A stretch of DNA of 46,380 nucleotides from an uncultured Bacteroidales bacterium (lineage in GTDB: Bacteria; Bacteroidota; Bacteroidia; Bacteroidales; Bacteroidaceae): the NCBI GenBank assembly GCA_902799685.1, contig CADCBO010000019.1:1-46380 (forward strand), written 5' to 3'. Positions 1 through 46,380 of the stretch are shown here, piece by piece. A model generated the notes under the pieces. The model was not told the origin of the DNA and made no database searches. It saw only the letters and a list, made by a program, of their open reading frames with translations. Within the stretch, counting starts at the first letter, position 1. Every line of letters begins with the position of its first letter. The translations under genes were made by a program, and so were the position numbers.

Positions 1-97
<97 letters not shown>

Positions 98-102
98 TTC
101 AG

Positions 103-138
103 GAGAGCTGAGGATTTTATCCTTGGCTCTCTTTTATT
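103..138 (+). terminator. Intrinsic terminator of the rRNA operon
   Basis: A stem of about 12 bp (GAGAGCTGAGGA with TCCTTGGCTCTC, two G-U pairs) encloses a short loop and is followed by a T-rich run. It lies 5 bases after the 5S 3' end, the usual place for the rRNA operon terminator. Confidence 0.85.
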
Positions 139-148
139 TTGTAGTATC

Positions 149-232
149 CCCACTTGCGCAGTACCATTAAGATTATTTTAGTTCCGCATCCGCGGAACTG
201 GGCAAGTGGGAGAGTAGGTCGCCGCCGTCTTT
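149..232. pseudogene. Scrambled echo of the 5S rRNA 3' end
   Basis: Positions 149-167 are the exact reverse complement of 5S positions 59-77 (19 bp). Positions 202-232 are an exact direct copy of positions 69-99 (31 bp), running through the 3' end of 5S into the following GTCTTT. Between them is a small hairpin (GTTCCGC/GCGGAAC, 181-198). The unit cannot be a full 5S gene because the 5' two thirds are absent. A fold-back or template-switch duplication of the rRNA operon end is the simplest explanation; whether it is transcribed is unknown. Confidence 0.8.
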
Positions 233-272
233 AAAAGCGCTTCAGAGCACAATCTGAGGCGCTTTCTTTTTT
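233..272 (+). terminator. Second intrinsic terminator after the 5S echo
   Basis: AAAGCGCTTCAGA pairs with TCTGAGGCGCTTT around a short loop and is followed by a run of T. Its sequence differs from the first terminator, so it was not copied with the 5S fragment. It would end any readthrough from the rRNA operon. Confidence 0.8.
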
Positions 273-293
273 TGTATGTGCAGGATGCTGGCA

Positions 294-387
294 GTGAGCC
301 AAAGGGGACGGTTCTGTTTGGCTCCTTTGTGCAATCTGGTTGCTGAGTGCGTATCAGGGCCAAACAGAACCGTCCCCTTTGGCTCAC
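294..387. repeat. Long palindrome with GGGGACGG arms (type A)
   Basis: Two perfect 29-bp inverted arms lie at 294-322 and 359-387, separated by 36 bases. They contain GAGCCAAAGGGGACGG and its complement. Related arms occur at 20773-20846 and in the outer part of 43611-43860. The region 388-510 holds no gene that I can support; it contains a further 8-bp hairpin at 445-468 (CAATACGC/GCGTATTG). Open reading frames across this stretch arise from the repeats and are not called. Confidence 0.85.
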
Positions 388-510
388 TCCGTTCGCTTGG
401 CGGCCCTCCGGGACCGCGGTCTCGCTCCAGGCATTCGCTCGCACCAATACGCTTGTACGTGCGTATTGAAAAGAAAGTTTGATTGAATTGATAAAGGATT
501 CTGGGTGCAT

Positions 511-656
511 AAACATTTTAAGGGTATCGGTATCGGAAACCATGGCCGCCCGTGGGCTTGTGAACGGGAGGGGCCCGTGCCTAAGAAGATGCTCTGGAAG
601 GTAGGAGTTTACTCATGCCTCGCGTATTTTCAGATACTGATACCCTTAAAATGTTT
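511..656 (+). repeat. Core-conserved palindromic element, copy 1 (type B)
   Basis: The 24-base arms at 511-534 and 633-656 are complementary at 23 positions, with one G-U type difference. Inside are GGAAACCATGG, CGCCCGTG, TGTGAACGGGAGGGGCCC and, near the right arm, TTTCAGATACTGATACC. The same blocks appear in the reverse-oriented copy at 43677-43810 and partly at 33764-33896. It lies 10 bases beyond the stop of the minus-strand esterase and may act as its terminator. Confidence 0.85.
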
Positions 657-666
657 CTTACTATTC

Positions 667-1590
667 TTAGAAGTGGTTGAAAGTGAGCCAGCGGTAGAAG
701 GATTCGCGCCAGGTGCCGCTGGTGTTGCCGGGATCGTCGGGGCCGAAGGGGCCGGTGCCGTCATCGTACAGATGCATCTCGGCATTGGCTCCGGCGCGTT
801 TCCAGTCAAGGTAGAGGGATACTAGGCCGGCTGCTACGTTATGGTGGTCGCCTCGGGTGGCTATGAAGAGTTTTGGAGCGTTCTGCGGTACCTCCACGTC
901 AATGAGGGAGGGACCGTAGATGGTTGCCATGAATGCAGGACGGTGAGACTCATCAGCCCTTACGGTTGCTCCTATTCCAACTCCTCCGCCTGCAGAGAAT
1001 CCTAAGTACCCTATTTTATCCGGATTGATATGCCATTCCGCGGCATGTTCGCGTACTATTTCCATTGCGCGAAGGGCGTCATTTATGGCATTGTCAATGT
1101 TCTTTACACCGCTCTCGGATGTATCGGGATTAGCATTGGACTTGGTTATCTTGGAGAATTCTGTGACTGTGGCGCTGAGTGCCATCTGACGGTTGGAGCC
1201 ACCGCCGGTTGGTCTGCCTGTGCCCATTCCTGAACCGCCTCCCATGGTGCGTGTGCGGTATTTAAGCCCGATTGCCGCTATTCCCCGTTCATTGAGCCAG
1301 CGTGCCATATTAATTACATCCGTACCCCAGGAATGTGACATCAGTCCTCCGCCGGAGCAGAGGATGACTGCAGTGCCAGTGGCTTTGGCAGCATCGGGCA
1401 GATAAACTGTTATGGAGGGTGTAACAACACCGGATATGCTCTGAATATTGCCGTCGGGACCGCGTGATATACGCTCATTGTCCTGTACTCCCTCACTGCC
1501 GGGTGCAACGCCGTCATACAGGCGAATCTCCTGTTGGGCGGATGCTGCTGTGGTGAGAGCAAGGAGCAGAATAGTTATTGCTTTTTTCAT
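667..1590 (-). CDS. Secreted alpha/beta hydrolase, acetyl esterase-like
   Basis: This 307-residue protein begins with a typical cleavable signal peptide (MKKAITILLLALTTAASAQ), so it should act in the periplasm or outside the cell. The fold is recognisable from the CSGGG oxyanion-type motif near residue 80, the GFSAG nucleophile elbow with Ser199, and a GDHHN motif near the C-terminus that may supply the catalytic His. In Bacteroidota such enzymes are usually annotated as acetyl xylan esterases or xylanase-associated esterases that deacetylate plant glycans. The glycine-rich insert at about residues 117-132 is unusual. It is divergent from a second esterase at 1742, which fits a carbohydrate role, but the substrate is inferred. 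Confidence 0.85.
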   Translation of the reverse strand: MKKAITILLLALTTAASAQQEIRLYDGVAPGSEGVQDNERISRGPDGNIQSISGVVTPSITVYLPDAAKATGTAVILCSGGGLMSHSWGTDVINMARWLNERGIAAIGLKYRTRTMGGGSGMGTGRPTGGGSNRQMALSATVTEFSKITKSNANPDTSESGVKNIDNAINDALRAMEIVREHAAEWHINPDKIGYLGFSAGGGVGIGATVRADESHRPAFMATIYGPSLIDVEVPQNAPKLFIATRGDHHNVAAGLVSLYLDWKRAGANAEMHLYDDGTGPFGPDDPGNTSGTWRESFYRWLTFNHF

Positions 1591-1636
1591 TGTGTGGAAA
1601 TATGTTTGCTGTTTTTGATATTTGTGGTTTGTGGCT

Positions 1637-1644
1637 CAAATATA
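1637..1644 (-). promoter_or_regulatory. Candidate -7 box of the minus-strand esterase
   Basis: On the minus strand the bases read TATATTTG, matching the Bacteroidota TAnnTTTG consensus, about 47 bases upstream of the start codon at 1590. Confidence 0.55.
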
Positions 1645-1669
1645 TGTTTTTTTGTGACATGTAGGTACA

Positions 1670-1736
1670 TAATTTGCTTTGTTGAAACAATTTGGAGGTG
1701 ACAAAAGAATAATTATTGTTTAAATGATTATATTTG
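1670..1736 (+). promoter_or_regulatory. Candidate promoter region for the SGNH esterase
   Basis: Two candidate -7 boxes are present: TAATTTG at 1670-1676 (one base short of the consensus) and TATATTTG at 1729-1736 (exact consensus). The second lies only 5 bases before the preferred start codon and would give an almost leaderless transcript, so the first may be the working one. I cannot decide between them. Confidence 0.4.
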
Positions 1737-1741
1737 CCTCT

Positions 1742-2785
1742 ATGAAAAAGCAGTTTTTGAACATCATACTGTCTGTCATTATTATGATGACGGGTCAAGG
1801 TGTGTTTGTCGATAAGGCAAATGCACAGGAACCGGATCCTGATTTTTATGTTTTCCTGGGTATCGGACAGTCCAATATGCAGGGAAAGGCTCCTATAGAG
1901 AACCAGGACAGGAATAGCACAAAGAACTTTACCAATGATGACTGGGCCCGGTATAAGAAGATGATAATTGTGGACAGCAATTCATCAAAGGTAGGTACAT
2001 GGACCACTGCCAAGCCACCCATCGTACGTCCTGATACGCAGTTGGGCGTAACTGACTATTTCGGCCGTTATCTTGTGAAAGGGCTTGACGAGCGTTATAA
2101 GGTAGGTGTGGTTGTGGTTGCCGTGGACGGATGTTCCATTAAGGCGTTCAGCAAGAACAAGACAGTTTGCACCAATTATCTGAATGATTCGGGAACGGGA
2201 TCCTGGGTAAAGGAGGCTGCGGCGCAATACGGAAACTATCCTTACGGAAAGCTTTTGGAGATGGCTAAAAAGGCCCAGGAATCCGGTGTCATAAAGGGTA
2301 TAATATTCCATCAGGGTGAGACCGATGCCTATGATGAGGCCTGGCTGGAGAGTGTGTATCAGCTTTATACCAATTTGCTTGCCGATTTGAGCCTTTCGGC
2401 CGATTCGGTTCCGTTCATAGCAGGTGAACCTGTTCAGCAGAGTGAGGGTGGCGCATGCTATGGAGCCATTCCTTGGGTTGACAAGATTCCTTCATATTTC
2501 AAGCAGAAGTCAGGAAAAGACATTGCTTATGTGGCATCATCCGAAGGGTGTACAAAGATAAGTTCTGATGTATATCATTTCTCGTCGGCCGGATACAGGA
2601 AACTGGGTGGACGGTATGGTGAGATCATGCTTCCGCTGCTTCTGGCACAGGGGGCTGTGCCAAGCGCTGTGATGACGGTAATGGATGACAAACAGGATGT
2701 GATATATGATTTGCTTGGCAGAAGGCTGGATGCTCCACAGAAAGGCATTAACATAATTAACGGCAAGAAAGTTGTAATAAGATAA
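1742..2785 (+). CDS. Secreted SGNH-type carbohydrate esterase (sialate O-acetylesterase-like)
   Basis: The preferred start (ATG 1742) gives 347 residues with a signal peptide to about residue 29; an in-frame ATG at 1724 would add six unlikely residues. The GIGQSNMQG block holds the nucleophile Ser44. FHQGETDA is the block seen in SASA/CE6-type esterases, and DVYHFSSAGYRKLG supplies the Asp-His pair. These enzymes remove acetyl groups from sugars. The C-terminus (VIYDLLGRRL, then INGKKVVIR) resembles the short tails found on secreted Prevotella-like proteins and in type IX sorting domains. This suggests export to the surface, which is inference. The substrate cannot be read from the sequence. 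Confidence 0.85.
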   Translation: MKKQFLNIILSVIIMMTGQGVFVDKANAQEPDPDFYVFLGIGQSNMQGKAPIENQDRNSTKNFTNDDWARYKKMIIVDSNSSKVGTWTTAKPPIVRPDTQLGVTDYFGRYLVKGLDERYKVGVVVVAVDGCSIKAFSKNKTVCTNYLNDSGTGSWVKEAAAQYGNYPYGKLLEMAKKAQESGVIKGIIFHQGETDAYDEAWLESVYQLYTNLLADLSLSADSVPFIAGEPVQQSEGGACYGAIPWVDKIPSYFKQKSGKDIAYVASSEGCTKISSDVYHFSSAGYRKLGGRYGEIMLPLLLAQGAVPSAVMTVMDDKQDVIYDLLGRRLDAPQKGINIINGKKVVIR

Positions 2786-2829
2786 GTACAGGTTGCTTTC
2801 TTACGGATACAATTTAAAAACAGATACTT

Positions 2830-5046
2830 ATGAGTGATTACGAATGGAAATTCTCTACCATTGGTGGAAAGAACCGCGTGAATATCCAAAGCGGTGAGGA
2901 TATCAGGCATCTGGGTGAACTGGATCAGAAGTTATGGACAGTATTGAGCAGTCCTGTCACGGGACTGGAGTTCGATGAAAAGACTCTCAAGATGCTGGAC
3001 AGCAATAATGACGGTCGTATCCATGTGAATGAGGTAGTGGAGGCTGCCCAGTGGATTACATCTATCATAAATGATCCGGACCTGTTGCTCAAGAAGGAGG
3101 ATGTGCTTCCTTTCTCTGCTTTCAATACTGAGAATCCTGACGGAGCCAGATTGCTGGCATCGGCCAAGCAGATCCTTTCCAACCTTGGACTGGAGAAGGA
3201 CAGCATATCGGTAGCCGATACAGATGACAGTGTGGCTATATTTGCCAAGACTGCATTGAACGGTGACGGGATCATAACCGAGCAGTCAACCGATGACGAG
3301 GCACTTAAGAAAACCATTGCAGAATGTATTGCTTCAATGGGCTCAAAGACTGACCGCAGCGGATTGCAGGGCATAGACACGGATCTTATAGAGGCATTCT
3401 ATGGAGCTCTGTCTGCATATGCGGCCTGGAAAAAGACAGCCGAAGATGATAAGGATGCTATTTTCCCATATGGCGATGGAACAGCTGATGCTTATGACAC
3501 AGTCAATTCCATCAAGGCAAAGGTGGCTGACTACTTTATGCGCTGCAAACTGGCTGCATTCAGCGCTGCCAGTGCATCGGCATTGGATGTATCGGTGAGC
3601 CGTATTGAGGCTATCAGTGATCAGGACCTGTCTGCCTGCGAAGATAAGATCTCGCAGTATCCGCTTGCAAGCATTACACCCAACAACGCACTTCCTATTG
3701 ACGAGAGGGTCAATCCCGTTTGGCAGGCTACCTTTGCCAAGCTCAAGGCTGTCGTGTTTGACAAGGACTTCAAGGGAGCCAAGGAGATTACTGAGGCCCA
3801 GTGGAATGATGTGCTTGCCAAATTCGGTGCATATGAAGGTTGGATGGGTGCCAAGGCAGGAGTTGAGGTTGAGGCCCTTGGACTGGATGAGGTAAAGGCT
3901 CTGCTCAAGGCTGACCGTAAGGCCGACCTGCTAAAACTGGTAGAAGATGACAAGGCCCTGGAGTCTGAGTCACTCTCAATTGATGAAGTTAACAAACTGA
4001 CACATCTGTATAGAGATTTCTATACATTCCTTTGCAACTATGTTTCATTCAAGGACTTCTATAACCCTGAAGAGAAAGCTGTGTTCCAGGCAGGCCAGCT
4101 CTATATTGATGAGCGTTGCTGTGACCTCTGTATCAAGGTGTCTGATATGGGACCTCATAATGCAACGGCCGGCTTGAGTGGAATGTATATACTTTACTGC
4201 AACTGTGTGGACAAGGTTACCGGTGCAACAATGATCATCGCGGCTGTGATAACCGATGGCGATATATCCGCTTTGCGCGAGGGCAAGCACGGACTGTTCT
4301 ATGACCGCACAGGTAACGAGTGGGATGCGACGGTATTCAAGATTATTGACAATCCCATAAGCATACGTCAGGCATTCTGGTCACCTTATCGCAAGCTTGG
4401 AAGGTTCATTGAGAAGACCATTGAGAAGAACGCTGCCGATAAGGATGATAAGGTAACTGCCGATATGACGGCCAAGGTTCCAACGTCAGGTGAGGGTGCA
4501 GAGAAGAAACAGGTGTTTGACATTGCCAAATTTGCCGGAATATTTGCTGCATTAGGTTTAGCATTGGCTGCTATAGGTGGGGCTTTGGCTGTTGTTGCCA
4601 AGAGCCTTTCAGGTTTTGTCTGGTGGCAGTGGCTGGTGCTGATTGCCGTAATTATGCTTGTCATCTCAGGACCGGCCATGATTCTGGCTTGGCTCAAGTT
4701 GCGCAAGCGCAGTCTGTCGCCTCTGCTCAATGCCAATGGCTGGGCAATCAACGCTGCAGCTAAGGTGAACATCACATTCGGTGCAACCTTAACTGAAATC
4801 AGTAAGACTCCTGTTAAAGCAGAACCAGACCCGTTTGCCGACAAGACTCCGTTCTGGAAGAAGCTTCTTGGCTGGCTCATTGTGCTTGGTATCATCTTCT
4901 GGATATGCTATTCCAACAACTGGATAGAGAAATGGACTGATAATTCCAAGTGGCATTACGAAAAGAAAGATAAGCCCAAGGAGGAAACTCCAGCTGAGAA
5001 TGCAGAGTCCATGCTGATTCTCACAGTAAAAGACTTCCGCGCTTAA
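2830..5046 (+). CDS. Large membrane protein with an EF-hand, function unknown
   Basis: This 738-residue protein has no signal peptide. Near the N-terminus is a canonical calcium-binding EF-hand loop from Asp57 to Glu68 (Asp57, Asn59, Asp61, Gly62, Ile64, Glu68). A weaker second loop (NGDGIIT) lies near residue 140. A long helical, acidic region follows, then a beta-rich part (about 410-510). Two closely spaced membrane helices at about 567-622 and a third at about 680-700 end in a Lys/Glu-rich tail. I do not recognise a family with a known role. The large soluble part before the helices, with no export signal, suggests that it faces the cytoplasm. The gene stands alone between the esterase and the terminator at 5072. 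Confidence 0.8.
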   Translation: MSDYEWKFSTIGGKNRVNIQSGEDIRHLGELDQKLWTVLSSPVTGLEFDEKTLKMLDSNNDGRIHVNEVVEAAQWITSIINDPDLLLKKEDVLPFSAFNTENPDGARLLASAKQILSNLGLEKDSISVADTDDSVAIFAKTALNGDGIITEQSTDDEALKKTIAECIASMGSKTDRSGLQGIDTDLIEAFYGALSAYAAWKKTAEDDKDAIFPYGDGTADAYDTVNSIKAKVADYFMRCKLAAFSAASASALDVSVSRIEAISDQDLSACEDKISQYPLASITPNNALPIDERVNPVWQATFAKLKAVVFDKDFKGAKEITEAQWNDVLAKFGAYEGWMGAKAGVEVEALGLDEVKALLKADRKADLLKLVEDDKALESESLSIDEVNKLTHLYRDFYTFLCNYVSFKDFYNPEEKAVFQAGQLYIDERCCDLCIKVSDMGPHNATAGLSGMYILYCNCVDKVTGATMIIAAVITDGDISALREGKHGLFYDRTGNEWDATVFKIIDNPISIRQAFWSPYRKLGRFIEKTIEKNAADKDDKVTADMTAKVPTSGEGAEKKQVFDIAKFAGIFAALGLALAAIGGALAVVAKSLSGFVWWQWLVLIAVIMLVISGPAMILAWLKLRKRSLSPLLNANGWAINAAAKVNITFGATLTEISKTPVKAEPDPFADKTPFWKKLLGWLIVLGIIFWICYSNNWIEKWTDNSKWHYEKKDKPKEETPAENAESMLILTVKDFRA

Positions 5047-5071
5047 CACAGGTTCAAACGTATTTCCGCAA

Positions 5072-5106
5072 AAAAAAGTCGGGGTCCCAAATAGGGGCCC
5101 CGATTT
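5072..5106. terminator. Bidirectional intrinsic terminator
   Basis: TCGGGGTCCC pairs with GGGGCCCCGA across AAATA, with one G-U pair. A run of A on the left and T on the right lets it end both the plus-strand membrane protein gene and the minus-strand tRNA gene. Confidence 0.85.
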
Positions 5107-5108
5107 TG

Positions 5109-5180
5109 TTGCGGAGGATGGATTCGAACCACCGACCTTTAGGTTATGAGCCTAACGAGCTACCTCTGCTCCACTCCGCG
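5109..5180 (-). tRNA. Initiator tRNA-fMet (anticodon CAU)
   Basis: A complete cloverleaf of 72 bases can be drawn: acceptor CGCGGAG/CTCCGCA, D arm GAGC/GCTC, anticodon loop CTCATAA, T arm GGTGG/CCATC with loop TTCGAAT. Two features identify it as the initiator rather than elongator tRNA-Met: the unpaired C1:A72 at the acceptor end and the A11:U24 pair in the D stem. The anticodon stem is TTAGG/CCTAA, so only two of the usual three consecutive G:C pairs are present, the pair at 29:41 being A:U. CCA is not encoded. A strong promoter lies upstream and the shared terminator downstream. Confidence 0.95.
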
Positions 5181-5198
5181 ATATCTGTTTTGCGAGTG

Positions 5199-5230
5199 CA
5201 AAGATAGTCCTTTTGTGTCTTATAAGCAAA
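5199..5230 (-). promoter_or_regulatory. Promoter of the initiator tRNA gene
   Basis: On the minus strand TTTG (-33, complement of 5227-5230) and TATCTTTG (-7, complement of 5199-5206) are separated by 20 bases, a close match to the Bacteroidota housekeeping promoter, 18 bases before the tRNA. Confidence 0.8.
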
Positions 5231-5268
5231 TCTTTTACTGTAAATATGATTTTGATACACATTTTTAG

Positions 5269-5276
5269 TACTTTTG
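5269..5276 (+). promoter_or_regulatory. -7 box of the TetR-fabG operon
   Basis: TACTTTTG matches TAnnTTTG and lies 19 bases before the ATG at 5296. Confidence 0.6.
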
Positions 5277-5295
5277 TAACCCCAAATGGAAGGCT

Positions 5296-5901
5296 ATGGA
5301 AAATCCCAAGACAAGACTTCAGTTCATCAATGCCGCCAAGACCCTGTTTGTAAAGAAAGGCTATGACGAGACTACTATGATAGACATAGCTCAGGAGGCA
5401 GGGTTAAGCCGCAGGACCTTGTATGCATATTTTGAAAGCAAGGTAGAGGTGTTTCAGGCCGTGATAAACAGCGAGGTGGATAAGATTCTTGTACAACTTA
5501 CAGACATAGCCGAGCAAAACATACCCCCTCAGCAGAAAATTGTGGAGTTTGTGTTCGGATATTTCCGCCTGGTAAAGGAGACGGTTGACAGGAACGGAAC
5601 ATTGAGGTCCGGTTTCTTCCGTAACATCTGGGGATTGGAACATTTCCGTAAGGGTTTTGACGTAAAACAGAAACAGCTTCTTCAGGATATTATCACCGAG
5701 GGAAAGACATCGGGGGCATTTGATGTGGTCAGCGTGAGGCGAACCGCGGAGATCATGCACAACTGTATGCGCGGATTTGAGGCCCCGTACATCAGGGGTA
5801 AACTCTGGCAGGGTAATACCCGTGAGGAGATACGTTTTGAGGCTCGCCGTCTTATATACGGAGCCTTGGGATGCAGCAGTCAGGAATCTAATAAACAATA
5901 A
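5296..5901 (+). CDS. TetR/AcrR-family transcriptional regulator
   Basis: The 201-residue length is typical of the family. The N-terminal helix-turn-helix is clear: residues 8-24 form the first helix and about 27-47 (TMIDIAQEAGLSRRTLYAYF) the recognition part. The C-terminal part is an all-helical ligand domain with no obvious clue to its effector. It is followed after 8 bases by fabG and then by a pseudouridine synthase. The arrangement suggests that it controls this small operon or fatty-acid related genes, which is inference. The start is fixed by a promoter box 20 bases upstream. Confidence 0.9.
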   Translation: MENPKTRLQFINAAKTLFVKKGYDETTMIDIAQEAGLSRRTLYAYFESKVEVFQAVINSEVDKILVQLTDIAEQNIPPQQKIVEFVFGYFRLVKETVDRNGTLRSGFFRNIWGLEHFRKGFDVKQKQLLQDIITEGKTSGAFDVVSVRRTAEIMHNCMRGFEAPYIRGKLWQGNTREEIRFEARRLIYGALGCSSQESNKQ

Positions 5902-5909
5902 TCATAATA

Positions 5910-6659
5910 ATGGGAAAACTGGAAGGAAAGACGGTGCTCATAACCGGAGCAACCCGTGGAATAGGTCTGGCTATGGCCAAACTGTTTGCCGCCGAGGGCG
6001 CAGACCTGGCATTCGTGTATATTAACAGCGTGGAGAAGGCTCAGGCTCTGGAGAAGGAACTCAGTGAGAATGGTATCAAGGCCAAGGGTTACCGCGTGGA
6101 TGTATCCAGCTACGAGGGTGCCGCACAGATGGTGGAAGAGGTGGTCAAGGAATTCGGAAGGATAGATATTCTGGTAAACAACGCAGGCATAACGCGTGAC
6201 GGACTTCTGATGCGCATGAACGAGCAGCAGTGGGATGAGGTGATTGACACCAACCTGAAATCGGCTTTCAACTTCATAAAGGCATGTACTCCGCAGATGA
6301 TGCGTCAGCGTAGCGGTTCAATACTGTGTGTTTCATCTGTTGTGGGACTTCACGGTAATGCCGGACAGACCAACTATTCAGCTTCAAAGGCAGGCTTGAT
6401 AGGATTGACCAAGTCTGTTGCCAAGGAGATGGCATCCCGTGGAATCCGTGCCAATGTGATTGCACCGGGTTTTGTGCTGACAGAGATGACTACCGGCAAG
6501 ATTCCCGAAGACAAACTGGCGGAATGGTGCAAGTCAATTCCTCTGCAGCGCGGAGCTCAGGTTGAGGAGATTGCACGGGCCGCCCTGTTCCTGGTATCCG
6601 ATGACAGTTCATACGTGACGGGGCAGGTGCTTCAGGTTGACGGAGGAATGAGCATGTGA
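5910..6659 (+). CDS. fabG: 3-oxoacyl-[acyl-carrier-protein] reductase FabG
   Basis: This 249-residue classical short-chain dehydrogenase matches FabG in length and motifs: the TGATRGIG nucleotide-binding loop (12-19), NNAG (90-93), the Asn114-Ser143-Tyr156-Lys160 catalytic set (YSASK) and the C-terminal GQVLQVDGGMSM that closes the active site in FabG. It would reduce 3-oxoacyl-ACP with NADPH in fatty-acid elongation in the cytoplasm. It lies 8 bases after the TetR gene, and its stop overlaps the start of the next gene. A related ketoacyl reductase of another pathway cannot be ruled out, but the sequence looks like housekeeping FabG. Confidence 0.92.
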   Translation: MGKLEGKTVLITGATRGIGLAMAKLFAAEGADLAFVYINSVEKAQALEKELSENGIKAKGYRVDVSSYEGAAQMVEEVVKEFGRIDILVNNAGITRDGLLMRMNEQQWDEVIDTNLKSAFNFIKACTPQMMRQRSGSILCVSSVVGLHGNAGQTNYSASKAGLIGLTKSVAKEMASRGIRANVIAPGFVLTEMTTGKIPEDKLAEWCKSIPLQRGAQVEEIARAALFLVSDDSSYVTGQVLQVDGGMSM

Positions 6660-7342
6660 TGCAGGTTCTTTACGAGGATAACCATATTATAATTGTCTCC
6701 AAGAGGGCAGGCGAGATTGTGCAGGGAGACAAGACCGGCGATATTCCTTTGTCGGAGACTGTTGCTGCATACCTTAAGGAAAAATACTCCAAACCCGGTA
6801 ATGTGTTTGTCGGTGTGCCTCATCGTCTGGACCGTCCTGTGAGCGGGGTGGTGGTGCTGGCCAGGACAAGCAAGGCGCTGGCACGCCTGAATGAGATGTT
6901 CAGGGTAGGCAGTGTTGACAAACGCTATCTGGCTATCGTAAAGAACAGGCCTCTGGAACCTGAGGGCAGACTTGAGAACTGGCTTGTGCGTAATGAAAAG
7001 CAGAACCGCTCATATGCATATGACAAGGAGGTGCCTAACAGCAAAAAGGCTGTCCTGAACTATAGGCTGGTGGCAAGTTCGGTCAATTACCACCTGATCG
7101 AGGTGGAACTTCTTACCGGACGGCATCATCAGATACGATGCCAGTTGGCCAAAATGGGCTGTCCCATCAAGGGTGACCTTAAATATGGCGCTGAACGGTC
7201 AAATCCTGACGGAAGCATATCCCTGCATGCATTCCATGTAACCTTTGAACATCCCGTATCACATCAGATGATAGACATAAAGGCACCTCTGCCAGAAGAT
7301 CCGCTATGGCAGAGTTTTGTGGAGGCAGCTAATAATCTTTAA
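6659..7342 (+). CDS. RluA-family RNA pseudouridine synthase
   Basis: The 227-residue protein has the family signature HRLDRPVSG with the catalytic Asp58, followed by the RLLTGRxHQIR-type block (VELLTGRHHQIRCQL) late in the domain. It would convert specific uridines of rRNA or tRNA to pseudouridine. There is no S4 domain, so it is a compact member of the RluA group; the target base cannot be told. ATG 6659 shares one base with the fabG stop (TGATG). A GTG at 6656 is also in frame. Its stop is one base from the stop of the convergent cyclophilin gene, and no terminator is visible between them. Confidence 0.9.
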   Translation: MQVLYEDNHIIIVSKRAGEIVQGDKTGDIPLSETVAAYLKEKYSKPGNVFVGVPHRLDRPVSGVVVLARTSKALARLNEMFRVGSVDKRYLAIVKNRPLEPEGRLENWLVRNEKQNRSYAYDKEVPNSKKAVLNYRLVASSVNYHLIEVELLTGRHHQIRCQLAKMGCPIKGDLKYGAERSNPDGSISLHAFHVTFEHPVSHQMIDIKAPLPEDPLWQSFVEAANNL

Positions 7343-7343
7343 G

Positions 7344-8231
7344 TTATTTCTGAGATGCCGTTTGGTCAAAATCTTCTAAGACGTACGCCTTGATGATCTT
7401 GACATCCGGGTTGGCACGTCCGTTCTTTCCGGTGGCATGCAGGTTTGATATCTCCTCAACTACGTCCATGCCTTCGATAATCTCTCCGAATACGGTGTAA
7501 AGACCATCCAGTGAGGGGGCACCTCCAATCTGGGCATACACGTCAGACTGCTCTTTAGAATACTGGAATGACTTGCGCTTGGCCATAATGGCATCAGCCT
7601 GGTCATTGAGCTGTTCGTTGAGTTTGCTTATCTTCTTCTTTTCACCATATTTCTGCCATGTGAGTATGTCTTTGGCATGCGGCTGGGTAATTGAGTCCTT
7701 GACTTCCTGGCGGTAACGCTTGTTTATGACCTTTTCCTGGTTTGCAAGTGCCTGGGCATTGGCTTTCTTTCCGGTTATTATATAGAACTGCTGGCTAGTG
7801 GAGAAATTGAACTGTTTCAGGCTGGCCTGTCCCACGGCTCCGCGCTTGTGATAGAACTTCCATGGATTGACTTCGGATGCTATGGTGTCATTCACCTCGT
7901 CAATTCCTATTTCCTGATCCGGTTTGGCATTCTTGGACTTTACGTCACCGCTCTGGATCTTATATCCTTTCTGGATTCCGAAAAACAGCTGGTCGTCATA
8001 GAATCCTTTTCTGGCCTTACGTACCATGTTGTGGCGGTGCAGAGGGGTTTCACGGTATAACTTTATGGTGAAGTTACCCATTGTGGTCTCGAAACGTACA
8101 TACTGGTCGGCATCCAGGATGATGGTATCGGCATCAACTTCCTTAACCGGAGCACTGCCGCTGTTGTTCTTGCAGTTTGTGGCGAAAAGTAACGCCAACA
8201 CAAGCGGAATACCTATAAGATATCTTTTCAT
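7344..8231 (-). CDS. Cyclophilin-type peptidyl-prolyl isomerase, lipoprotein
   Basis: This 295-residue protein has a lipoprotein signal ending at Cys20 (LLFATNC), so it is anchored in the cell envelope. The cyclophilin core starts at about residue 50 (FETTMGNFTIKLY) and contains the FFGIQKGYKIQSGDV block, the SQQFYI block and a C-terminal TVFGEIIEGMDVVEEI block. A Lys/Gln-rich helical insert of roughly 65 residues (about 165-225) interrupts the core between the latter two. Catalysis of prolyl isomerisation during folding of exported proteins is the family role. The active-site Arg of cyclophilin A is replaced (FGIQ instead of FHRV), so activity may be altered. Confidence 0.88.
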   Translation of the reverse strand: MKRYLIGIPLVLALLFATNCKNNSGSAPVKEVDADTIILDADQYVRFETTMGNFTIKLYRETPLHRHNMVRKARKGFYDDQLFFGIQKGYKIQSGDVKSKNAKPDQEIGIDEVNDTIASEVNPWKFYHKRGAVGQASLKQFNFSTSQQFYIITGKKANAQALANQEKVINKRYRQEVKDSITQPHAKDILTWQKYGEKKKISKLNEQLNDQADAIMAKRKSFQYSKEQSDVYAQIGGAPSLDGLYTVFGEIIEGMDVVEEISNLHATGKNGRANPDVKIIKAYVLEDFDQTASQK

Positions 8232-8253
8232 AGTTACATATTTTTATTGACTG

Positions 8254-8261
8254 CGAATATA
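8254..8261 (-). promoter_or_regulatory. Candidate -7 box of the cyclophilin gene
   Basis: The minus strand reads TATATTCG, one base from TAnnTTTG, 23 bases before the start codon. Confidence 0.45.
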
Positions 8262-8308
8262 ATAGTTTTTTAAGCGAATAGCAACGCCAACGCCAACGTA
8301 AAAAGTAT

Positions 8309-8316
8309 TACCTTTG
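8309..8316 (+). promoter_or_regulatory. -7 box of the nucleotidyltransferase gene
   Basis: TACCTTTG matches the consensus exactly, 38 bases before ATG 8354. The same octamer stands before valS and rpsF. Confidence 0.7.
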
Positions 8317-8353
8317 CAAATTAAAATTGGATATTAATCAAATTAGTATAATT

Positions 8354-9259
8354 ATGAAACCTGCACTCGTTGTTCTGGCCGCCGGTATGGGCAGTCGTTA
8401 TGGTGGACTCAAGCAGTTGGATGCTCTTGGTCCCAGTGGTGAAACCATTATGGATTACTCTGTGTTTGACGCTATCCGCGCCGGATTCGGCAAGGTGGTG
8501 TTCATTATCCGCAAGGACTTTGAGGATGATTTCCGTCGGCTGGTGCTCAAGAAGTATGAAGGTCACGTTAAGACAGAGGTGGTGTTCCAAAGCATCAATG
8601 ACCTGCCCGAAGGCTTCACCTGCCCGGAGGACCGTACCAAGCCTTGGGGAACCAACCATGCAGTTCTGATGGCCAAGGATGTGATAAACGAGCCTTTCTG
8701 CGTAATCAATGCCGATGACTTTTACGGTCGTGACTGCTTTGCGGTGATGGGCAAGTTCCTGAGTTCTCTGCCGGAAGGGTCAAAGAATGTCTATTCAATG
8801 GTAGGTTTCCGCGTAGCCAACACGCTGAGTGAGAACGGAAAGGTGTCACGCGGTGTATGCGAGGTCAATGCCAAGCGTCATCTGACAACTGTGGTGGAGC
8901 GCACTGAGATACTGCGTCGCGAGAACGGCGTCTGCTACAAGGATGGCGAGGACTGGGTTCGCATTGATGACAACACACCCGTATCAATGAACGTATGGGG
9001 ATTTACTCCTGACTATATGAAATACTCCGAGGATTTCTTCAAGGGATGGCTCAAGGCCAATATCAATGTTCCCAAGTCAGAGTATTTCATTCCGCTCATG
9101 GTAAATGAGCTCATCAACAACGGCACCGCAACGGTAGAGGTGCTTGATACCACCGCCAAGTGGTTCGGCGTGACATACGCCGAGGACCGTCAGGGTGTGG
9201 TAGATAAGATTGCTGAACTTGTAAAGGAGGGTGTATATCCCGCCAAGCTGTTTGCGTAA
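8354..9259 (+). CDS. NTP-transferase family nucleotidyltransferase
   Basis: The start at ATG 8354 gives 301 residues. The N-terminus LVVLAAGMGSRYGGLKQL is the signature of sugar-nucleotide pyrophosphorylase-like transferases (GxGxR followed by Lys), and CVINADDFYGRD carries the metal-binding Asp. The protein would transfer a nucleotidyl group to a sugar phosphate or similar acceptor; the acceptor cannot be named. The in-frame ATG at 8327 lies too close to the promoter box and would break the conserved N-terminus. It is followed after 6 bases by the ABC-F gene, so they are probably co-transcribed. Confidence 0.87.
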   Translation: MKPALVVLAAGMGSRYGGLKQLDALGPSGETIMDYSVFDAIRAGFGKVVFIIRKDFEDDFRRLVLKKYEGHVKTEVVFQSINDLPEGFTCPEDRTKPWGTNHAVLMAKDVINEPFCVINADDFYGRDCFAVMGKFLSSLPEGSKNVYSMVGFRVANTLSENGKVSRGVCEVNAKRHLTTVVERTEILRRENGVCYKDGEDWVRIDDNTPVSMNVWGFTPDYMKYSEDFFKGWLKANINVPKSEYFIPLMVNELINNGTATVEVLDTTAKWFGVTYAEDRQGVVDKIAELVKEGVYPAKLFA

Positions 9260-9265
9260 GGGAAA

Positions 9266-11191
9266 GTGTTTTCGGTAGAGAATCTTAAGGTTGAGTTCGG
9301 GGCCCGCCCCCTGTTCCATGATGTCAGCTACGTGGTAGGTGATAAGGACCGTATTGCCCTGGTGGGTAAGAACGGCGCGGGCAAATCCACCATGCTTAAG
9401 ATCATTGCCGGACTGCAGCAGCCTACATCGGGCACGGTTTCCATACCCAAGGAGATGACCATAGGTTATCTGCCTCAGGTCATGAAACTGGCCGATACGC
9501 GTACGGTAAGACAGGAGGCTGAGACCGCATTTGAGGATATACACAAGCTTAAGGCCGAGGTTGAGCGCCTGAACAACCAGATGGTTGAGCGTACGGATTA
9601 TGAAAGTGATGATTATCACGCCCTTATAGACCGTTTTACCCGCGAGAGCGAGCGCTACCAGATGATGGGCGGAGGCAACTATCAGGCCGAACTTGAGCAG
9701 GCCCTGCTGGGTCTGGGATTCCGCCGCGAAGATTTTGACCGTCCCACAAGCGAGTTCAGCGGAGGCTGGCGCATGCGTATTGAGCTTGCCAAGATCCTGT
9801 TGCGTCACCCTGACGTACTGCTGCTGGACGAGCCTACCAACCATCTGGACATTGAGAGCATACAGTGGCTTGAGGAGTTTCTGGCAAAGCGTTGCAATGC
9901 CGTACTGCTGGTAAGTCATGACCGTGCCTTCATAAACAACGTGACCACCCGTACCATAGAGATATCGTGCGGTGTGATATATGACTACAAGGTCAAGTAC
10001 AACGAGTTTGTGGTCTTGCGCCAGGAGCGCCGTGAGCAGCAGATGCGCGCATATGAGAACCAGCAGAAGGAGATAGCCGATGCCCGTGAGTTCATAGACC
10101 GTTTCCGCTATAAGCCTACCAAGGCCGTTCAGGTGCAGAGCCGTATCAAGATGCTGGAGAAGATAGTGCCCATTGAGATTGATGAGGTGGACAACAAGAC
10201 CATGCGCCTTAAGTTTCCGCCGGCCATACGCAGCGGCAACTATCCGGTCATCTGTGAGGGCGTGGCCAAAAGCTATGGTGAACATTGCGTATTCAGCGGG
10301 GTTGACCTGACCATCAAACGCGGTGAGAAGGTGGCTTTTGTAGGTCGTAACGGTGAGGGTAAGACCACACTGGTAAAGTGCATCATGGGTGAGATTCCGT
10401 TTGACGGAACGCTTACCATCGGCCACAACATACAGATTGGCTATTATGCACAGAACCAGGCACAGCTGCTGGATGAGGAGATAACCGTACACGATACAAT
10501 AGACAATGTGGCTACCGGGCCTATCCGCACCCGTATAAACGATATACTGGGCGCATTCATGTTCGGTGGTGAGGCAGGGCAGAAGAAGGTCAAGGTACTT
10601 TCGGGCGGTGAGCGTTCACGTCTGGCTATGATCCGCCTGCTGCTTACTCCAAATAACCTGCTTATCCTGGATGAGCCTACCAACCATCTGGATATGGCAT
10701 CCAAGGATGTTCTCAAGGAGGCAATACAGGCCTTTGATGGCACGGTTATTGTAGTAAGTCATGACAGGGAGTTTCTGGACGGGCTGGTGAGCAAGGTGTA
10801 TGAGTTTGCCGACGGCAAGGTTCGCGAGCATCTGGGAGGAATATATGATTTCCTTCAGAAAAAGAATCTGGACAGCCTGGCCGACATAGGCCGTATGAAA
10901 GGAGCTCCCACAGTGCAGATACAGCAGGACAAGGCATCGGCAGGAAAGGAGGATTATGAGGCCAAGAAGGAGCAGGAGCGCCGCAAACGCAAGGTCCAAA
11001 AAAGGATTGATGACTGCGAGAAGGAGGTTGAGCGTATATCGAAAGAGATAAAGGAAATAGAAGAGTGGCTTTCTACACCCAGTGGAGCGCAGAACCCTGC
11101 TATGTTTGAAGCTTACGGCAAGCTCAAGAATGATCTTGTTGAGGCAGAGAAACGTTGGGAGGAGGCCATGATGGAAGGAGAGAGTTTATAA
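9266..11191 (+). CDS. ABC-F family ATPase (ribosome-associated type)
   Basis: The 641-residue protein has two ATP-binding domains in one chain and no membrane segment, the ABC-F layout. The first domain has Walker A GKNGAGKST (34-42), signature FSGGWRMR and LLDEPTNHLD; the second has GRNGEGKTT, LSGGERSR and LILDEPTNHLD. A linker rich in charged residues joins them, and the C-terminus forms a Lys/Glu coiled coil (about 555-641), as in Uup/YheS-like members. Such proteins act at the ribosomal E site in translation or in antibiotic protection. The start is GTG 9266; no closer ATG exists and the conserved domain begins immediately. Confidence 0.9.
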   Translation: MFSVENLKVEFGARPLFHDVSYVVGDKDRIALVGKNGAGKSTMLKIIAGLQQPTSGTVSIPKEMTIGYLPQVMKLADTRTVRQEAETAFEDIHKLKAEVERLNNQMVERTDYESDDYHALIDRFTRESERYQMMGGGNYQAELEQALLGLGFRREDFDRPTSEFSGGWRMRIELAKILLRHPDVLLLDEPTNHLDIESIQWLEEFLAKRCNAVLLVSHDRAFINNVTTRTIEISCGVIYDYKVKYNEFVVLRQERREQQMRAYENQQKEIADAREFIDRFRYKPTKAVQVQSRIKMLEKIVPIEIDEVDNKTMRLKFPPAIRSGNYPVICEGVAKSYGEHCVFSGVDLTIKRGEKVAFVGRNGEGKTTLVKCIMGEIPFDGTLTIGHNIQIGYYAQNQAQLLDEEITVHDTIDNVATGPIRTRINDILGAFMFGGEAGQKKVKVLSGGERSRLAMIRLLLTPNNLLILDEPTNHLDMASKDVLKEAIQAFDGTVIVVSHDREFLDGLVSKVYEFADGKVREHLGGIYDFLQKKNLDSLADIGRMKGAPTVQIQQDKASAGKEDYEAKKEQERRKRKVQKRIDDCEKEVERISKEIKEIEEWLSTPSGAQNPAMFEAYGKLKNDLVEAEKRWEEAMMEGESL

Positions 11192-11202
11192 CTAACATAA
11201 TT

Positions 11203-13236
11203 ATGAAGAAAGTAACTTTATTTACAATTGCATTTGCAGGAATGGCTATGATGTCATGTAACAATTCCAAGCAGGGTATAGGCATCAAGATGGAGAATCT
11301 TGATACCAGCGCAGTACCCGGTGATGATTTCTTCCAGTTTGCAGACGGTGGTTGGAATGCCGCTCATCCGCTAACCGACGAGTATGCACGTTTTGGCAGT
11401 TTTGACCAGCTGGCTGAGGATAACCGTCAGCAGCTCAAGGGACTGATAGATGATATCGTGGCTGCTGATAATGAGGTCGGCACAAACGCTCAGAAGATAG
11501 CCGATCTCTATAAGCTGGTGCTTGACACTGCACGCCGTGAGAAGGAGGGCCTTGCTCCCATGAAGCCCTGGATTGAGAAGATAGAGGCTGTAAAGGACCG
11601 CAAGGAGATATTCCCGCTCATGGTTGAGATGGATGTCAACGGTCTGGTAAGTAACTACTTCGGTGTAGGTATCGGTGCCGATATGATGGACAGCAAGTCT
11701 AACCTTGTAAGCATAGGTCAGGGTGGTCTGTCACTGGGTGAGAAAGAGTATTACCTGGACAACGATGAGGCTACTACCGCTATCCGTGAGGCCTTCAAGA
11801 AGCACATAGTACGTATGTTCACTCTCTGCGGCTTTGATGAGAAAGTTGCTCAGAAGAAGATGGAGGACGTTATGCTCATCGAGACCCGCATAGCAGAAAA
11901 ATCATACAGCAACGTACAGATGCGTGATCCGGCTGCCAACTATCACAAGATGTCGTTTGAGCAACTCAAGAAGGATTTCAAGGGCATAGACTGGCAGGCA
12001 TATTTTGATGTACTAGGCATTGGTGACTGCGACTTTGTAGATGTTGGTCAGCCCGAGCCTATCCATGAGGTTGAGGCTATCCTGGCCCAGGTGCCGGTTG
12101 AGGCTCACAAGTCATATATGGAGTGGCAGCTGATTGACAATGCAGCTTCAAAACTGACAAAGGAACTTGATGACGCCAACTTTGATTTCTATGGCAAGAT
12201 CCTGAGCGGACGTCAGGAGCAGCAGCCCTGGTGGAAGCGTGCTACATCAACCGTTAGCGGTGTTCTGGGTGAGGCCATCGGCCAGCTTTATGTTGAGAAG
12301 TATTTCCCCGCTGAGTCAAAGGATCGTATGACCACACTGGTCAAGAATCTTCAGATTGCTCTTGGTGAGCGCATTGATGATCAGGATTGGATGAGCGACG
12401 AGACAAAGGCACGCGCTCATGAGAAACTGGATGCATTCTATGTAAAGATAGGTTATCCCGACAAATGGAAGGACTACTCAAAACTGAAAATCGATCCTTC
12501 CAAGAGTCTGTTCGAGAACAATATTGCAGTCAGCCGTTTCTTCTGGCAGGATGCAATTGACCGTAAGTATAAGAAGCCGGTTGACAACACCGAGTGGTTC
12601 ATGACCCCGCAGACCGTCAACGCTTACTATAACCCCACTACAAATGAAATCTGCTTCCCCGCAGGTATCTTGCAGTATCCGTTCTTTGACATGAGCGCCG
12701 ATGATGCTTTCAACTACGGTGCCATCGGTGTTGTCATTGGTCATGAGATGACTCACGGATTCGACGACCAGGGACGTCAGTTTGACAAGGACGGTAACTT
12801 TGCCGACTGGTGGGCTCCTGGTGATGCCGACAAGTTCAAAGAGCATGTGCAGGTTATCGTAGATCACTTTGACAACATCAAGGTGCTGCCTGACCTGAAC
12901 GCAAACGGTTCACTTACTCTGGGTGAGAATATCGCTGACCATGGTGGCCTGATGGTTGCTTATCAGGCATTCAAGAATGCCACCAAGGATGCCCCGTTGA
13001 AGACTATCAACGGATACACCCCCGAACAGCGTTTCTTCATGGCATATGCAGGTGTCTGGGCCGGCAACATCCGTGACGAGCAGATACGTAACCAGACCAA
13101 GAGCGATCCCCATGCACTTGGCCGCTGGCGTGTAAACGGTACCCTGCCTCACATCGACGCATGGTATGACGCATTCGGCATCACGCCGGATAACAAGCTT
13201 TATCTGGCTCCCGACAAGAGGGCACGCATCTGGTAA
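11203..13236 (+). CDS. M13-family metallopeptidase, lipoprotein (PepO/neprilysin-like)
   Basis: ATG 11203, 11 bases after the ABC-F stop, gives 677 residues with a lipoprotein-type signal ending at Cys19. The zinc site is complete: HEMTH at His514-His518 with catalytic Glu515, and the third ligand Glu575 in ENIADHGG. The NAYYNPTTNEICFPAG block upstream and the C-terminal end in RIW are family features. It would cleave peptides in the periplasm or at the surface. A tandem paralogue follows 5 bases later. Confidence 0.93.
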   Translation: MKKVTLFTIAFAGMAMMSCNNSKQGIGIKMENLDTSAVPGDDFFQFADGGWNAAHPLTDEYARFGSFDQLAEDNRQQLKGLIDDIVAADNEVGTNAQKIADLYKLVLDTARREKEGLAPMKPWIEKIEAVKDRKEIFPLMVEMDVNGLVSNYFGVGIGADMMDSKSNLVSIGQGGLSLGEKEYYLDNDEATTAIREAFKKHIVRMFTLCGFDEKVAQKKMEDVMLIETRIAEKSYSNVQMRDPAANYHKMSFEQLKKDFKGIDWQAYFDVLGIGDCDFVDVGQPEPIHEVEAILAQVPVEAHKSYMEWQLIDNAASKLTKELDDANFDFYGKILSGRQEQQPWWKRATSTVSGVLGEAIGQLYVEKYFPAESKDRMTTLVKNLQIALGERIDDQDWMSDETKARAHEKLDAFYVKIGYPDKWKDYSKLKIDPSKSLFENNIAVSRFFWQDAIDRKYKKPVDNTEWFMTPQTVNAYYNPTTNEICFPAGILQYPFFDMSADDAFNYGAIGVVIGHEMTHGFDDQGRQFDKDGNFADWWAPGDADKFKEHVQVIVDHFDNIKVLPDLNANGSLTLGENIADHGGLMVAYQAFKNATKDAPLKTINGYTPEQRFFMAYAGVWAGNIRDEQIRNQTKSDPHALGRWRVNGTLPHIDAWYDAFGITPDNKLYLAPDKRARIW

Positions 13237-13241
13237 TCCAA

Positions 13242-15209
13242 GTGGGAACATCGGCTGGAATTAAAGAGGAGAACCTGGACCGGAGTGTAAGCCCCGGCCA
13301 GGATTTCTACCGCTTCAGCTGCGGGGGATGGCTTGACGCTAATCCTCTTCCCGATGAATATCCCAGTTACGGAACATACGATGAGTTGGCAGAGCAGAAC
13401 CGCCGCCGGCTCAAGGACCTTATAGACGGCATCACCGCACAGGAGAACACTCCTGGCAGTGATGCCGCCCGTATTGCCCACCTGTACAACCTGGTAATGG
13501 ACACTGACCGCCGCAACGCGGAAGGTCTGGCTCCCATAAAACCGTATATGGAGCGTGTTGCGGCCATCAGGAGCCGTGAGGAGCTGATAGATGCCATGAT
13601 AGAGCTGGATTCATATGGAGTGACCGGCTATTTTGATGTAGGCATAGGGCCGGACCTTAAGGACAGCAGGAATAATATTGTCGGTTTGAGTCAGGGCGGT
13701 CTTACTCTTGGCGACAAGGAGTATTACACTGACCGTGACCGTCAGACTCAGAACATACGCAAGGCATTCAAGAAACATATGGTACGTATGCTCATGCTGG
13801 CAGGATATAGCCGTTGGGAGTCCCGCTCCCGCATGCGTACCATATGGCGCATTGAAAAGCGTCTGGCTAAGGCATCTAGGAATAACGTGCAGCTTCGTGA
13901 CCCTGCCGCTAACTACCACAAGATGTCCATAGACCAGCTATATGAGCAGCTTCCCGGATTGGACTGGAACAGTTTCTTCAGTAAGCTGGGCCTGAAAGGT
14001 GTGGATTGGGTTGATGTAGGTCAGCCCGAAGCCATAAGGGAGGCAATCCGTGTACTGAACGAGGAGCCGCTCGATGACCAGAAGATACTGATGGAGTGGC
14101 AGATGCTGGACTCTAACGGAACCCGTATCGGAAAGGAGGCCGATGATGCTGACTTTGATTTCTACGGCCGGACACTGAGCGGACAGCAGGAACCCAAACC
14201 AATGTGGAAACGTGCCACCGCCGCTGTCAGCGGTACGCTGGGTGATGCGATTGGCCGGTTGTATGTTGAGAAGTATTTCCCGGCCCAGGCCAAGGAACGT
14301 ATGATTCAGATGTTCCATAACCTTAAAAAGGCATTGGCGCATCGTATTGAGGCGCAGGAGTGGATGAGTAAGGAGACCCGAAGGCTGTCACTTGAAAAAC
14401 TTGAAGCATTCAAATTCAAGATAGGATACCCCGACAAGTGGCGTGATTACTCCAAAATGATTATTGACCCTTCAAAGTCGCTGTTTGAGAACAGTGCCTC
14501 CATAAGCCGTTATTTCTGGAACGATATGGTGGAGCGCAAGTTCAAGAAACCGGTTGACCCAACCGAGTGGTACATGAACCCGCAGGAGATTAACGCCTAT
14601 TATGATGTATCCACGAATGAAATCTGTTTCCCTGCAGGAATATTGCAGTATCCTTTCTTCAGTCCGGATGCCGATGACGCTTTCAACTACGGAGCCATAG
14701 GCACCATCATGGGACACGAGATGACCCACGGATTTGACGATGAGGGCCGTCAGTTTGATAAGGAAGGTAATATGTGCAACCTTTGGAAATCCACTGATAC
14801 ACGTCGTTTCAACCGTCGTGTCAAAGTACTTACTGACTGGTTTGACAGCATAGAGGTCCTGCCTGGCATTAAGGCTAACGGCAAACTCACTCTAGGAGAG
14901 AATATAGCCGATCATGGTGGCCTGACAGTGGCTCTTGAGGCTTTCCGTGAAGTCTGCAAGGATAATCCCGGCGAGACAAAAATGGGCCTTACCCCGTTGC
15001 AGCGTTTCTTTATAGCGTACGCCTGCACGTGGGCCGAGAACTGTCGTGACGAGATGATTCTCCAGCAGACCAAGAGCGATGAGCATTCCATAAGCCGCCT
15101 TCGCGTAAACGGAGCCTTGCCGCATATTGACGAGTGGTATGAGGCGTTCGGAATAACAGAAAACGATCCAATGTATATTGCACCCGGTAAAAGGGTACGT
15201 ATCTGGTAA
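13242..15209 (+). CDS. M13-family metallopeptidase, tandem paralogue without signal peptide
   Basis: This 655-residue protein is closely similar to the preceding one over its whole length, and the zinc site is intact (His492, Glu493, His496, Glu553). Unlike its neighbour it has no signal peptide: the reading frame opens at GTG 13242 just before the conserved ENLDRSVSPGQDFY block, and no upstream ATG with a leader exists because the previous gene ends 5 bases before. Either it works in the cytoplasm or it is a leaderless product of a tandem duplication. The start is therefore less certain than the domain. Confidence 0.88.
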   Translation: MGTSAGIKEENLDRSVSPGQDFYRFSCGGWLDANPLPDEYPSYGTYDELAEQNRRRLKDLIDGITAQENTPGSDAARIAHLYNLVMDTDRRNAEGLAPIKPYMERVAAIRSREELIDAMIELDSYGVTGYFDVGIGPDLKDSRNNIVGLSQGGLTLGDKEYYTDRDRQTQNIRKAFKKHMVRMLMLAGYSRWESRSRMRTIWRIEKRLAKASRNNVQLRDPAANYHKMSIDQLYEQLPGLDWNSFFSKLGLKGVDWVDVGQPEAIREAIRVLNEEPLDDQKILMEWQMLDSNGTRIGKEADDADFDFYGRTLSGQQEPKPMWKRATAAVSGTLGDAIGRLYVEKYFPAQAKERMIQMFHNLKKALAHRIEAQEWMSKETRRLSLEKLEAFKFKIGYPDKWRDYSKMIIDPSKSLFENSASISRYFWNDMVERKFKKPVDPTEWYMNPQEINAYYDVSTNEICFPAGILQYPFFSPDADDAFNYGAIGTIMGHEMTHGFDDEGRQFDKEGNMCNLWKSTDTRRFNRRVKVLTDWFDSIEVLPGIKANGKLTLGENIADHGGLTVALEAFREVCKDNPGETKMGLTPLQRFFIAYACTWAENCRDEMILQQTKSDEHSISRLRVNGALPHIDEWYEAFGITENDPMYIAPGKRVRIW

Positions 15210-15215
15210 TCCAGT

Positions 15216-17057
15216 ATGAAAAAGGGTAAGACCATAGAACTGCTTTCTCCTGCCAGGAACCTGGAGTGCGGAATCGAGGCCATCAGGCACGGGGCCGATG
15301 CCGTATATATCGGAGCAGGACGCTTCGGAGCGCGCCAGGCTGCAGGTAACAGTCTGGAAGATATAGCTGAACTTACCAGGTTTGCACATTTTTACGGTGC
15401 AAAGGTCTATGTGACCGTAAACACCATACTAAAGGACAGTGAACTGGCTGATGCCGAGAAACTGATATGGCAGCTCTACAATGCCGGAGCCGATGCCCTG
15501 CTGGTGCAGGATATGGCTATACTCCGCATGAATCTGCCACCTATAGCCCTCCATGCAAGTACACAGTGTGATGTGCGTAGTGTGGAGAAAGTTCGGTTCC
15601 TGGCCGGATGCGGCTTTACCCGCGTGGTGCTGGCCCGTGAACTTTCTCTTGATGAGATCCGTACTATACATGAGGCTTGCCCTGATGTGGAGCTGGAGTG
15701 TTTTGTACACGGGGCCCTGTGCGTAAGTTACAGCGGGCAGTGCTATGCATCACAGTACTGCTTTGGCCGTAGCGCCAATAGGGGGGAGTGCGCCCAGTTC
15801 TGCCGCCTCAAGTTTGACCTGGTTGGCGCCGGTGACAAAGTCATTGTAAAGGGCAAGCATCTGCTCTCCCTACGTGACATGAACCGTCTGGACAGTCTTG
15901 AAGAGCTTATGGACGCAGGTGTCTGCTCGTTCAAGATAGAAGGCCGTCTAAAGGAGGTATCATATGTAAAGAACGTGACTGCCGCTTACAGCCAGGCGGT
16001 GGATAAAATATTGGAACGCAGACAGGAGTTCCGCCGCGCTTCATCGGGGCACAGTGAGCATCTTTTCAGGCCTGATGTAAACAAGAGCTTCAACCGCGGA
16101 TTCACCGATTATTTCTTGCATGGCAGGAGTGCAGATATCTGGTCTCCAAATTCCCCCAAGTCCATAGGTGAGTTGATGGGGCAGGTGCGCATAACAGGCC
16201 GTGGTTTCATTACTATCACCGGAAACAAATCCTTTCATAACGGTGACGGTCTGTGCTATTTGAGCCAGGACGGAGAACTGAAAGGATACCGTGTCAACCG
16301 AGTGGAGAACGGTCGCATATTCCTTTATTTGGAGAACTCTGATATGCCGTCCATACAGGCTGGCACCCGGGTTTTCCGCAACTTTGACCAGGAATTTGAG
16401 AAGACGCTGGCCAAGGAATCGGCCATAAGGAAGATAGGTGTTGATATCCTGTTTGATGAGACTCCCCACGGTTACCGGGTGAGTATGACCGATGAGGATG
16501 GCAATGTGGCAACGGTGGAATCTGACTGGAAGAAGGAAGATGCACGCTCGCCGCAGGAGAGCAATATCCGTACTCAGCTAAGCAAACTGGGCGCAACCCG
16601 TTTTGAGGCGCAGTCCATAGAGGTGAATCTGGAAGGAGAACGGTTTATCCCGTCATCCTTATTGTCTGATATGCGCCGTCAGGTGACTGTCCGACTGGAG
16701 AGGATCCGCATGGAATCATACGTTCGTCCGGCACAGGGAAAAGCACAGGATGCGGAGATAGAGTACCCCGTCAGGGAGTTGACCTACCTGGGAAATGTAA
16801 TGAACGCCCAGGCCAGGACATTCTATCAGGACCACGGAGTAACCAGTGTTGATGACGCGTTTGAGAAGACTGCTCCGGACAACGGTGTGATAATGTTCTG
16901 CCGCCATTGCATAAAGAACTCCATGGGACTCTGCTCCAAGAACCGCAGAAAGGATTTGCAGGTTCGTGAACCGTTGTACCTGATTTCGGGCGATGGCCGA
17001 CGTTTCAAACTGCGCTTTGACTGCGCCCATTGCCAGATGGAAGTTTTGGCGGAGTGA
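15216..17057 (+). CDS. U32-family protein (RlhA-like RNA hydroxylation or peptidase)
   Basis: The 613-residue protein opens with the U32 TIM-barrel sequence (ELLSPARN, then HGADAVYIG) and contains the family signature ECFVHGALCVSYSGQC followed by clustered cysteines. It also has a C-terminal extension (about 380-613) with further Cys pairs (FCRHC, CAHC), so it is the long form like E. coli RlhA rather than the short TrhP. Long U32 members are known to take part in 23S rRNA or tRNA hydroxylation; older annotations call them collagenase-like peptidases. It begins 6 bases after the second M13 gene and appears to be read with it. Confidence 0.87.
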   Translation: MKKGKTIELLSPARNLECGIEAIRHGADAVYIGAGRFGARQAAGNSLEDIAELTRFAHFYGAKVYVTVNTILKDSELADAEKLIWQLYNAGADALLVQDMAILRMNLPPIALHASTQCDVRSVEKVRFLAGCGFTRVVLARELSLDEIRTIHEACPDVELECFVHGALCVSYSGQCYASQYCFGRSANRGECAQFCRLKFDLVGAGDKVIVKGKHLLSLRDMNRLDSLEELMDAGVCSFKIEGRLKEVSYVKNVTAAYSQAVDKILERRQEFRRASSGHSEHLFRPDVNKSFNRGFTDYFLHGRSADIWSPNSPKSIGELMGQVRITGRGFITITGNKSFHNGDGLCYLSQDGELKGYRVNRVENGRIFLYLENSDMPSIQAGTRVFRNFDQEFEKTLAKESAIRKIGVDILFDETPHGYRVSMTDEDGNVATVESDWKKEDARSPQESNIRTQLSKLGATRFEAQSIEVNLEGERFIPSSLLSDMRRQVTVRLERIRMESYVRPAQGKAQDAEIEYPVRELTYLGNVMNAQARTFYQDHGVTSVDDAFEKTAPDNGVIMFCRHCIKNSMGLCSKNRRKDLQVREPLYLISGDGRRFKLRFDCAHCQMEVLAE

Positions 17058-17081
17058 ATGACATTTAACAGGAACTTTTTT

Positions 17082-17089
17082 TATTTTTG
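17082..17089 (+). promoter_or_regulatory. -7 box of the small outer membrane protein
   Basis: TATTTTTG matches TAnnTTTG and lies 39 bases before ATG 17129. Confidence 0.6.
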
Positions 17090-17128
17090 CGAAAGTGATT
17101 TGACAAACCTTTTAAACTTAATTGAAAT

Positions 17129-17617
17129 ATGAAAAAGATTGGAAAGATTCTGGCAATTGCCGCATTGGCAATGGTTTCGTACAGCGCATCGGCTGAGCTT
17201 GCTCCACAGTGGTCCAAAGGCACTATGATTGCTAATGCTAATCTGGGCGTCCAGCCTTTTGGCGGTTCGGTTTCATTGGACTATGTACTTATTGATGAGT
17301 GGTGGAAGGGTCATTTTACCGTTGGTGGTGAGATAGATTTCAGGTCAGAGAACCATTGGACAGCTTTCGGTGCAACTCCCCGTGCAACATACGGACTGAA
17401 CTTAACAGAGCAATTTGAGGTTCATGCTGCAGTTGGCGTAGGTTTTGGCTTTGCAAACTATAAGTATAATGATATCAAGTCTGATGATAATTTCGTAATG
17501 TGGAATGAGTTTGTAGGATGTCGTTTCTTCTTTACCGACAATCTTGCAGTTATGGCAGAAGCCGGCTATTCAAACTGGTTCCCCGAGTTGCGTGCCGGTA
17601 TCTCATTCAAATTTTGA
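17129..17617 (+). CDS. Small outer membrane beta-barrel protein
   Basis: This 162-residue protein has a signal peptide (about 1-22, ending SASA). The mature part consists of alternating hydrophobic strands with many aromatic residues and ends in FKF, the terminal aromatic pattern used for outer membrane insertion. The size fits an eight-stranded barrel of the OmpA-like/porin type. No ligand or partner can be deduced. It has its own promoter box and a strong terminator, so it is probably a single-gene transcript. Confidence 0.8.
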   Translation: MKKIGKILAIAALAMVSYSASAELAPQWSKGTMIANANLGVQPFGGSVSLDYVLIDEWWKGHFTVGGEIDFRSENHWTAFGATPRATYGLNLTEQFEVHAAVGVGFGFANYKYNDIKSDDNFVMWNEFVGCRFFFTDNLAVMAEAGYSNWFPELRAGISFKF

Positions 17618-17640
17618 GTAGAATCAACTTTATTTATGTT

Positions 17641-17672
17641 GAGGGGCGGGATTTTCCGCTCCTCTTTTTTTG
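17641..17672 (+). terminator. Intrinsic terminator of the outer membrane protein gene
   Basis: GAGGGGCGG pairs with CCGCTCCTC around GATTTT, followed by seven T. Confidence 0.9.
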
Positions 17673-17707
17673 TTGTGTTTTACTTAGTCTAATTCCGTTG
17701 AATTGCA

Positions 17708-17715
17708 TATCTTCG
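17708..17715 (+). promoter_or_regulatory. Candidate -7 box of the first GH30 gene
   Basis: TATCTTCG differs by one base from TAnnTTTG. It is only 7 bases before the ATG, so the leader would be very short; low certainty. Confidence 0.35.
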
Positions 17716-17722
17716 CAGTATT

Positions 17723-19234
17723 ATGAGAAAGATTGCTTTTGTTGTGCTGGCTCTGTTGTGCATTACGGGCCGCGCTGAGAGTATCAAGGTTACAGTTTCA
17801 ATGGACAATGCCATCCAGACCAACGGTGGACGTTGGGAAGGGTGGGGTACCAGTCTGTGCTGGTGGGCCAACCGCATCGGTTATAACGAGACGCTTACAG
17901 CAAAGAGCGCCGAGCTGTTCTTTGATGCCGATAAGGGACTTGGCCTGAACATAATGCGCTACAATGTAGGTGGAGGCGATGACCCGTCGCACACACATAT
18001 TGTCCGTACTGACAGCAATATGCCGGGCTGGATGTACCTTGACCCCGCTACCGGAGAGCGTAAGTATGACTATGAAGCCGATACCCGCCAGCTCAATGTG
18101 CTCAGGGCAGCCTCAAAGGCAGCCGGGAAAGATGCCTATATTGAGATCTTCTCCAATTCGCCACCTTACTTTATGACCGTGAGCGGCTGTTCTTCGGGTA
18201 ACACCAAAGCCGATGAGAATAACATCCGTGATGACGAGTATGACGATTTTGCCGAGTATATGGCACATGTGGCCAACTATATGACCCGCAATATGAAACT
18301 GAAGGTCAAGAGTATGTCACCTATGAATGAGCCCAATACCAATTTCTGGTCGGCCATGAGCAACAAGCAGGAAGGATGCCATATCGATGCCGGTGAGGCC
18401 CAATCAAATCTGCTGGTCCTGACCAGGCAGGCGTTAAACCGTTATGGTCTTAAAAAGATACTCCTGACCACCAGCGATGAGACCAATCCGGGCAACCAGA
18501 TAGGAGAGGTCCGCTCCCTTACACCCGCCGCCCGTTCATCTATAGACCGCATAAGCGTTCATACCTACGGAACCAACAGCATACGTGAAATGGGGCAGCT
18601 GGCCAAGGACGAGAAGATAAACCTGTGGATGAGTGAGGTGGACGGCAACGGAACCGCCGGACAGAACGCCGGTGAGATGGGTGCAGGGCTCTGGCTGGCC
18701 GAAAAGATAATAACCGACATCCAGGCGCTGGAGCCTTCGGCCTGGGTGTTGTGGCAGGTCATAGATACCCACATATCAAAGGATGGATACAACGGCCGTC
18801 GTGACTTTGGAGCTATCCGTACACAAGGTGGCTACTGGGGTACAGCATGTGCCAATCACGATACAGAAGAGATTCAGCTTACCCAGAAGTATTATGCTTT
18901 CGGCCAGTTCAGCCGATATATCCGTCCGGGTGCCACGCTGATAAACTGCTCTACAGACAGTAACTCGGGCTGTAAGGTACTGGCTGCAAAAGACCGCAGG
19001 AAAAAGACTCTGACGCTGGTCTGCGCCAACACTACTGCAGAACCTAAGGATGTGGAATTCAATATGGACGGATTGAAACTGAAAGGTCAGGTGCGTCAGA
19101 TACGCACCAGCGGCAGGCTCTCCCGTGGTGAGCATTGGGCAGAATCAATACTCTCCAAAGTGAAGGGATACCAGCTCAATGTGACGCTAGCCCCTAACTC
19201 CGTCACTACATTTGTTGTTCGCTGCAGAAGGTAG
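17723..19234 (+). CDS. Glycoside hydrolase family 30 enzyme, copy 1
   Basis: This 503-residue secreted protein has a signal peptide of about 18 residues. The GH30 fold is shown by EGWGTSLCWWAN near the N-terminus, the acid/base Glu203 in SPMNEPN and the nucleophile Glu305 in LWMSEVDG. A C-terminal beta-sandwich (about 395-503) ends in PNSVTTFVV, as in GH30 enzymes. Members with this type of sequence cleave beta-1,6-galactan or related glycans, but the exact linkage is inference. A paralogue follows after 30 bases. Confidence 0.92.
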   Translation: MRKIAFVVLALLCITGRAESIKVTVSMDNAIQTNGGRWEGWGTSLCWWANRIGYNETLTAKSAELFFDADKGLGLNIMRYNVGGGDDPSHTHIVRTDSNMPGWMYLDPATGERKYDYEADTRQLNVLRAASKAAGKDAYIEIFSNSPPYFMTVSGCSSGNTKADENNIRDDEYDDFAEYMAHVANYMTRNMKLKVKSMSPMNEPNTNFWSAMSNKQEGCHIDAGEAQSNLLVLTRQALNRYGLKKILLTTSDETNPGNQIGEVRSLTPAARSSIDRISVHTYGTNSIREMGQLAKDEKINLWMSEVDGNGTAGQNAGEMGAGLWLAEKIITDIQALEPSAWVLWQVIDTHISKDGYNGRRDFGAIRTQGGYWGTACANHDTEEIQLTQKYYAFGQFSRYIRPGATLINCSTDSNSGCKVLAAKDRRKKTLTLVCANTTAEPKDVEFNMDGLKLKGQVRQIRTSGRLSRGEHWAESILSKVKGYQLNVTLAPNSVTTFVVRCRR

Positions 19235-19239
19235 TGTTA

Positions 19240-19247
19240 TATTTTTG
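19240..19247 (+). promoter_or_regulatory. -7 box of the second GH30 gene
   Basis: TATTTTTG matches the consensus, 17 bases before ATG 19265 and just after the stop of copy 1. The second enzyme can therefore be transcribed on its own. Confidence 0.5.
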
Positions 19248-19264
19248 TCTATTTTCGCGATGTT

Positions 19265-20770
19265 ATGAGAAGATTTGCCTTTGTCCTGTTGCTGGCTGCA
19301 GCGATAGTTGCCGGTCATGCCGAGAGTACAGTAATAAAAGTGTCAATGGATAACGCCATCCAGACCAATGGAGGATATTGGGAGGGATGGGGTACCAGCC
19401 TGTGCTGGTGGGCCAACCGTCTGGGCTATAACGAGACGCTCACGCAGAAATCGGCCGATCTTTTCTTTGATGCACGGAAAGGCCTGGGCCTTAATATAAT
19501 GCGCTACAATGTGGGTGGAGGTGATGATCCTACACATCACCACATAACCCGTACAGACAGCGATGTGCCCGGCTGGATGATAATAGACCCAGCCACCGGC
19601 GAGCGCAAGTATGACTATACGGCCGATGCCCGCCAGCTGAATGTGGTCAAGGCCGCCATGAAAGCCGCAGGCCAGGACGCCTATCTGGAGATATTCAGCA
19701 ACTCTCCCCCTTACTTTATGACCAACAGCGGCTGCTCCACCGGTAACTTCAGGTCCGAGGAGAACAACATCAAGGATGATGAATACGATGATTTTGCCGA
19801 GTATATGGCTCACGTGGCCAACTACATGACCCGTAACATGAAGCTCAAGGTCCGTAGCGTATCGCCCATGAACGAACCCAACACCAACTACTGGCCCGCC
19901 ATGAACTACAAGCAGGAGGGCTGCCACATTGATGCCGGCGAGTCACAGTCCAAGCTGCTGGTGCTTACCAAGGAGGCTCTGAACCGTTACAACCTGAATG
20001 ACATAATCCTGACCACCAGTGATGAGACCAATCCCGGCAAGCAGATAGAGGAGATAAAGACTCTTACTCCAGCCGCCCGCGCCGCCATAGACCGCATCAG
20101 CGTGCACACATACGGCGTAAACAGCATCCGCGAGATGGGCCAGCTGGCCAAGGACGAGAAGATAAACCTGTGGATGAGTGAGGTGGACGGCAACGGAACC
20201 GCCGGTCAGAATGCAGGTGAGATGGGTGCCGGCTTGTGGCTGGCAGATAAGATAATCAACGATATCGAGGCCTTGGAGCCGTCTGCCTGGGTGCTGTGGC
20301 AAGTAATAGACACCCACATAAGCCAGGACGGCTACATGGGTCGTAAGGACGGAGGCCCTCTGCGTACCCAGGGAGGCTATTGGGGCACAGCCTGCGCCAA
20401 CCACGATACCGGAGAGATTCTGCTCACCCAGAAATACTACGCCATGGGTCAGTTTACCCGTTACATCCGTCCCGGCTCCCAACTGATACTCTGTCCCACG
20501 GAACGTCGCTCAGGTATCAAAGCCCTTGCCGCCAAAGGCAGGAAGCAACTCACCATAGTCTGCACCAACACCACTGCCCAAGAAAAGGAAATCAGTCTTG
20601 ACCTGTCAGACTTCAAAGTAAAGGGCAAGGTAAAACAGATCCGCACCAGCGGTCAATTCCAAGACGGAGAACACTGGGCGGAATCAGATTTGGGAAAGAT
20701 CAAAGACTCAAAGTTGGAGGTGACGTTATCACCGAACTCGGTAACAACCTTCCAAATCAGTACAAAGTAG
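19265..20770 (+). CDS. Glycoside hydrolase family 30 enzyme, copy 2
   Basis: The 501-residue paralogue of the preceding enzyme has the same layout: signal peptide (about 1-19, ending GHA), catalytic Glu204 (MNEPN) and Glu306 (MSEVDG), and C-terminal beta-sandwich. The two differ at many positions, mostly conservative, yet share a perfectly identical 65-bp block around the nucleophile (20141-20205). Both active sites are intact, so both should be active, perhaps on side-chain variants of one glycan. The gene is convergent with mazG, and a palindrome sits between the two. Confidence 0.92.
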   Translation: MRRFAFVLLLAAAIVAGHAESTVIKVSMDNAIQTNGGYWEGWGTSLCWWANRLGYNETLTQKSADLFFDARKGLGLNIMRYNVGGGDDPTHHHITRTDSDVPGWMIIDPATGERKYDYTADARQLNVVKAAMKAAGQDAYLEIFSNSPPYFMTNSGCSTGNFRSEENNIKDDEYDDFAEYMAHVANYMTRNMKLKVRSVSPMNEPNTNYWPAMNYKQEGCHIDAGESQSKLLVLTKEALNRYNLNDIILTTSDETNPGKQIEEIKTLTPAARAAIDRISVHTYGVNSIREMGQLAKDEKINLWMSEVDGNGTAGQNAGEMGAGLWLADKIINDIEALEPSAWVLWQVIDTHISQDGYMGRKDGGPLRTQGGYWGTACANHDTGEILLTQKYYAMGQFTRYIRPGSQLILCPTERRSGIKALAAKGRKQLTIVCTNTTAQEKEISLDLSDFKVKGKVKQIRTSGQFQDGEHWAESDLGKIKDSKLEVTLSPNSVTTFQISTK

Positions 20771-20772
20771 CC

Positions 20773-20846
20773 AAGAGACAATTGGGGACTGTCCCTTTTT
20801 GTCACGCTTCAGATGTGCAAAAGGGGACTGTCCCCAATTGTCTCTT
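20773..20846. repeat. Palindrome with GGGGACTGTCCC arms (type A), overlapping mazG
   Basis: The 29-base arms at 20773-20801 and 20818-20846 are complementary at 27 positions around a 16-base loop. They contain GACAATTGGGGACTGTCCC. The hairpin with flanking T runs could end transcription from both sides. The right arm lies inside the mazG coding sequence and encodes its last residues. The GGGGACTGTCCC core resembles REP-like repeats mobilised by Y1 transposases elsewhere; no such transposase is in the window. Confidence 0.85.
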
Positions 20847-21621
20847 TAGCTTTAGCTTCATTCCATAAGGAGTCCATCTCCTCAAGTGTCATATCTTTGA
20901 GTTGTTTCCCCTGGCTGATGGCGGCCTCCTCAACGTAGTTGAAACGGCGGATGAACTTCTTGTTGGTGCGCTCCAAGGCGTCATCGGGATGGATCTTGTA
21001 GAGGCGGGCCACGTTGATGATTGAGAACAGCAGGTCACCCAGTTCCTGCTCGGCTTTTTCCTTATCGTGGGCCGATATCTCCTGCTTGAGCTCTGAATAC
21101 TCCTCCTTCACTTTGTCAAGAGCAGCCTCAGGGGTGTCCCAGTCAAAGCCCACATGAGCAGCCTTCTCCTGGATGCGGAAAGCCTTGATAGTTGACGGCA
21201 GGGCATCAGGGACACCGGCCAGCACACGTTTGTTGCCGCCTTTTTCCTTGAGCTTGAGCTGTTCCCAGTTCTGAAGTACCTGCTCGGCGCCATTTACGTT
21301 GGTAGTGCCGTATATGTGGGGGTGACGGTATATAAGTTTGTCACACAGCTTGTCACAGACGTCCTTGATATCGTAATCACCCGTCTCGCTGCCTATCTTG
21401 GCGTAGAAGACCACATGCAGCAGCACATCGCCCAATTCCTTGCAGATATCGGCCTTGCTGTCCTTCATTATGGCATCGCATAGCTCATAAACCTCCTCGA
21501 TGGTATTCTGGCGGAGTGAGTCATTGGTCTGTACACTGTCCCACGGGCATTTGGCCCTGAGTTCATCCATTATGTCAAGCAGGCGTCCGAATGCCTGCAT
21601 CTGCTGCTCTCTTGTATGCAT
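20809..21621 (-). CDS. mazG: Nucleoside triphosphate pyrophosphohydrolase MazG
   Basis: The 270-residue protein has the two-domain MazG layout. The N-terminal domain has the CPWDSVQTNDSL start, EEVYEL (the EExxE-type metal site) and KELGDVLLHVVF; the C-terminal domain repeats this as KEEYSELKQEI and EQELGDLLFSIINVAR. It hydrolyses NTPs to NMP and pyrophosphate, cleaning the nucleotide pool. The last ten or so residues (ETIGDSPLLHI) are encoded by the right arm of the palindrome at 20773-20846, so the native C-terminus was probably replaced by repeat sequence. Confidence 0.93.
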   Translation of the reverse strand: MHTREQQMQAFGRLLDIMDELRAKCPWDSVQTNDSLRQNTIEEVYELCDAIMKDSKADICKELGDVLLHVVFYAKIGSETGDYDIKDVCDKLCDKLIYRHPHIYGTTNVNGAEQVLQNWEQLKLKEKGGNKRVLAGVPDALPSTIKAFRIQEKAAHVGFDWDTPEAALDKVKEEYSELKQEISAHDKEKAEQELGDLLFSIINVARLYKIHPDDALERTNKKFIRRFNYVEEAAISQGKQLKDMTLEEMDSLWNEAKAKETIGDSPLLHI

Positions 21622-21651
21622 GATTTCCCTATACTAATACTAAAGATACTG

Positions 21652-21659
21652 CAAAGTTA
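21652..21659 (-). promoter_or_regulatory. -7 box of mazG
   Basis: The minus strand reads TAACTTTG, matching TAnnTTTG, 30 bases before the mazG start codon. Confidence 0.6.
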
Positions 21660-21685
21660 ACCTTTTTCATGCCATCAGGGATGCA

Positions 21686-21757
21686 AGTTTAGGGATTTTC
21701 CCCCCTAAAGTTTAGGGATTTTCCCCGCGTGATGCTTGGATATAAGACATATATTTG
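21686..21757 (+). promoter_or_regulatory. Promoter with direct-repeat operator before lipoprotein 1
   Basis: A 19-base unit (AAGTTTAGGGATTTTCCCC) occurs twice without change at 21686-21704 and 21708-21726, a period of 22 bases. A CCTAAA between them adds an inverted relation. The -7 box TATATTTG follows at 21750-21757. Position and spacing suggest an operator occupying roughly the -70 to -30 region. Confidence 0.65.
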
Positions 21758-21829
21758 TAAAAGAATTTGAAGTCCTTTTGATTGATTTACATTAAATGCT
21801 TAATAAACAACATTTTAATAACAATAGAT

Positions 21830-23221
21830 ATGAAAATAAGTAAACTTCTCCCATTCATTGCCTTAGCAATGTTTGCAGCATTCCTGTCATCATGCGGTGA
21901 CAAAGATTCGGACGCGGTTATTGAGGTGCCTGATCCAATAACGGCTGGTCAGATAACCCCGTCAAGTTTTTCGGCAAAGGTTACCGGAACATTCATAGAC
22001 ATCAACAAGGCCGACATTGCGCTGGGAAAACACGGCGTGCTCTATTGCCCCAAGACAGATAAGGCCGCCCAGATATTCCAGTCATGGAAGAACGGCAATG
22101 ACACCCCTGATTGCAGCATATCAGGAAAGGGAACATTCGCGGGCGATTCTTACACATGCACAGTCTCAGGCCTATGCCCTGAAACCGAATACAGCTACTG
22201 CCTTTTCCTGCAGAACATGGACAACACCGCACGCGATATAAGCGCAGTAGGTACATTCACCACAACTGCCTTCAATCCCGGTTTTGAGGCATTGAAATTT
22301 GAAAACATCCATTTCATAGATGCCGAGGCTATCGTGAGTGCCACAATGAGTACAATCGATGCCGCAGGATGCACCATAGGCGTCATGCTGTCACAGACAT
22401 CAGGTTTTGATGCCAGCAACGCACAGCTTATATTTGACTATACCGGCAATTTTGGCCGCAGAATGGTTGTAAAAGCCACAGGTGTAAAGCCGGACAGCAC
22501 CTATTATTGCCGTCCGTTTGCCAGATACAAGACAATTAGCGGTGCCGATGCCTATGCTTATGGCCAGGAGGGCAGTTTTTCCACAATGACAACGAGCCAG
22601 CTGGCAGTTGACCTGGGTTTGCCTAGCGGCATAATGTGGGCTAAGTGTGATCTGGGGGACTACAAGTTCTCAGTCAGTCCATATGCAGCGCCCTATTTTT
22701 ATTGGGGCTCAATGCAAGAAATTGTTGCTGTCTTTAACGAGGATGAGGGTTATAGGGAATATGTATATCCTGAGTATGAGCATTATGACAAGGCTACCGA
22801 TACCTATGCCGATTTAGGCACGGAAATAAGCGGAACCCAGTATGATGTGGCCCACCAGAGGCTGGGCGGTAAATGGCGTCTGCCCACTCTGGCCGATGTG
22901 GAGGAACTTATTGACAACACCAAGCAGACGGCAAGGAACACCACCTATAGAGACTATATTATAAGTGGCGGCGAAAGATATGATTATGATGTGGAGACTT
23001 ACGTCCATGATTTGACCGGCCCCAGCAAGAATTCCATCAGTTTTAGAAGATATGAGGACTACTGGTGCGGCACAGCTTCTACTGATGATCCGTCGTATTC
23101 ATATCCATATGGTTTTTATTTCAGCAACGGTAGTGGCGGCAATACAATCTGGTTGGGCCGTTATGGTCGGCAGTCCAGCTGCAAGGTCCGCCCCGTCTGG
23201 GATCCCAACATGACAATATAA
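21830..23221 (+). CDS. FISUMP-domain surface lipoprotein 1
   Basis: ATG 21830 gives 463 residues with a lipoprotein signal ending at Cys22 (LSSC). Two FnIII-like beta domains follow (about 35-150 and 150-250; note FSAKVTGTFIDINKADIALGK and the PETEYSYCLFLQ strand). The C-terminal domain is of the Fibrobacter major paralogous (FISUMP) type: AVDLGLPSGIMWAKCDLG, GGKWRLPTLADVEELI, YWCGTAS and the end KVRPVWDP. Such proteins are anchored in the outer membrane and usually face outward; their ligands are unknown. Two paralogues lie at 26195 and 29563. A TTG start at 21782 is also in frame but would spoil the signal peptide. Confidence 0.88.
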   Translation: MKISKLLPFIALAMFAAFLSSCGDKDSDAVIEVPDPITAGQITPSSFSAKVTGTFIDINKADIALGKHGVLYCPKTDKAAQIFQSWKNGNDTPDCSISGKGTFAGDSYTCTVSGLCPETEYSYCLFLQNMDNTARDISAVGTFTTTAFNPGFEALKFENIHFIDAEAIVSATMSTIDAAGCTIGVMLSQTSGFDASNAQLIFDYTGNFGRRMVVKATGVKPDSTYYCRPFARYKTISGADAYAYGQEGSFSTMTTSQLAVDLGLPSGIMWAKCDLGDYKFSVSPYAAPYFYWGSMQEIVAVFNEDEGYREYVYPEYEHYDKATDTYADLGTEISGTQYDVAHQRLGGKWRLPTLADVEELIDNTKQTARNTTYRDYIISGGERYDYDVETYVHDLTGPSKNSISFRRYEDYWCGTASTDDPSYSYPYGFYFSNGSGGNTIWLGRYGRQSSCKVRPVWDPNMTI

Positions 23222-23243
23222 TAAGGCAATCCTTGCCTACCAT

Positions 23244-23275
23244 AAAAGAGAGTGTTAGAGCACTCTCTTTTTTTT
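23244..23275 (+). terminator. Intrinsic terminator after lipoprotein 1
   Basis: AAAGAGAGTG pairs with CACTCTCTTT around a short loop, followed by a run of T. Confidence 0.9.
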
Positions 23276-23341
23276 GTTTACTATGCCGTAAAAACAGCCC
23301 CATGCTCTACATATTTTTCATTTCCTGCCTACGGATTCTTT

Positions 23342-23425
23342 ATTTTACGACGTGAAATATACATTTTACGTCGAGAAATATACATTTTACGTCGTAAAAT
23401 GTACGTTTTACGTCGTGAAATAAAG
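23342..23425. repeat. Four tandem 21-bp repeats with palindromic TTTACGTCGTAAA core
   Basis: Units of 21 bases start at 23342, 23363, 23384 and 23405. Each contains TTTTACGNCG followed by an A-rich end; the third unit has the perfect palindrome ATTTTACGTCGTAAAAT. The array stands 70 bases before the -7 box of the regulator at 23538 and is the main content of the 316-base gap 23222-23537. It looks like an iterated protein-binding site. CRISPR is excluded because there are no spacers. Confidence 0.85.
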
Positions 23426-23494
23426 TTTTCCTGCCTGTCCGGACTGATTGCTACAGCGCTACAGTAATAAACTTGCAGTTTCTTTTCCGGGCCA

Positions 23495-23502
23495 TATATT
23501 TG
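23495..23502 (+). promoter_or_regulatory. -7 box of TPR-HTH regulator 1
   Basis: TATATTTG matches the consensus, 35 bases before ATG 23538. Confidence 0.6.
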
Positions 23503-23537
23503 CTTATTGTTCAGCAAAAACTTAAATTTGCTATATA

Positions 23538-25181
23538 ATGAGCAATATCAGGTATATTAGGATTCTTATAGTGTTGCTGTGGGTTCCCGTACTGGTTTCT
23601 TGCGGTGAACGCAGCATTTTGCGTGATGCCGAATCATTGCTGGAGACAGACCCAGCGGCCGCCGATTCCATACTGGCCAGTTTACCCGAACTACGCTCCC
23701 GCCGCGACCGCGCCTGGTACACTGTGCTCAAGACACAGGCGGACTATAAGAACTACCGCCCCCTAACTGACAACAGCCTGATACTTTCGGCCACAGAATA
23801 TTACGGTACCAAGCATAAGGGCTATCAAGCCGCTATGGCTTGGTATAGTCTAGGTTGCTCTTATACTGATGCCAATAATGATTTGGCTGCCATAGATGCA
23901 TACCTTAAGGCCCGTGATTTGTTCCCGGATACACTAATACGTTATTATGCACTTACCGAGCAGAATCTGGGTAAACACTATCTGAACCGTATGATGCTGC
24001 CCGAAGCCACAGAACAATTCAAGTGTTGCCTTGCCAATGCTATCAGGTTAAATGACGGTATTGTTCAGAAAAATGCCATATACAATTTGGGACGTTGTGC
24101 CTTATACAGCAAAGACTTTCCTACAGCCGACAGTATTTTCAGCCATATTCTTACAGACAGCACATCTACTTGTGATCAAAAAAACATTGCCATATTCCAA
24201 TTGTCAAAAATCAGACTTCATCACGACAAAGATTACCCTAAGGCTTTAGAGTTGATAAATGAGCATTTACATTATCTCAAAACCCTTGAGAACTATGGTG
24301 CTGGCTTAAGTGTAAAAGCAGACATTTTTAATGAAATGGGGCAGTTTGATTCTGCGTATCATTACTACAGCAAGTCTCTTGACTACAATAATGATATAAA
24401 CACATTATGTTCAAATTATGACCACCTTATGCAGATGACTATAGAATTAGGACATAAAGATGAAGCTACTCAATACTACAATGGATATAAAAACACGGCA
24501 GATTCCATCTATGAATTGCGCAATCAGGAACAGATAAAAACGTTAGAGAGTGAGCATAAGACAGAACTAGCAGAAAACCAGCTTTATAATAGAACGGTCA
24601 GGCTTACAATAATAATTGTATCATTTATTCTGATATCGATAATGTTGGCTATCATTGCCGTAATATATTACCGCAACTGGAAGAAAGAGAAAATATGGCG
24701 TATACGTGATTCTATCAACCAGACGGAATCAGATCTTCTAAATAAGAAACTGCCTCAGACAGAACCGGAATCTGCCGATAAATCCAAATTAGATTACGCG
24801 ATAGACAAAACTGGAATTGTTGAGTTATATAGCAAAGAGCTAAAGGAATGTTGCTTGCTGTTCCAATTACAAGACGTGTACTCCCTGATGTCTGGCAAGT
24901 CCGCCTTACGTGACGTAGAACTAACACATGATGAGAAAGTTCAGATAATAAAAACTCTGAATGACTGTTTCCGTCCAGTTCTGCAATTCCTGTTTGATGA
25001 GATTCCAGACATAAAGAGAGATGAAGCGTATGTATGCATACTCTCATATATGGGATACAATTCCGTCCAGATCTCAAGATTGTTGGATGTAACTGATGGA
25101 TGTATAAGACAACGCCGCAAGAGAGCACAAGATAAGGACTCAAATAATGTGACACACATTTTCTTTACTGAAAAAGCGTAG
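23538..25181 (+). CDS. Membrane-spanning TPR regulator 1 with C-terminal helix-turn-helix
   Basis: This 547-residue protein combines an N-terminal lipoprotein-type signal (Cys22 in LVSCG), a helical region with tetratricopeptide-like repeats (about 30-330; for example YQAAMAWYSLGCSYTDANNDLAAIDAYLKA), one membrane helix at about 355-378 and a cytoplasmic C-terminal part. Residues about 500-530 (ILSYMGYNSVQISRLLDV followed by RQRRKRA) look like a sigma-4/LuxR-type helix-turn-helix. The topology suggests a one-component sensor with TPRs outside the inner membrane and DNA binding inside. No kinase or receiver domain is seen. It lies between two FISUMP lipoproteins and has a paralogue at 27799. 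Its ligand and targets are unknown; control of the neighbouring lipoproteins is inferred. Confidence 0.82.
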   Translation: MSNIRYIRILIVLLWVPVLVSCGERSILRDAESLLETDPAAADSILASLPELRSRRDRAWYTVLKTQADYKNYRPLTDNSLILSATEYYGTKHKGYQAAMAWYSLGCSYTDANNDLAAIDAYLKARDLFPDTLIRYYALTEQNLGKHYLNRMMLPEATEQFKCCLANAIRLNDGIVQKNAIYNLGRCALYSKDFPTADSIFSHILTDSTSTCDQKNIAIFQLSKIRLHHDKDYPKALELINEHLHYLKTLENYGAGLSVKADIFNEMGQFDSAYHYYSKSLDYNNDINTLCSNYDHLMQMTIELGHKDEATQYYNGYKNTADSIYELRNQEQIKTLESEHKTELAENQLYNRTVRLTIIIVSFILISIMLAIIAVIYYRNWKKEKIWRIRDSINQTESDLLNKKLPQTEPESADKSKLDYAIDKTGIVELYSKELKECCLLFQLQDVYSLMSGKSALRDVELTHDEKVQIIKTLNDCFRPVLQFLFDEIPDIKRDEAYVCILSYMGYNSVQISRLLDVTDGCIRQRRKRAQDKDSNNVTHIFFTEKA

Positions 25182-25193
25182 TTTCTCGGTTCC

Positions 25194-25261
25194 TGTCACG
25201 GGGATTAATGCATTTGTCACGGAAATTAACGCGTCCGTGCCTTAATGCTAACATACATTTG
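25194..25261 (+). promoter_or_regulatory. Promoter with TGTCACGG direct repeats
   Basis: TGTCACGGGGATTAATGC at 25194 and TGTCACGGAAATTAACGC at 25215 form a direct repeat with a 21-base period; a third partial unit (CCGTGCCTTAATGC) follows. The -7 box TACATTTG is at 25254-25261. This is the same arrangement as before lipoprotein 1 but with a different sequence. Confidence 0.6.
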
Positions 25262-25279
25262 CAGAAAAAATTCATTTCT

Positions 25280-25489
25280 ATGAAAAAGTTTTTTTCCGCA
25301 TTAACAATTTTGTTATTCATGTCATTGAGCGTTGGAAGGAGCCCTTATTCAGTTATTCTTTCCACGGCACAAATAATGACAATTATAACTAGCGATGGAG
25401 AAGGTGCCGTCCGCATGTATACAGAAGATATTTCTCGTAGTCCTGATTATGTTGATAAAGAAACTTTCTACTGCCCAAACCCAAATTGA
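25280..25489 (+). CDS. Small exported protein, unknown
   Basis: A 69-residue reading frame starts at ATG 25280, 19 bases after a promoter box, with a convincing signal peptide (MKKFFSALTILLFMSLSVG). The mature part of about 50 residues is polar and has one Cys near the end (YCPNPN). I recognise no family. It could be a secreted peptide or the start of a decayed longer gene; the clean promoter favours expression. Earlier in-frame starts (from 25208) overlap the promoter and are not preferred. Confidence 0.55.
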   Translation: MKKFFSALTILLFMSLSVGRSPYSVILSTAQIMTIITSDGEGAVRMYTEDISRSPDYVDKETFYCPNPN

Positions 25490-25527
25490 AACGATTAAAA
25501 AATTATCGAATAAATACCTGATGTACA

Positions 25528-25998
25528 ATGCAACACATGCAGTTGACAATGTTATTGAGTGTGCTATTGTTTTCGAACAGTTGCACTCTATCAGATAATG
25601 TCTCATCTAGATATAAGATTGATTTTTATGAGGTCGGATTCTTTACAGAGGATAATAAACCGGACCATTATCAGCGTATGTGTGGCAATATTCCAAATAC
25701 CGTTTCAGTAAGTGACAAGAAAGACGGTGGCAGTGGAGAAAAATGGGCACTTGCATTAATTGAACAAAAAATACGTGAAACAGCAGTAAGGGACGGATTT
25801 AACGGAGTGATTTTAGGTGGATTTCATTGTAAGACAATATTGGCTCTATCAGGGAATATCCGTGACAATGAAACAACATATTACCAAGTCTATATTCCAA
25901 TTAATTACGACCCAGAGTTGTATCAAGCCCCGCTGACTGATTTTCAGAAAAATAGCAGGTATTTTAAGCGCAAAACCAAAAGAAACAACAAACGATAA
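25528..25998 (+). CDS. Small lipoprotein, unknown
   Basis: The 156-residue frame begins with a lipoprotein-like signal (MLLSVLLFSNSC, Cys19). The mature part mixes short strands and one helix (EKWALALIEQKIRETAVRDGF) with GVILGGFHC, and ends in a strongly basic tail (KRKTKRNNKR). It resembles small envelope proteins with one alpha/beta domain, but I cannot name the family. It follows the 69-residue exported protein by 38 bases and is probably on the same transcript. Its base composition is more AT-rich than the flanking core genes, consistent with accessory DNA. Confidence 0.65.
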   Translation: MQHMQLTMLLSVLLFSNSCTLSDNVSSRYKIDFYEVGFFTEDNKPDHYQRMCGNIPNTVSVSDKKDGGSGEKWALALIEQKIRETAVRDGFNGVILGGFHCKTILALSGNIRDNETTYYQVYIPINYDPELYQAPLTDFQKNSRYFKRKTKRNNKR

Positions 25999-26045
25999 AG
26001 AATAAGCAACTGGTGAGAGCCATTTGTACGCATAAAAATATAAGT

Positions 26046-26159
26046 ATGAAAAGAATCTTTTTTCTTATATATTTACTGATTGCTGCAGGTTTTCTGTTCC
26101 TGTCATCGTGCGGCGACAAGTCAACGGACCCTGTAATTGAAGAGTCAAGCAACGCTTGA
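26046..26159 (+). pseudogene. Truncated lipoprotein leader (37 codons)
   Basis: The frame encodes a complete lipoprotein signal (AAGFLFLSSC) followed by GDKSTDPVIEESSNA and a stop. The part after the Cys closely matches the start of mature lipoprotein 1 (SSCGDKDSDAVIE). It therefore looks like the 5' stump of a fourth FISUMP lipoprotein whose body was lost or replaced. Lipoprotein 2 begins 36 bases later with its own leader. It might still be translated as a lipopeptide or act as a leader for the next gene. Confidence 0.7.
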
Positions 26160-26194
26160 TATAAAGCGTATTACGGAATAAAGAACTAAGCGAT

Positions 26195-27613
26195 ATGAAA
26201 CATTTTTCTATCTTGGCAACAATTGCAATCTCACTGATTGCCGTGTTATCATGCACAAAAGATGATGCGGATAATATATCTTTAGCAACCAAATCAATTG
26301 TTGTGGATCAATGTTCCACATCGTCTTTCACTGCAAATATAACCGGCCATTTTGTTGAAGTTGACAAGGCTGACCTGGCTCTTGGCAAGCGTGGCCTGTT
26401 CTATTGCCTTAAGACTGCCGATGCGGAGAAGCTGTTCAACTCATGGCTGGAAGGGAATGACAATCCGGGGTGTATGATGCTTGACCGGGTGACTGTAGAA
26501 AGCGAGACCATGCGCTGCACCCTTACCGGCCTTTATCCTGACACTGAATACAACTATTGCCTTTATCTGCAAAAAAAAGACGGGACCCGTGAGATAAGTG
26601 CCGTATCATCATTCAGGACACTGCCATTCAATCCTGACATAAGTGAGGTTGCATTTAATGGAATCCAGTGTTTTTTGGCTTTTGCCGAAGGCCGTATTGT
26701 TATCAACGTAAAGGATGCCACCAATTGCGAGACTGGAATTATTGTTTCCGGTCAGAATGACTGCAATATCAATAACTCCACCGCATATAGCTGCAATATA
26801 GAAGATGACGATATGGTCAGGGCAAGGATAAGTGACCTTGAATCCAGCAAGGATTATTATTGTCGCTTATATGTAAAGTATCTTGTCTCTTCCGGCCAGT
26901 CTGAATACGTGTATGGCCCGGAAAAGGTTTTCAGGACCAAGGACTTCCAGCAAATGGCGGTTGACCTGGGTCTGCCCAGCGGACTGCTTTGGGCAACATG
27001 TAACGTGGGGGCAGAAAATCCGGAGGATTATGGTGACTATTATGCATGGGGCGAGACCGAGACATATTACGAGCCCGGCTATGCACAGGTAAAGGAAGAT
27101 GTCATTTGGAAGCCAGGCAAATCAGCAGGATACGATTGGTCAAGCTACTGGTATTGCGACGACGGTAAACATGACAGGCTGACCAAATACTGCACTAATA
27201 GTAATCTAGGTTTTAGCGGCTTTACCGACAACAAGACTGTTCTTGACCCGGACGATGACGCTGCCCATGTGAGATGGGGCGGCGGTTGGCGCATGCCCAC
27301 AGTTGAAGAGTTGGATGAGCTGAACAATCCTGACTACTGTACCTGGACATGGACAACTCTGAACGGCGTAAAGGGATACAGTGTAACAAGCAAGATGTCT
27401 GGTTATACTGACCGTTCCATATTCCTGCCTGCTGCCGGGAATCGCAGCGGGACGAACCTTTATGATTGTGGTGATTCTGGTGACTACGGGGCAAGCTCGC
27501 TTCACACATCTTGGTCAAGCTCCGCGAAGGACTTCGTATTTGGCTCTGACTACCACCGCACATCTTGGAATGGTCGCTGCAATGGTCATTCCGTTCGTCC
27601 CGTGTACCAATAG
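26195..27613 (+). CDS. FISUMP-domain surface lipoprotein 2
   Basis: This 472-residue lipoprotein (signal to Cys20, AVLSC) has the same plan as lipoprotein 1: FnIII-like N-terminal domains (FTANITGHFVEVDKADLALGK, DTEYNYCLYLQ) and a C-terminal FISUMP domain. It is the most canonical of the three: AVDLGLPSGLLWATCNVG, DYYAWGETE, WGGGWRMPTVEEL, IFLPAAGNR, SWSSS and HSVRPV are all present. It should be displayed on the outer membrane. No promoter box of its own is visible in the 35-base gap, so it may be read from upstream. Confidence 0.9.
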   Translation: MKHFSILATIAISLIAVLSCTKDDADNISLATKSIVVDQCSTSSFTANITGHFVEVDKADLALGKRGLFYCLKTADAEKLFNSWLEGNDNPGCMMLDRVTVESETMRCTLTGLYPDTEYNYCLYLQKKDGTREISAVSSFRTLPFNPDISEVAFNGIQCFLAFAEGRIVINVKDATNCETGIIVSGQNDCNINNSTAYSCNIEDDDMVRARISDLESSKDYYCRLYVKYLVSSGQSEYVYGPEKVFRTKDFQQMAVDLGLPSGLLWATCNVGAENPEDYGDYYAWGETETYYEPGYAQVKEDVIWKPGKSAGYDWSSYWYCDDGKHDRLTKYCTNSNLGFSGFTDNKTVLDPDDDAAHVRWGGGWRMPTVEELDELNNPDYCTWTWTTLNGVKGYSVTSKMSGYTDRSIFLPAAGNRSGTNLYDCGDSGDYGASSLHTSWSSSAKDFVFGSDYHRTSWNGRCNGHSVRPVYQ

Positions 27614-27660
27614 TATGAAGATAAAGAATTGCTGAGACTCTAAGATTGGGGACAGTTAAT

Positions 27661-27701
27661 ATAGGGCGGGCTTCGGTAATCCGGAATTCGCCCTATGTTT
27701 T
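27661..27701 (+). terminator. Intrinsic terminator after lipoprotein 2
   Basis: ATAGGGCG pairs with CGCCCTAT, with an inner pairing around TTCGGTAATCCGGAA, followed by GTTTTAA. The T run is short. A stretch ATTGGGGACAG just upstream (about 27644) resembles part of the type A palindromes. Confidence 0.7.
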
Positions 27702-27718
27702 AATACAGCAACCCTATC

Positions 27719-27778
27719 ATTTGTCCCGTTTTTGTCCCATCTGCTTTTTGCTTTTTTATAGGTGAATACATATTTTTG
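27719..27778 (+). promoter_or_regulatory. Promoter with tandem TTTGTCCC operator, before regulator 2
   Basis: Two TTTGTCCC half-sites lie at 27720-27727 and 27731-27738, one helical turn (11 bases) apart. The -7 box TATTTTTG is at 27771-27778. The 22 bases 27719-27740 recur without a change before lipoprotein 3. Confidence 0.75.
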
Positions 27779-27798
27779 CCGATATACGCAGAAAAAAT

Positions 27799-29394
27799 AT
27801 GGGTAATAACAGGTTGATAGGTTTTCTGGTAGCGGTGTCGTGTGCTTGGGTGATGGCCTCCTGCGGCGGGCGCGGAAGCCTTCGTCATGTGGAGTCGTTG
27901 GTGGAGACTGACCCTAAGGCGGCGGATTCCATACTGGCTTCTATGTCCGAGCCTGTTTCCCGTAGTGAACGTGCCTGGTATGCGGTGCTGAAGTCTCTGG
28001 TTGACTACAGGAATGAAAAGAGTTTCAAATCTGACAGCCTGATACGTACTGCCACAGAATATTATGGTTCCCAACACAAAGGTTACCGGGCAGCTGTGGC
28101 CTGGTACTCGCAAGGATGCGTCTATAGCAGAATGAAAAAAGATTTTGGGGCCATCCATGCTTTTATCAAGGCAAAGGACCTGTTCCCCGATACTCTGGTG
28201 CGGTATTATGCGCTTACTGAATACGAGTTGGGTAAGAGATACTTGAACAGGAATATGTTCAATTTGGCAATGGAGCAACTTATGTGCAGCAGGATCAATA
28301 CTGACCGGCTGCAGGATTCTGTCACATCCTATTGGGCAAACGTCAGTTTGTTTAGTTGTGCGTTTCAACTTGGGCAGAACCGTGTTTCAGACAGCATATT
28401 CAATACAATAGTGGTAAGAAATGAAAGATATGTCCATGAATTCCAGTTGGACGATCCGTTGTATGAAGGAAGTGGGGAAAGGCATTTCACTATAGGTGTT
28501 AAAGATGACTTTACTCTGTCAGAAGAGGCTGGTTACGCGTATAAGGCATCATTCTATTTCTCCAAAGAGAATTATGATTCTGCTTACTGTTATTATATGA
28601 AATCAATGGATAACACGACATATCCGTACGGAAGGCAGATACTGGCCAATAAACTTGCAAGGGTGTCCATAATGATGAACAACCAGGATAAAGCCATCTA
28701 TTGGCATGATTATTACGCCCGACTGTCCGATTCCATAAGGATTGTCGAGAAAACTGATGCCAAGGATATTGCCGACCTGCAGATTATCCACGGTCAGGAA
28801 CTGACCGAGGAGAGGATGCAGAACAGGCACAAACGCTTCATGATACTTGGCATATCATCAATGCTCTTGCTTGTGGCTTTGACGTTCCTGGCCTATATGT
28901 TGTTCAAGAACAGGGAAAAGAAAAGGATTATCCGCAGGCAGCAGGAATTGCTTAATATGGAGCAGGAGATACGCAAGGGGAGTATCGCTATCCTGGAAAC
29001 TCAGGTAAGGGAGCAGTCGCACACCAATCCGCAGGCACGTACGGCATTGCTTAATCTGTATGCGCACAGATTAAGGACGGGCGGTGACTATTTCCGTAAG
29101 ACAACTGAATATAAGAGCCTGTTGTCGGCTGCATCGGGCGCCAGTCTGAGTGCCGAAGAAAAGACTTCTTTGATGGCCGCATTGGAGCAGTCATTCGGCG
29201 ATTCCATTGTTGATATGCAGACGGAATATCCGGGTTTGGACAAGGAGGAATCGCTGACCCTGATATTGTCATCGCTTGGTTTCAAGAACGAACTGATTGC
29301 AGAACTGTTCGGCAATGTCACAGCCGAAGCTATCCGTAAAAGGAAGTACAGGTTCGGTAAGTCTAACCCCGATTTCTTTGAATTGTTCCGCTAA
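27799..29394 (+). CDS. Membrane-spanning TPR regulator 2 with C-terminal helix-turn-helix
   Basis: The 531-residue paralogue of the protein at 23538 has a lipoprotein-type signal (Cys22, MASCG) and a TPR region (about 30-335) with shared blocks such as VETDPKAADSILASM and ATEYYGSQHKGY. A membrane helix lies at about 346-368, followed by a basic and coiled-coil stretch (KKRIIRRQQELLNMEQEI). The C-terminal helix-turn-helix is at about 488-516 (ILSSLGFKNELIAELFG, then EAIRKRKYRFG). The first TPR part is most similar to regulator 1 while the middle differs, as expected if each senses a different signal. Its promoter shares an exact operator-like box with lipoprotein 3, so autoregulation plus control of that gene is the likeliest role (inferred). 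Confidence 0.82.
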   Translation: MGNNRLIGFLVAVSCAWVMASCGGRGSLRHVESLVETDPKAADSILASMSEPVSRSERAWYAVLKSLVDYRNEKSFKSDSLIRTATEYYGSQHKGYRAAVAWYSQGCVYSRMKKDFGAIHAFIKAKDLFPDTLVRYYALTEYELGKRYLNRNMFNLAMEQLMCSRINTDRLQDSVTSYWANVSLFSCAFQLGQNRVSDSIFNTIVVRNERYVHEFQLDDPLYEGSGERHFTIGVKDDFTLSEEAGYAYKASFYFSKENYDSAYCYYMKSMDNTTYPYGRQILANKLARVSIMMNNQDKAIYWHDYYARLSDSIRIVEKTDAKDIADLQIIHGQELTEERMQNRHKRFMILGISSMLLLVALTFLAYMLFKNREKKRIIRRQQELLNMEQEIRKGSIAILETQVREQSHTNPQARTALLNLYAHRLRTGGDYFRKTTEYKSLLSAASGASLSAEEKTSLMAALEQSFGDSIVDMQTEYPGLDKEESLTLILSSLGFKNELIAELFGNVTAEAIRKRKYRFGKSNPDFFELFR

Positions 29395-29434
29395 CCGCGA
29401 GCGCAATAAAACGCTCATTTTCAATACAAATCCC

Positions 29435-29494
29435 ATTTGTCCCGTTTTTGTCCCATGCCTTGTGGGGGCATTACCGTAATAAACCTGTATATTG
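29435..29494 (+). promoter_or_regulatory. Promoter with tandem TTTGTCCC operator, before lipoprotein 3
   Basis: The 22 bases 29435-29456 are identical to 27719-27740, with TTTGTCCC half-sites 11 bases apart. A -7-like TATATTG follows at 29488-29494, 31 bases downstream, compared with 30 at the other site. The flanking sequence is different, so the identity is confined to the box. Confidence 0.75.
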
Positions 29495-29562
29495 CGGTCA
29501 ATAATTTGTTTCGTATTATTATTATTATTATTTATGGGCGAAACAGTATGAATATACATGGT

Positions 29563-30957
29563 ATGAATAGAAAGGAAAGAAAAATGTTCATCGCACTTGC
29601 GATGTTTGTTTTGTTGTTTGCTTCGTGCGATGGTGATAAACCGGGAGATCCGGAAGTTGAGACTTCGGATGAAGTGCTGTTAGGAAGTGTCAAGACTACT
29701 GCTTTTTCGGCTTCTATCAGTGGTTCGTTCAATGGTATTTCCAAGGTTGACCTTGCGCTGGGTAAAAGTGGCGTGCTCTATTGCCCTAAGTCAGATGATG
29801 CTGCATCTAAATTCAAGTCCTGGCTTGACGGTAATGACAATCCGGATTGCATTGTATCTACCAATGGTGTTATTCAGGTCAATGAGTATAAAGGCGTTAT
29901 AACAAATCTTTATCCTGAAACAGAGTATGACTATTGCCTGTTTCTTCAGAGTCAGGATTCAAAGACAAGAAAAATCAGCAGCATATCTACATTCACTACC
30001 GGCAGTTTTAATCCGGTGATTAAGGCTATTGATGAATGTATCGGATTATATGTGGGTGTTCTGGTAACTTTTGAAAAGGTTGAAATGAATGAATTGGATG
30101 AATCCGGTTGCACAATCGGGTTGCTGGTATCGGAGAAATCGGGAGGTGTGGCAGGTCCCGGATCTACATTGACACCGCTTAATGGAAATGTCCAGTATTA
30201 TGAAGAGTGGAGTAATCGATATACCATGACTGGATATGGTGTGAAACCGGATAACAGTTACTATTGCCGTATTTACGTAAAGTATAAAGACCAGGATGGC
30301 AACGATGCGTACAAGTATGGGCCGGAGAAGTCATTTTCTGCAAGATCTTCTGAGATGCTTATTATAGATTTGGACCTGCCAAGCGGAATAAAGTGGGCGC
30401 AATGCGATCTTGGTGAAACGGGTGTTCGTGCGATATCGGATGAGGGTTATCAGTATTTTCGTTGGGGATCGTTGAAAATGTTCAATGGAAATAGGAATGT
30501 GTCTGCAAACAAGGGCCAGTATGAGTACTGGGATGAAGCCAGCAAAAGTTATATGAATATAGGTGATGATATAAAGAATACGGAATATGATGCTGCTCAT
30601 ATAATGCTGGGTGGAAAATGGAGAATGCCTACTAAAGCCGAGGTTCAGGAGTTAATAGATAATACTACTATCCATACCTGGGGTGTAGGAAGTGAATCTT
30701 CAACTGAAGGCAAAAAGAGAGGAAGCGGTTGGCGCATGACACGTAGAATCGGTGATAAAGAAATATCTGTATCATTTGTTATTGGAATAGGTGGTTTCTG
30801 GACTAGTACATATGAAGATGGCTATCCTGTGGCTTTTGATTTTACTCCGGATTCCTATAATGATGGATATGCAGTTGGCGGAAGTATGATTTTTGTGACT
30901 GGGCTGGGAGGAGAATATGCAAGGCATATCCGTCCGGTCTGGGATCCGAACATGTAA
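29563..30957 (+). CDS. FISUMP-domain surface lipoprotein 3
   Basis: ATG 29563 gives 464 residues with a lipoprotein signal ending at Cys22 (LLFASC); ATG 29548 is an alternative start. The protein follows lipoproteins 1 and 2 domain by domain: FSASISGSFNGISKVDLALGK, PETEYDYCLFLQ, then the FISUMP part with DLDLPSGIKWAQCDLG, GGKWRMPTKAEVQELI, FWTSTYEDG and the end HIRPVWDP. It is closer to lipoprotein 1 than to 2, both lacking the usual WGE block and having instead WGSM or WGSL. Surface exposure is expected; the ligand is unknown. Confidence 0.88.
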   Translation: MNRKERKMFIALAMFVLLFASCDGDKPGDPEVETSDEVLLGSVKTTAFSASISGSFNGISKVDLALGKSGVLYCPKSDDAASKFKSWLDGNDNPDCIVSTNGVIQVNEYKGVITNLYPETEYDYCLFLQSQDSKTRKISSISTFTTGSFNPVIKAIDECIGLYVGVLVTFEKVEMNELDESGCTIGLLVSEKSGGVAGPGSTLTPLNGNVQYYEEWSNRYTMTGYGVKPDNSYYCRIYVKYKDQDGNDAYKYGPEKSFSARSSEMLIIDLDLPSGIKWAQCDLGETGVRAISDEGYQYFRWGSLKMFNGNRNVSANKGQYEYWDEASKSYMNIGDDIKNTEYDAAHIMLGGKWRMPTKAEVQELIDNTTIHTWGVGSESSTEGKKRGSGWRMTRRIGDKEISVSFVIGIGGFWTSTYEDGYPVAFDFTPDSYNDGYAVGGSMIFVTGLGGEYARHIRPVWDPNM

Positions 30958-30997
30958 ATAGACGGATTTGGGATTTAACGTATTGCTATTATTTACT

Positions 30998-31005
30998 TAC
31001 CTTTG
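30998..31005 (+). promoter_or_regulatory. -7 box of the MG2-like gene
   Basis: TACCTTTG matches the consensus exactly, 30 bases before ATG 31036. Confidence 0.65.
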
Positions 31006-31035
31006 AGAATTTGATAATCAGTTGATTTTCTGCTT

Positions 31036-33735
31036 ATGAGAAAGACTTGGCTGTTTGCTTTTGCTATGCTTGCGGCGCTTGGCCAGGTCAGGGCCGATAG
31101 CAATGCGATGATGCGGTTTGCCGGGAACATTCACCAGTTCAACCAGCTGTTCCCGCAGGAGAAGGTATATCTGCAGTTTGACAATACCGCTTATTTTGAG
31201 GGCGATGACATCTGGTTCAAGGCGTTTGTAGTCAAGTCTTCAACCTTGGGCAGGACAGAATCCGGTGTGCTTTATGTGGACCTTCTGTCAGCGGACGGGG
31301 TACTGTTGCAGCAGCAGAAAATCAAGATTGTGGCCGGTCAAGCCGACGGGCGCATACAACTGGTGGATTACGCTACAGAGCAGGCGCGTAAATTGCGTGG
31401 CGTGCGTCCTTACCCCAGTGGATATTATGAGGTTAGGGCATACACCCAGTATATGCTTAACTTTGATCCGGGCATAATTTTCTCTCGTGTCCTGCCGGTT
31501 TATCAGACTCCGGAGCAGGAGGGAAACTACAGCAACCCGGTCATAGCATGGGATTCAATCGCTTTCAAAAAGAGCCGCCAGCATCAGGAGAAAGTACGTA
31601 ATGTGAACGTTCAGTTCTTCCCCGAGGGCGGCAACATGGTGCGTGACCTTCCGTGCCGTGTGGCTTTCAAGGCCACAGACGGTAACGGGGCTGGAATTAA
31701 AGGTACTCTTACTGTTCAGCTGGATGATGGCAGTAAGGTCGTTAAAGAGAGCGGTCATGAGGGTATGGGCTCATTTGATTTCACGCCAGGCCGTAAACAG
31801 GTTTACGCCACGTTTGAACACGGAGGCAAGAACTATAGGGTAAAGTTGCCTGAGGTACAAGGCAGTGGCTATACCATGATGGTACATATGGATGACCGTA
31901 ATGAGAGCCTGAATCTGGCGGTTAACCGCTCGCTTTCACGTCGGGAGGGAACCATAGGAATGACTGTGACCTGTAGGGGTGAGCTGATTATGTTCCAGGA
32001 ACTGGCTATGGACGGCAGCGATGGCAAGTTCTCTTTTGACATAGACAAATGGCCTGCAGGCGTATGCCGCATAGTGCTGTTTACGGACCAAGGTGAAGTG
32101 TTGGCAGCGCGTAGTGTCTATAACGGTAACCTTAAGTATGTAGCACCTGTAATAGACGTTAAAGCAGACAAACAGCGTTATGACGCTTTCGGTAAGATGC
32201 ATCTCTCTTTCCAACTTAAGGGTAAGGATGGTAAGCCGATACGTGACCGTTTCTGCATATCGGTACGTGATGCTGGCGACTACGGCACACAGTATGCCGA
32301 TAACCTGCTTACGGATTTCCTGCTTACATCGGACCTTAAGGGCTTCATACACAATCCGTCATACTATTTCGAATCATCGGACAATGAGCACCTTCGCAAT
32401 CTGGACCTTCTGTGTATGGTGCAGGGCTGGGAGCGCTATGAGTGGGATTATATGACCGACAACAAGGCGTTTCAGGAGACACACCGTATGGAAACCGGCT
32501 TGAGTTTGAACGGAATGATAACGACTAACCATATAATTTTAAAAGACTTTGCTAAGGATAAAATAAAGGTATATGTGGCACTTTCTCCCCGTACCGGCGA
32601 ATATGTGGAATACGGGCAATATATTACAGATAAGAATGGTTATTTTGGGTTTGATACACGGGAGTTTTATGGTAAGGTGGATGTGACCATGCGTCTTACC
32701 AAAGCTAAAGATAGTTATGAACCACGTGCTAAAATACTTATGCAGCGCGCCCAGCTACCGGAAGCAAGGGTGCTCAGCAAGCAAGAGCTATTGCCATGGT
32801 GGTCAGCTAGGATTCCAACAGCCCAGACAACCGCTGCAGAACCTGGCACCACACTCTTTGACTTTCCTGCCGTGATAAATGAGGCTGAGGGCATTACGTT
32901 GCCTGTGGTGAGAATTGACGGCGACCGCAAGTATGTGGATTATTTCACTTTCAAGTCATACGATGTTGAAAAGGATGTGGATTTGGAACTTGATCTTGGA
33001 AAATATTCTACAGATGTTGCAGGCTATCTAATAGACAAGGGATTCTCCGTTTGGTATCCTGTGGAATTAGGTAGTGATTTTACAGAACCGGCTCCTGTCA
33101 GTTTTAATAATGATGAAAATCATTCTTCCGGATACACCTCCAGCAGTATCGTTCCACCGGAATATAATTATTTCGAGCTGAACGACCACAATGTAATGTG
33201 CTATGTCCATGATGACAATATATGCTATACAAGCGGCAAATATTCGCGTCCTTGGAGTATCGACACTCAGGATGTTGAGAGCATCTTGATATTTGATGAT
33301 TTGCACAGTATATCAGAGATAGCAGATTATGCTCCGGAATATTTAGGCTATCTAAGCCGTTACAGAGCAGTACCTTCCCGGCTGCAAAGTAATTCAAGTG
33401 TATTGAGCAAGAAATGGGTGCTTATGGACATAAAGCTTAAGCACAATCATACAATTACAGATACCCCTGACCGTTTCAATCTGGGCAAGAGGGCCACCAC
33501 GATGCAGGGCTTCAGCCAAAGTTATGAATTCTTTGCTCCTGAATATCCCAACGGAGCGATTTTGGGCGATGTTGATTACCGCCGCACCCTCTACTGGAAT
33601 CCCAATGTGATAGCCGATGAGAACGGCCGCGCCGAGATAGAGTTCTACAACAATTCATACAGCACCCGCTTCAACGTAAGCGGCGCCGGCATCACCGCCT
33701 CCGGCATGCCGTACGTTTTGGACAAGGATTTCTAA
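31036..33735 (+). CDS. Large envelope protein with macroglobulin (MG2)-like domains
   Basis: This 899-residue protein has a signal peptide (about 1-20). The start of the mature part (QEKVYLQFDNTAYFEGDDIWFKAFVV, read in two blocks) is the MG2 fold found in alpha-2-macroglobulin relatives and in many Bacteroidota envelope proteins. Several further beta-sandwich segments follow (FFPEGGNMV, then ADKQRYDAFGKMHLSFQLKG). Near residue 745 DTQDVESILIF resembles a degenerate TonB-plug strand, and the C-terminus (EIEFYNNSYSTRFNVSGAG) is another Ig-like domain. There is no thioester motif, so it is not a trapping macroglobulin. A role in substrate capture or outer membrane stability is possible but unproven. 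Confidence 0.75.
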   Translation: MRKTWLFAFAMLAALGQVRADSNAMMRFAGNIHQFNQLFPQEKVYLQFDNTAYFEGDDIWFKAFVVKSSTLGRTESGVLYVDLLSADGVLLQQQKIKIVAGQADGRIQLVDYATEQARKLRGVRPYPSGYYEVRAYTQYMLNFDPGIIFSRVLPVYQTPEQEGNYSNPVIAWDSIAFKKSRQHQEKVRNVNVQFFPEGGNMVRDLPCRVAFKATDGNGAGIKGTLTVQLDDGSKVVKESGHEGMGSFDFTPGRKQVYATFEHGGKNYRVKLPEVQGSGYTMMVHMDDRNESLNLAVNRSLSRREGTIGMTVTCRGELIMFQELAMDGSDGKFSFDIDKWPAGVCRIVLFTDQGEVLAARSVYNGNLKYVAPVIDVKADKQRYDAFGKMHLSFQLKGKDGKPIRDRFCISVRDAGDYGTQYADNLLTDFLLTSDLKGFIHNPSYYFESSDNEHLRNLDLLCMVQGWERYEWDYMTDNKAFQETHRMETGLSLNGMITTNHIILKDFAKDKIKVYVALSPRTGEYVEYGQYITDKNGYFGFDTREFYGKVDVTMRLTKAKDSYEPRAKILMQRAQLPEARVLSKQELLPWWSARIPTAQTTAAEPGTTLFDFPAVINEAEGITLPVVRIDGDRKYVDYFTFKSYDVEKDVDLELDLGKYSTDVAGYLIDKGFSVWYPVELGSDFTEPAPVSFNNDENHSSGYTSSSIVPPEYNYFELNDHNVMCYVHDDNICYTSGKYSRPWSIDTQDVESILIFDDLHSISEIADYAPEYLGYLSRYRAVPSRLQSNSSVLSKKWVLMDIKLKHNHTITDTPDRFNLGKRATTMQGFSQSYEFFAPEYPNGAILGDVDYRRTLYWNPNVIADENGRAEIEFYNNSYSTRFNVSGAGITASGMPYVLDKDF

Positions 33736-33763
33736 AGATAGAAGAAAGGTCTCTAAGCGAGCA

Positions 33764-33896
33764 AAAACTTGAAGGATATAGTATCCAAAACCGTCGCCAC
33801 CCTCGGCGCGTCAGAGGGAGGGGCCCAAAATCTTGATTTTGGGAGGGATAGGCCCTGAAAGGGCCGTAGTTTTGGATACTATATCCTTCAAGTTTT
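33764..33896 (+). repeat. Core-conserved palindromic element, copy 2 (type B)
   Basis: Perfect 28-bp inverted arms lie at 33764-33791 and 33869-33896. The interior holds GAGGGAGGGGCCC, a nested hairpin CCCAAAATC/GATTTTGGG (33824-33843), GGGAGGGATAGG and a small GGCCCT/AGGGCC hairpin, ending in CCGTAGTTTT. These blocks match the copy at 43677-43810. The outer arm sequence (CTTGAAGGATATAG) is unlike that of the other copies, yet pairs perfectly within this copy. The right arm ends 21 bases before the valS -7 box. Confidence 0.88.
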
Positions 33897-33917
33897 CTCT
33901 AAATATGAAAAAAAGAG

Positions 33918-33925
33918 TACCTTTG
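33918..33925 (+). promoter_or_regulatory. -7 box of the valS operon
   Basis: TACCTTTG is identical to the boxes of rpsF and of the gene at 8354, and lies 30 bases before ATG 33956. The -33 region falls in or next to the right arm of the palindrome. Confidence 0.75.
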
Positions 33926-33955
33926 CACCCAATTTAGATATAGAGGTATTTCTTT

Positions 33956-36640
33956 ATGGAATTAGCAAGCAAATACAACCCTGCCGATGTGGAGGGTAAG
34001 TGGTACAAGTATTGGGAGGATGGCAAGTTTTTTCACTCAGAGCCCGATGGCCGTGAGCCTTACACTATAGTCATTCCGCCACCAAACGTGACCGGTGTGC
34101 TGCACATGGGTCACATGCTTAACAACACCATCCAGGATATTCTGGTGCGCCGCGCCCGCATGATGGGTAAGAACGCCCTGTGGGTACCAGGAACCGACCA
34201 TGCATCAATCGCTACCGAGGCCAAGGTTGTGGCCAAGCTTGCAGCCCAGGGAATAAAGAAAACTGATCTGACACGTGAGGAGTTCCTCAAGCACGCGTGG
34301 GCCTGGAAAGAGGAGCACGGAGGCATTATTCTGAAGCAGTTGCGCCGTCTGGGTTGCAGCTGTGACTGGGACCGCACCGCATTCACCATGGATGACCTGC
34401 GCTCAGAGAGCGTAATCAAGGTGTTTGTTGATCTCTACAACAAGGGCCTGATCTACCGCGGCGTACGTATGGTAAACTGGGATCCCAAGGCACAGACCGC
34501 TCTGAGTGATGAGGAGGTGGTCTATAAGGAGGAGCACAGCAAGCTGTACTACCTGAAGTACTACGTTGCAGACCAGGAGACCGTAAAGCCTACCGGCGCA
34601 GAGGGTGAGGTGGTTCACAAGGATGCCAAGGGCTACTACGCTGTAGTTGCCACCACACGTCCCGAGACCATAATGGGTGATACCGCAATGTGCATCAACC
34701 CCGCCGATCCCAAGAACGGCTGGTTGAAGGGCCACAAGGTTATTGTACCTCTGGTTAACCGCGTGATTCCTGTAATTGAGGATGATTATGTTGACATAGA
34801 GTTCGGTACCGGTTGCCTTAAGGTAACTCCCGCTCATGATGTCAATGACTATATGCTTGGTGAAAAGTACAACCTGGAGACCATCGACATATTCAATGAC
34901 AACGGTACTCTGAGCGATAAGGCCGGCCTTTACATAGGCATGGACCGCTTTGCCGTAAAGAAGCAGATTGCCATAGACCTGGATGCCGCCGGTCTGCTGG
35001 AGAAGATGGAGGACTACACCAATAAGGTGGGCTACAGCGAGCGCAACCCAGATACCGTTATTGAGCCCAAGCTCTCAATGCAGTGGTTCCTCAAGATGAA
35101 GCATTTTGCCGATATGGCTCTGCCTCCCGTTATGAACGATGAGCTCAAGTTCTATCCGCCCAAGTACAAGAACACATACCGCAACTGGCTGGAGAATATC
35201 AAGGACTGGTGCATAAGCCGTCAGCTTTGGTGGGGACACCGCATCCCGGCTTACTTCATGCCCAAGGGTGGATTCGTGGTTGCCGAGACAATCGATAAAG
35301 CAGTTGAACTGGCACGCCAGAAGAGTGGGGATAACTCTCTTACAGCAGCCGACCTGCGTCAGGATGAGGATGTGCTGGATACATGGTTCAGCTCATGGCT
35401 CTGGCCCATAAGTCTCTTTGACGGCATAAACAATCCTGATAATGAGGAGATAAAGTACTACTATCCCACAAATGACCTTGTGACCGGCCCGGATATCATA
35501 TTCTTCTGGGTGGCCCGCATGATCATGTCGGGTTACGAGTACAGACACGATATGCCTTTCCGCAACGTCTATTTTACCGGCATAGTCCGCGATAAGCTGG
35601 GCCGCAAGATGAGTAAGTCACTTGGTAACTCACCTGATCCCATAGGCCTGATTGAGCAGTATGGTGCAGATGGCGTTCGTATGGGACTTATGTTATCAGC
35701 TCCCGCAGGTAATGACATACCGTTTGATGAGGCTATCTGCGAGCAGGGACGTAACTTCAACAACAAGATATGGAATGCGTTCCGTCTTACACAGACCTGG
35801 ACCGTATCCGATATTGAGCAGCCCGAGAGCGCCAGGGTGGCTGTGGAGTGGTTCCGCAACAAGCTGAACAGCACGGCTGCCGAGATGGATGACCTGATGT
35901 CAAAGTACCGCATCAGCGAGGCCCTGATGGCTGTCTATAAGCTGTTCTGGGACGAGTTTGCAAGCTGGTATCTGGAGATAATCAAGCCGGTATATGGCCA
36001 GCCTATCGACTCAAAGACATACGCTGCCACACTTGAGATGTTTGAGCAGCTGCTCATGCTGCTGCATCCCTTCATGCCGTTCATTACCGAGGAACTCTGG
36101 CACGCCGTACGCGAGCGCAAGGACGGCGAGAGCATAATGAACCAGACTATAGTTGATTTGGTAAAGGGTAAGGCCGATTCCAAACTTCTGGCTCAGTTTG
36201 AGTATGCCAAGCAGATTGTGACCGAGATCCGCTCGGTGCGCAAGGCCAAGAATATAGGCCCGCGTGAGCCGCTTACGGTTGAGGCTGTGGGTGCAAACCC
36301 GCTTGCAGCGCTTGACAGCGTGGTTTTGAAGATGGCCGGACTGGATGATATTGTAGTAGTTGCTGCCAAGAGCGAGGGTACAGCCGCATTCATGATAGGA
36401 ACCCAGGAGTATGCAGTACGTCTGGGCGGACTGATTGACGTGGAGGCCGAGCTTAAGAAGATGCAGGCCGAGCTGGAGCACCTGGAGGGATTCCTCAAAG
36501 GTGTGAACGCCAAGCTGCAGAACCAGAACTTTGTGGCACACGCACCTGCCGCCGTAGTAGAGAACGAGCGCAAGAAGCAGGCCGATGCCACTCAGAAGAT
36601 TGCAACCATAAAGGAGAGCATGGCCGCTCTCAAGAAGTAA
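33956..36640 (+). CDS. valS: Valine--tRNA ligase
   Basis: This 894-residue class I aminoacyl-tRNA synthetase charges tRNA-Val with valine. The HIGH motif appears as HMGH (50-53) after PPPNVTGVL, and the KMSKS loop is exact (551-555, followed by LGNSPDP). The editing domain ([10 protein letters not shown], then [12 protein letters not shown]) is intact, as is the C-terminal coiled-coil tRNA-binding arm (about 828-894). Length and motif order are normal for bacterial ValRS. A conserved membrane protein gene follows with no gap. Confidence 0.98.
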
Positions 36641-37540
36641 ATGGAAGAAGAGAAAAAGAAATCCGGTAAGACCGGGCTTATTATAGCCATCGTGGCAATT
36701 GTATTGCTGGCCGGGGCTGTAGCATATCTGTTCAAGGACGGACAGGACAAGGGTCGTGAGATAGAGGAGATGACCCAGCTCTTTGAGATAGAGAAGGAGG
36801 AGATGGAGAACGAATACTCCGGATTTGCCGTACAGTATGACGAGATGCAGAGGCATCTGTCAAACGACTCCCTGATACGCCAGCTGGATAAGGAAAAACA
36901 GCGTACACAGCAGCTTCTGGAGGAACTGCGCCAGACCAAGGCTACCAATGCAGCCGAGATTACCAGGCTCAAGAAGGAACTGGCTACCGTTCGTGAGGTG
37001 ATGCGTTCATACGTAAGGCAGATAGACTCTCTTGACCAGATTAACAAGAAACTGGCACAGGAGAATACCCGCGTGCGCCAACAGTATCAGGAGCAGACCA
37101 GGGTGGTTGAGAAACTTACCGTCGAAAAGGAGAAGGCCGAGGAGAAGGTGGCTCTGGCATCACAGCTGGATGCTGCCGCCATCACCGTAACTCCACTCAA
37201 CAAGCGTAATAAGGAGGAGAAGAAGGTTAAGAACGTTACACAGATCAAGGTAAACTTCACCATAGTCAAGAACATTACCGTTCAGACAGGTGAGAAGACA
37301 GTTTATCTGCGTATTACAAAACCTGATGGTGAGCCTCTGGTAAAGGACAGGAGCAACACGTTCCGTTATGAGAACGTTAATCTTGAATATTCCGCCAAGA
37401 AGTACATTGAATATACCGGCGAGCAGCAGGAGGTAACCATGTACTGGGATGTGGAGGAATACCTGAGTGCCGGCACATACACCGCTTATCTGTTCGTGGA
37501 CGGCGTGATGATAGGCGAGCAGAGCGTGACACTTAACTGA
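36641..37540 (+). CDS. Single-pass membrane protein with long coiled coil, unknown function
   Basis: The 299-residue protein has a short basic cytoplasmic end (MEEEKKKSGK), one membrane helix (about 12-30) and a long Glu/Lys/Gln-rich coiled coil (about 35-170). The C-terminal beta-rich domain (about 195-299) contains YLRITKPDGEPL and EVTMYWDVEEYLSAGTYTAYLF. The last part should sit in the periplasm and resembles an Ig-like fold. It starts directly after the valS stop codon, so the two genes are co-transcribed. I know of no defined function. Confidence 0.8.
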   Translation: MEEEKKKSGKTGLIIAIVAIVLLAGAVAYLFKDGQDKGREIEEMTQLFEIEKEEMENEYSGFAVQYDEMQRHLSNDSLIRQLDKEKQRTQQLLEELRQTKATNAAEITRLKKELATVREVMRSYVRQIDSLDQINKKLAQENTRVRQQYQEQTRVVEKLTVEKEKAEEKVALASQLDAAAITVTPLNKRNKEEKKVKNVTQIKVNFTIVKNITVQTGEKTVYLRITKPDGEPLVKDRSNTFRYENVNLEYSAKKYIEYTGEQQEVTMYWDVEEYLSAGTYTAYLFVDGVMIGEQSVTLN

Positions 37541-37556
37541 TTTCCGTTTCATTTTG

Positions 37557-39638
37557 ATGAGTACTTTCCGCGAACTTGGGGTATCGGACCGGATACTCAA
37601 GGCAATTGAAGAGTTGGGATTCGAGACCCCCATGCCCGTGCAGGAGGCGGTCATACCGTATCTTCTGGAGGAGGGTAGCGGCGATGTGGTGGCTCTGGCG
37701 CAGACCGGAACGGGCAAGACAGCGGCATACGGCATACCTGTGATTCAGCGTACCGATGTGGATAGCCGTGACGCCCAGTTCCTTATACTGAGCCCCACAC
37801 GTGAACTCTGCGTGCAGATAGCCAGCGATCTGGCCGATTTCTCCCATTATATTGAGGGCCTGCATGTTATCCCTATGTACGGCGGTTCATCCATTGAGAA
37901 TCAGATACGCAACTTCAAGCGCGGCGCACATGTGATTGTGGCTACTCCGGGCCGTCTGATAGACCTTATGGAACGCGGTGTGGTAAGTCTGGAAACCATA
38001 CGCACAGTAATACTTGACGAGGCCGATGAGATGCTCAACATGGGATTCTCAGAGGATCTGGAGAAGATTCTGTCATCGGTCCCCGTAGAACGCAAGATGC
38101 TCATGTTCTCGGCCACCATGAGTAAGGAGATACAGGCCATTTCACAGAAATACCTGAATAATGCCCGCGAGATTGTCATCGGCACACGTAACGAGGGAGC
38201 CGAGAACGTGAACCATGTCTATTATATGGTTCACGCCAAGGACAAGTACCTGGCTCTGAAACGTATTGTTGACTACTATCCGTCCATATACGCAATCATA
38301 TTCTGCCGTACCCGACTGGAAACGCAGGAGATTGCCGACAAGCTGATGCAGGACGGCTACAATGCCGATTCACTGCACGGTGACCTTTCACAGGCGCAAC
38401 GTGACCTGACCATGAACAAGTTCCGCAAGCATCAGCTGCAGCTTCTGGTGGCAACCGATGTGGCAGCCCGCGGCCTAGATGTGGACAATCTTACTCATGT
38501 CATAAATTTCGGTCTGCCCGATGACATTGAGAACTACACGCACCGCAGCGGCCGTACAGGCAGGGCAGGCAAGACGGGAACATCAATATCGATAGTGAAC
38601 CTGCGCGAGAAAGGCAAGATCCGTTTCATAGAGAAAGCCATAGGTAAGACATTCGTTCAGGGAACTATGCCTACCGGAACCCAGATATGCGAAAAGCAGC
38701 TTTATAAGGTGATTGATGACCTGGAGCGTATCCAGGTGAATGAGGAACAGATTGAAGGTTTCCTGCCAGAGATATTCCGCCGTCTGGACTGGATGGACAA
38801 GAATGACATCATAAAGCGTATAGTGACCCGTGAGTTCGGGCGTTTTGTGCGCTATTATCAGGATGCTCCGGAGCTGGAGGAGGTTACCCGCCGTGATGCC
38901 GATGAGGAGAAACGCAAGAAGAAAGACCGCCGCCGTGCGCAGAAGGGCTATACGCGTTTCTTTATAAACATAGGTAAGAAGGATCATGTGCAGCCCGTCC
39001 ATATAATTGAGATGCTCAACCGCAACGTGGCCGGACGCGTGGATGTGGGCCGTATAGACCTGATGCAGAACTTTTCATTCTTTGAGTGCCCCGAGGAGTT
39101 TACCGAAGAGATCATCCAGGGCATGAGCGGTGTGAACTACAAGGGCCGTGAGGTAAATGTTGAGGTTGCCGAGACCCGCTCTGAGGGTGAGGACAAGGAA
39201 ACGTCAGAAAAACCGGTAAAGGAACGCAGGCCCCGCCTTGAAGAAAGACCTCGCAGAGAGGAACGGGATATTTCGGATAAAGGAAAGCCTTCAAAGGGAA
39301 AGAAGAGAGGGGAATCCCTTTATGAAGGAAAGACTCCAAAGAAAGTGAAGAAATCAGGACGCAATGATGAGGTTATAGCCAAAGGCTCAAAGACAGAGCG
39401 TCGCAGTCCGCAGCGAGCACCGCAGGTCCAGATAGCCCAGGATGATGATTTCTGGCGTGACTTTGAGGACGGAGACTGGCGCCAGTTCTTCCGCAGCGAT
39501 AACGGGAAACCCCGACGCGGTGCAGGCCGAAATGAGGCAAAACCATCCAAACGCAAGGATAAGAAACCTTCCCGCAAGGAAAAGGTTAACGGCCGGAAAG
39601 CCTCCCGTACGGTGACCAGACAGCGTAAACGAAAATAA
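37557..39638 (+). CDS. deaD: DEAD-box RNA helicase (DeaD/CsdA-like)
   Basis: This 693-residue helicase has the full motif series: Q motif with FRELGVSDRILKAIEELGF, motif I AQTGTGKTAA, motif II DEAD, motif III SAT, and motif VI HRSGRTGRAG. After the helicase core comes a DbpA/CsdA-type RNA-binding domain (TRFFINIGKKDHVQPVHIIE to KGREVNVEVAE, split here) and a 130-residue Lys/Arg-rich tail. It unwinds RNA duplexes in ribosome assembly and mRNA turnover, especially in the cold. ATG 37557 is chosen; a TTG at 37554 adds one residue. A strong terminator follows. Confidence 0.93.
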   Translation: MSTFRELGVSDRILKAIEELGFETPMPVQEAVIPYLLEEGSGDVVALAQTGTGKTAAYGIPVIQRTDVDSRDAQFLILSPTRELCVQIASDLADFSHYIEGLHVIPMYGGSSIENQIRNFKRGAHVIVATPGRLIDLMERGVVSLETIRTVILDEADEMLNMGFSEDLEKILSSVPVERKMLMFSATMSKEIQAISQKYLNNAREIVIGTRNEGAENVNHVYYMVHAKDKYLALKRIVDYYPSIYAIIFCRTRLETQEIADKLMQDGYNADSLHGDLSQAQRDLTMNKFRKHQLQLLVATDVAARGLDVDNLTHVINFGLPDDIENYTHRSGRTGRAGKTGTSISIVNLREKGKIRFIEKAIGKTFVQGTMPTGTQICEKQLYKVIDDLERIQVNEEQIEGFLPEIFRRLDWMDKNDIIKRIVTREFGRFVRYYQDAPELEEVTRRDADEEKRKKKDRRRAQKGYTRFFINIGKKDHVQPVHIIEMLNRNVAGRVDVGRIDLMQNFSFFECPEEFTEEIIQGMSGVNYKGREVNVEVAETRSEGEDKETSEKPVKERRPRLEERPRREERDISDKGKPSKGKKRGESLYEGKTPKKVKKSGRNDEVIAKGSKTERRSPQRAPQVQIAQDDDFWRDFEDGDWRQFFRSDNGKPRRGAGRNEAKPSKRKDKKPSRKEKVNGRKASRTVTRQRKRK

Positions 39639-39679
39639 AAAAGAGATGGGCCACATTCAAATGGTCCATCTCTTTTGGT
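39639..39679. terminator. Terminator of the helicase gene, probably bidirectional
   Basis: AAAAGAGATGG pairs with CCATCTCTTTT, extended by an inner CCA/TGG pairing with one G-U, followed by GGTTTTG. The A run on the other side also suits the convergent small gene at 39699. Confidence 0.88.
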
Positions 39680-39698
39680 TTTGTTCGGGATGATGGCG

Positions 39699-39869
39699 TT
39701 ATGCCTTCTTGCCCAGGAAGATATGCAGCAGCAGACCTGCAACCATGATAACCAAGGCACCTATCTGGACGCCGTTGTAGCTGTTCCAGCCCAGGAAGAA
39801 ACTGCAAATAAGCAGGATAGCACCAAGTATTACCACTATGGCTCCCAAATACTTTGTAAAGCTGTTCAT
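39699..39869 (-). CDS. Small two-helix membrane protein (56 residues)
   Basis: The minus strand carries ATG, 56 codons and TAA, encoding MNSFTKYLGAIVVILGAILL, a polar turn (GWNSYNG) and a second hydrophobic helix (VQIGALVIMVAGLLLHIFLG) ending in KKA. The pattern of two membrane helices with a Trp/Asn/Tyr loop and a positive end is that of a genuine small inner membrane protein. Similar short proteins are common in Bacteroidales. It is convergent with the helicase gene and shares its terminator. No function is known. Confidence 0.8.
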   Translation of the reverse strand: MNSFTKYLGAIVVILGAILLICSFFLGWNSYNGVQIGALVIMVAGLLLHIFLGKKA

Positions 39870-40060
39870 TGTTATATTGTTTTTTGTTTGTTTTTCTCTG
39901 ACTGCAAAATAAATGGTTTTTATCCGAAAAATGAAACATTACGCTGTTTTTTCTGTTTTGCATTAGCAATTGATTGTTAAAGTGATGTTTTACATAATCC
40001 GGATAGCTGATAATAATTTTGTTTTTATCTGAAAAAGATTGCTGGGGTTAAAAATTTTTG

Positions 40061-40068
40061 TACCTTTG
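40061..40068 (+). promoter_or_regulatory. -7 box of the rpsF-rpsR-rplI operon
   Basis: TACCTTTG lies 45 bases before the rpsF ATG. The rest of the 240-base gap 39870-40113 is AT-rich and shows no further gene. Confidence 0.75.
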
Positions 40069-40113
40069 CATCCGCATTTTTGCAAACGCTATTTATTTAA
40101 TAATTAAAAACAA

Positions 40114-40431
40114 ATGAATCAGTACGAAACCGTTTTCATTTTGACTCCCGTTTTATCTGATGTTCAGATGAAGGAAGCGGTAGAGAAATTCAAGGGCATT
40201 GAAGAGAACTGGGGCATGCGTAAGCTGGCCTATCCCATTGAGAAGAAGTCAACCGGCTTCTATGAGTTTATCGAATTCAATGCTGAGCCTACAGTCGTAG
40301 AGAAGCTGGAGGTTAACTTCCGTCGTGACGAGCGCGTCATCCGTTTCCTGACCATCAAGCAGGACAAGTACGCAGCTGAATACGCAGCAAAGAGAAGAAG
40401 TCTTAGACAGTCTAAACAAGAGGAGGCATAA
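40114..40431 (+). CDS. rpsF: Small ribosomal subunit protein bS6
   Basis: The 105-residue protein begins [16 protein letters not shown], the typical bS6 start, and contains [18 protein letters not shown] and the [11 protein letters not shown] strand. bS6 binds 16S rRNA together with bS18, whose gene follows after 2 bases, and rplI completes the usual operon. Confidence 0.97.
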
Positions 40432-40433
40432 TT

Positions 40434-40703
40434 ATGGCAGAGCAGACATCAGAGATCAGATATCTTGCACCTCAGACTCAGGATATCAAGAAGAAGAAAT
40501 ATTGCCGTTTCAAGAAGGCAGGTATCAAGTATATCGATTATAAGGATCCCGAATTCCTTAAGCGTTTCCTTAACGAGCAGGGTAAGCTTCTGCCCCGTCG
40601 CATCACCGGTACTTCACTCAAGTTCCAGCGTCGCGTGGCTCAGGCTGTTAAGAGAGCACGTCACCTGGCTCTTCTGCCTTACGTAACCGATATGATGAAG
40701 TAA
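40434..40703 (+). CDS. rpsR: Small ribosomal subunit protein bS18
   Basis: This 89-residue basic protein has the bS18 core: [37 protein letters not shown] and [14 protein letters not shown]. It forms the platform heterodimer with bS6 in the 30S subunit. Its start lies 2 bases after the rpsF stop, so translation is probably coupled. The motif CxF keeps a single Cys. Confidence 0.97.
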
Positions 40704-40727
40704 TAATCTTTAAAGAACAGAAAGACT

Positions 40728-41177
40728 ATGGAGATTATACTGAAAGAAGATATTGCAGGTCTTGGATACAAGAACGATATAGTAAAGGTAAAGGACGGCT
40801 ATGGCCGTAACTATCTGATTCCCCAGGGCAAGGCTGTCATCGCTACAGAGTCAGCCAAGAAGGTTCTGGCAGAGAACGAGCGTCAGCGTGCTCATAAGCT
40901 GGCTAAGATCAAGGCCGATGCTGAGGCACAGGCTGCTAAGCTGAACGGTGTTAAGGTTACCATCAGCGCTAAGGTTAATGAGGACGGTACAATCTTTGGT
41001 GGCGTAGGCGCAGCTCAGGTTGCTGAGGCTCTGGCCGCTAAGGGCTTTGAGATTGACCGCAAGGCAATCGTTGCCGAGACTGTCAAGGCCGTTGGTGAAT
41101 ATACCGCTACCATCAATCTCCACAAGGAGGTTAAGGCAGAGGTTGCCTTCGAGGTAGTTGCCGAGGCTGCAGAATAA
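40728..41177 (+). CDS. rplI: Large ribosomal subunit protein bL9
   Basis: The 149-residue protein starts MEIILKEDIAGLGYKNDIVKVKDGYGRNYLIP (given in full only as a description: GLGYK and GYGRNYLIP are the diagnostic blocks). A long connecting helix and the C-terminal domain with GxIFGGVGAAQVAEAL follow. It binds 23S rRNA at the base of the L1 stalk. It is the last gene of the S6 operon and is followed by a strong terminator. Confidence 0.97.
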   Translation: MEIILKEDIAGLGYKNDIVKVKDGYGRNYLIPQGKAVIATESAKKVLAENERQRAHKLAKIKADAEAQAAKLNGVKVTISAKVNEDGTIFGGVGAAQVAEALAAKGFEIDRKAIVAETVKAVGEYTATINLHKEVKAEVAFEVVAEAAE

Positions 41178-41201
41178 CAGAATTCTGTAACACACAGATA
41201 A

Positions 41202-41239
41202 GAAGAGGATGTTCTTTTTTAGGACATCCTCTTTTTTTG
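41202..41239 (+). terminator. Terminator of the rpsF operon
   Basis: AAGAGGATGT pairs with ACATCCTCTT, followed by a T run. Confidence 0.92.
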
Positions 41240-41240
41240 C

Positions 41241-41248
41241 TAATTTCG
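41241..41248 (+). promoter_or_regulatory. Candidate -7 box of mtaB
   Basis: TAATTTCG differs by one base from TAnnTTTG. It directly follows the rpsF operon terminator and is 10 bases before ATG 41259. Confidence 0.4.
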
Positions 41249-41258
41249 CAACAGATAT

Positions 41259-42581
41259 ATGGGTAACGCGGAATTTACTTTGGAGGGCCGTAGCGCCTCG
41301 TTCTACACTCTGGGATGCAAACTCAACTTCTCGGAGACATCGACCATCATGCGCCAGCTGATTGAGGCCGGTGCGCATAAGGCCGTGCGTGGCGAGAAGG
41401 CCGATATCTGCGTGATCAATACCTGCTCGGTAACCGAGGTGGCCGACAAGAAATGCCGCCAGGCCATCCACAAGATTGTTCGTGAGAACCCTGATGCCTA
41501 CATAGTGGTTACCGGCTGCTACGGACAGTTACAGCCCGGAGTTGTGGCCGATATCCCCGGTGTGGACATAGTGCTTGGACAGGATCAGAAGGGCAATATC
41601 CTGGAGAACCTGAACGGACTGCAAAAGCGTGATCATGGTATATCCAGGACCGTGGGTACTAATGATATAAAGAACTTTGTACCGTCATGTTCACGCGGTG
41701 ACCGCACCAGGTTCTTCCTAAAGGTGCAGGACGGCTGTGACTACTATTGTACATACTGCACCGTTGCATACGCCCGCGGACACAGCCGCAACCCGTCTAT
41801 CGGAAGTCTTGTGGAGCAGGCCCGTCAGGCTGCCGCAGAGGGTGGTCGCGAGATTGTCATTACAGGTGTCAACATAGGTGATTTCGGCAAGAGTACAGGT
41901 GACAGTTTCATAGACCTGATACGTGAGCTGGACAGGGTGGAGGAGATTGCACGGTACAGGATTTCGTCCATTGAGCCTAATCTGCTTACTGATGAGGTGA
42001 TTGACTTTGTGGCGCAGTCGCGTGCTTTCATGCCGCATTTCCATATTCCGCTGCAGAGCGGATCCAATCAGGTGCTTAAGCTTATGCACCGCCGTTATGA
42101 GCGTGAACTGTTTGCCGGGAAGGTGGCCCGTATCAAGAGCGTCATGCCCGATGCGTTCATCGGCGTTGATGTGATAGTGGGTATGCGTGGTGAGACCGAT
42201 GAACTCTTTGAGGATGCATACCAATTTGTTGAGGGCCTGGATGTTACGCAGTTGCATGTGTTCAGTTACTCTGAGCGTCCGGGTACGGCTGCGCTCAGGA
42301 TTCCGTACAAGGTGTCGCCTCAGGTCAAACATGAGCGCAGCCAGAGGCTGCTGGAACTGTCGGACCGCAAGACCCGTGCGTTTTATGAGGCTCACATAGG
42401 TAGTGAAGCAACTGTTCTGGTGGAGCGTCCTCGTCGCGGAATGCCTGCCCACGGGTTTACAGACAATTATATTAGGGTGGAGATGGATTCGGCACAGGTA
42501 CAGGAGAACAGTCTGGTTCGTGTTCGTCTGGGTGGACTGAATGCTGCAGGCGATGCTCTGACCGCCACATTATTGGAATAG
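41259..42581 (+). CDS. mtaB: tRNA t6A37 methylthiotransferase MtaB
   Basis: The 440-residue protein is a MiaB-like radical SAM enzyme. The N-terminal domain carries Cys20 (YTLGCKLN), Cys56 (NTCSVT) and Cys87 (VTGCYGQ) for the auxiliary 4Fe-4S cluster. The radical SAM cluster is bound by Cys160, Cys164 and Cys167 (CDYYCTYC), and a C-terminal TRAM-like domain follows. TLGCKLNFSET and EVADKKCRQAI are typical of the MtaB rather than the MiaB or RimO branch. It would convert t6A at position 37 of tRNAs to ms2t6A. A glycosyltransferase gene begins one base after its stop. Confidence 0.93.
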   Translation: MGNAEFTLEGRSASFYTLGCKLNFSETSTIMRQLIEAGAHKAVRGEKADICVINTCSVTEVADKKCRQAIHKIVRENPDAYIVVTGCYGQLQPGVVADIPGVDIVLGQDQKGNILENLNGLQKRDHGISRTVGTNDIKNFVPSCSRGDRTRFFLKVQDGCDYYCTYCTVAYARGHSRNPSIGSLVEQARQAAAEGGREIVITGVNIGDFGKSTGDSFIDLIRELDRVEEIARYRISSIEPNLLTDEVIDFVAQSRAFMPHFHIPLQSGSNQVLKLMHRRYERELFAGKVARIKSVMPDAFIGVDVIVGMRGETDELFEDAYQFVEGLDVTQLHVFSYSERPGTAALRIPYKVSPQVKHERSQRLLELSDRKTRAFYEAHIGSEATVLVERPRRGMPAHGFTDNYIRVEMDSAQVQENSLVRVRLGGLNAAGDALTATLLE

Positions 42582-42582
42582 T

Positions 42583-43605
42583 ATGAAGATTGCGATAGTG
42601 ATATTGAACTGGAACGGCAGCGGGATGCTTAAGCGTTATATGCCTACGCTGCTCAGGTGCTCACGCATGGAGGGCGTTCAGGTGATTGTAGCCGACAATG
42701 ACTCCAAGGATGATTCCATGGAAATGATGCAGCGAGAGTTTCCTGAGGTACCGCTTATCCGACTGGAAAAGAACTGGGGGTTTGCCAAGGGTTACAATAT
42801 GGCTCTGCGTCAGGTTGAGGCTGAATATTATATACTGCTCAACTCCGATGTCGAGGTATCCGAAGACTGGCTTGTGCCGCTTGTAAGCTACATGGATGTC
42901 CACCCTGAAGTTGCAGCCTGCCAGCCTAAACTGCGTGATTTCAAGGATCCGGAAAGGTTTGAGTATGCCGGCGGTGCCGGCGGATATATGGACCGCTGGG
43001 GTTATCTGTTCTGCCGCGGCCGCGCATTCGAGACCGTAGAGAATGATAACGGACAGTATGATACCATAGCTCAGGTGTTCTGGGCAACAGGAGCCTGCCT
43101 TATGGTTCGCAGTGCCGATTTTTGGGCCGCAGGCGGACTGGATGACCGTTTCTTTGCACATCAGGAGGAGATAGACCTGTGCTGGCGTATGCGCAGCCGC
43201 AACCGCGGTATTGTGTGCATACCGGAGAGTGTGGTCTATCACGTGGGTGGCGCTACACTCAACAAATCAAATCCGTACAAGACATTCCTCAATTTCCGCA
43301 ACAACCTGCTCATGCTCTACAAGAACCTGCCGGAGAGTGAGTTAAGTAAGGTAATGCGCGTACGTTTCTGGCTGGATGTTCTGGCTGCACTCATGTTCCT
43401 CATGAAGTTCCACTGGGGGGATTTTAAGGCCGTGCTGCGTGCCCGCCGTGAGTTCCGCCGCCTCAAGCCCCAGTTCGCTGACAGCCGTGAGGAAAATCTT
43501 CAAGAGGCTTCCATCACAGAGATCCCCGAGCGCGTAAAGTTCAGCCTTTTGTGGCGTTACTACGCAAAACGCCGGAAAACCTACAATCAGTTAATGGTAG
43601 AATAG
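42583..43605 (+). CDS. Family 2 glycosyltransferase (rhamnosyltransferase-like)
   Basis: The 340-residue protein has the GT-A fold blocks of family 2: IVILNWNGSGML, VADNDSKDDS, LEKNWGFAKGYN, the LLNSDVE metal motif, ATGACLMVR and FFAHQEEIDLCWR. A C-terminal hydrophobic segment (FWLDVLAALMFLMKFHW) suggests membrane association. It would transfer a sugar from a nucleotide or lipid carrier in polysaccharide or LPS synthesis. It is not part of a larger glycan cluster here but is translationally close to mtaB. Confidence 0.92.
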   Translation: MKIAIVILNWNGSGMLKRYMPTLLRCSRMEGVQVIVADNDSKDDSMEMMQREFPEVPLIRLEKNWGFAKGYNMALRQVEAEYYILLNSDVEVSEDWLVPLVSYMDVHPEVAACQPKLRDFKDPERFEYAGGAGGYMDRWGYLFCRGRAFETVENDNGQYDTIAQVFWATGACLMVRSADFWAAGGLDDRFFAHQEEIDLCWRMRSRNRGIVCIPESVVYHVGGATLNKSNPYKTFLNFRNNLLMLYKNLPESELSKVMRVRFWLDVLAALMFLMKFHWGDFKAVLRARREFRRLKPQFADSREENLQEASITEIPERVKFSLLWRYYAKRRKTYNQLMVE

Positions 43606-43610
43606 GGGCA

Positions 43611-43860
43611 CTAAGGGGACGGTTCTTGGACAAGCCAAGCGGCAAAGCCGAGCGCTTTCTGTGCCCTTTTTCCAAGAGAACTTTTGGGGTATCAGTATCT
43701 GAAACTACGGGCCTAAAGGCCCTATCCCTCCCACGCCTACGGCGCGGGCCCCTCCCGTTCACAGCGACACGGGCGTCGATGGTTTCCGATACCGATACAC
43801 CAAAAGTTCTGTGCACCTGGGAGGGTTATCAAAAGGGCACAGAAAGGACCGTTCCTTTTT
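43611..43860 (-). repeat. Nested palindromic element, copy 3 (type B inside type A-like arms)
   Basis: Inner arms at 43677-43705 and 43782-43810 match at 26 of 29 positions. On the minus strand the interior reads GGAAACCATCG, CGCCCGTG, TGTGAACGGGAGGGGCCC, GGGAGGGATAGGGCC and GTAGTTTCAGATACTG, the same order as copies 1 and 2. Outside is a second pair, CTTTCTGTGCCCTTTT (43655-43670) with its exact complement at 43831-43846, and outermost GGGGACGGTTC and GACCGTTCC. Short reading frames on both strands in this stretch come from the repeat. Confidence 0.85.
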
Positions 43861-43879
43861 TGTTGGGATTTTTCTAATT

Positions 43880-45325
43880 TTAATGGCGGGTTAGGGTGAG
43901 GGTGTGGTCGATGGTGGAGGGGAGTTCTTCGGGGTAGTGGGTTACGATTATGAGGGTCTTTTGCGGATTGGCGCAGAAGGCTTTTATTATTTCCATCACC
44001 AGGGTGCGGTTGCGTCGGTCCAGTCCGTGAAGGGGTTCGTCAAGGATGAGTAGGGAGGGGTTCTTTACGAATGCGCGGGCCAGAAGGATCATGCGCTGCT
44101 CTCCGCTGGAGAGTTCCGTGAAATCTCTTTCCTCCAGTTTCTCTATGCCGAAAATGCTCATCCATACACGGCATTTCTCACGTTCTTCGATGGTGATTTT
44201 TTTATACAAACCGATGGTGTCATGAAGGCCCGATGCCACAATGTCAATGGCCGGATAGCGGCGGCAGTATGAGCGGTGCATCTCGGGTGATACGTAGCCT
44301 ATGTGCTTCTTGATTTCCCAGATGCTTTCGCCCGTTCCGCGGGGGCGGCCAAAGAGGGCAATGTCGCAAGCGTAAGATTGCGGGTTGTCGGCATAGACCA
44401 TACTCAGCAGGGCTGATTTGCCGCTTCCGTTGGGGCCCAGGAGTGCCCAATGTTCACCTTTGCGGATGGTCCAGTCAAGAGGCCCCAGTATGCGGCGGTT
44501 CTCATATTGCAGGCTTACCTGATTGCAACGGACAATCTCATCGGACTGCATTCCGTTCTCGGGGAGGTTGTGCATCAGTTCTACAGTTTCTTTTGGCAGC
44601 AGAGGCTGGGGGAGTGGGTCAAGCGGCTGTTCCAGATACTCCTCAACGGGCATTACATCAGTACAACAGCGGTCTTTAACCTCTATTATATGATTAATGA
44701 ACTGCGGGATATCCTCACGGCGTGAAACTACCAGCACAATCTGTATCTTCCATTCACTGATAAGGTTCTCAAGCAGGCGACACAGCATATCGCGTGTCTG
44801 TATGTCCAGACCTATGAACGGACTGTCTATTATCACCATCTTGGGGCGTACGGCAAGGGCTCGGGCCAGCTGGTATTTGCGCATCTCGCCGCTGGATAGT
44901 GTTACAAGCTGCTTATCCCATATGGAAGGCAGACCGAACAGCGTATGCAGGCGCTCTTTCCACACCGGATCCTTTACATCGGGGAATGCGTCACGCACAA
45001 TGGCCGATTCGCCCATCTCAGTCATGTTCCAGCGCTGCTGGTAGAAGTAGGTGGCATCGGCACTGCCGTAGCTGTCACGGAAAGTTATGTTGCGGATATC
45101 TGCCCCGCTCATGCCACAACCGTATTCCACCTCACGGTTGTCCAGAAGCGGATATTGGCGCAACATGGTATTAACGAGCAGAGTCTTGCCCGCACCATTA
45201 GGGCCCACAATGGCTGTCTGCCGGCCCGGAGCCAGGCATACGTTGATGGGGGAAGCCAGACGGTACTTGGGGTTGCAAGCCACGCCATCCGATATTCTGA
45301 GCACGAATCCGCTGTTCTGTTCCAT
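43880..45325 (-). CDS. Double ABC ATPase, ModF/PhrA-like
   Basis: The 481-residue soluble protein carries two ABC domains, the layout and length of E. coli ModF (PhrA). Domain 1 has Walker A GPNGAGKTL and signature LSSGEMRKYQLARA, but its Walker B reads VIIDSPFIGLD, with Ser where the catalytic Glu should be. Domain 2 is canonical: GPNGSGKSA, LSSGEQRMILLARA and LILDEPLHGLD. No membrane partner is adjacent, so a transport role is doubtful. The promoter overlaps that of the divergent methyltransferase gene. Confidence 0.85.
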   Translation of the reverse strand: MEQNSGFVLRISDGVACNPKYRLASPINVCLAPGRQTAIVGPNGAGKTLLVNTMLRQYPLLDNREVEYGCGMSGADIRNITFRDSYGSADATYFYQQRWNMTEMGESAIVRDAFPDVKDPVWKERLHTLFGLPSIWDKQLVTLSSGEMRKYQLARALAVRPKMVIIDSPFIGLDIQTRDMLCRLLENLISEWKIQIVLVVSRREDIPQFINHIIEVKDRCCTDVMPVEEYLEQPLDPLPQPLLPKETVELMHNLPENGMQSDEIVRCNQVSLQYENRRILGPLDWTIRKGEHWALLGPNGSGKSALLSMVYADNPQSYACDIALFGRPRGTGESIWEIKKHIGYVSPEMHRSYCRRYPAIDIVASGLHDTIGLYKKITIEEREKCRVWMSIFGIEKLEERDFTELSSGEQRMILLARAFVKNPSLLILDEPLHGLDRRNRTLVMEIIKAFCANPQKTLIIVTHYPEELPSTIDHTLTLTRH

Positions 45326-45343
45326 TTTTGCCTAATGACGGTG

Positions 45344-45372
45344 CTAAGTTAATGCAAAATGCGCTACCTTAG
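45344..45372. promoter_or_regulatory. Closely spaced divergent promoter boxes
   Basis: On the minus strand TAACTTAG (complement of 45344-45351) and on the plus strand TACCTTAG (45365-45372) both match TAnnTTTG except for A in the third position of TTTG. They lie 13 bases apart, so the two genes probably compete for polymerase. The plus-strand box is 4 bases before ATG 45377, giving a very short leader. Confidence 0.45.
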
Positions 45373-45376
45373 CATC

Positions 45377-46081
45377 ATGATTCCCGCTTTATATTTGATT
45401 CCGAACCTATTGGGAGAGACTCCGGTGGAGCAGGTGCTTCCCGCATACAACCACGAAATTATCATGGGCATACGCCATTTCATAGTGGAGGATGTCCGCA
45501 CCGCCCGCCGTTTCCTGAAGCAAGTAGATCGCAGCATCGACATAGACCAACTCACATTCTACACCTTGAACAAACATACCAACCCCGAAGAGGTGGCAAG
45601 CATGCTGAAACCCCTGGAGGAGGGCAATCCTATGGGAGTGATATCCGAGGCCGGATGCCCCGCTGTGGCCGATCCCGGAGCCGATGTAGTAGCCATAGTG
45701 CAGCGCAAAGGCCTGCAGGTAATTCCCCTGGTAGGTCCCTCAAGCATAATCCTGGCAGTAATGGGCTCCGGATTCAACGGCCAAAGTTTTGCCTTCAACG
45801 GCTACCTGCCCATAGAGCCCGATGAAAGAATCAAAACCCTAAAACGCCTTGAGCAGCGAGCCTACACCGAGAATCAGACCCAACTCTTCATAGAAACCCC
45901 ATACCGCAACGCCAAAATGATGTCCGACATCCTAAAAGCCTGCCGTCCCCAAACCCATCTGTGCATCGCCGCCGGTCTCACGACCAAAGACGAATACATC
46001 AAAACCCACACGATTAAGGAGTGGAACGGCAAACTTCCTACACTTGAAAAGATACCCTGTATTTTTCTTATTTACAAGTAA
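45377..46081 (+). CDS. SAM-dependent methyltransferase, RsmI-like (tetrapyrrole methylase family)
   Basis: ATG 45377 gives 234 residues; ATG 45359 would overlap the promoter box. The family blocks are visible: ALYLIPNLLGE at the start, VISEAGCPAVADPGADVV (the GxPxxxDPG motif) and VIPLVGPSSIILAVMGSGF, then QLFIETPYRN. In RsmI the enzyme methylates the ribose of C1402 in 16S rRNA. This protein is about 50 residues shorter than E. coli RsmI and lacks its C-terminal extension, so it may be the short Bacteroidota paralogue with a different target. Confidence 0.85.
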   Translation: MIPALYLIPNLLGETPVEQVLPAYNHEIIMGIRHFIVEDVRTARRFLKQVDRSIDIDQLTFYTLNKHTNPEEVASMLKPLEEGNPMGVISEAGCPAVADPGADVVAIVQRKGLQVIPLVGPSSIILAVMGSGFNGQSFAFNGYLPIEPDERIKTLKRLEQRAYTENQTQLFIETPYRNAKMMSDILKACRPQTHLCIAAGLTTKDEYIKTHTIKEWNGKLPTLEKIPCIFLIYK

Positions 46082-46108
46082 TTATTAAAGGTCTCCTTAG
46101 GCGATAAT

Positions 46109-46250
46109 CCTCCTAGGTGCACAGAATTTTTGGTATATCGGTATCAGCAAATGTCTCCATTTGCAGTAGCCGGACTATCCCTCTCGGGGAGCGTCAGTGT
46201 AGTGGCGTAAGCGTAGGCCCCCGGAAGATCCCGTTAAGAACGGCGCATGT
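46109..46250 (+). repeat. Probable palindromic element, copy 4 (type B, diverged)
   Basis: CTAGGTGCACAGAATTTTTG and the following TATCGGTATC (to 46145) align with the reverse complement of the right flank and arm of copy 3, with three or four differences over 30 bases. The interior then has a 7-bp hairpin GCAAATG/CATTTGC (46147-46164), GGACTATCCCTC, GCGTAGGCCCCC and ATCCCGTT. These resemble the copy 3 core read in the opposite direction to the arm. No matching right arm is seen before the window ends. Confidence 0.55.
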
Positions 46251-46263
46251 TTGACGAACGTTT

Positions 46264-46380
46264 CGGCCCCAAAGGGGTCGAATAAGTTCCTATGTTTGAA
46301 ATCCCAAAGAAATGTACAGCTCCTGCGTATGCAGGCGGATGGACGCTCTCGGGGGTTTCGACCCCCGCCGCTGTGGCAGC
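46264..46380. other. Hairpin-rich non-coding end of the window
   Basis: Three compact stems lie in a row: CGGCCCC/GGGGTCG (46264-46280), CCTGC/GCAGG (46322-46335) and CGGGGGT-TTCG-ACCCCCG (46350-46367, a UUCG tetraloop on a 7-bp GC stem). No reading frame or tRNA/rRNA pattern fits. The stretch runs off the window, so whether it is an RNA gene, a terminator cluster or more repeat cannot be decided. Confidence 0.5.

What the first reader, a model, noticed from the sequence alone, without database searches (positions are those of the whole stretch)
511..46250. Family of intergenic palindromes with conserved core and self-complementary but variable arms
Copies at 511-656, 33764-33896 and 43677-43810 (and probably 46109-46250) share interior blocks in the same order: AACC.TCG, GGGAGGGGCCC, GGGAGGGATAGG(G)CC and GTAGTTT. 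Not every block is kept in each copy. The outer arms differ (AAACATTTTAAGG, AAAACTTGAAGG and AGAACTTTTGG) yet in each copy the left and right arms still pair over 24-29 bases. A simple transposable repeat would keep its ends and lose its middle; here the middle is kept and the ends change together. This points to selection for an RNA or DNA stem-loop, or to a copying mechanism that takes arm sequence from the target.
Basis: partly seen in the sequence, partly recalled or inferred. Interest (0 to 1): 0.78.

Follow-up and report, generated by a model that had tools for sequence, protein, structure and literature searches.

The report
Knotted intergenic repeats with free arms
A rumen bacterium carries dozens of scattered DNA repeats that fold into a knotted, RNA-like shape: the centre is fixed while the long arms can have almost any sequence as long as they pair, and they match no family in the RNA catalogue searched.

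Summary
Three of the four copies hold. They belong to a family with 34 matches in this genome and 288 in 32 of 37 genomes of its genus; it recurs patchily in five sampled genomes from four other families of the order. The ~85-nt core is an H-type pseudoknot plus hairpins P3 and (optional) P4, closed by a long helix, the "arms". Covariation supports arms, hairpins and both pseudoknot stems. At two orthologous sites 14-15 of 28 arm positions changed in pairs; sites without the element lack the arms, so arms are not copied from the target. A P3 pair that is G·U or A-U but never G-C (60 sequences), and more G·U than A·C in the arms, point to the forward strand as the folding strand. A 5' leader precedes the arms; copies lie mostly at gene 3' ends; most close pairs are head-to-head, as in REP repeats, but Y1 transposases do not track them. 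The fourth copy (46109-46285) is another structured family, "core-2", cut by an IS110-family element. Rfam has no match. Most likely a REP/ERIC-like dispersed repeat whose transcript folds as a 3'-end RNA structure; mover unknown.

The parts
496..509 (+). 5' leader of copy A (GGATTCTGGGTGCA)
   Evidence: sequence; leader statistics
511..656 (+). Copy A: arms 511-539 / 628-656; core-1 540-627 with extended P3 tip, lacking the second GGGAGGG block, the 3' side of P3 and part of P4
   Evidence: 53.9 bits
33750..33762 (+). 5' leader of copy B (TCTCTAAGCGAGC)
33764..33896 (+). Copy B: arms 33764-33791 / 33869-33896 (100% complementary), complete core-1; between an 899-aa ORF (ends 33735) and a valyl-tRNA synthetase gene (starts 33956)
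   Evidence: (108.7 bits)
43677..43810 (-). Copy C: arms 43677-43705 / 43782-43810, complete core-1 on the minus strand; between convergent genes (glycosyltransferase, ABC ATPase)
   Evidence: (113.6 bits)
43811..43830 (-). 5' leader of copy C (GATAACCCTCCCAGGTGCAC on the minus strand)
46107..46145 (+). Leader plus left outer arm of the core-1 kind at the fourth place
   Evidence: read from the sequence
46146..46285 (+). Left part of a core-2 element, a different structured family (match 46119-46262)
46286..46380 (+). Probable noncoding 5' end of an IS110-family insertion sequence inserted in core-2; runs off the contig; start inferred by comparison
   Evidence: transposase of the assembled relative in L367: PF02371 and PF01548

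Best explanation
A dispersed, non-coding repeat family whose unit of selection is a single-strand fold of its forward strand, most likely the RNA made by read-through from the gene in front. A short unpaired leader (about TTYCYARGYGMRCA) is followed by helix P1 (the arms). P1 closes a junction that holds an H-type pseudoknot (S1 about 4 bp, S2 5 bp, the 3' strand of S1 directly after the 5' strand of S2), the linker AGGGG, hairpin P3 (CCC...GGG with a conserved R-U pair), the linker AGGGAUA, an optional hairpin P4, and GUA. P1 only has to pair, so its sequence drifts by paired changes while the core is kept in sequence too. Sitting just behind stop codons it probably acts as a stable 3'-UTR structure (a barrier to 3'-5' exonucleases, or a processing site), and it spreads as a REP/REPIN-like passenger of an unidentified enzyme. 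Shown: family, fold, covariation, strand asymmetry, leader, 3'-end location, retention at orthologous sites, patchy spread. Inferred: that the molecule is RNA, the effect on mRNA, and the mover.
For: Covariation with shuffled and slid controls in three alignments: own genome, 96.2% of cells paired vs 77.2% shuffled; divergent genus and g21 copies, 90.8 vs 64.8%; five genomes of other families, 93.5 vs 70.5%; covariation score 0.474-0.579 vs 0.143-0.171 shuffled, slid versions at most 0.095. Pseudoknot stem S1: 110 of 151 copies perfectly complementary in eight pair combinations, 29 more if shifted by one nt, 12 not; 98.6, 90.4 and 98.8% paired in the three alignments. P3 pair G-U 45, A-U 15, G-C 0 of 60 sequences. 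Arms: isolated G-U 51 vs A-C 17 distinct contexts. Same-site series: 96.4% and 95.7% paired, 15 and 14 of 28 positions changed on both sides, five genomes each; S1 changes GGCC/GGCC to AGCC/GGCT between two orthologous copies that share a P2 insert. Leader in 59 of 100 distinct windows vs 4 and 7 in controls. Location: 122 of 151 copies classified, 44 convergent, 70 co-directional (45 sense, 25 antisense), 8 divergent. No Rfam match.
Against: No transcript data. 33 of 122 copies do not follow a gene on their own strand, so read-through cannot make the forward RNA there. The G-U/A-C excess weakens when related copies are thinned: 44:16 (p 0.0004, 60 representatives), 22:10 (p 0.05, 37), 15:7 (p 0.13, 27), 10:5 (p 0.30, 16). 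The fixed R-U pair could be fixed primary sequence. At the site of L008 the inner arms are more alike (median 93%) than the core (85%), against the rule that arms are the free part. Head-to-head pairs and the 5' leader also fit a single-stranded DNA element. Arms and P3 change in whole blocks between close orthologs, which hints at recombination or template switching besides selection. The leader motif also occurs in 16 of 100 3' windows on the same strand, above the controls.
Confidence: 0.52

Rival explanations
1. A single-stranded DNA mobile element in the REP/REPIN manner: the folded forward DNA strand is recognised by an HUH-type or other transposase, the leader is its cleavage or guide motif, and selection acts on the DNA fold through proliferation only.
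For: One-sided 5' leader; copies within 400 nt of each other are (-,+) in nine cases, five of them in one genome, (+,+) in one, and weakly (+,-) in one; near-identical arms at several sites of one genome; patchy spread. G-T is also better tolerated than A-C in DNA (general knowledge).
Against: Y1 transposase genes (PF01797) do not track copy number: Spearman -0.02 over 37 genomes of uneven completeness; 7 of 21 genomes with 5 or more copies show none, 4 genomes with the gene have no copy; of 31 Y1 loci examined (of 42 listed) 1 holds a weak match. Retention at one site with paired changes. The 0-1-nt loops of the pseudoknot suit RNA helices better (general knowledge).
Confidence: 0.3
2. No selection on the fold: arms and hairpins stay complementary because DNA replication corrects imperfect palindromes by template switching, and the core is kept alike by gene conversion among copies.
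For: Block-wise paired changes in P1 and P3 between close orthologs; the same P3 variants recur at different sites.
Against: Template correction would remove G-U and A-C mismatches alike, yet G-U exceeds A-C (weaker after thinning); it does not explain covariation of crossing (pseudoknot) stems or the R-U pair that is never G-C.
Confidence: 0.1
3. Ordinary two-way intrinsic transcription terminators.
For: Stable hairpins at gene 3' ends, 44 of 122 between convergent genes.
Against: A T-run follows the right arm in 6 of 121 copies and an A-run precedes the left arm in 8 of 121; a conserved pseudoknotted core is not needed by a terminator.
Confidence: 0.04
4. One reading: a copying mechanism that takes the arm sequence from the target.
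For: Many arm types (106 of 128 distinct).
Against: Arms absent at the sites without the element that were looked at; arms inside the leader; arms differ between species at one and the same site.
Confidence: 0.02

Closest known systems
REP / REPIN (BIME) repeats with RAYT (TnpA_REP) transposases
   Same: Dispersed palindromes, unpaired tag at the 5' foot, inverted doublets, extragenic; REPs are also known IS110/IS1111 targets (here core-2 is)
   Different: 130-190 nt instead of 20-40; tag is not GTAG or CGTC; a pseudoknotted conserved core; free arms; no correlation with Y1 transposases
ERIC / IRU / RU-1 (127 bp, enterobacteria)
   Same: Length, palindromic, intergenic, co-transcribed with neighbours (PMC2229807, passages)
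   Different: ERIC is recognised by its sequence (recalled); here the ends vary and pairing is kept; pseudoknot. No sequence comparison was made
BOX elements (Streptococcus pneumoniae)
   Same: Modular stem with variable inner part, over-represented between convergent genes (PMC3049150, passages)
   Different: Outer modules boxA and boxC are conserved there; here the outer stem is the variable part
Correia/NEMIS and other bacterial MITEs
   Same: Short, multi-copy, folded when transcribed
   Different: MITEs keep their terminal inverted repeats; here these are the least conserved part in most copies
IS110/IS1111-family insertion sequences (bridge/seekRNA)
   Same: Sit inside core-2 copies, as ISPa11 sits in Pseudomonas REPs (PMC11187229, passages)
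   Different: An occupant of core-2, not the origin of core-1

Membership tests
REP (GTAG/CGTC super-families) | 20-40 nt stem-loop with an unpaired GTAG or CGTC at one end | tested here: not met
   130-190 nt; the 5' tag is [AGT]YGMRC; definition from PMC3733652 passages
REP / REPIN with RAYT | Associated Y1 transposase gene in the genome or flanked by the repeats | tested here: not met
   rho -0.02 over 37 genomes; 1 weak match in 31 of 42 Y1 loci
REPIN | Inverted doublets | tested here: inconclusive
   nine (-,+), one (+,+), one weak (+,-) close pairs, but most copies are single
MITE | Conserved terminal inverted repeats shared with an autonomous transposon | tested here: not met
   106 distinct left arms of 128; translations between five neighbouring copy pairs read as ordinary host genes, no transposase seen, not searched against families
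MITE | Target-site duplication | not tested
   no clean recent insertion with an alignable empty site was found
ERIC / BOX | Sequence homology to the named repeat | not tested
   no sequence comparison made
Any Rfam 15 family | Match at or above the gathering score | tested here: not met
   core-1; window and 7 loci; core-2; 6 loci
Intrinsic terminator | GC-rich hairpin followed by a T-run | tested here: not met
   6 of 121
Structured RNA | Covariation beyond shuffled and slid controls, incl. crossing helices | tested here: met
   no tree-aware test was run
Structured RNA | Transcribed in vivo | not testable with these tools
   no RNA-seq held

The most novel reading that the evidence does not exclude
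A new class of mobile folded RNA: a patchily spread Bacteroidales element that carries no gene and has no fixed ends, whose inherited identity is a pseudoknotted junction, and whose fold (not its end sequences) is what both the host and the moving machinery recognise.
Probability: 0.22. Interest if true: 0.82.

Novelty: new variant of a known kind. Interest (0 to 1): 0.62.

Why it matters
Bacterial repeats are usually recognised by their ends. Here the ends are mostly free and the fold is conserved, so sequence-based repeat finders see a fragment, and mobile-element models that need fixed ends do not fit. Hundreds of naturally varied copies make a ready data set for testing whether small bacterial repeats are selected as RNA or as single-stranded DNA. 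Core-2 shows that the same genomes carry at least one more such family.

Tried and rejected
Rfam at gathering score on the window, and at relaxed E-values on 7 core-1 and 6 core-2 loci: nothing credible. RAYT as mover: genes exist and the two own ones are flanked by other palindromes, but they do not track core-1. A gene carried between neighbouring copies: translations of five intervals read as ordinary host genes, not searched against families. Viral contigs: exact pattern, none; phage records, one copy as query: none. Plasmid records: three, all Azospirillum, over 34 nt; with a second query at E up to 1, 555 records matched, mostly Escherichia at 99% or more, of which I saw only the best 15 rows, all Azospirillum; the others were not looked at. 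The Azospirillum block (AGGGAGGGGCCC-hairpin-GTGGGAGGG) scores 40-43 bits with model R2, but the arms do not pair as in the model and the region before it folds as a plain hairpin, so it is not counted. Terminators: rejected on T-runs. Invertible-promoter and attC readings were considered from memory and not tested. G-quadruplex potential of the two GGGAGGG blocks was considered; some other-family copies break the tracts, so it was not pursued.

Literature: in the listings (open PMC library, 7-20 titles shown each) no title or abstract start described this family; I read passages only of PMC6006769, PMC3733652, PMC2229807, PMC3049150, PMC11187229 and PMC8040213. The candidate lists in the supplements of PMC8040213 could not be opened, so an earlier listing there is not excluded.

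Limits: distinct contexts are not independent events; thinning weakens them. 23 of 151 copies had a gapless arm under 18 nt and were left out of arm counts; 29 of 151 lacked flanks or ORFs and were left out of the gene-context count. One search stopped with an error after two complete series; only those two are counted, and L399, listed for the first, was not in the copy set. The core-2 fold was scored on the alignment it came from, with slid controls only.

Full report
WHAT IS THERE. The window is contig C19 of a 2.81-Mb, 37-contig genome. GenBank titles of 45 stretches with one exact core type are Bacteroidales, Bacteroidaceae or Prevotellaceae metagenome bins, most of those with a stated source from ruminants. 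The three main copies are confirmed. A DNA search with one copy gave 67 matching pieces in the own genome. Trimmed and oriented, 18 copies align into one core: AAACC-[pseudoknot]-AGGGG-[P3]-AGGGATA-[P4]-GTA-GTTT, between arms of many sequences. Of 151 distinct copies collected, 141 hold GGGAGGGGCCC and 126 hold GGGAGGGAT.

THE FOLD. Energy folding gives a four-way junction; the two window copies folded are 6-11 s.d. better than shuffles on either strand. The alignment shows that the strand before the P2 hairpin also pairs with its loop: an H-type pseudoknot (S1 CGCC/GGCG, S2 CCCTC/GAGGG in the commonest type). S1 occurs as CGCC/GGCG (69), CGAC/GTCG (27), GGCC/GGCC (5), AGCC/GGCT (3), AGAC/GTCT (3), AACC/GGTT, TGCC/GGCA and CTGC/GCAG (1 each), 110 of 151; 29 are GGCC/GGGC, which pairs with a shift of one; 12 do not fit or were not parsed. 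S2 occurs as CCCTC/GAGGG, CCCGT/ACGGG and CCCAT/ATGGG, and in single divergent copies as CCCGC/GCGGG and CCCAC/GTGGG. Counted with shuffled and slid controls, the structure including S1 is supported in 18 own-genome copies, 21 divergent copies of the genus and a second genus and 21 copies of five genomes from four other families: 0 of 500 shuffles reach any measure. Alignments A7 and A8 were fitted to a model without S1, so the fitting does not favour S1; it does favour the other helices.

STRANDEDNESS. In P3 the fourth pair is G·U in 17, 14 and 14 and A-U in 1, 7 and 7 sequences, never G-C. On the opposite strand the common state would be a C·A mismatch. In the arms, isolated non-Watson-Crick pairs are G·U in 51 and A·C in 17 distinct contexts (p 4e-5; all mismatches, 135 and 69); thinning related copies keeps a ratio of 2 to 2.75 but loses significance with fewer representatives. 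I take the forward strand to be the one that folds. RNA and single-stranded DNA both allow this.

ARMS. 128 of 151 copies have a gapless arm of 18 nt or more; 106 left arms are distinct; of 755 distinct left-arm differences between similar copies 521 are compensated and 158 one-sided. At the sites of L040 and L042 (five genomes each) the flanks align, yet 15 and 14 of 28 arm positions changed on both sides with 96.4 and 95.7% of cells paired. At the site of L027, G000 differs from G025 and G034 at paired positions. At the site of L008 twelve genomes keep the element; there the inner arms are the conserved part (median identity 93%, core 85%, flanking stretches 82-86%, near noncoding flank 79%) while P2, P3 and P4 vary in pairs. 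Sites without the core: in G012 and G020 16-18 nt remain between the mapped flank points and no arm; G019 has none at another site; G004 and G036 keep leader-like remnants and look like deletions. The arms are therefore part of the element.

LEADER AND DOUBLETS. A 5' motif, consensus about TTYCYARGYGMRCA, stands just outside the left arm in 59 of 100 distinct windows (controls 4 and 7; shuffles mean 7.6, max 15); at the 3' side it occurs in 16 on the same strand and 7 on the other. Copies within 400 nt of each other are head-to-head in nine cases (five in genome G578), tandem in one, and once weakly tail-to-tail.

CONTEXT. 122 of 151 copies had usable flanks: 44 convergent, 45 co-directional in sense, 25 in antisense, 8 divergent; gene 3' ends commonly lie 24-90 nt from the core. 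On 41 thinned copies the numbers are 11, 20, 8 and 2. Gene calls are longest-ORF guesses.

DISTRIBUTION. Genus: 32 of 37 genomes, 288 matches at E 1e-4 or better. Family sample: 31 of 399 genomes, 2 of 30 genera. Order sample: 6 of 393 genomes; the five foreign ones are in families f9 (two), f29, f74 and f108, with 1-10 matches each. Phylum sample: 1 of 395, the own genome. Searches over 40 genomes use stricter filters and candidates are capped, so counts are lower bounds. P4 is missing in three of the four G527 copies aligned and in the G430 and G766 copies.

CORE-2 AND IS110. The fourth place and about two dozen other places in the genome hold another core of ~220 nt, in at least four cases inside arms of the core-1 kind; a query from it matches 24 of 37 genus genomes. 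Its consensus fold, computed from 54 copies, has 93.8% of cells paired and 31 of 42 pairs with two-sided changes, against 42-52% and 14-20 pairs when slid. At one orthologous site G025 has core-2 where G032 has core-1 inside similar arms. Several core-2 copies at contig ends, and one assembled copy, are cut by an IS110-family element, as known for REPs and attC sites (PMC11187229, passages).

MOVER. Y1 transposase genes occur in 23 of 37 genomes but do not correlate with copy number. The two own genes lie beside other palindromes, of GGGGACGGTTC and GGGGTCAGGCCCC types. No enzyme is identified.

INTERPRETATION. A real family with a selected, strand-asymmetric fold: shown. Acting as 3'-UTR RNA and moving by an unknown enzyme: inferred. 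Papers on BOX and ERIC discuss such 3'-end effects for other repeats (PMC3049150 and PMC2229807, passages). Novelty rests on Rfam and on listings of an open-access library.

Noticed in passing
window 46146-46285; L034, L036, L033, L053-L077: A second structured palindrome family (core-2, ~220 nt, GGATCCCGTTAAGAACGGCG block) with covarying stems and a similar leader, sometimes nested in core-1 arms or replacing core-1.
   Followed up: partly
window 46286-46380; L367:1369-2442; contig ends C10, C18, C35, C36: IS110-family insertion sequence sitting in core-2 copies; its near-identical copies seem to break the assembly at several contig ends.
   Followed up: partly
L031, L032; window 293-388 and 20773-20846; flanks of 43677-43810: Two Y1 (RAYT-like) transposase genes beside other palindromes (GGGGACGGTTC; GGGGTCAGGCCCC) whose outer stems also seem to vary while the centre stays; several core-1 copies are nested between such repeats.
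   Followed up: partly
L007, L011, L012, L014, L022, L025, L029, L043, L046: P3 tip extended by a nested palindrome in many copies; P2 loop insert in L123 and L132.
   Followed up: no
L276 and L301 (same site in G012 and G028); L192 and L034: Element or core in opposite orientation at the same orthologous site in different species.
   Followed up: no
L435, L436 (Azospirillum plasmids): A 34-nt block 94% identical to the core, with the same G-U wobble in its hairpin, in an alphaproteobacterium; no pseudoknot or matching arms. Homology or convergence unresolved.
   Followed up: partly
L045:300-413: A strongly diverged copy with altered junction that may lie inside a coding region (not tested).
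   Followed up: no
window 23338-23430: Another long imperfect palindrome with TTTTACGTCG units, unlike core-1.
   Followed up: no
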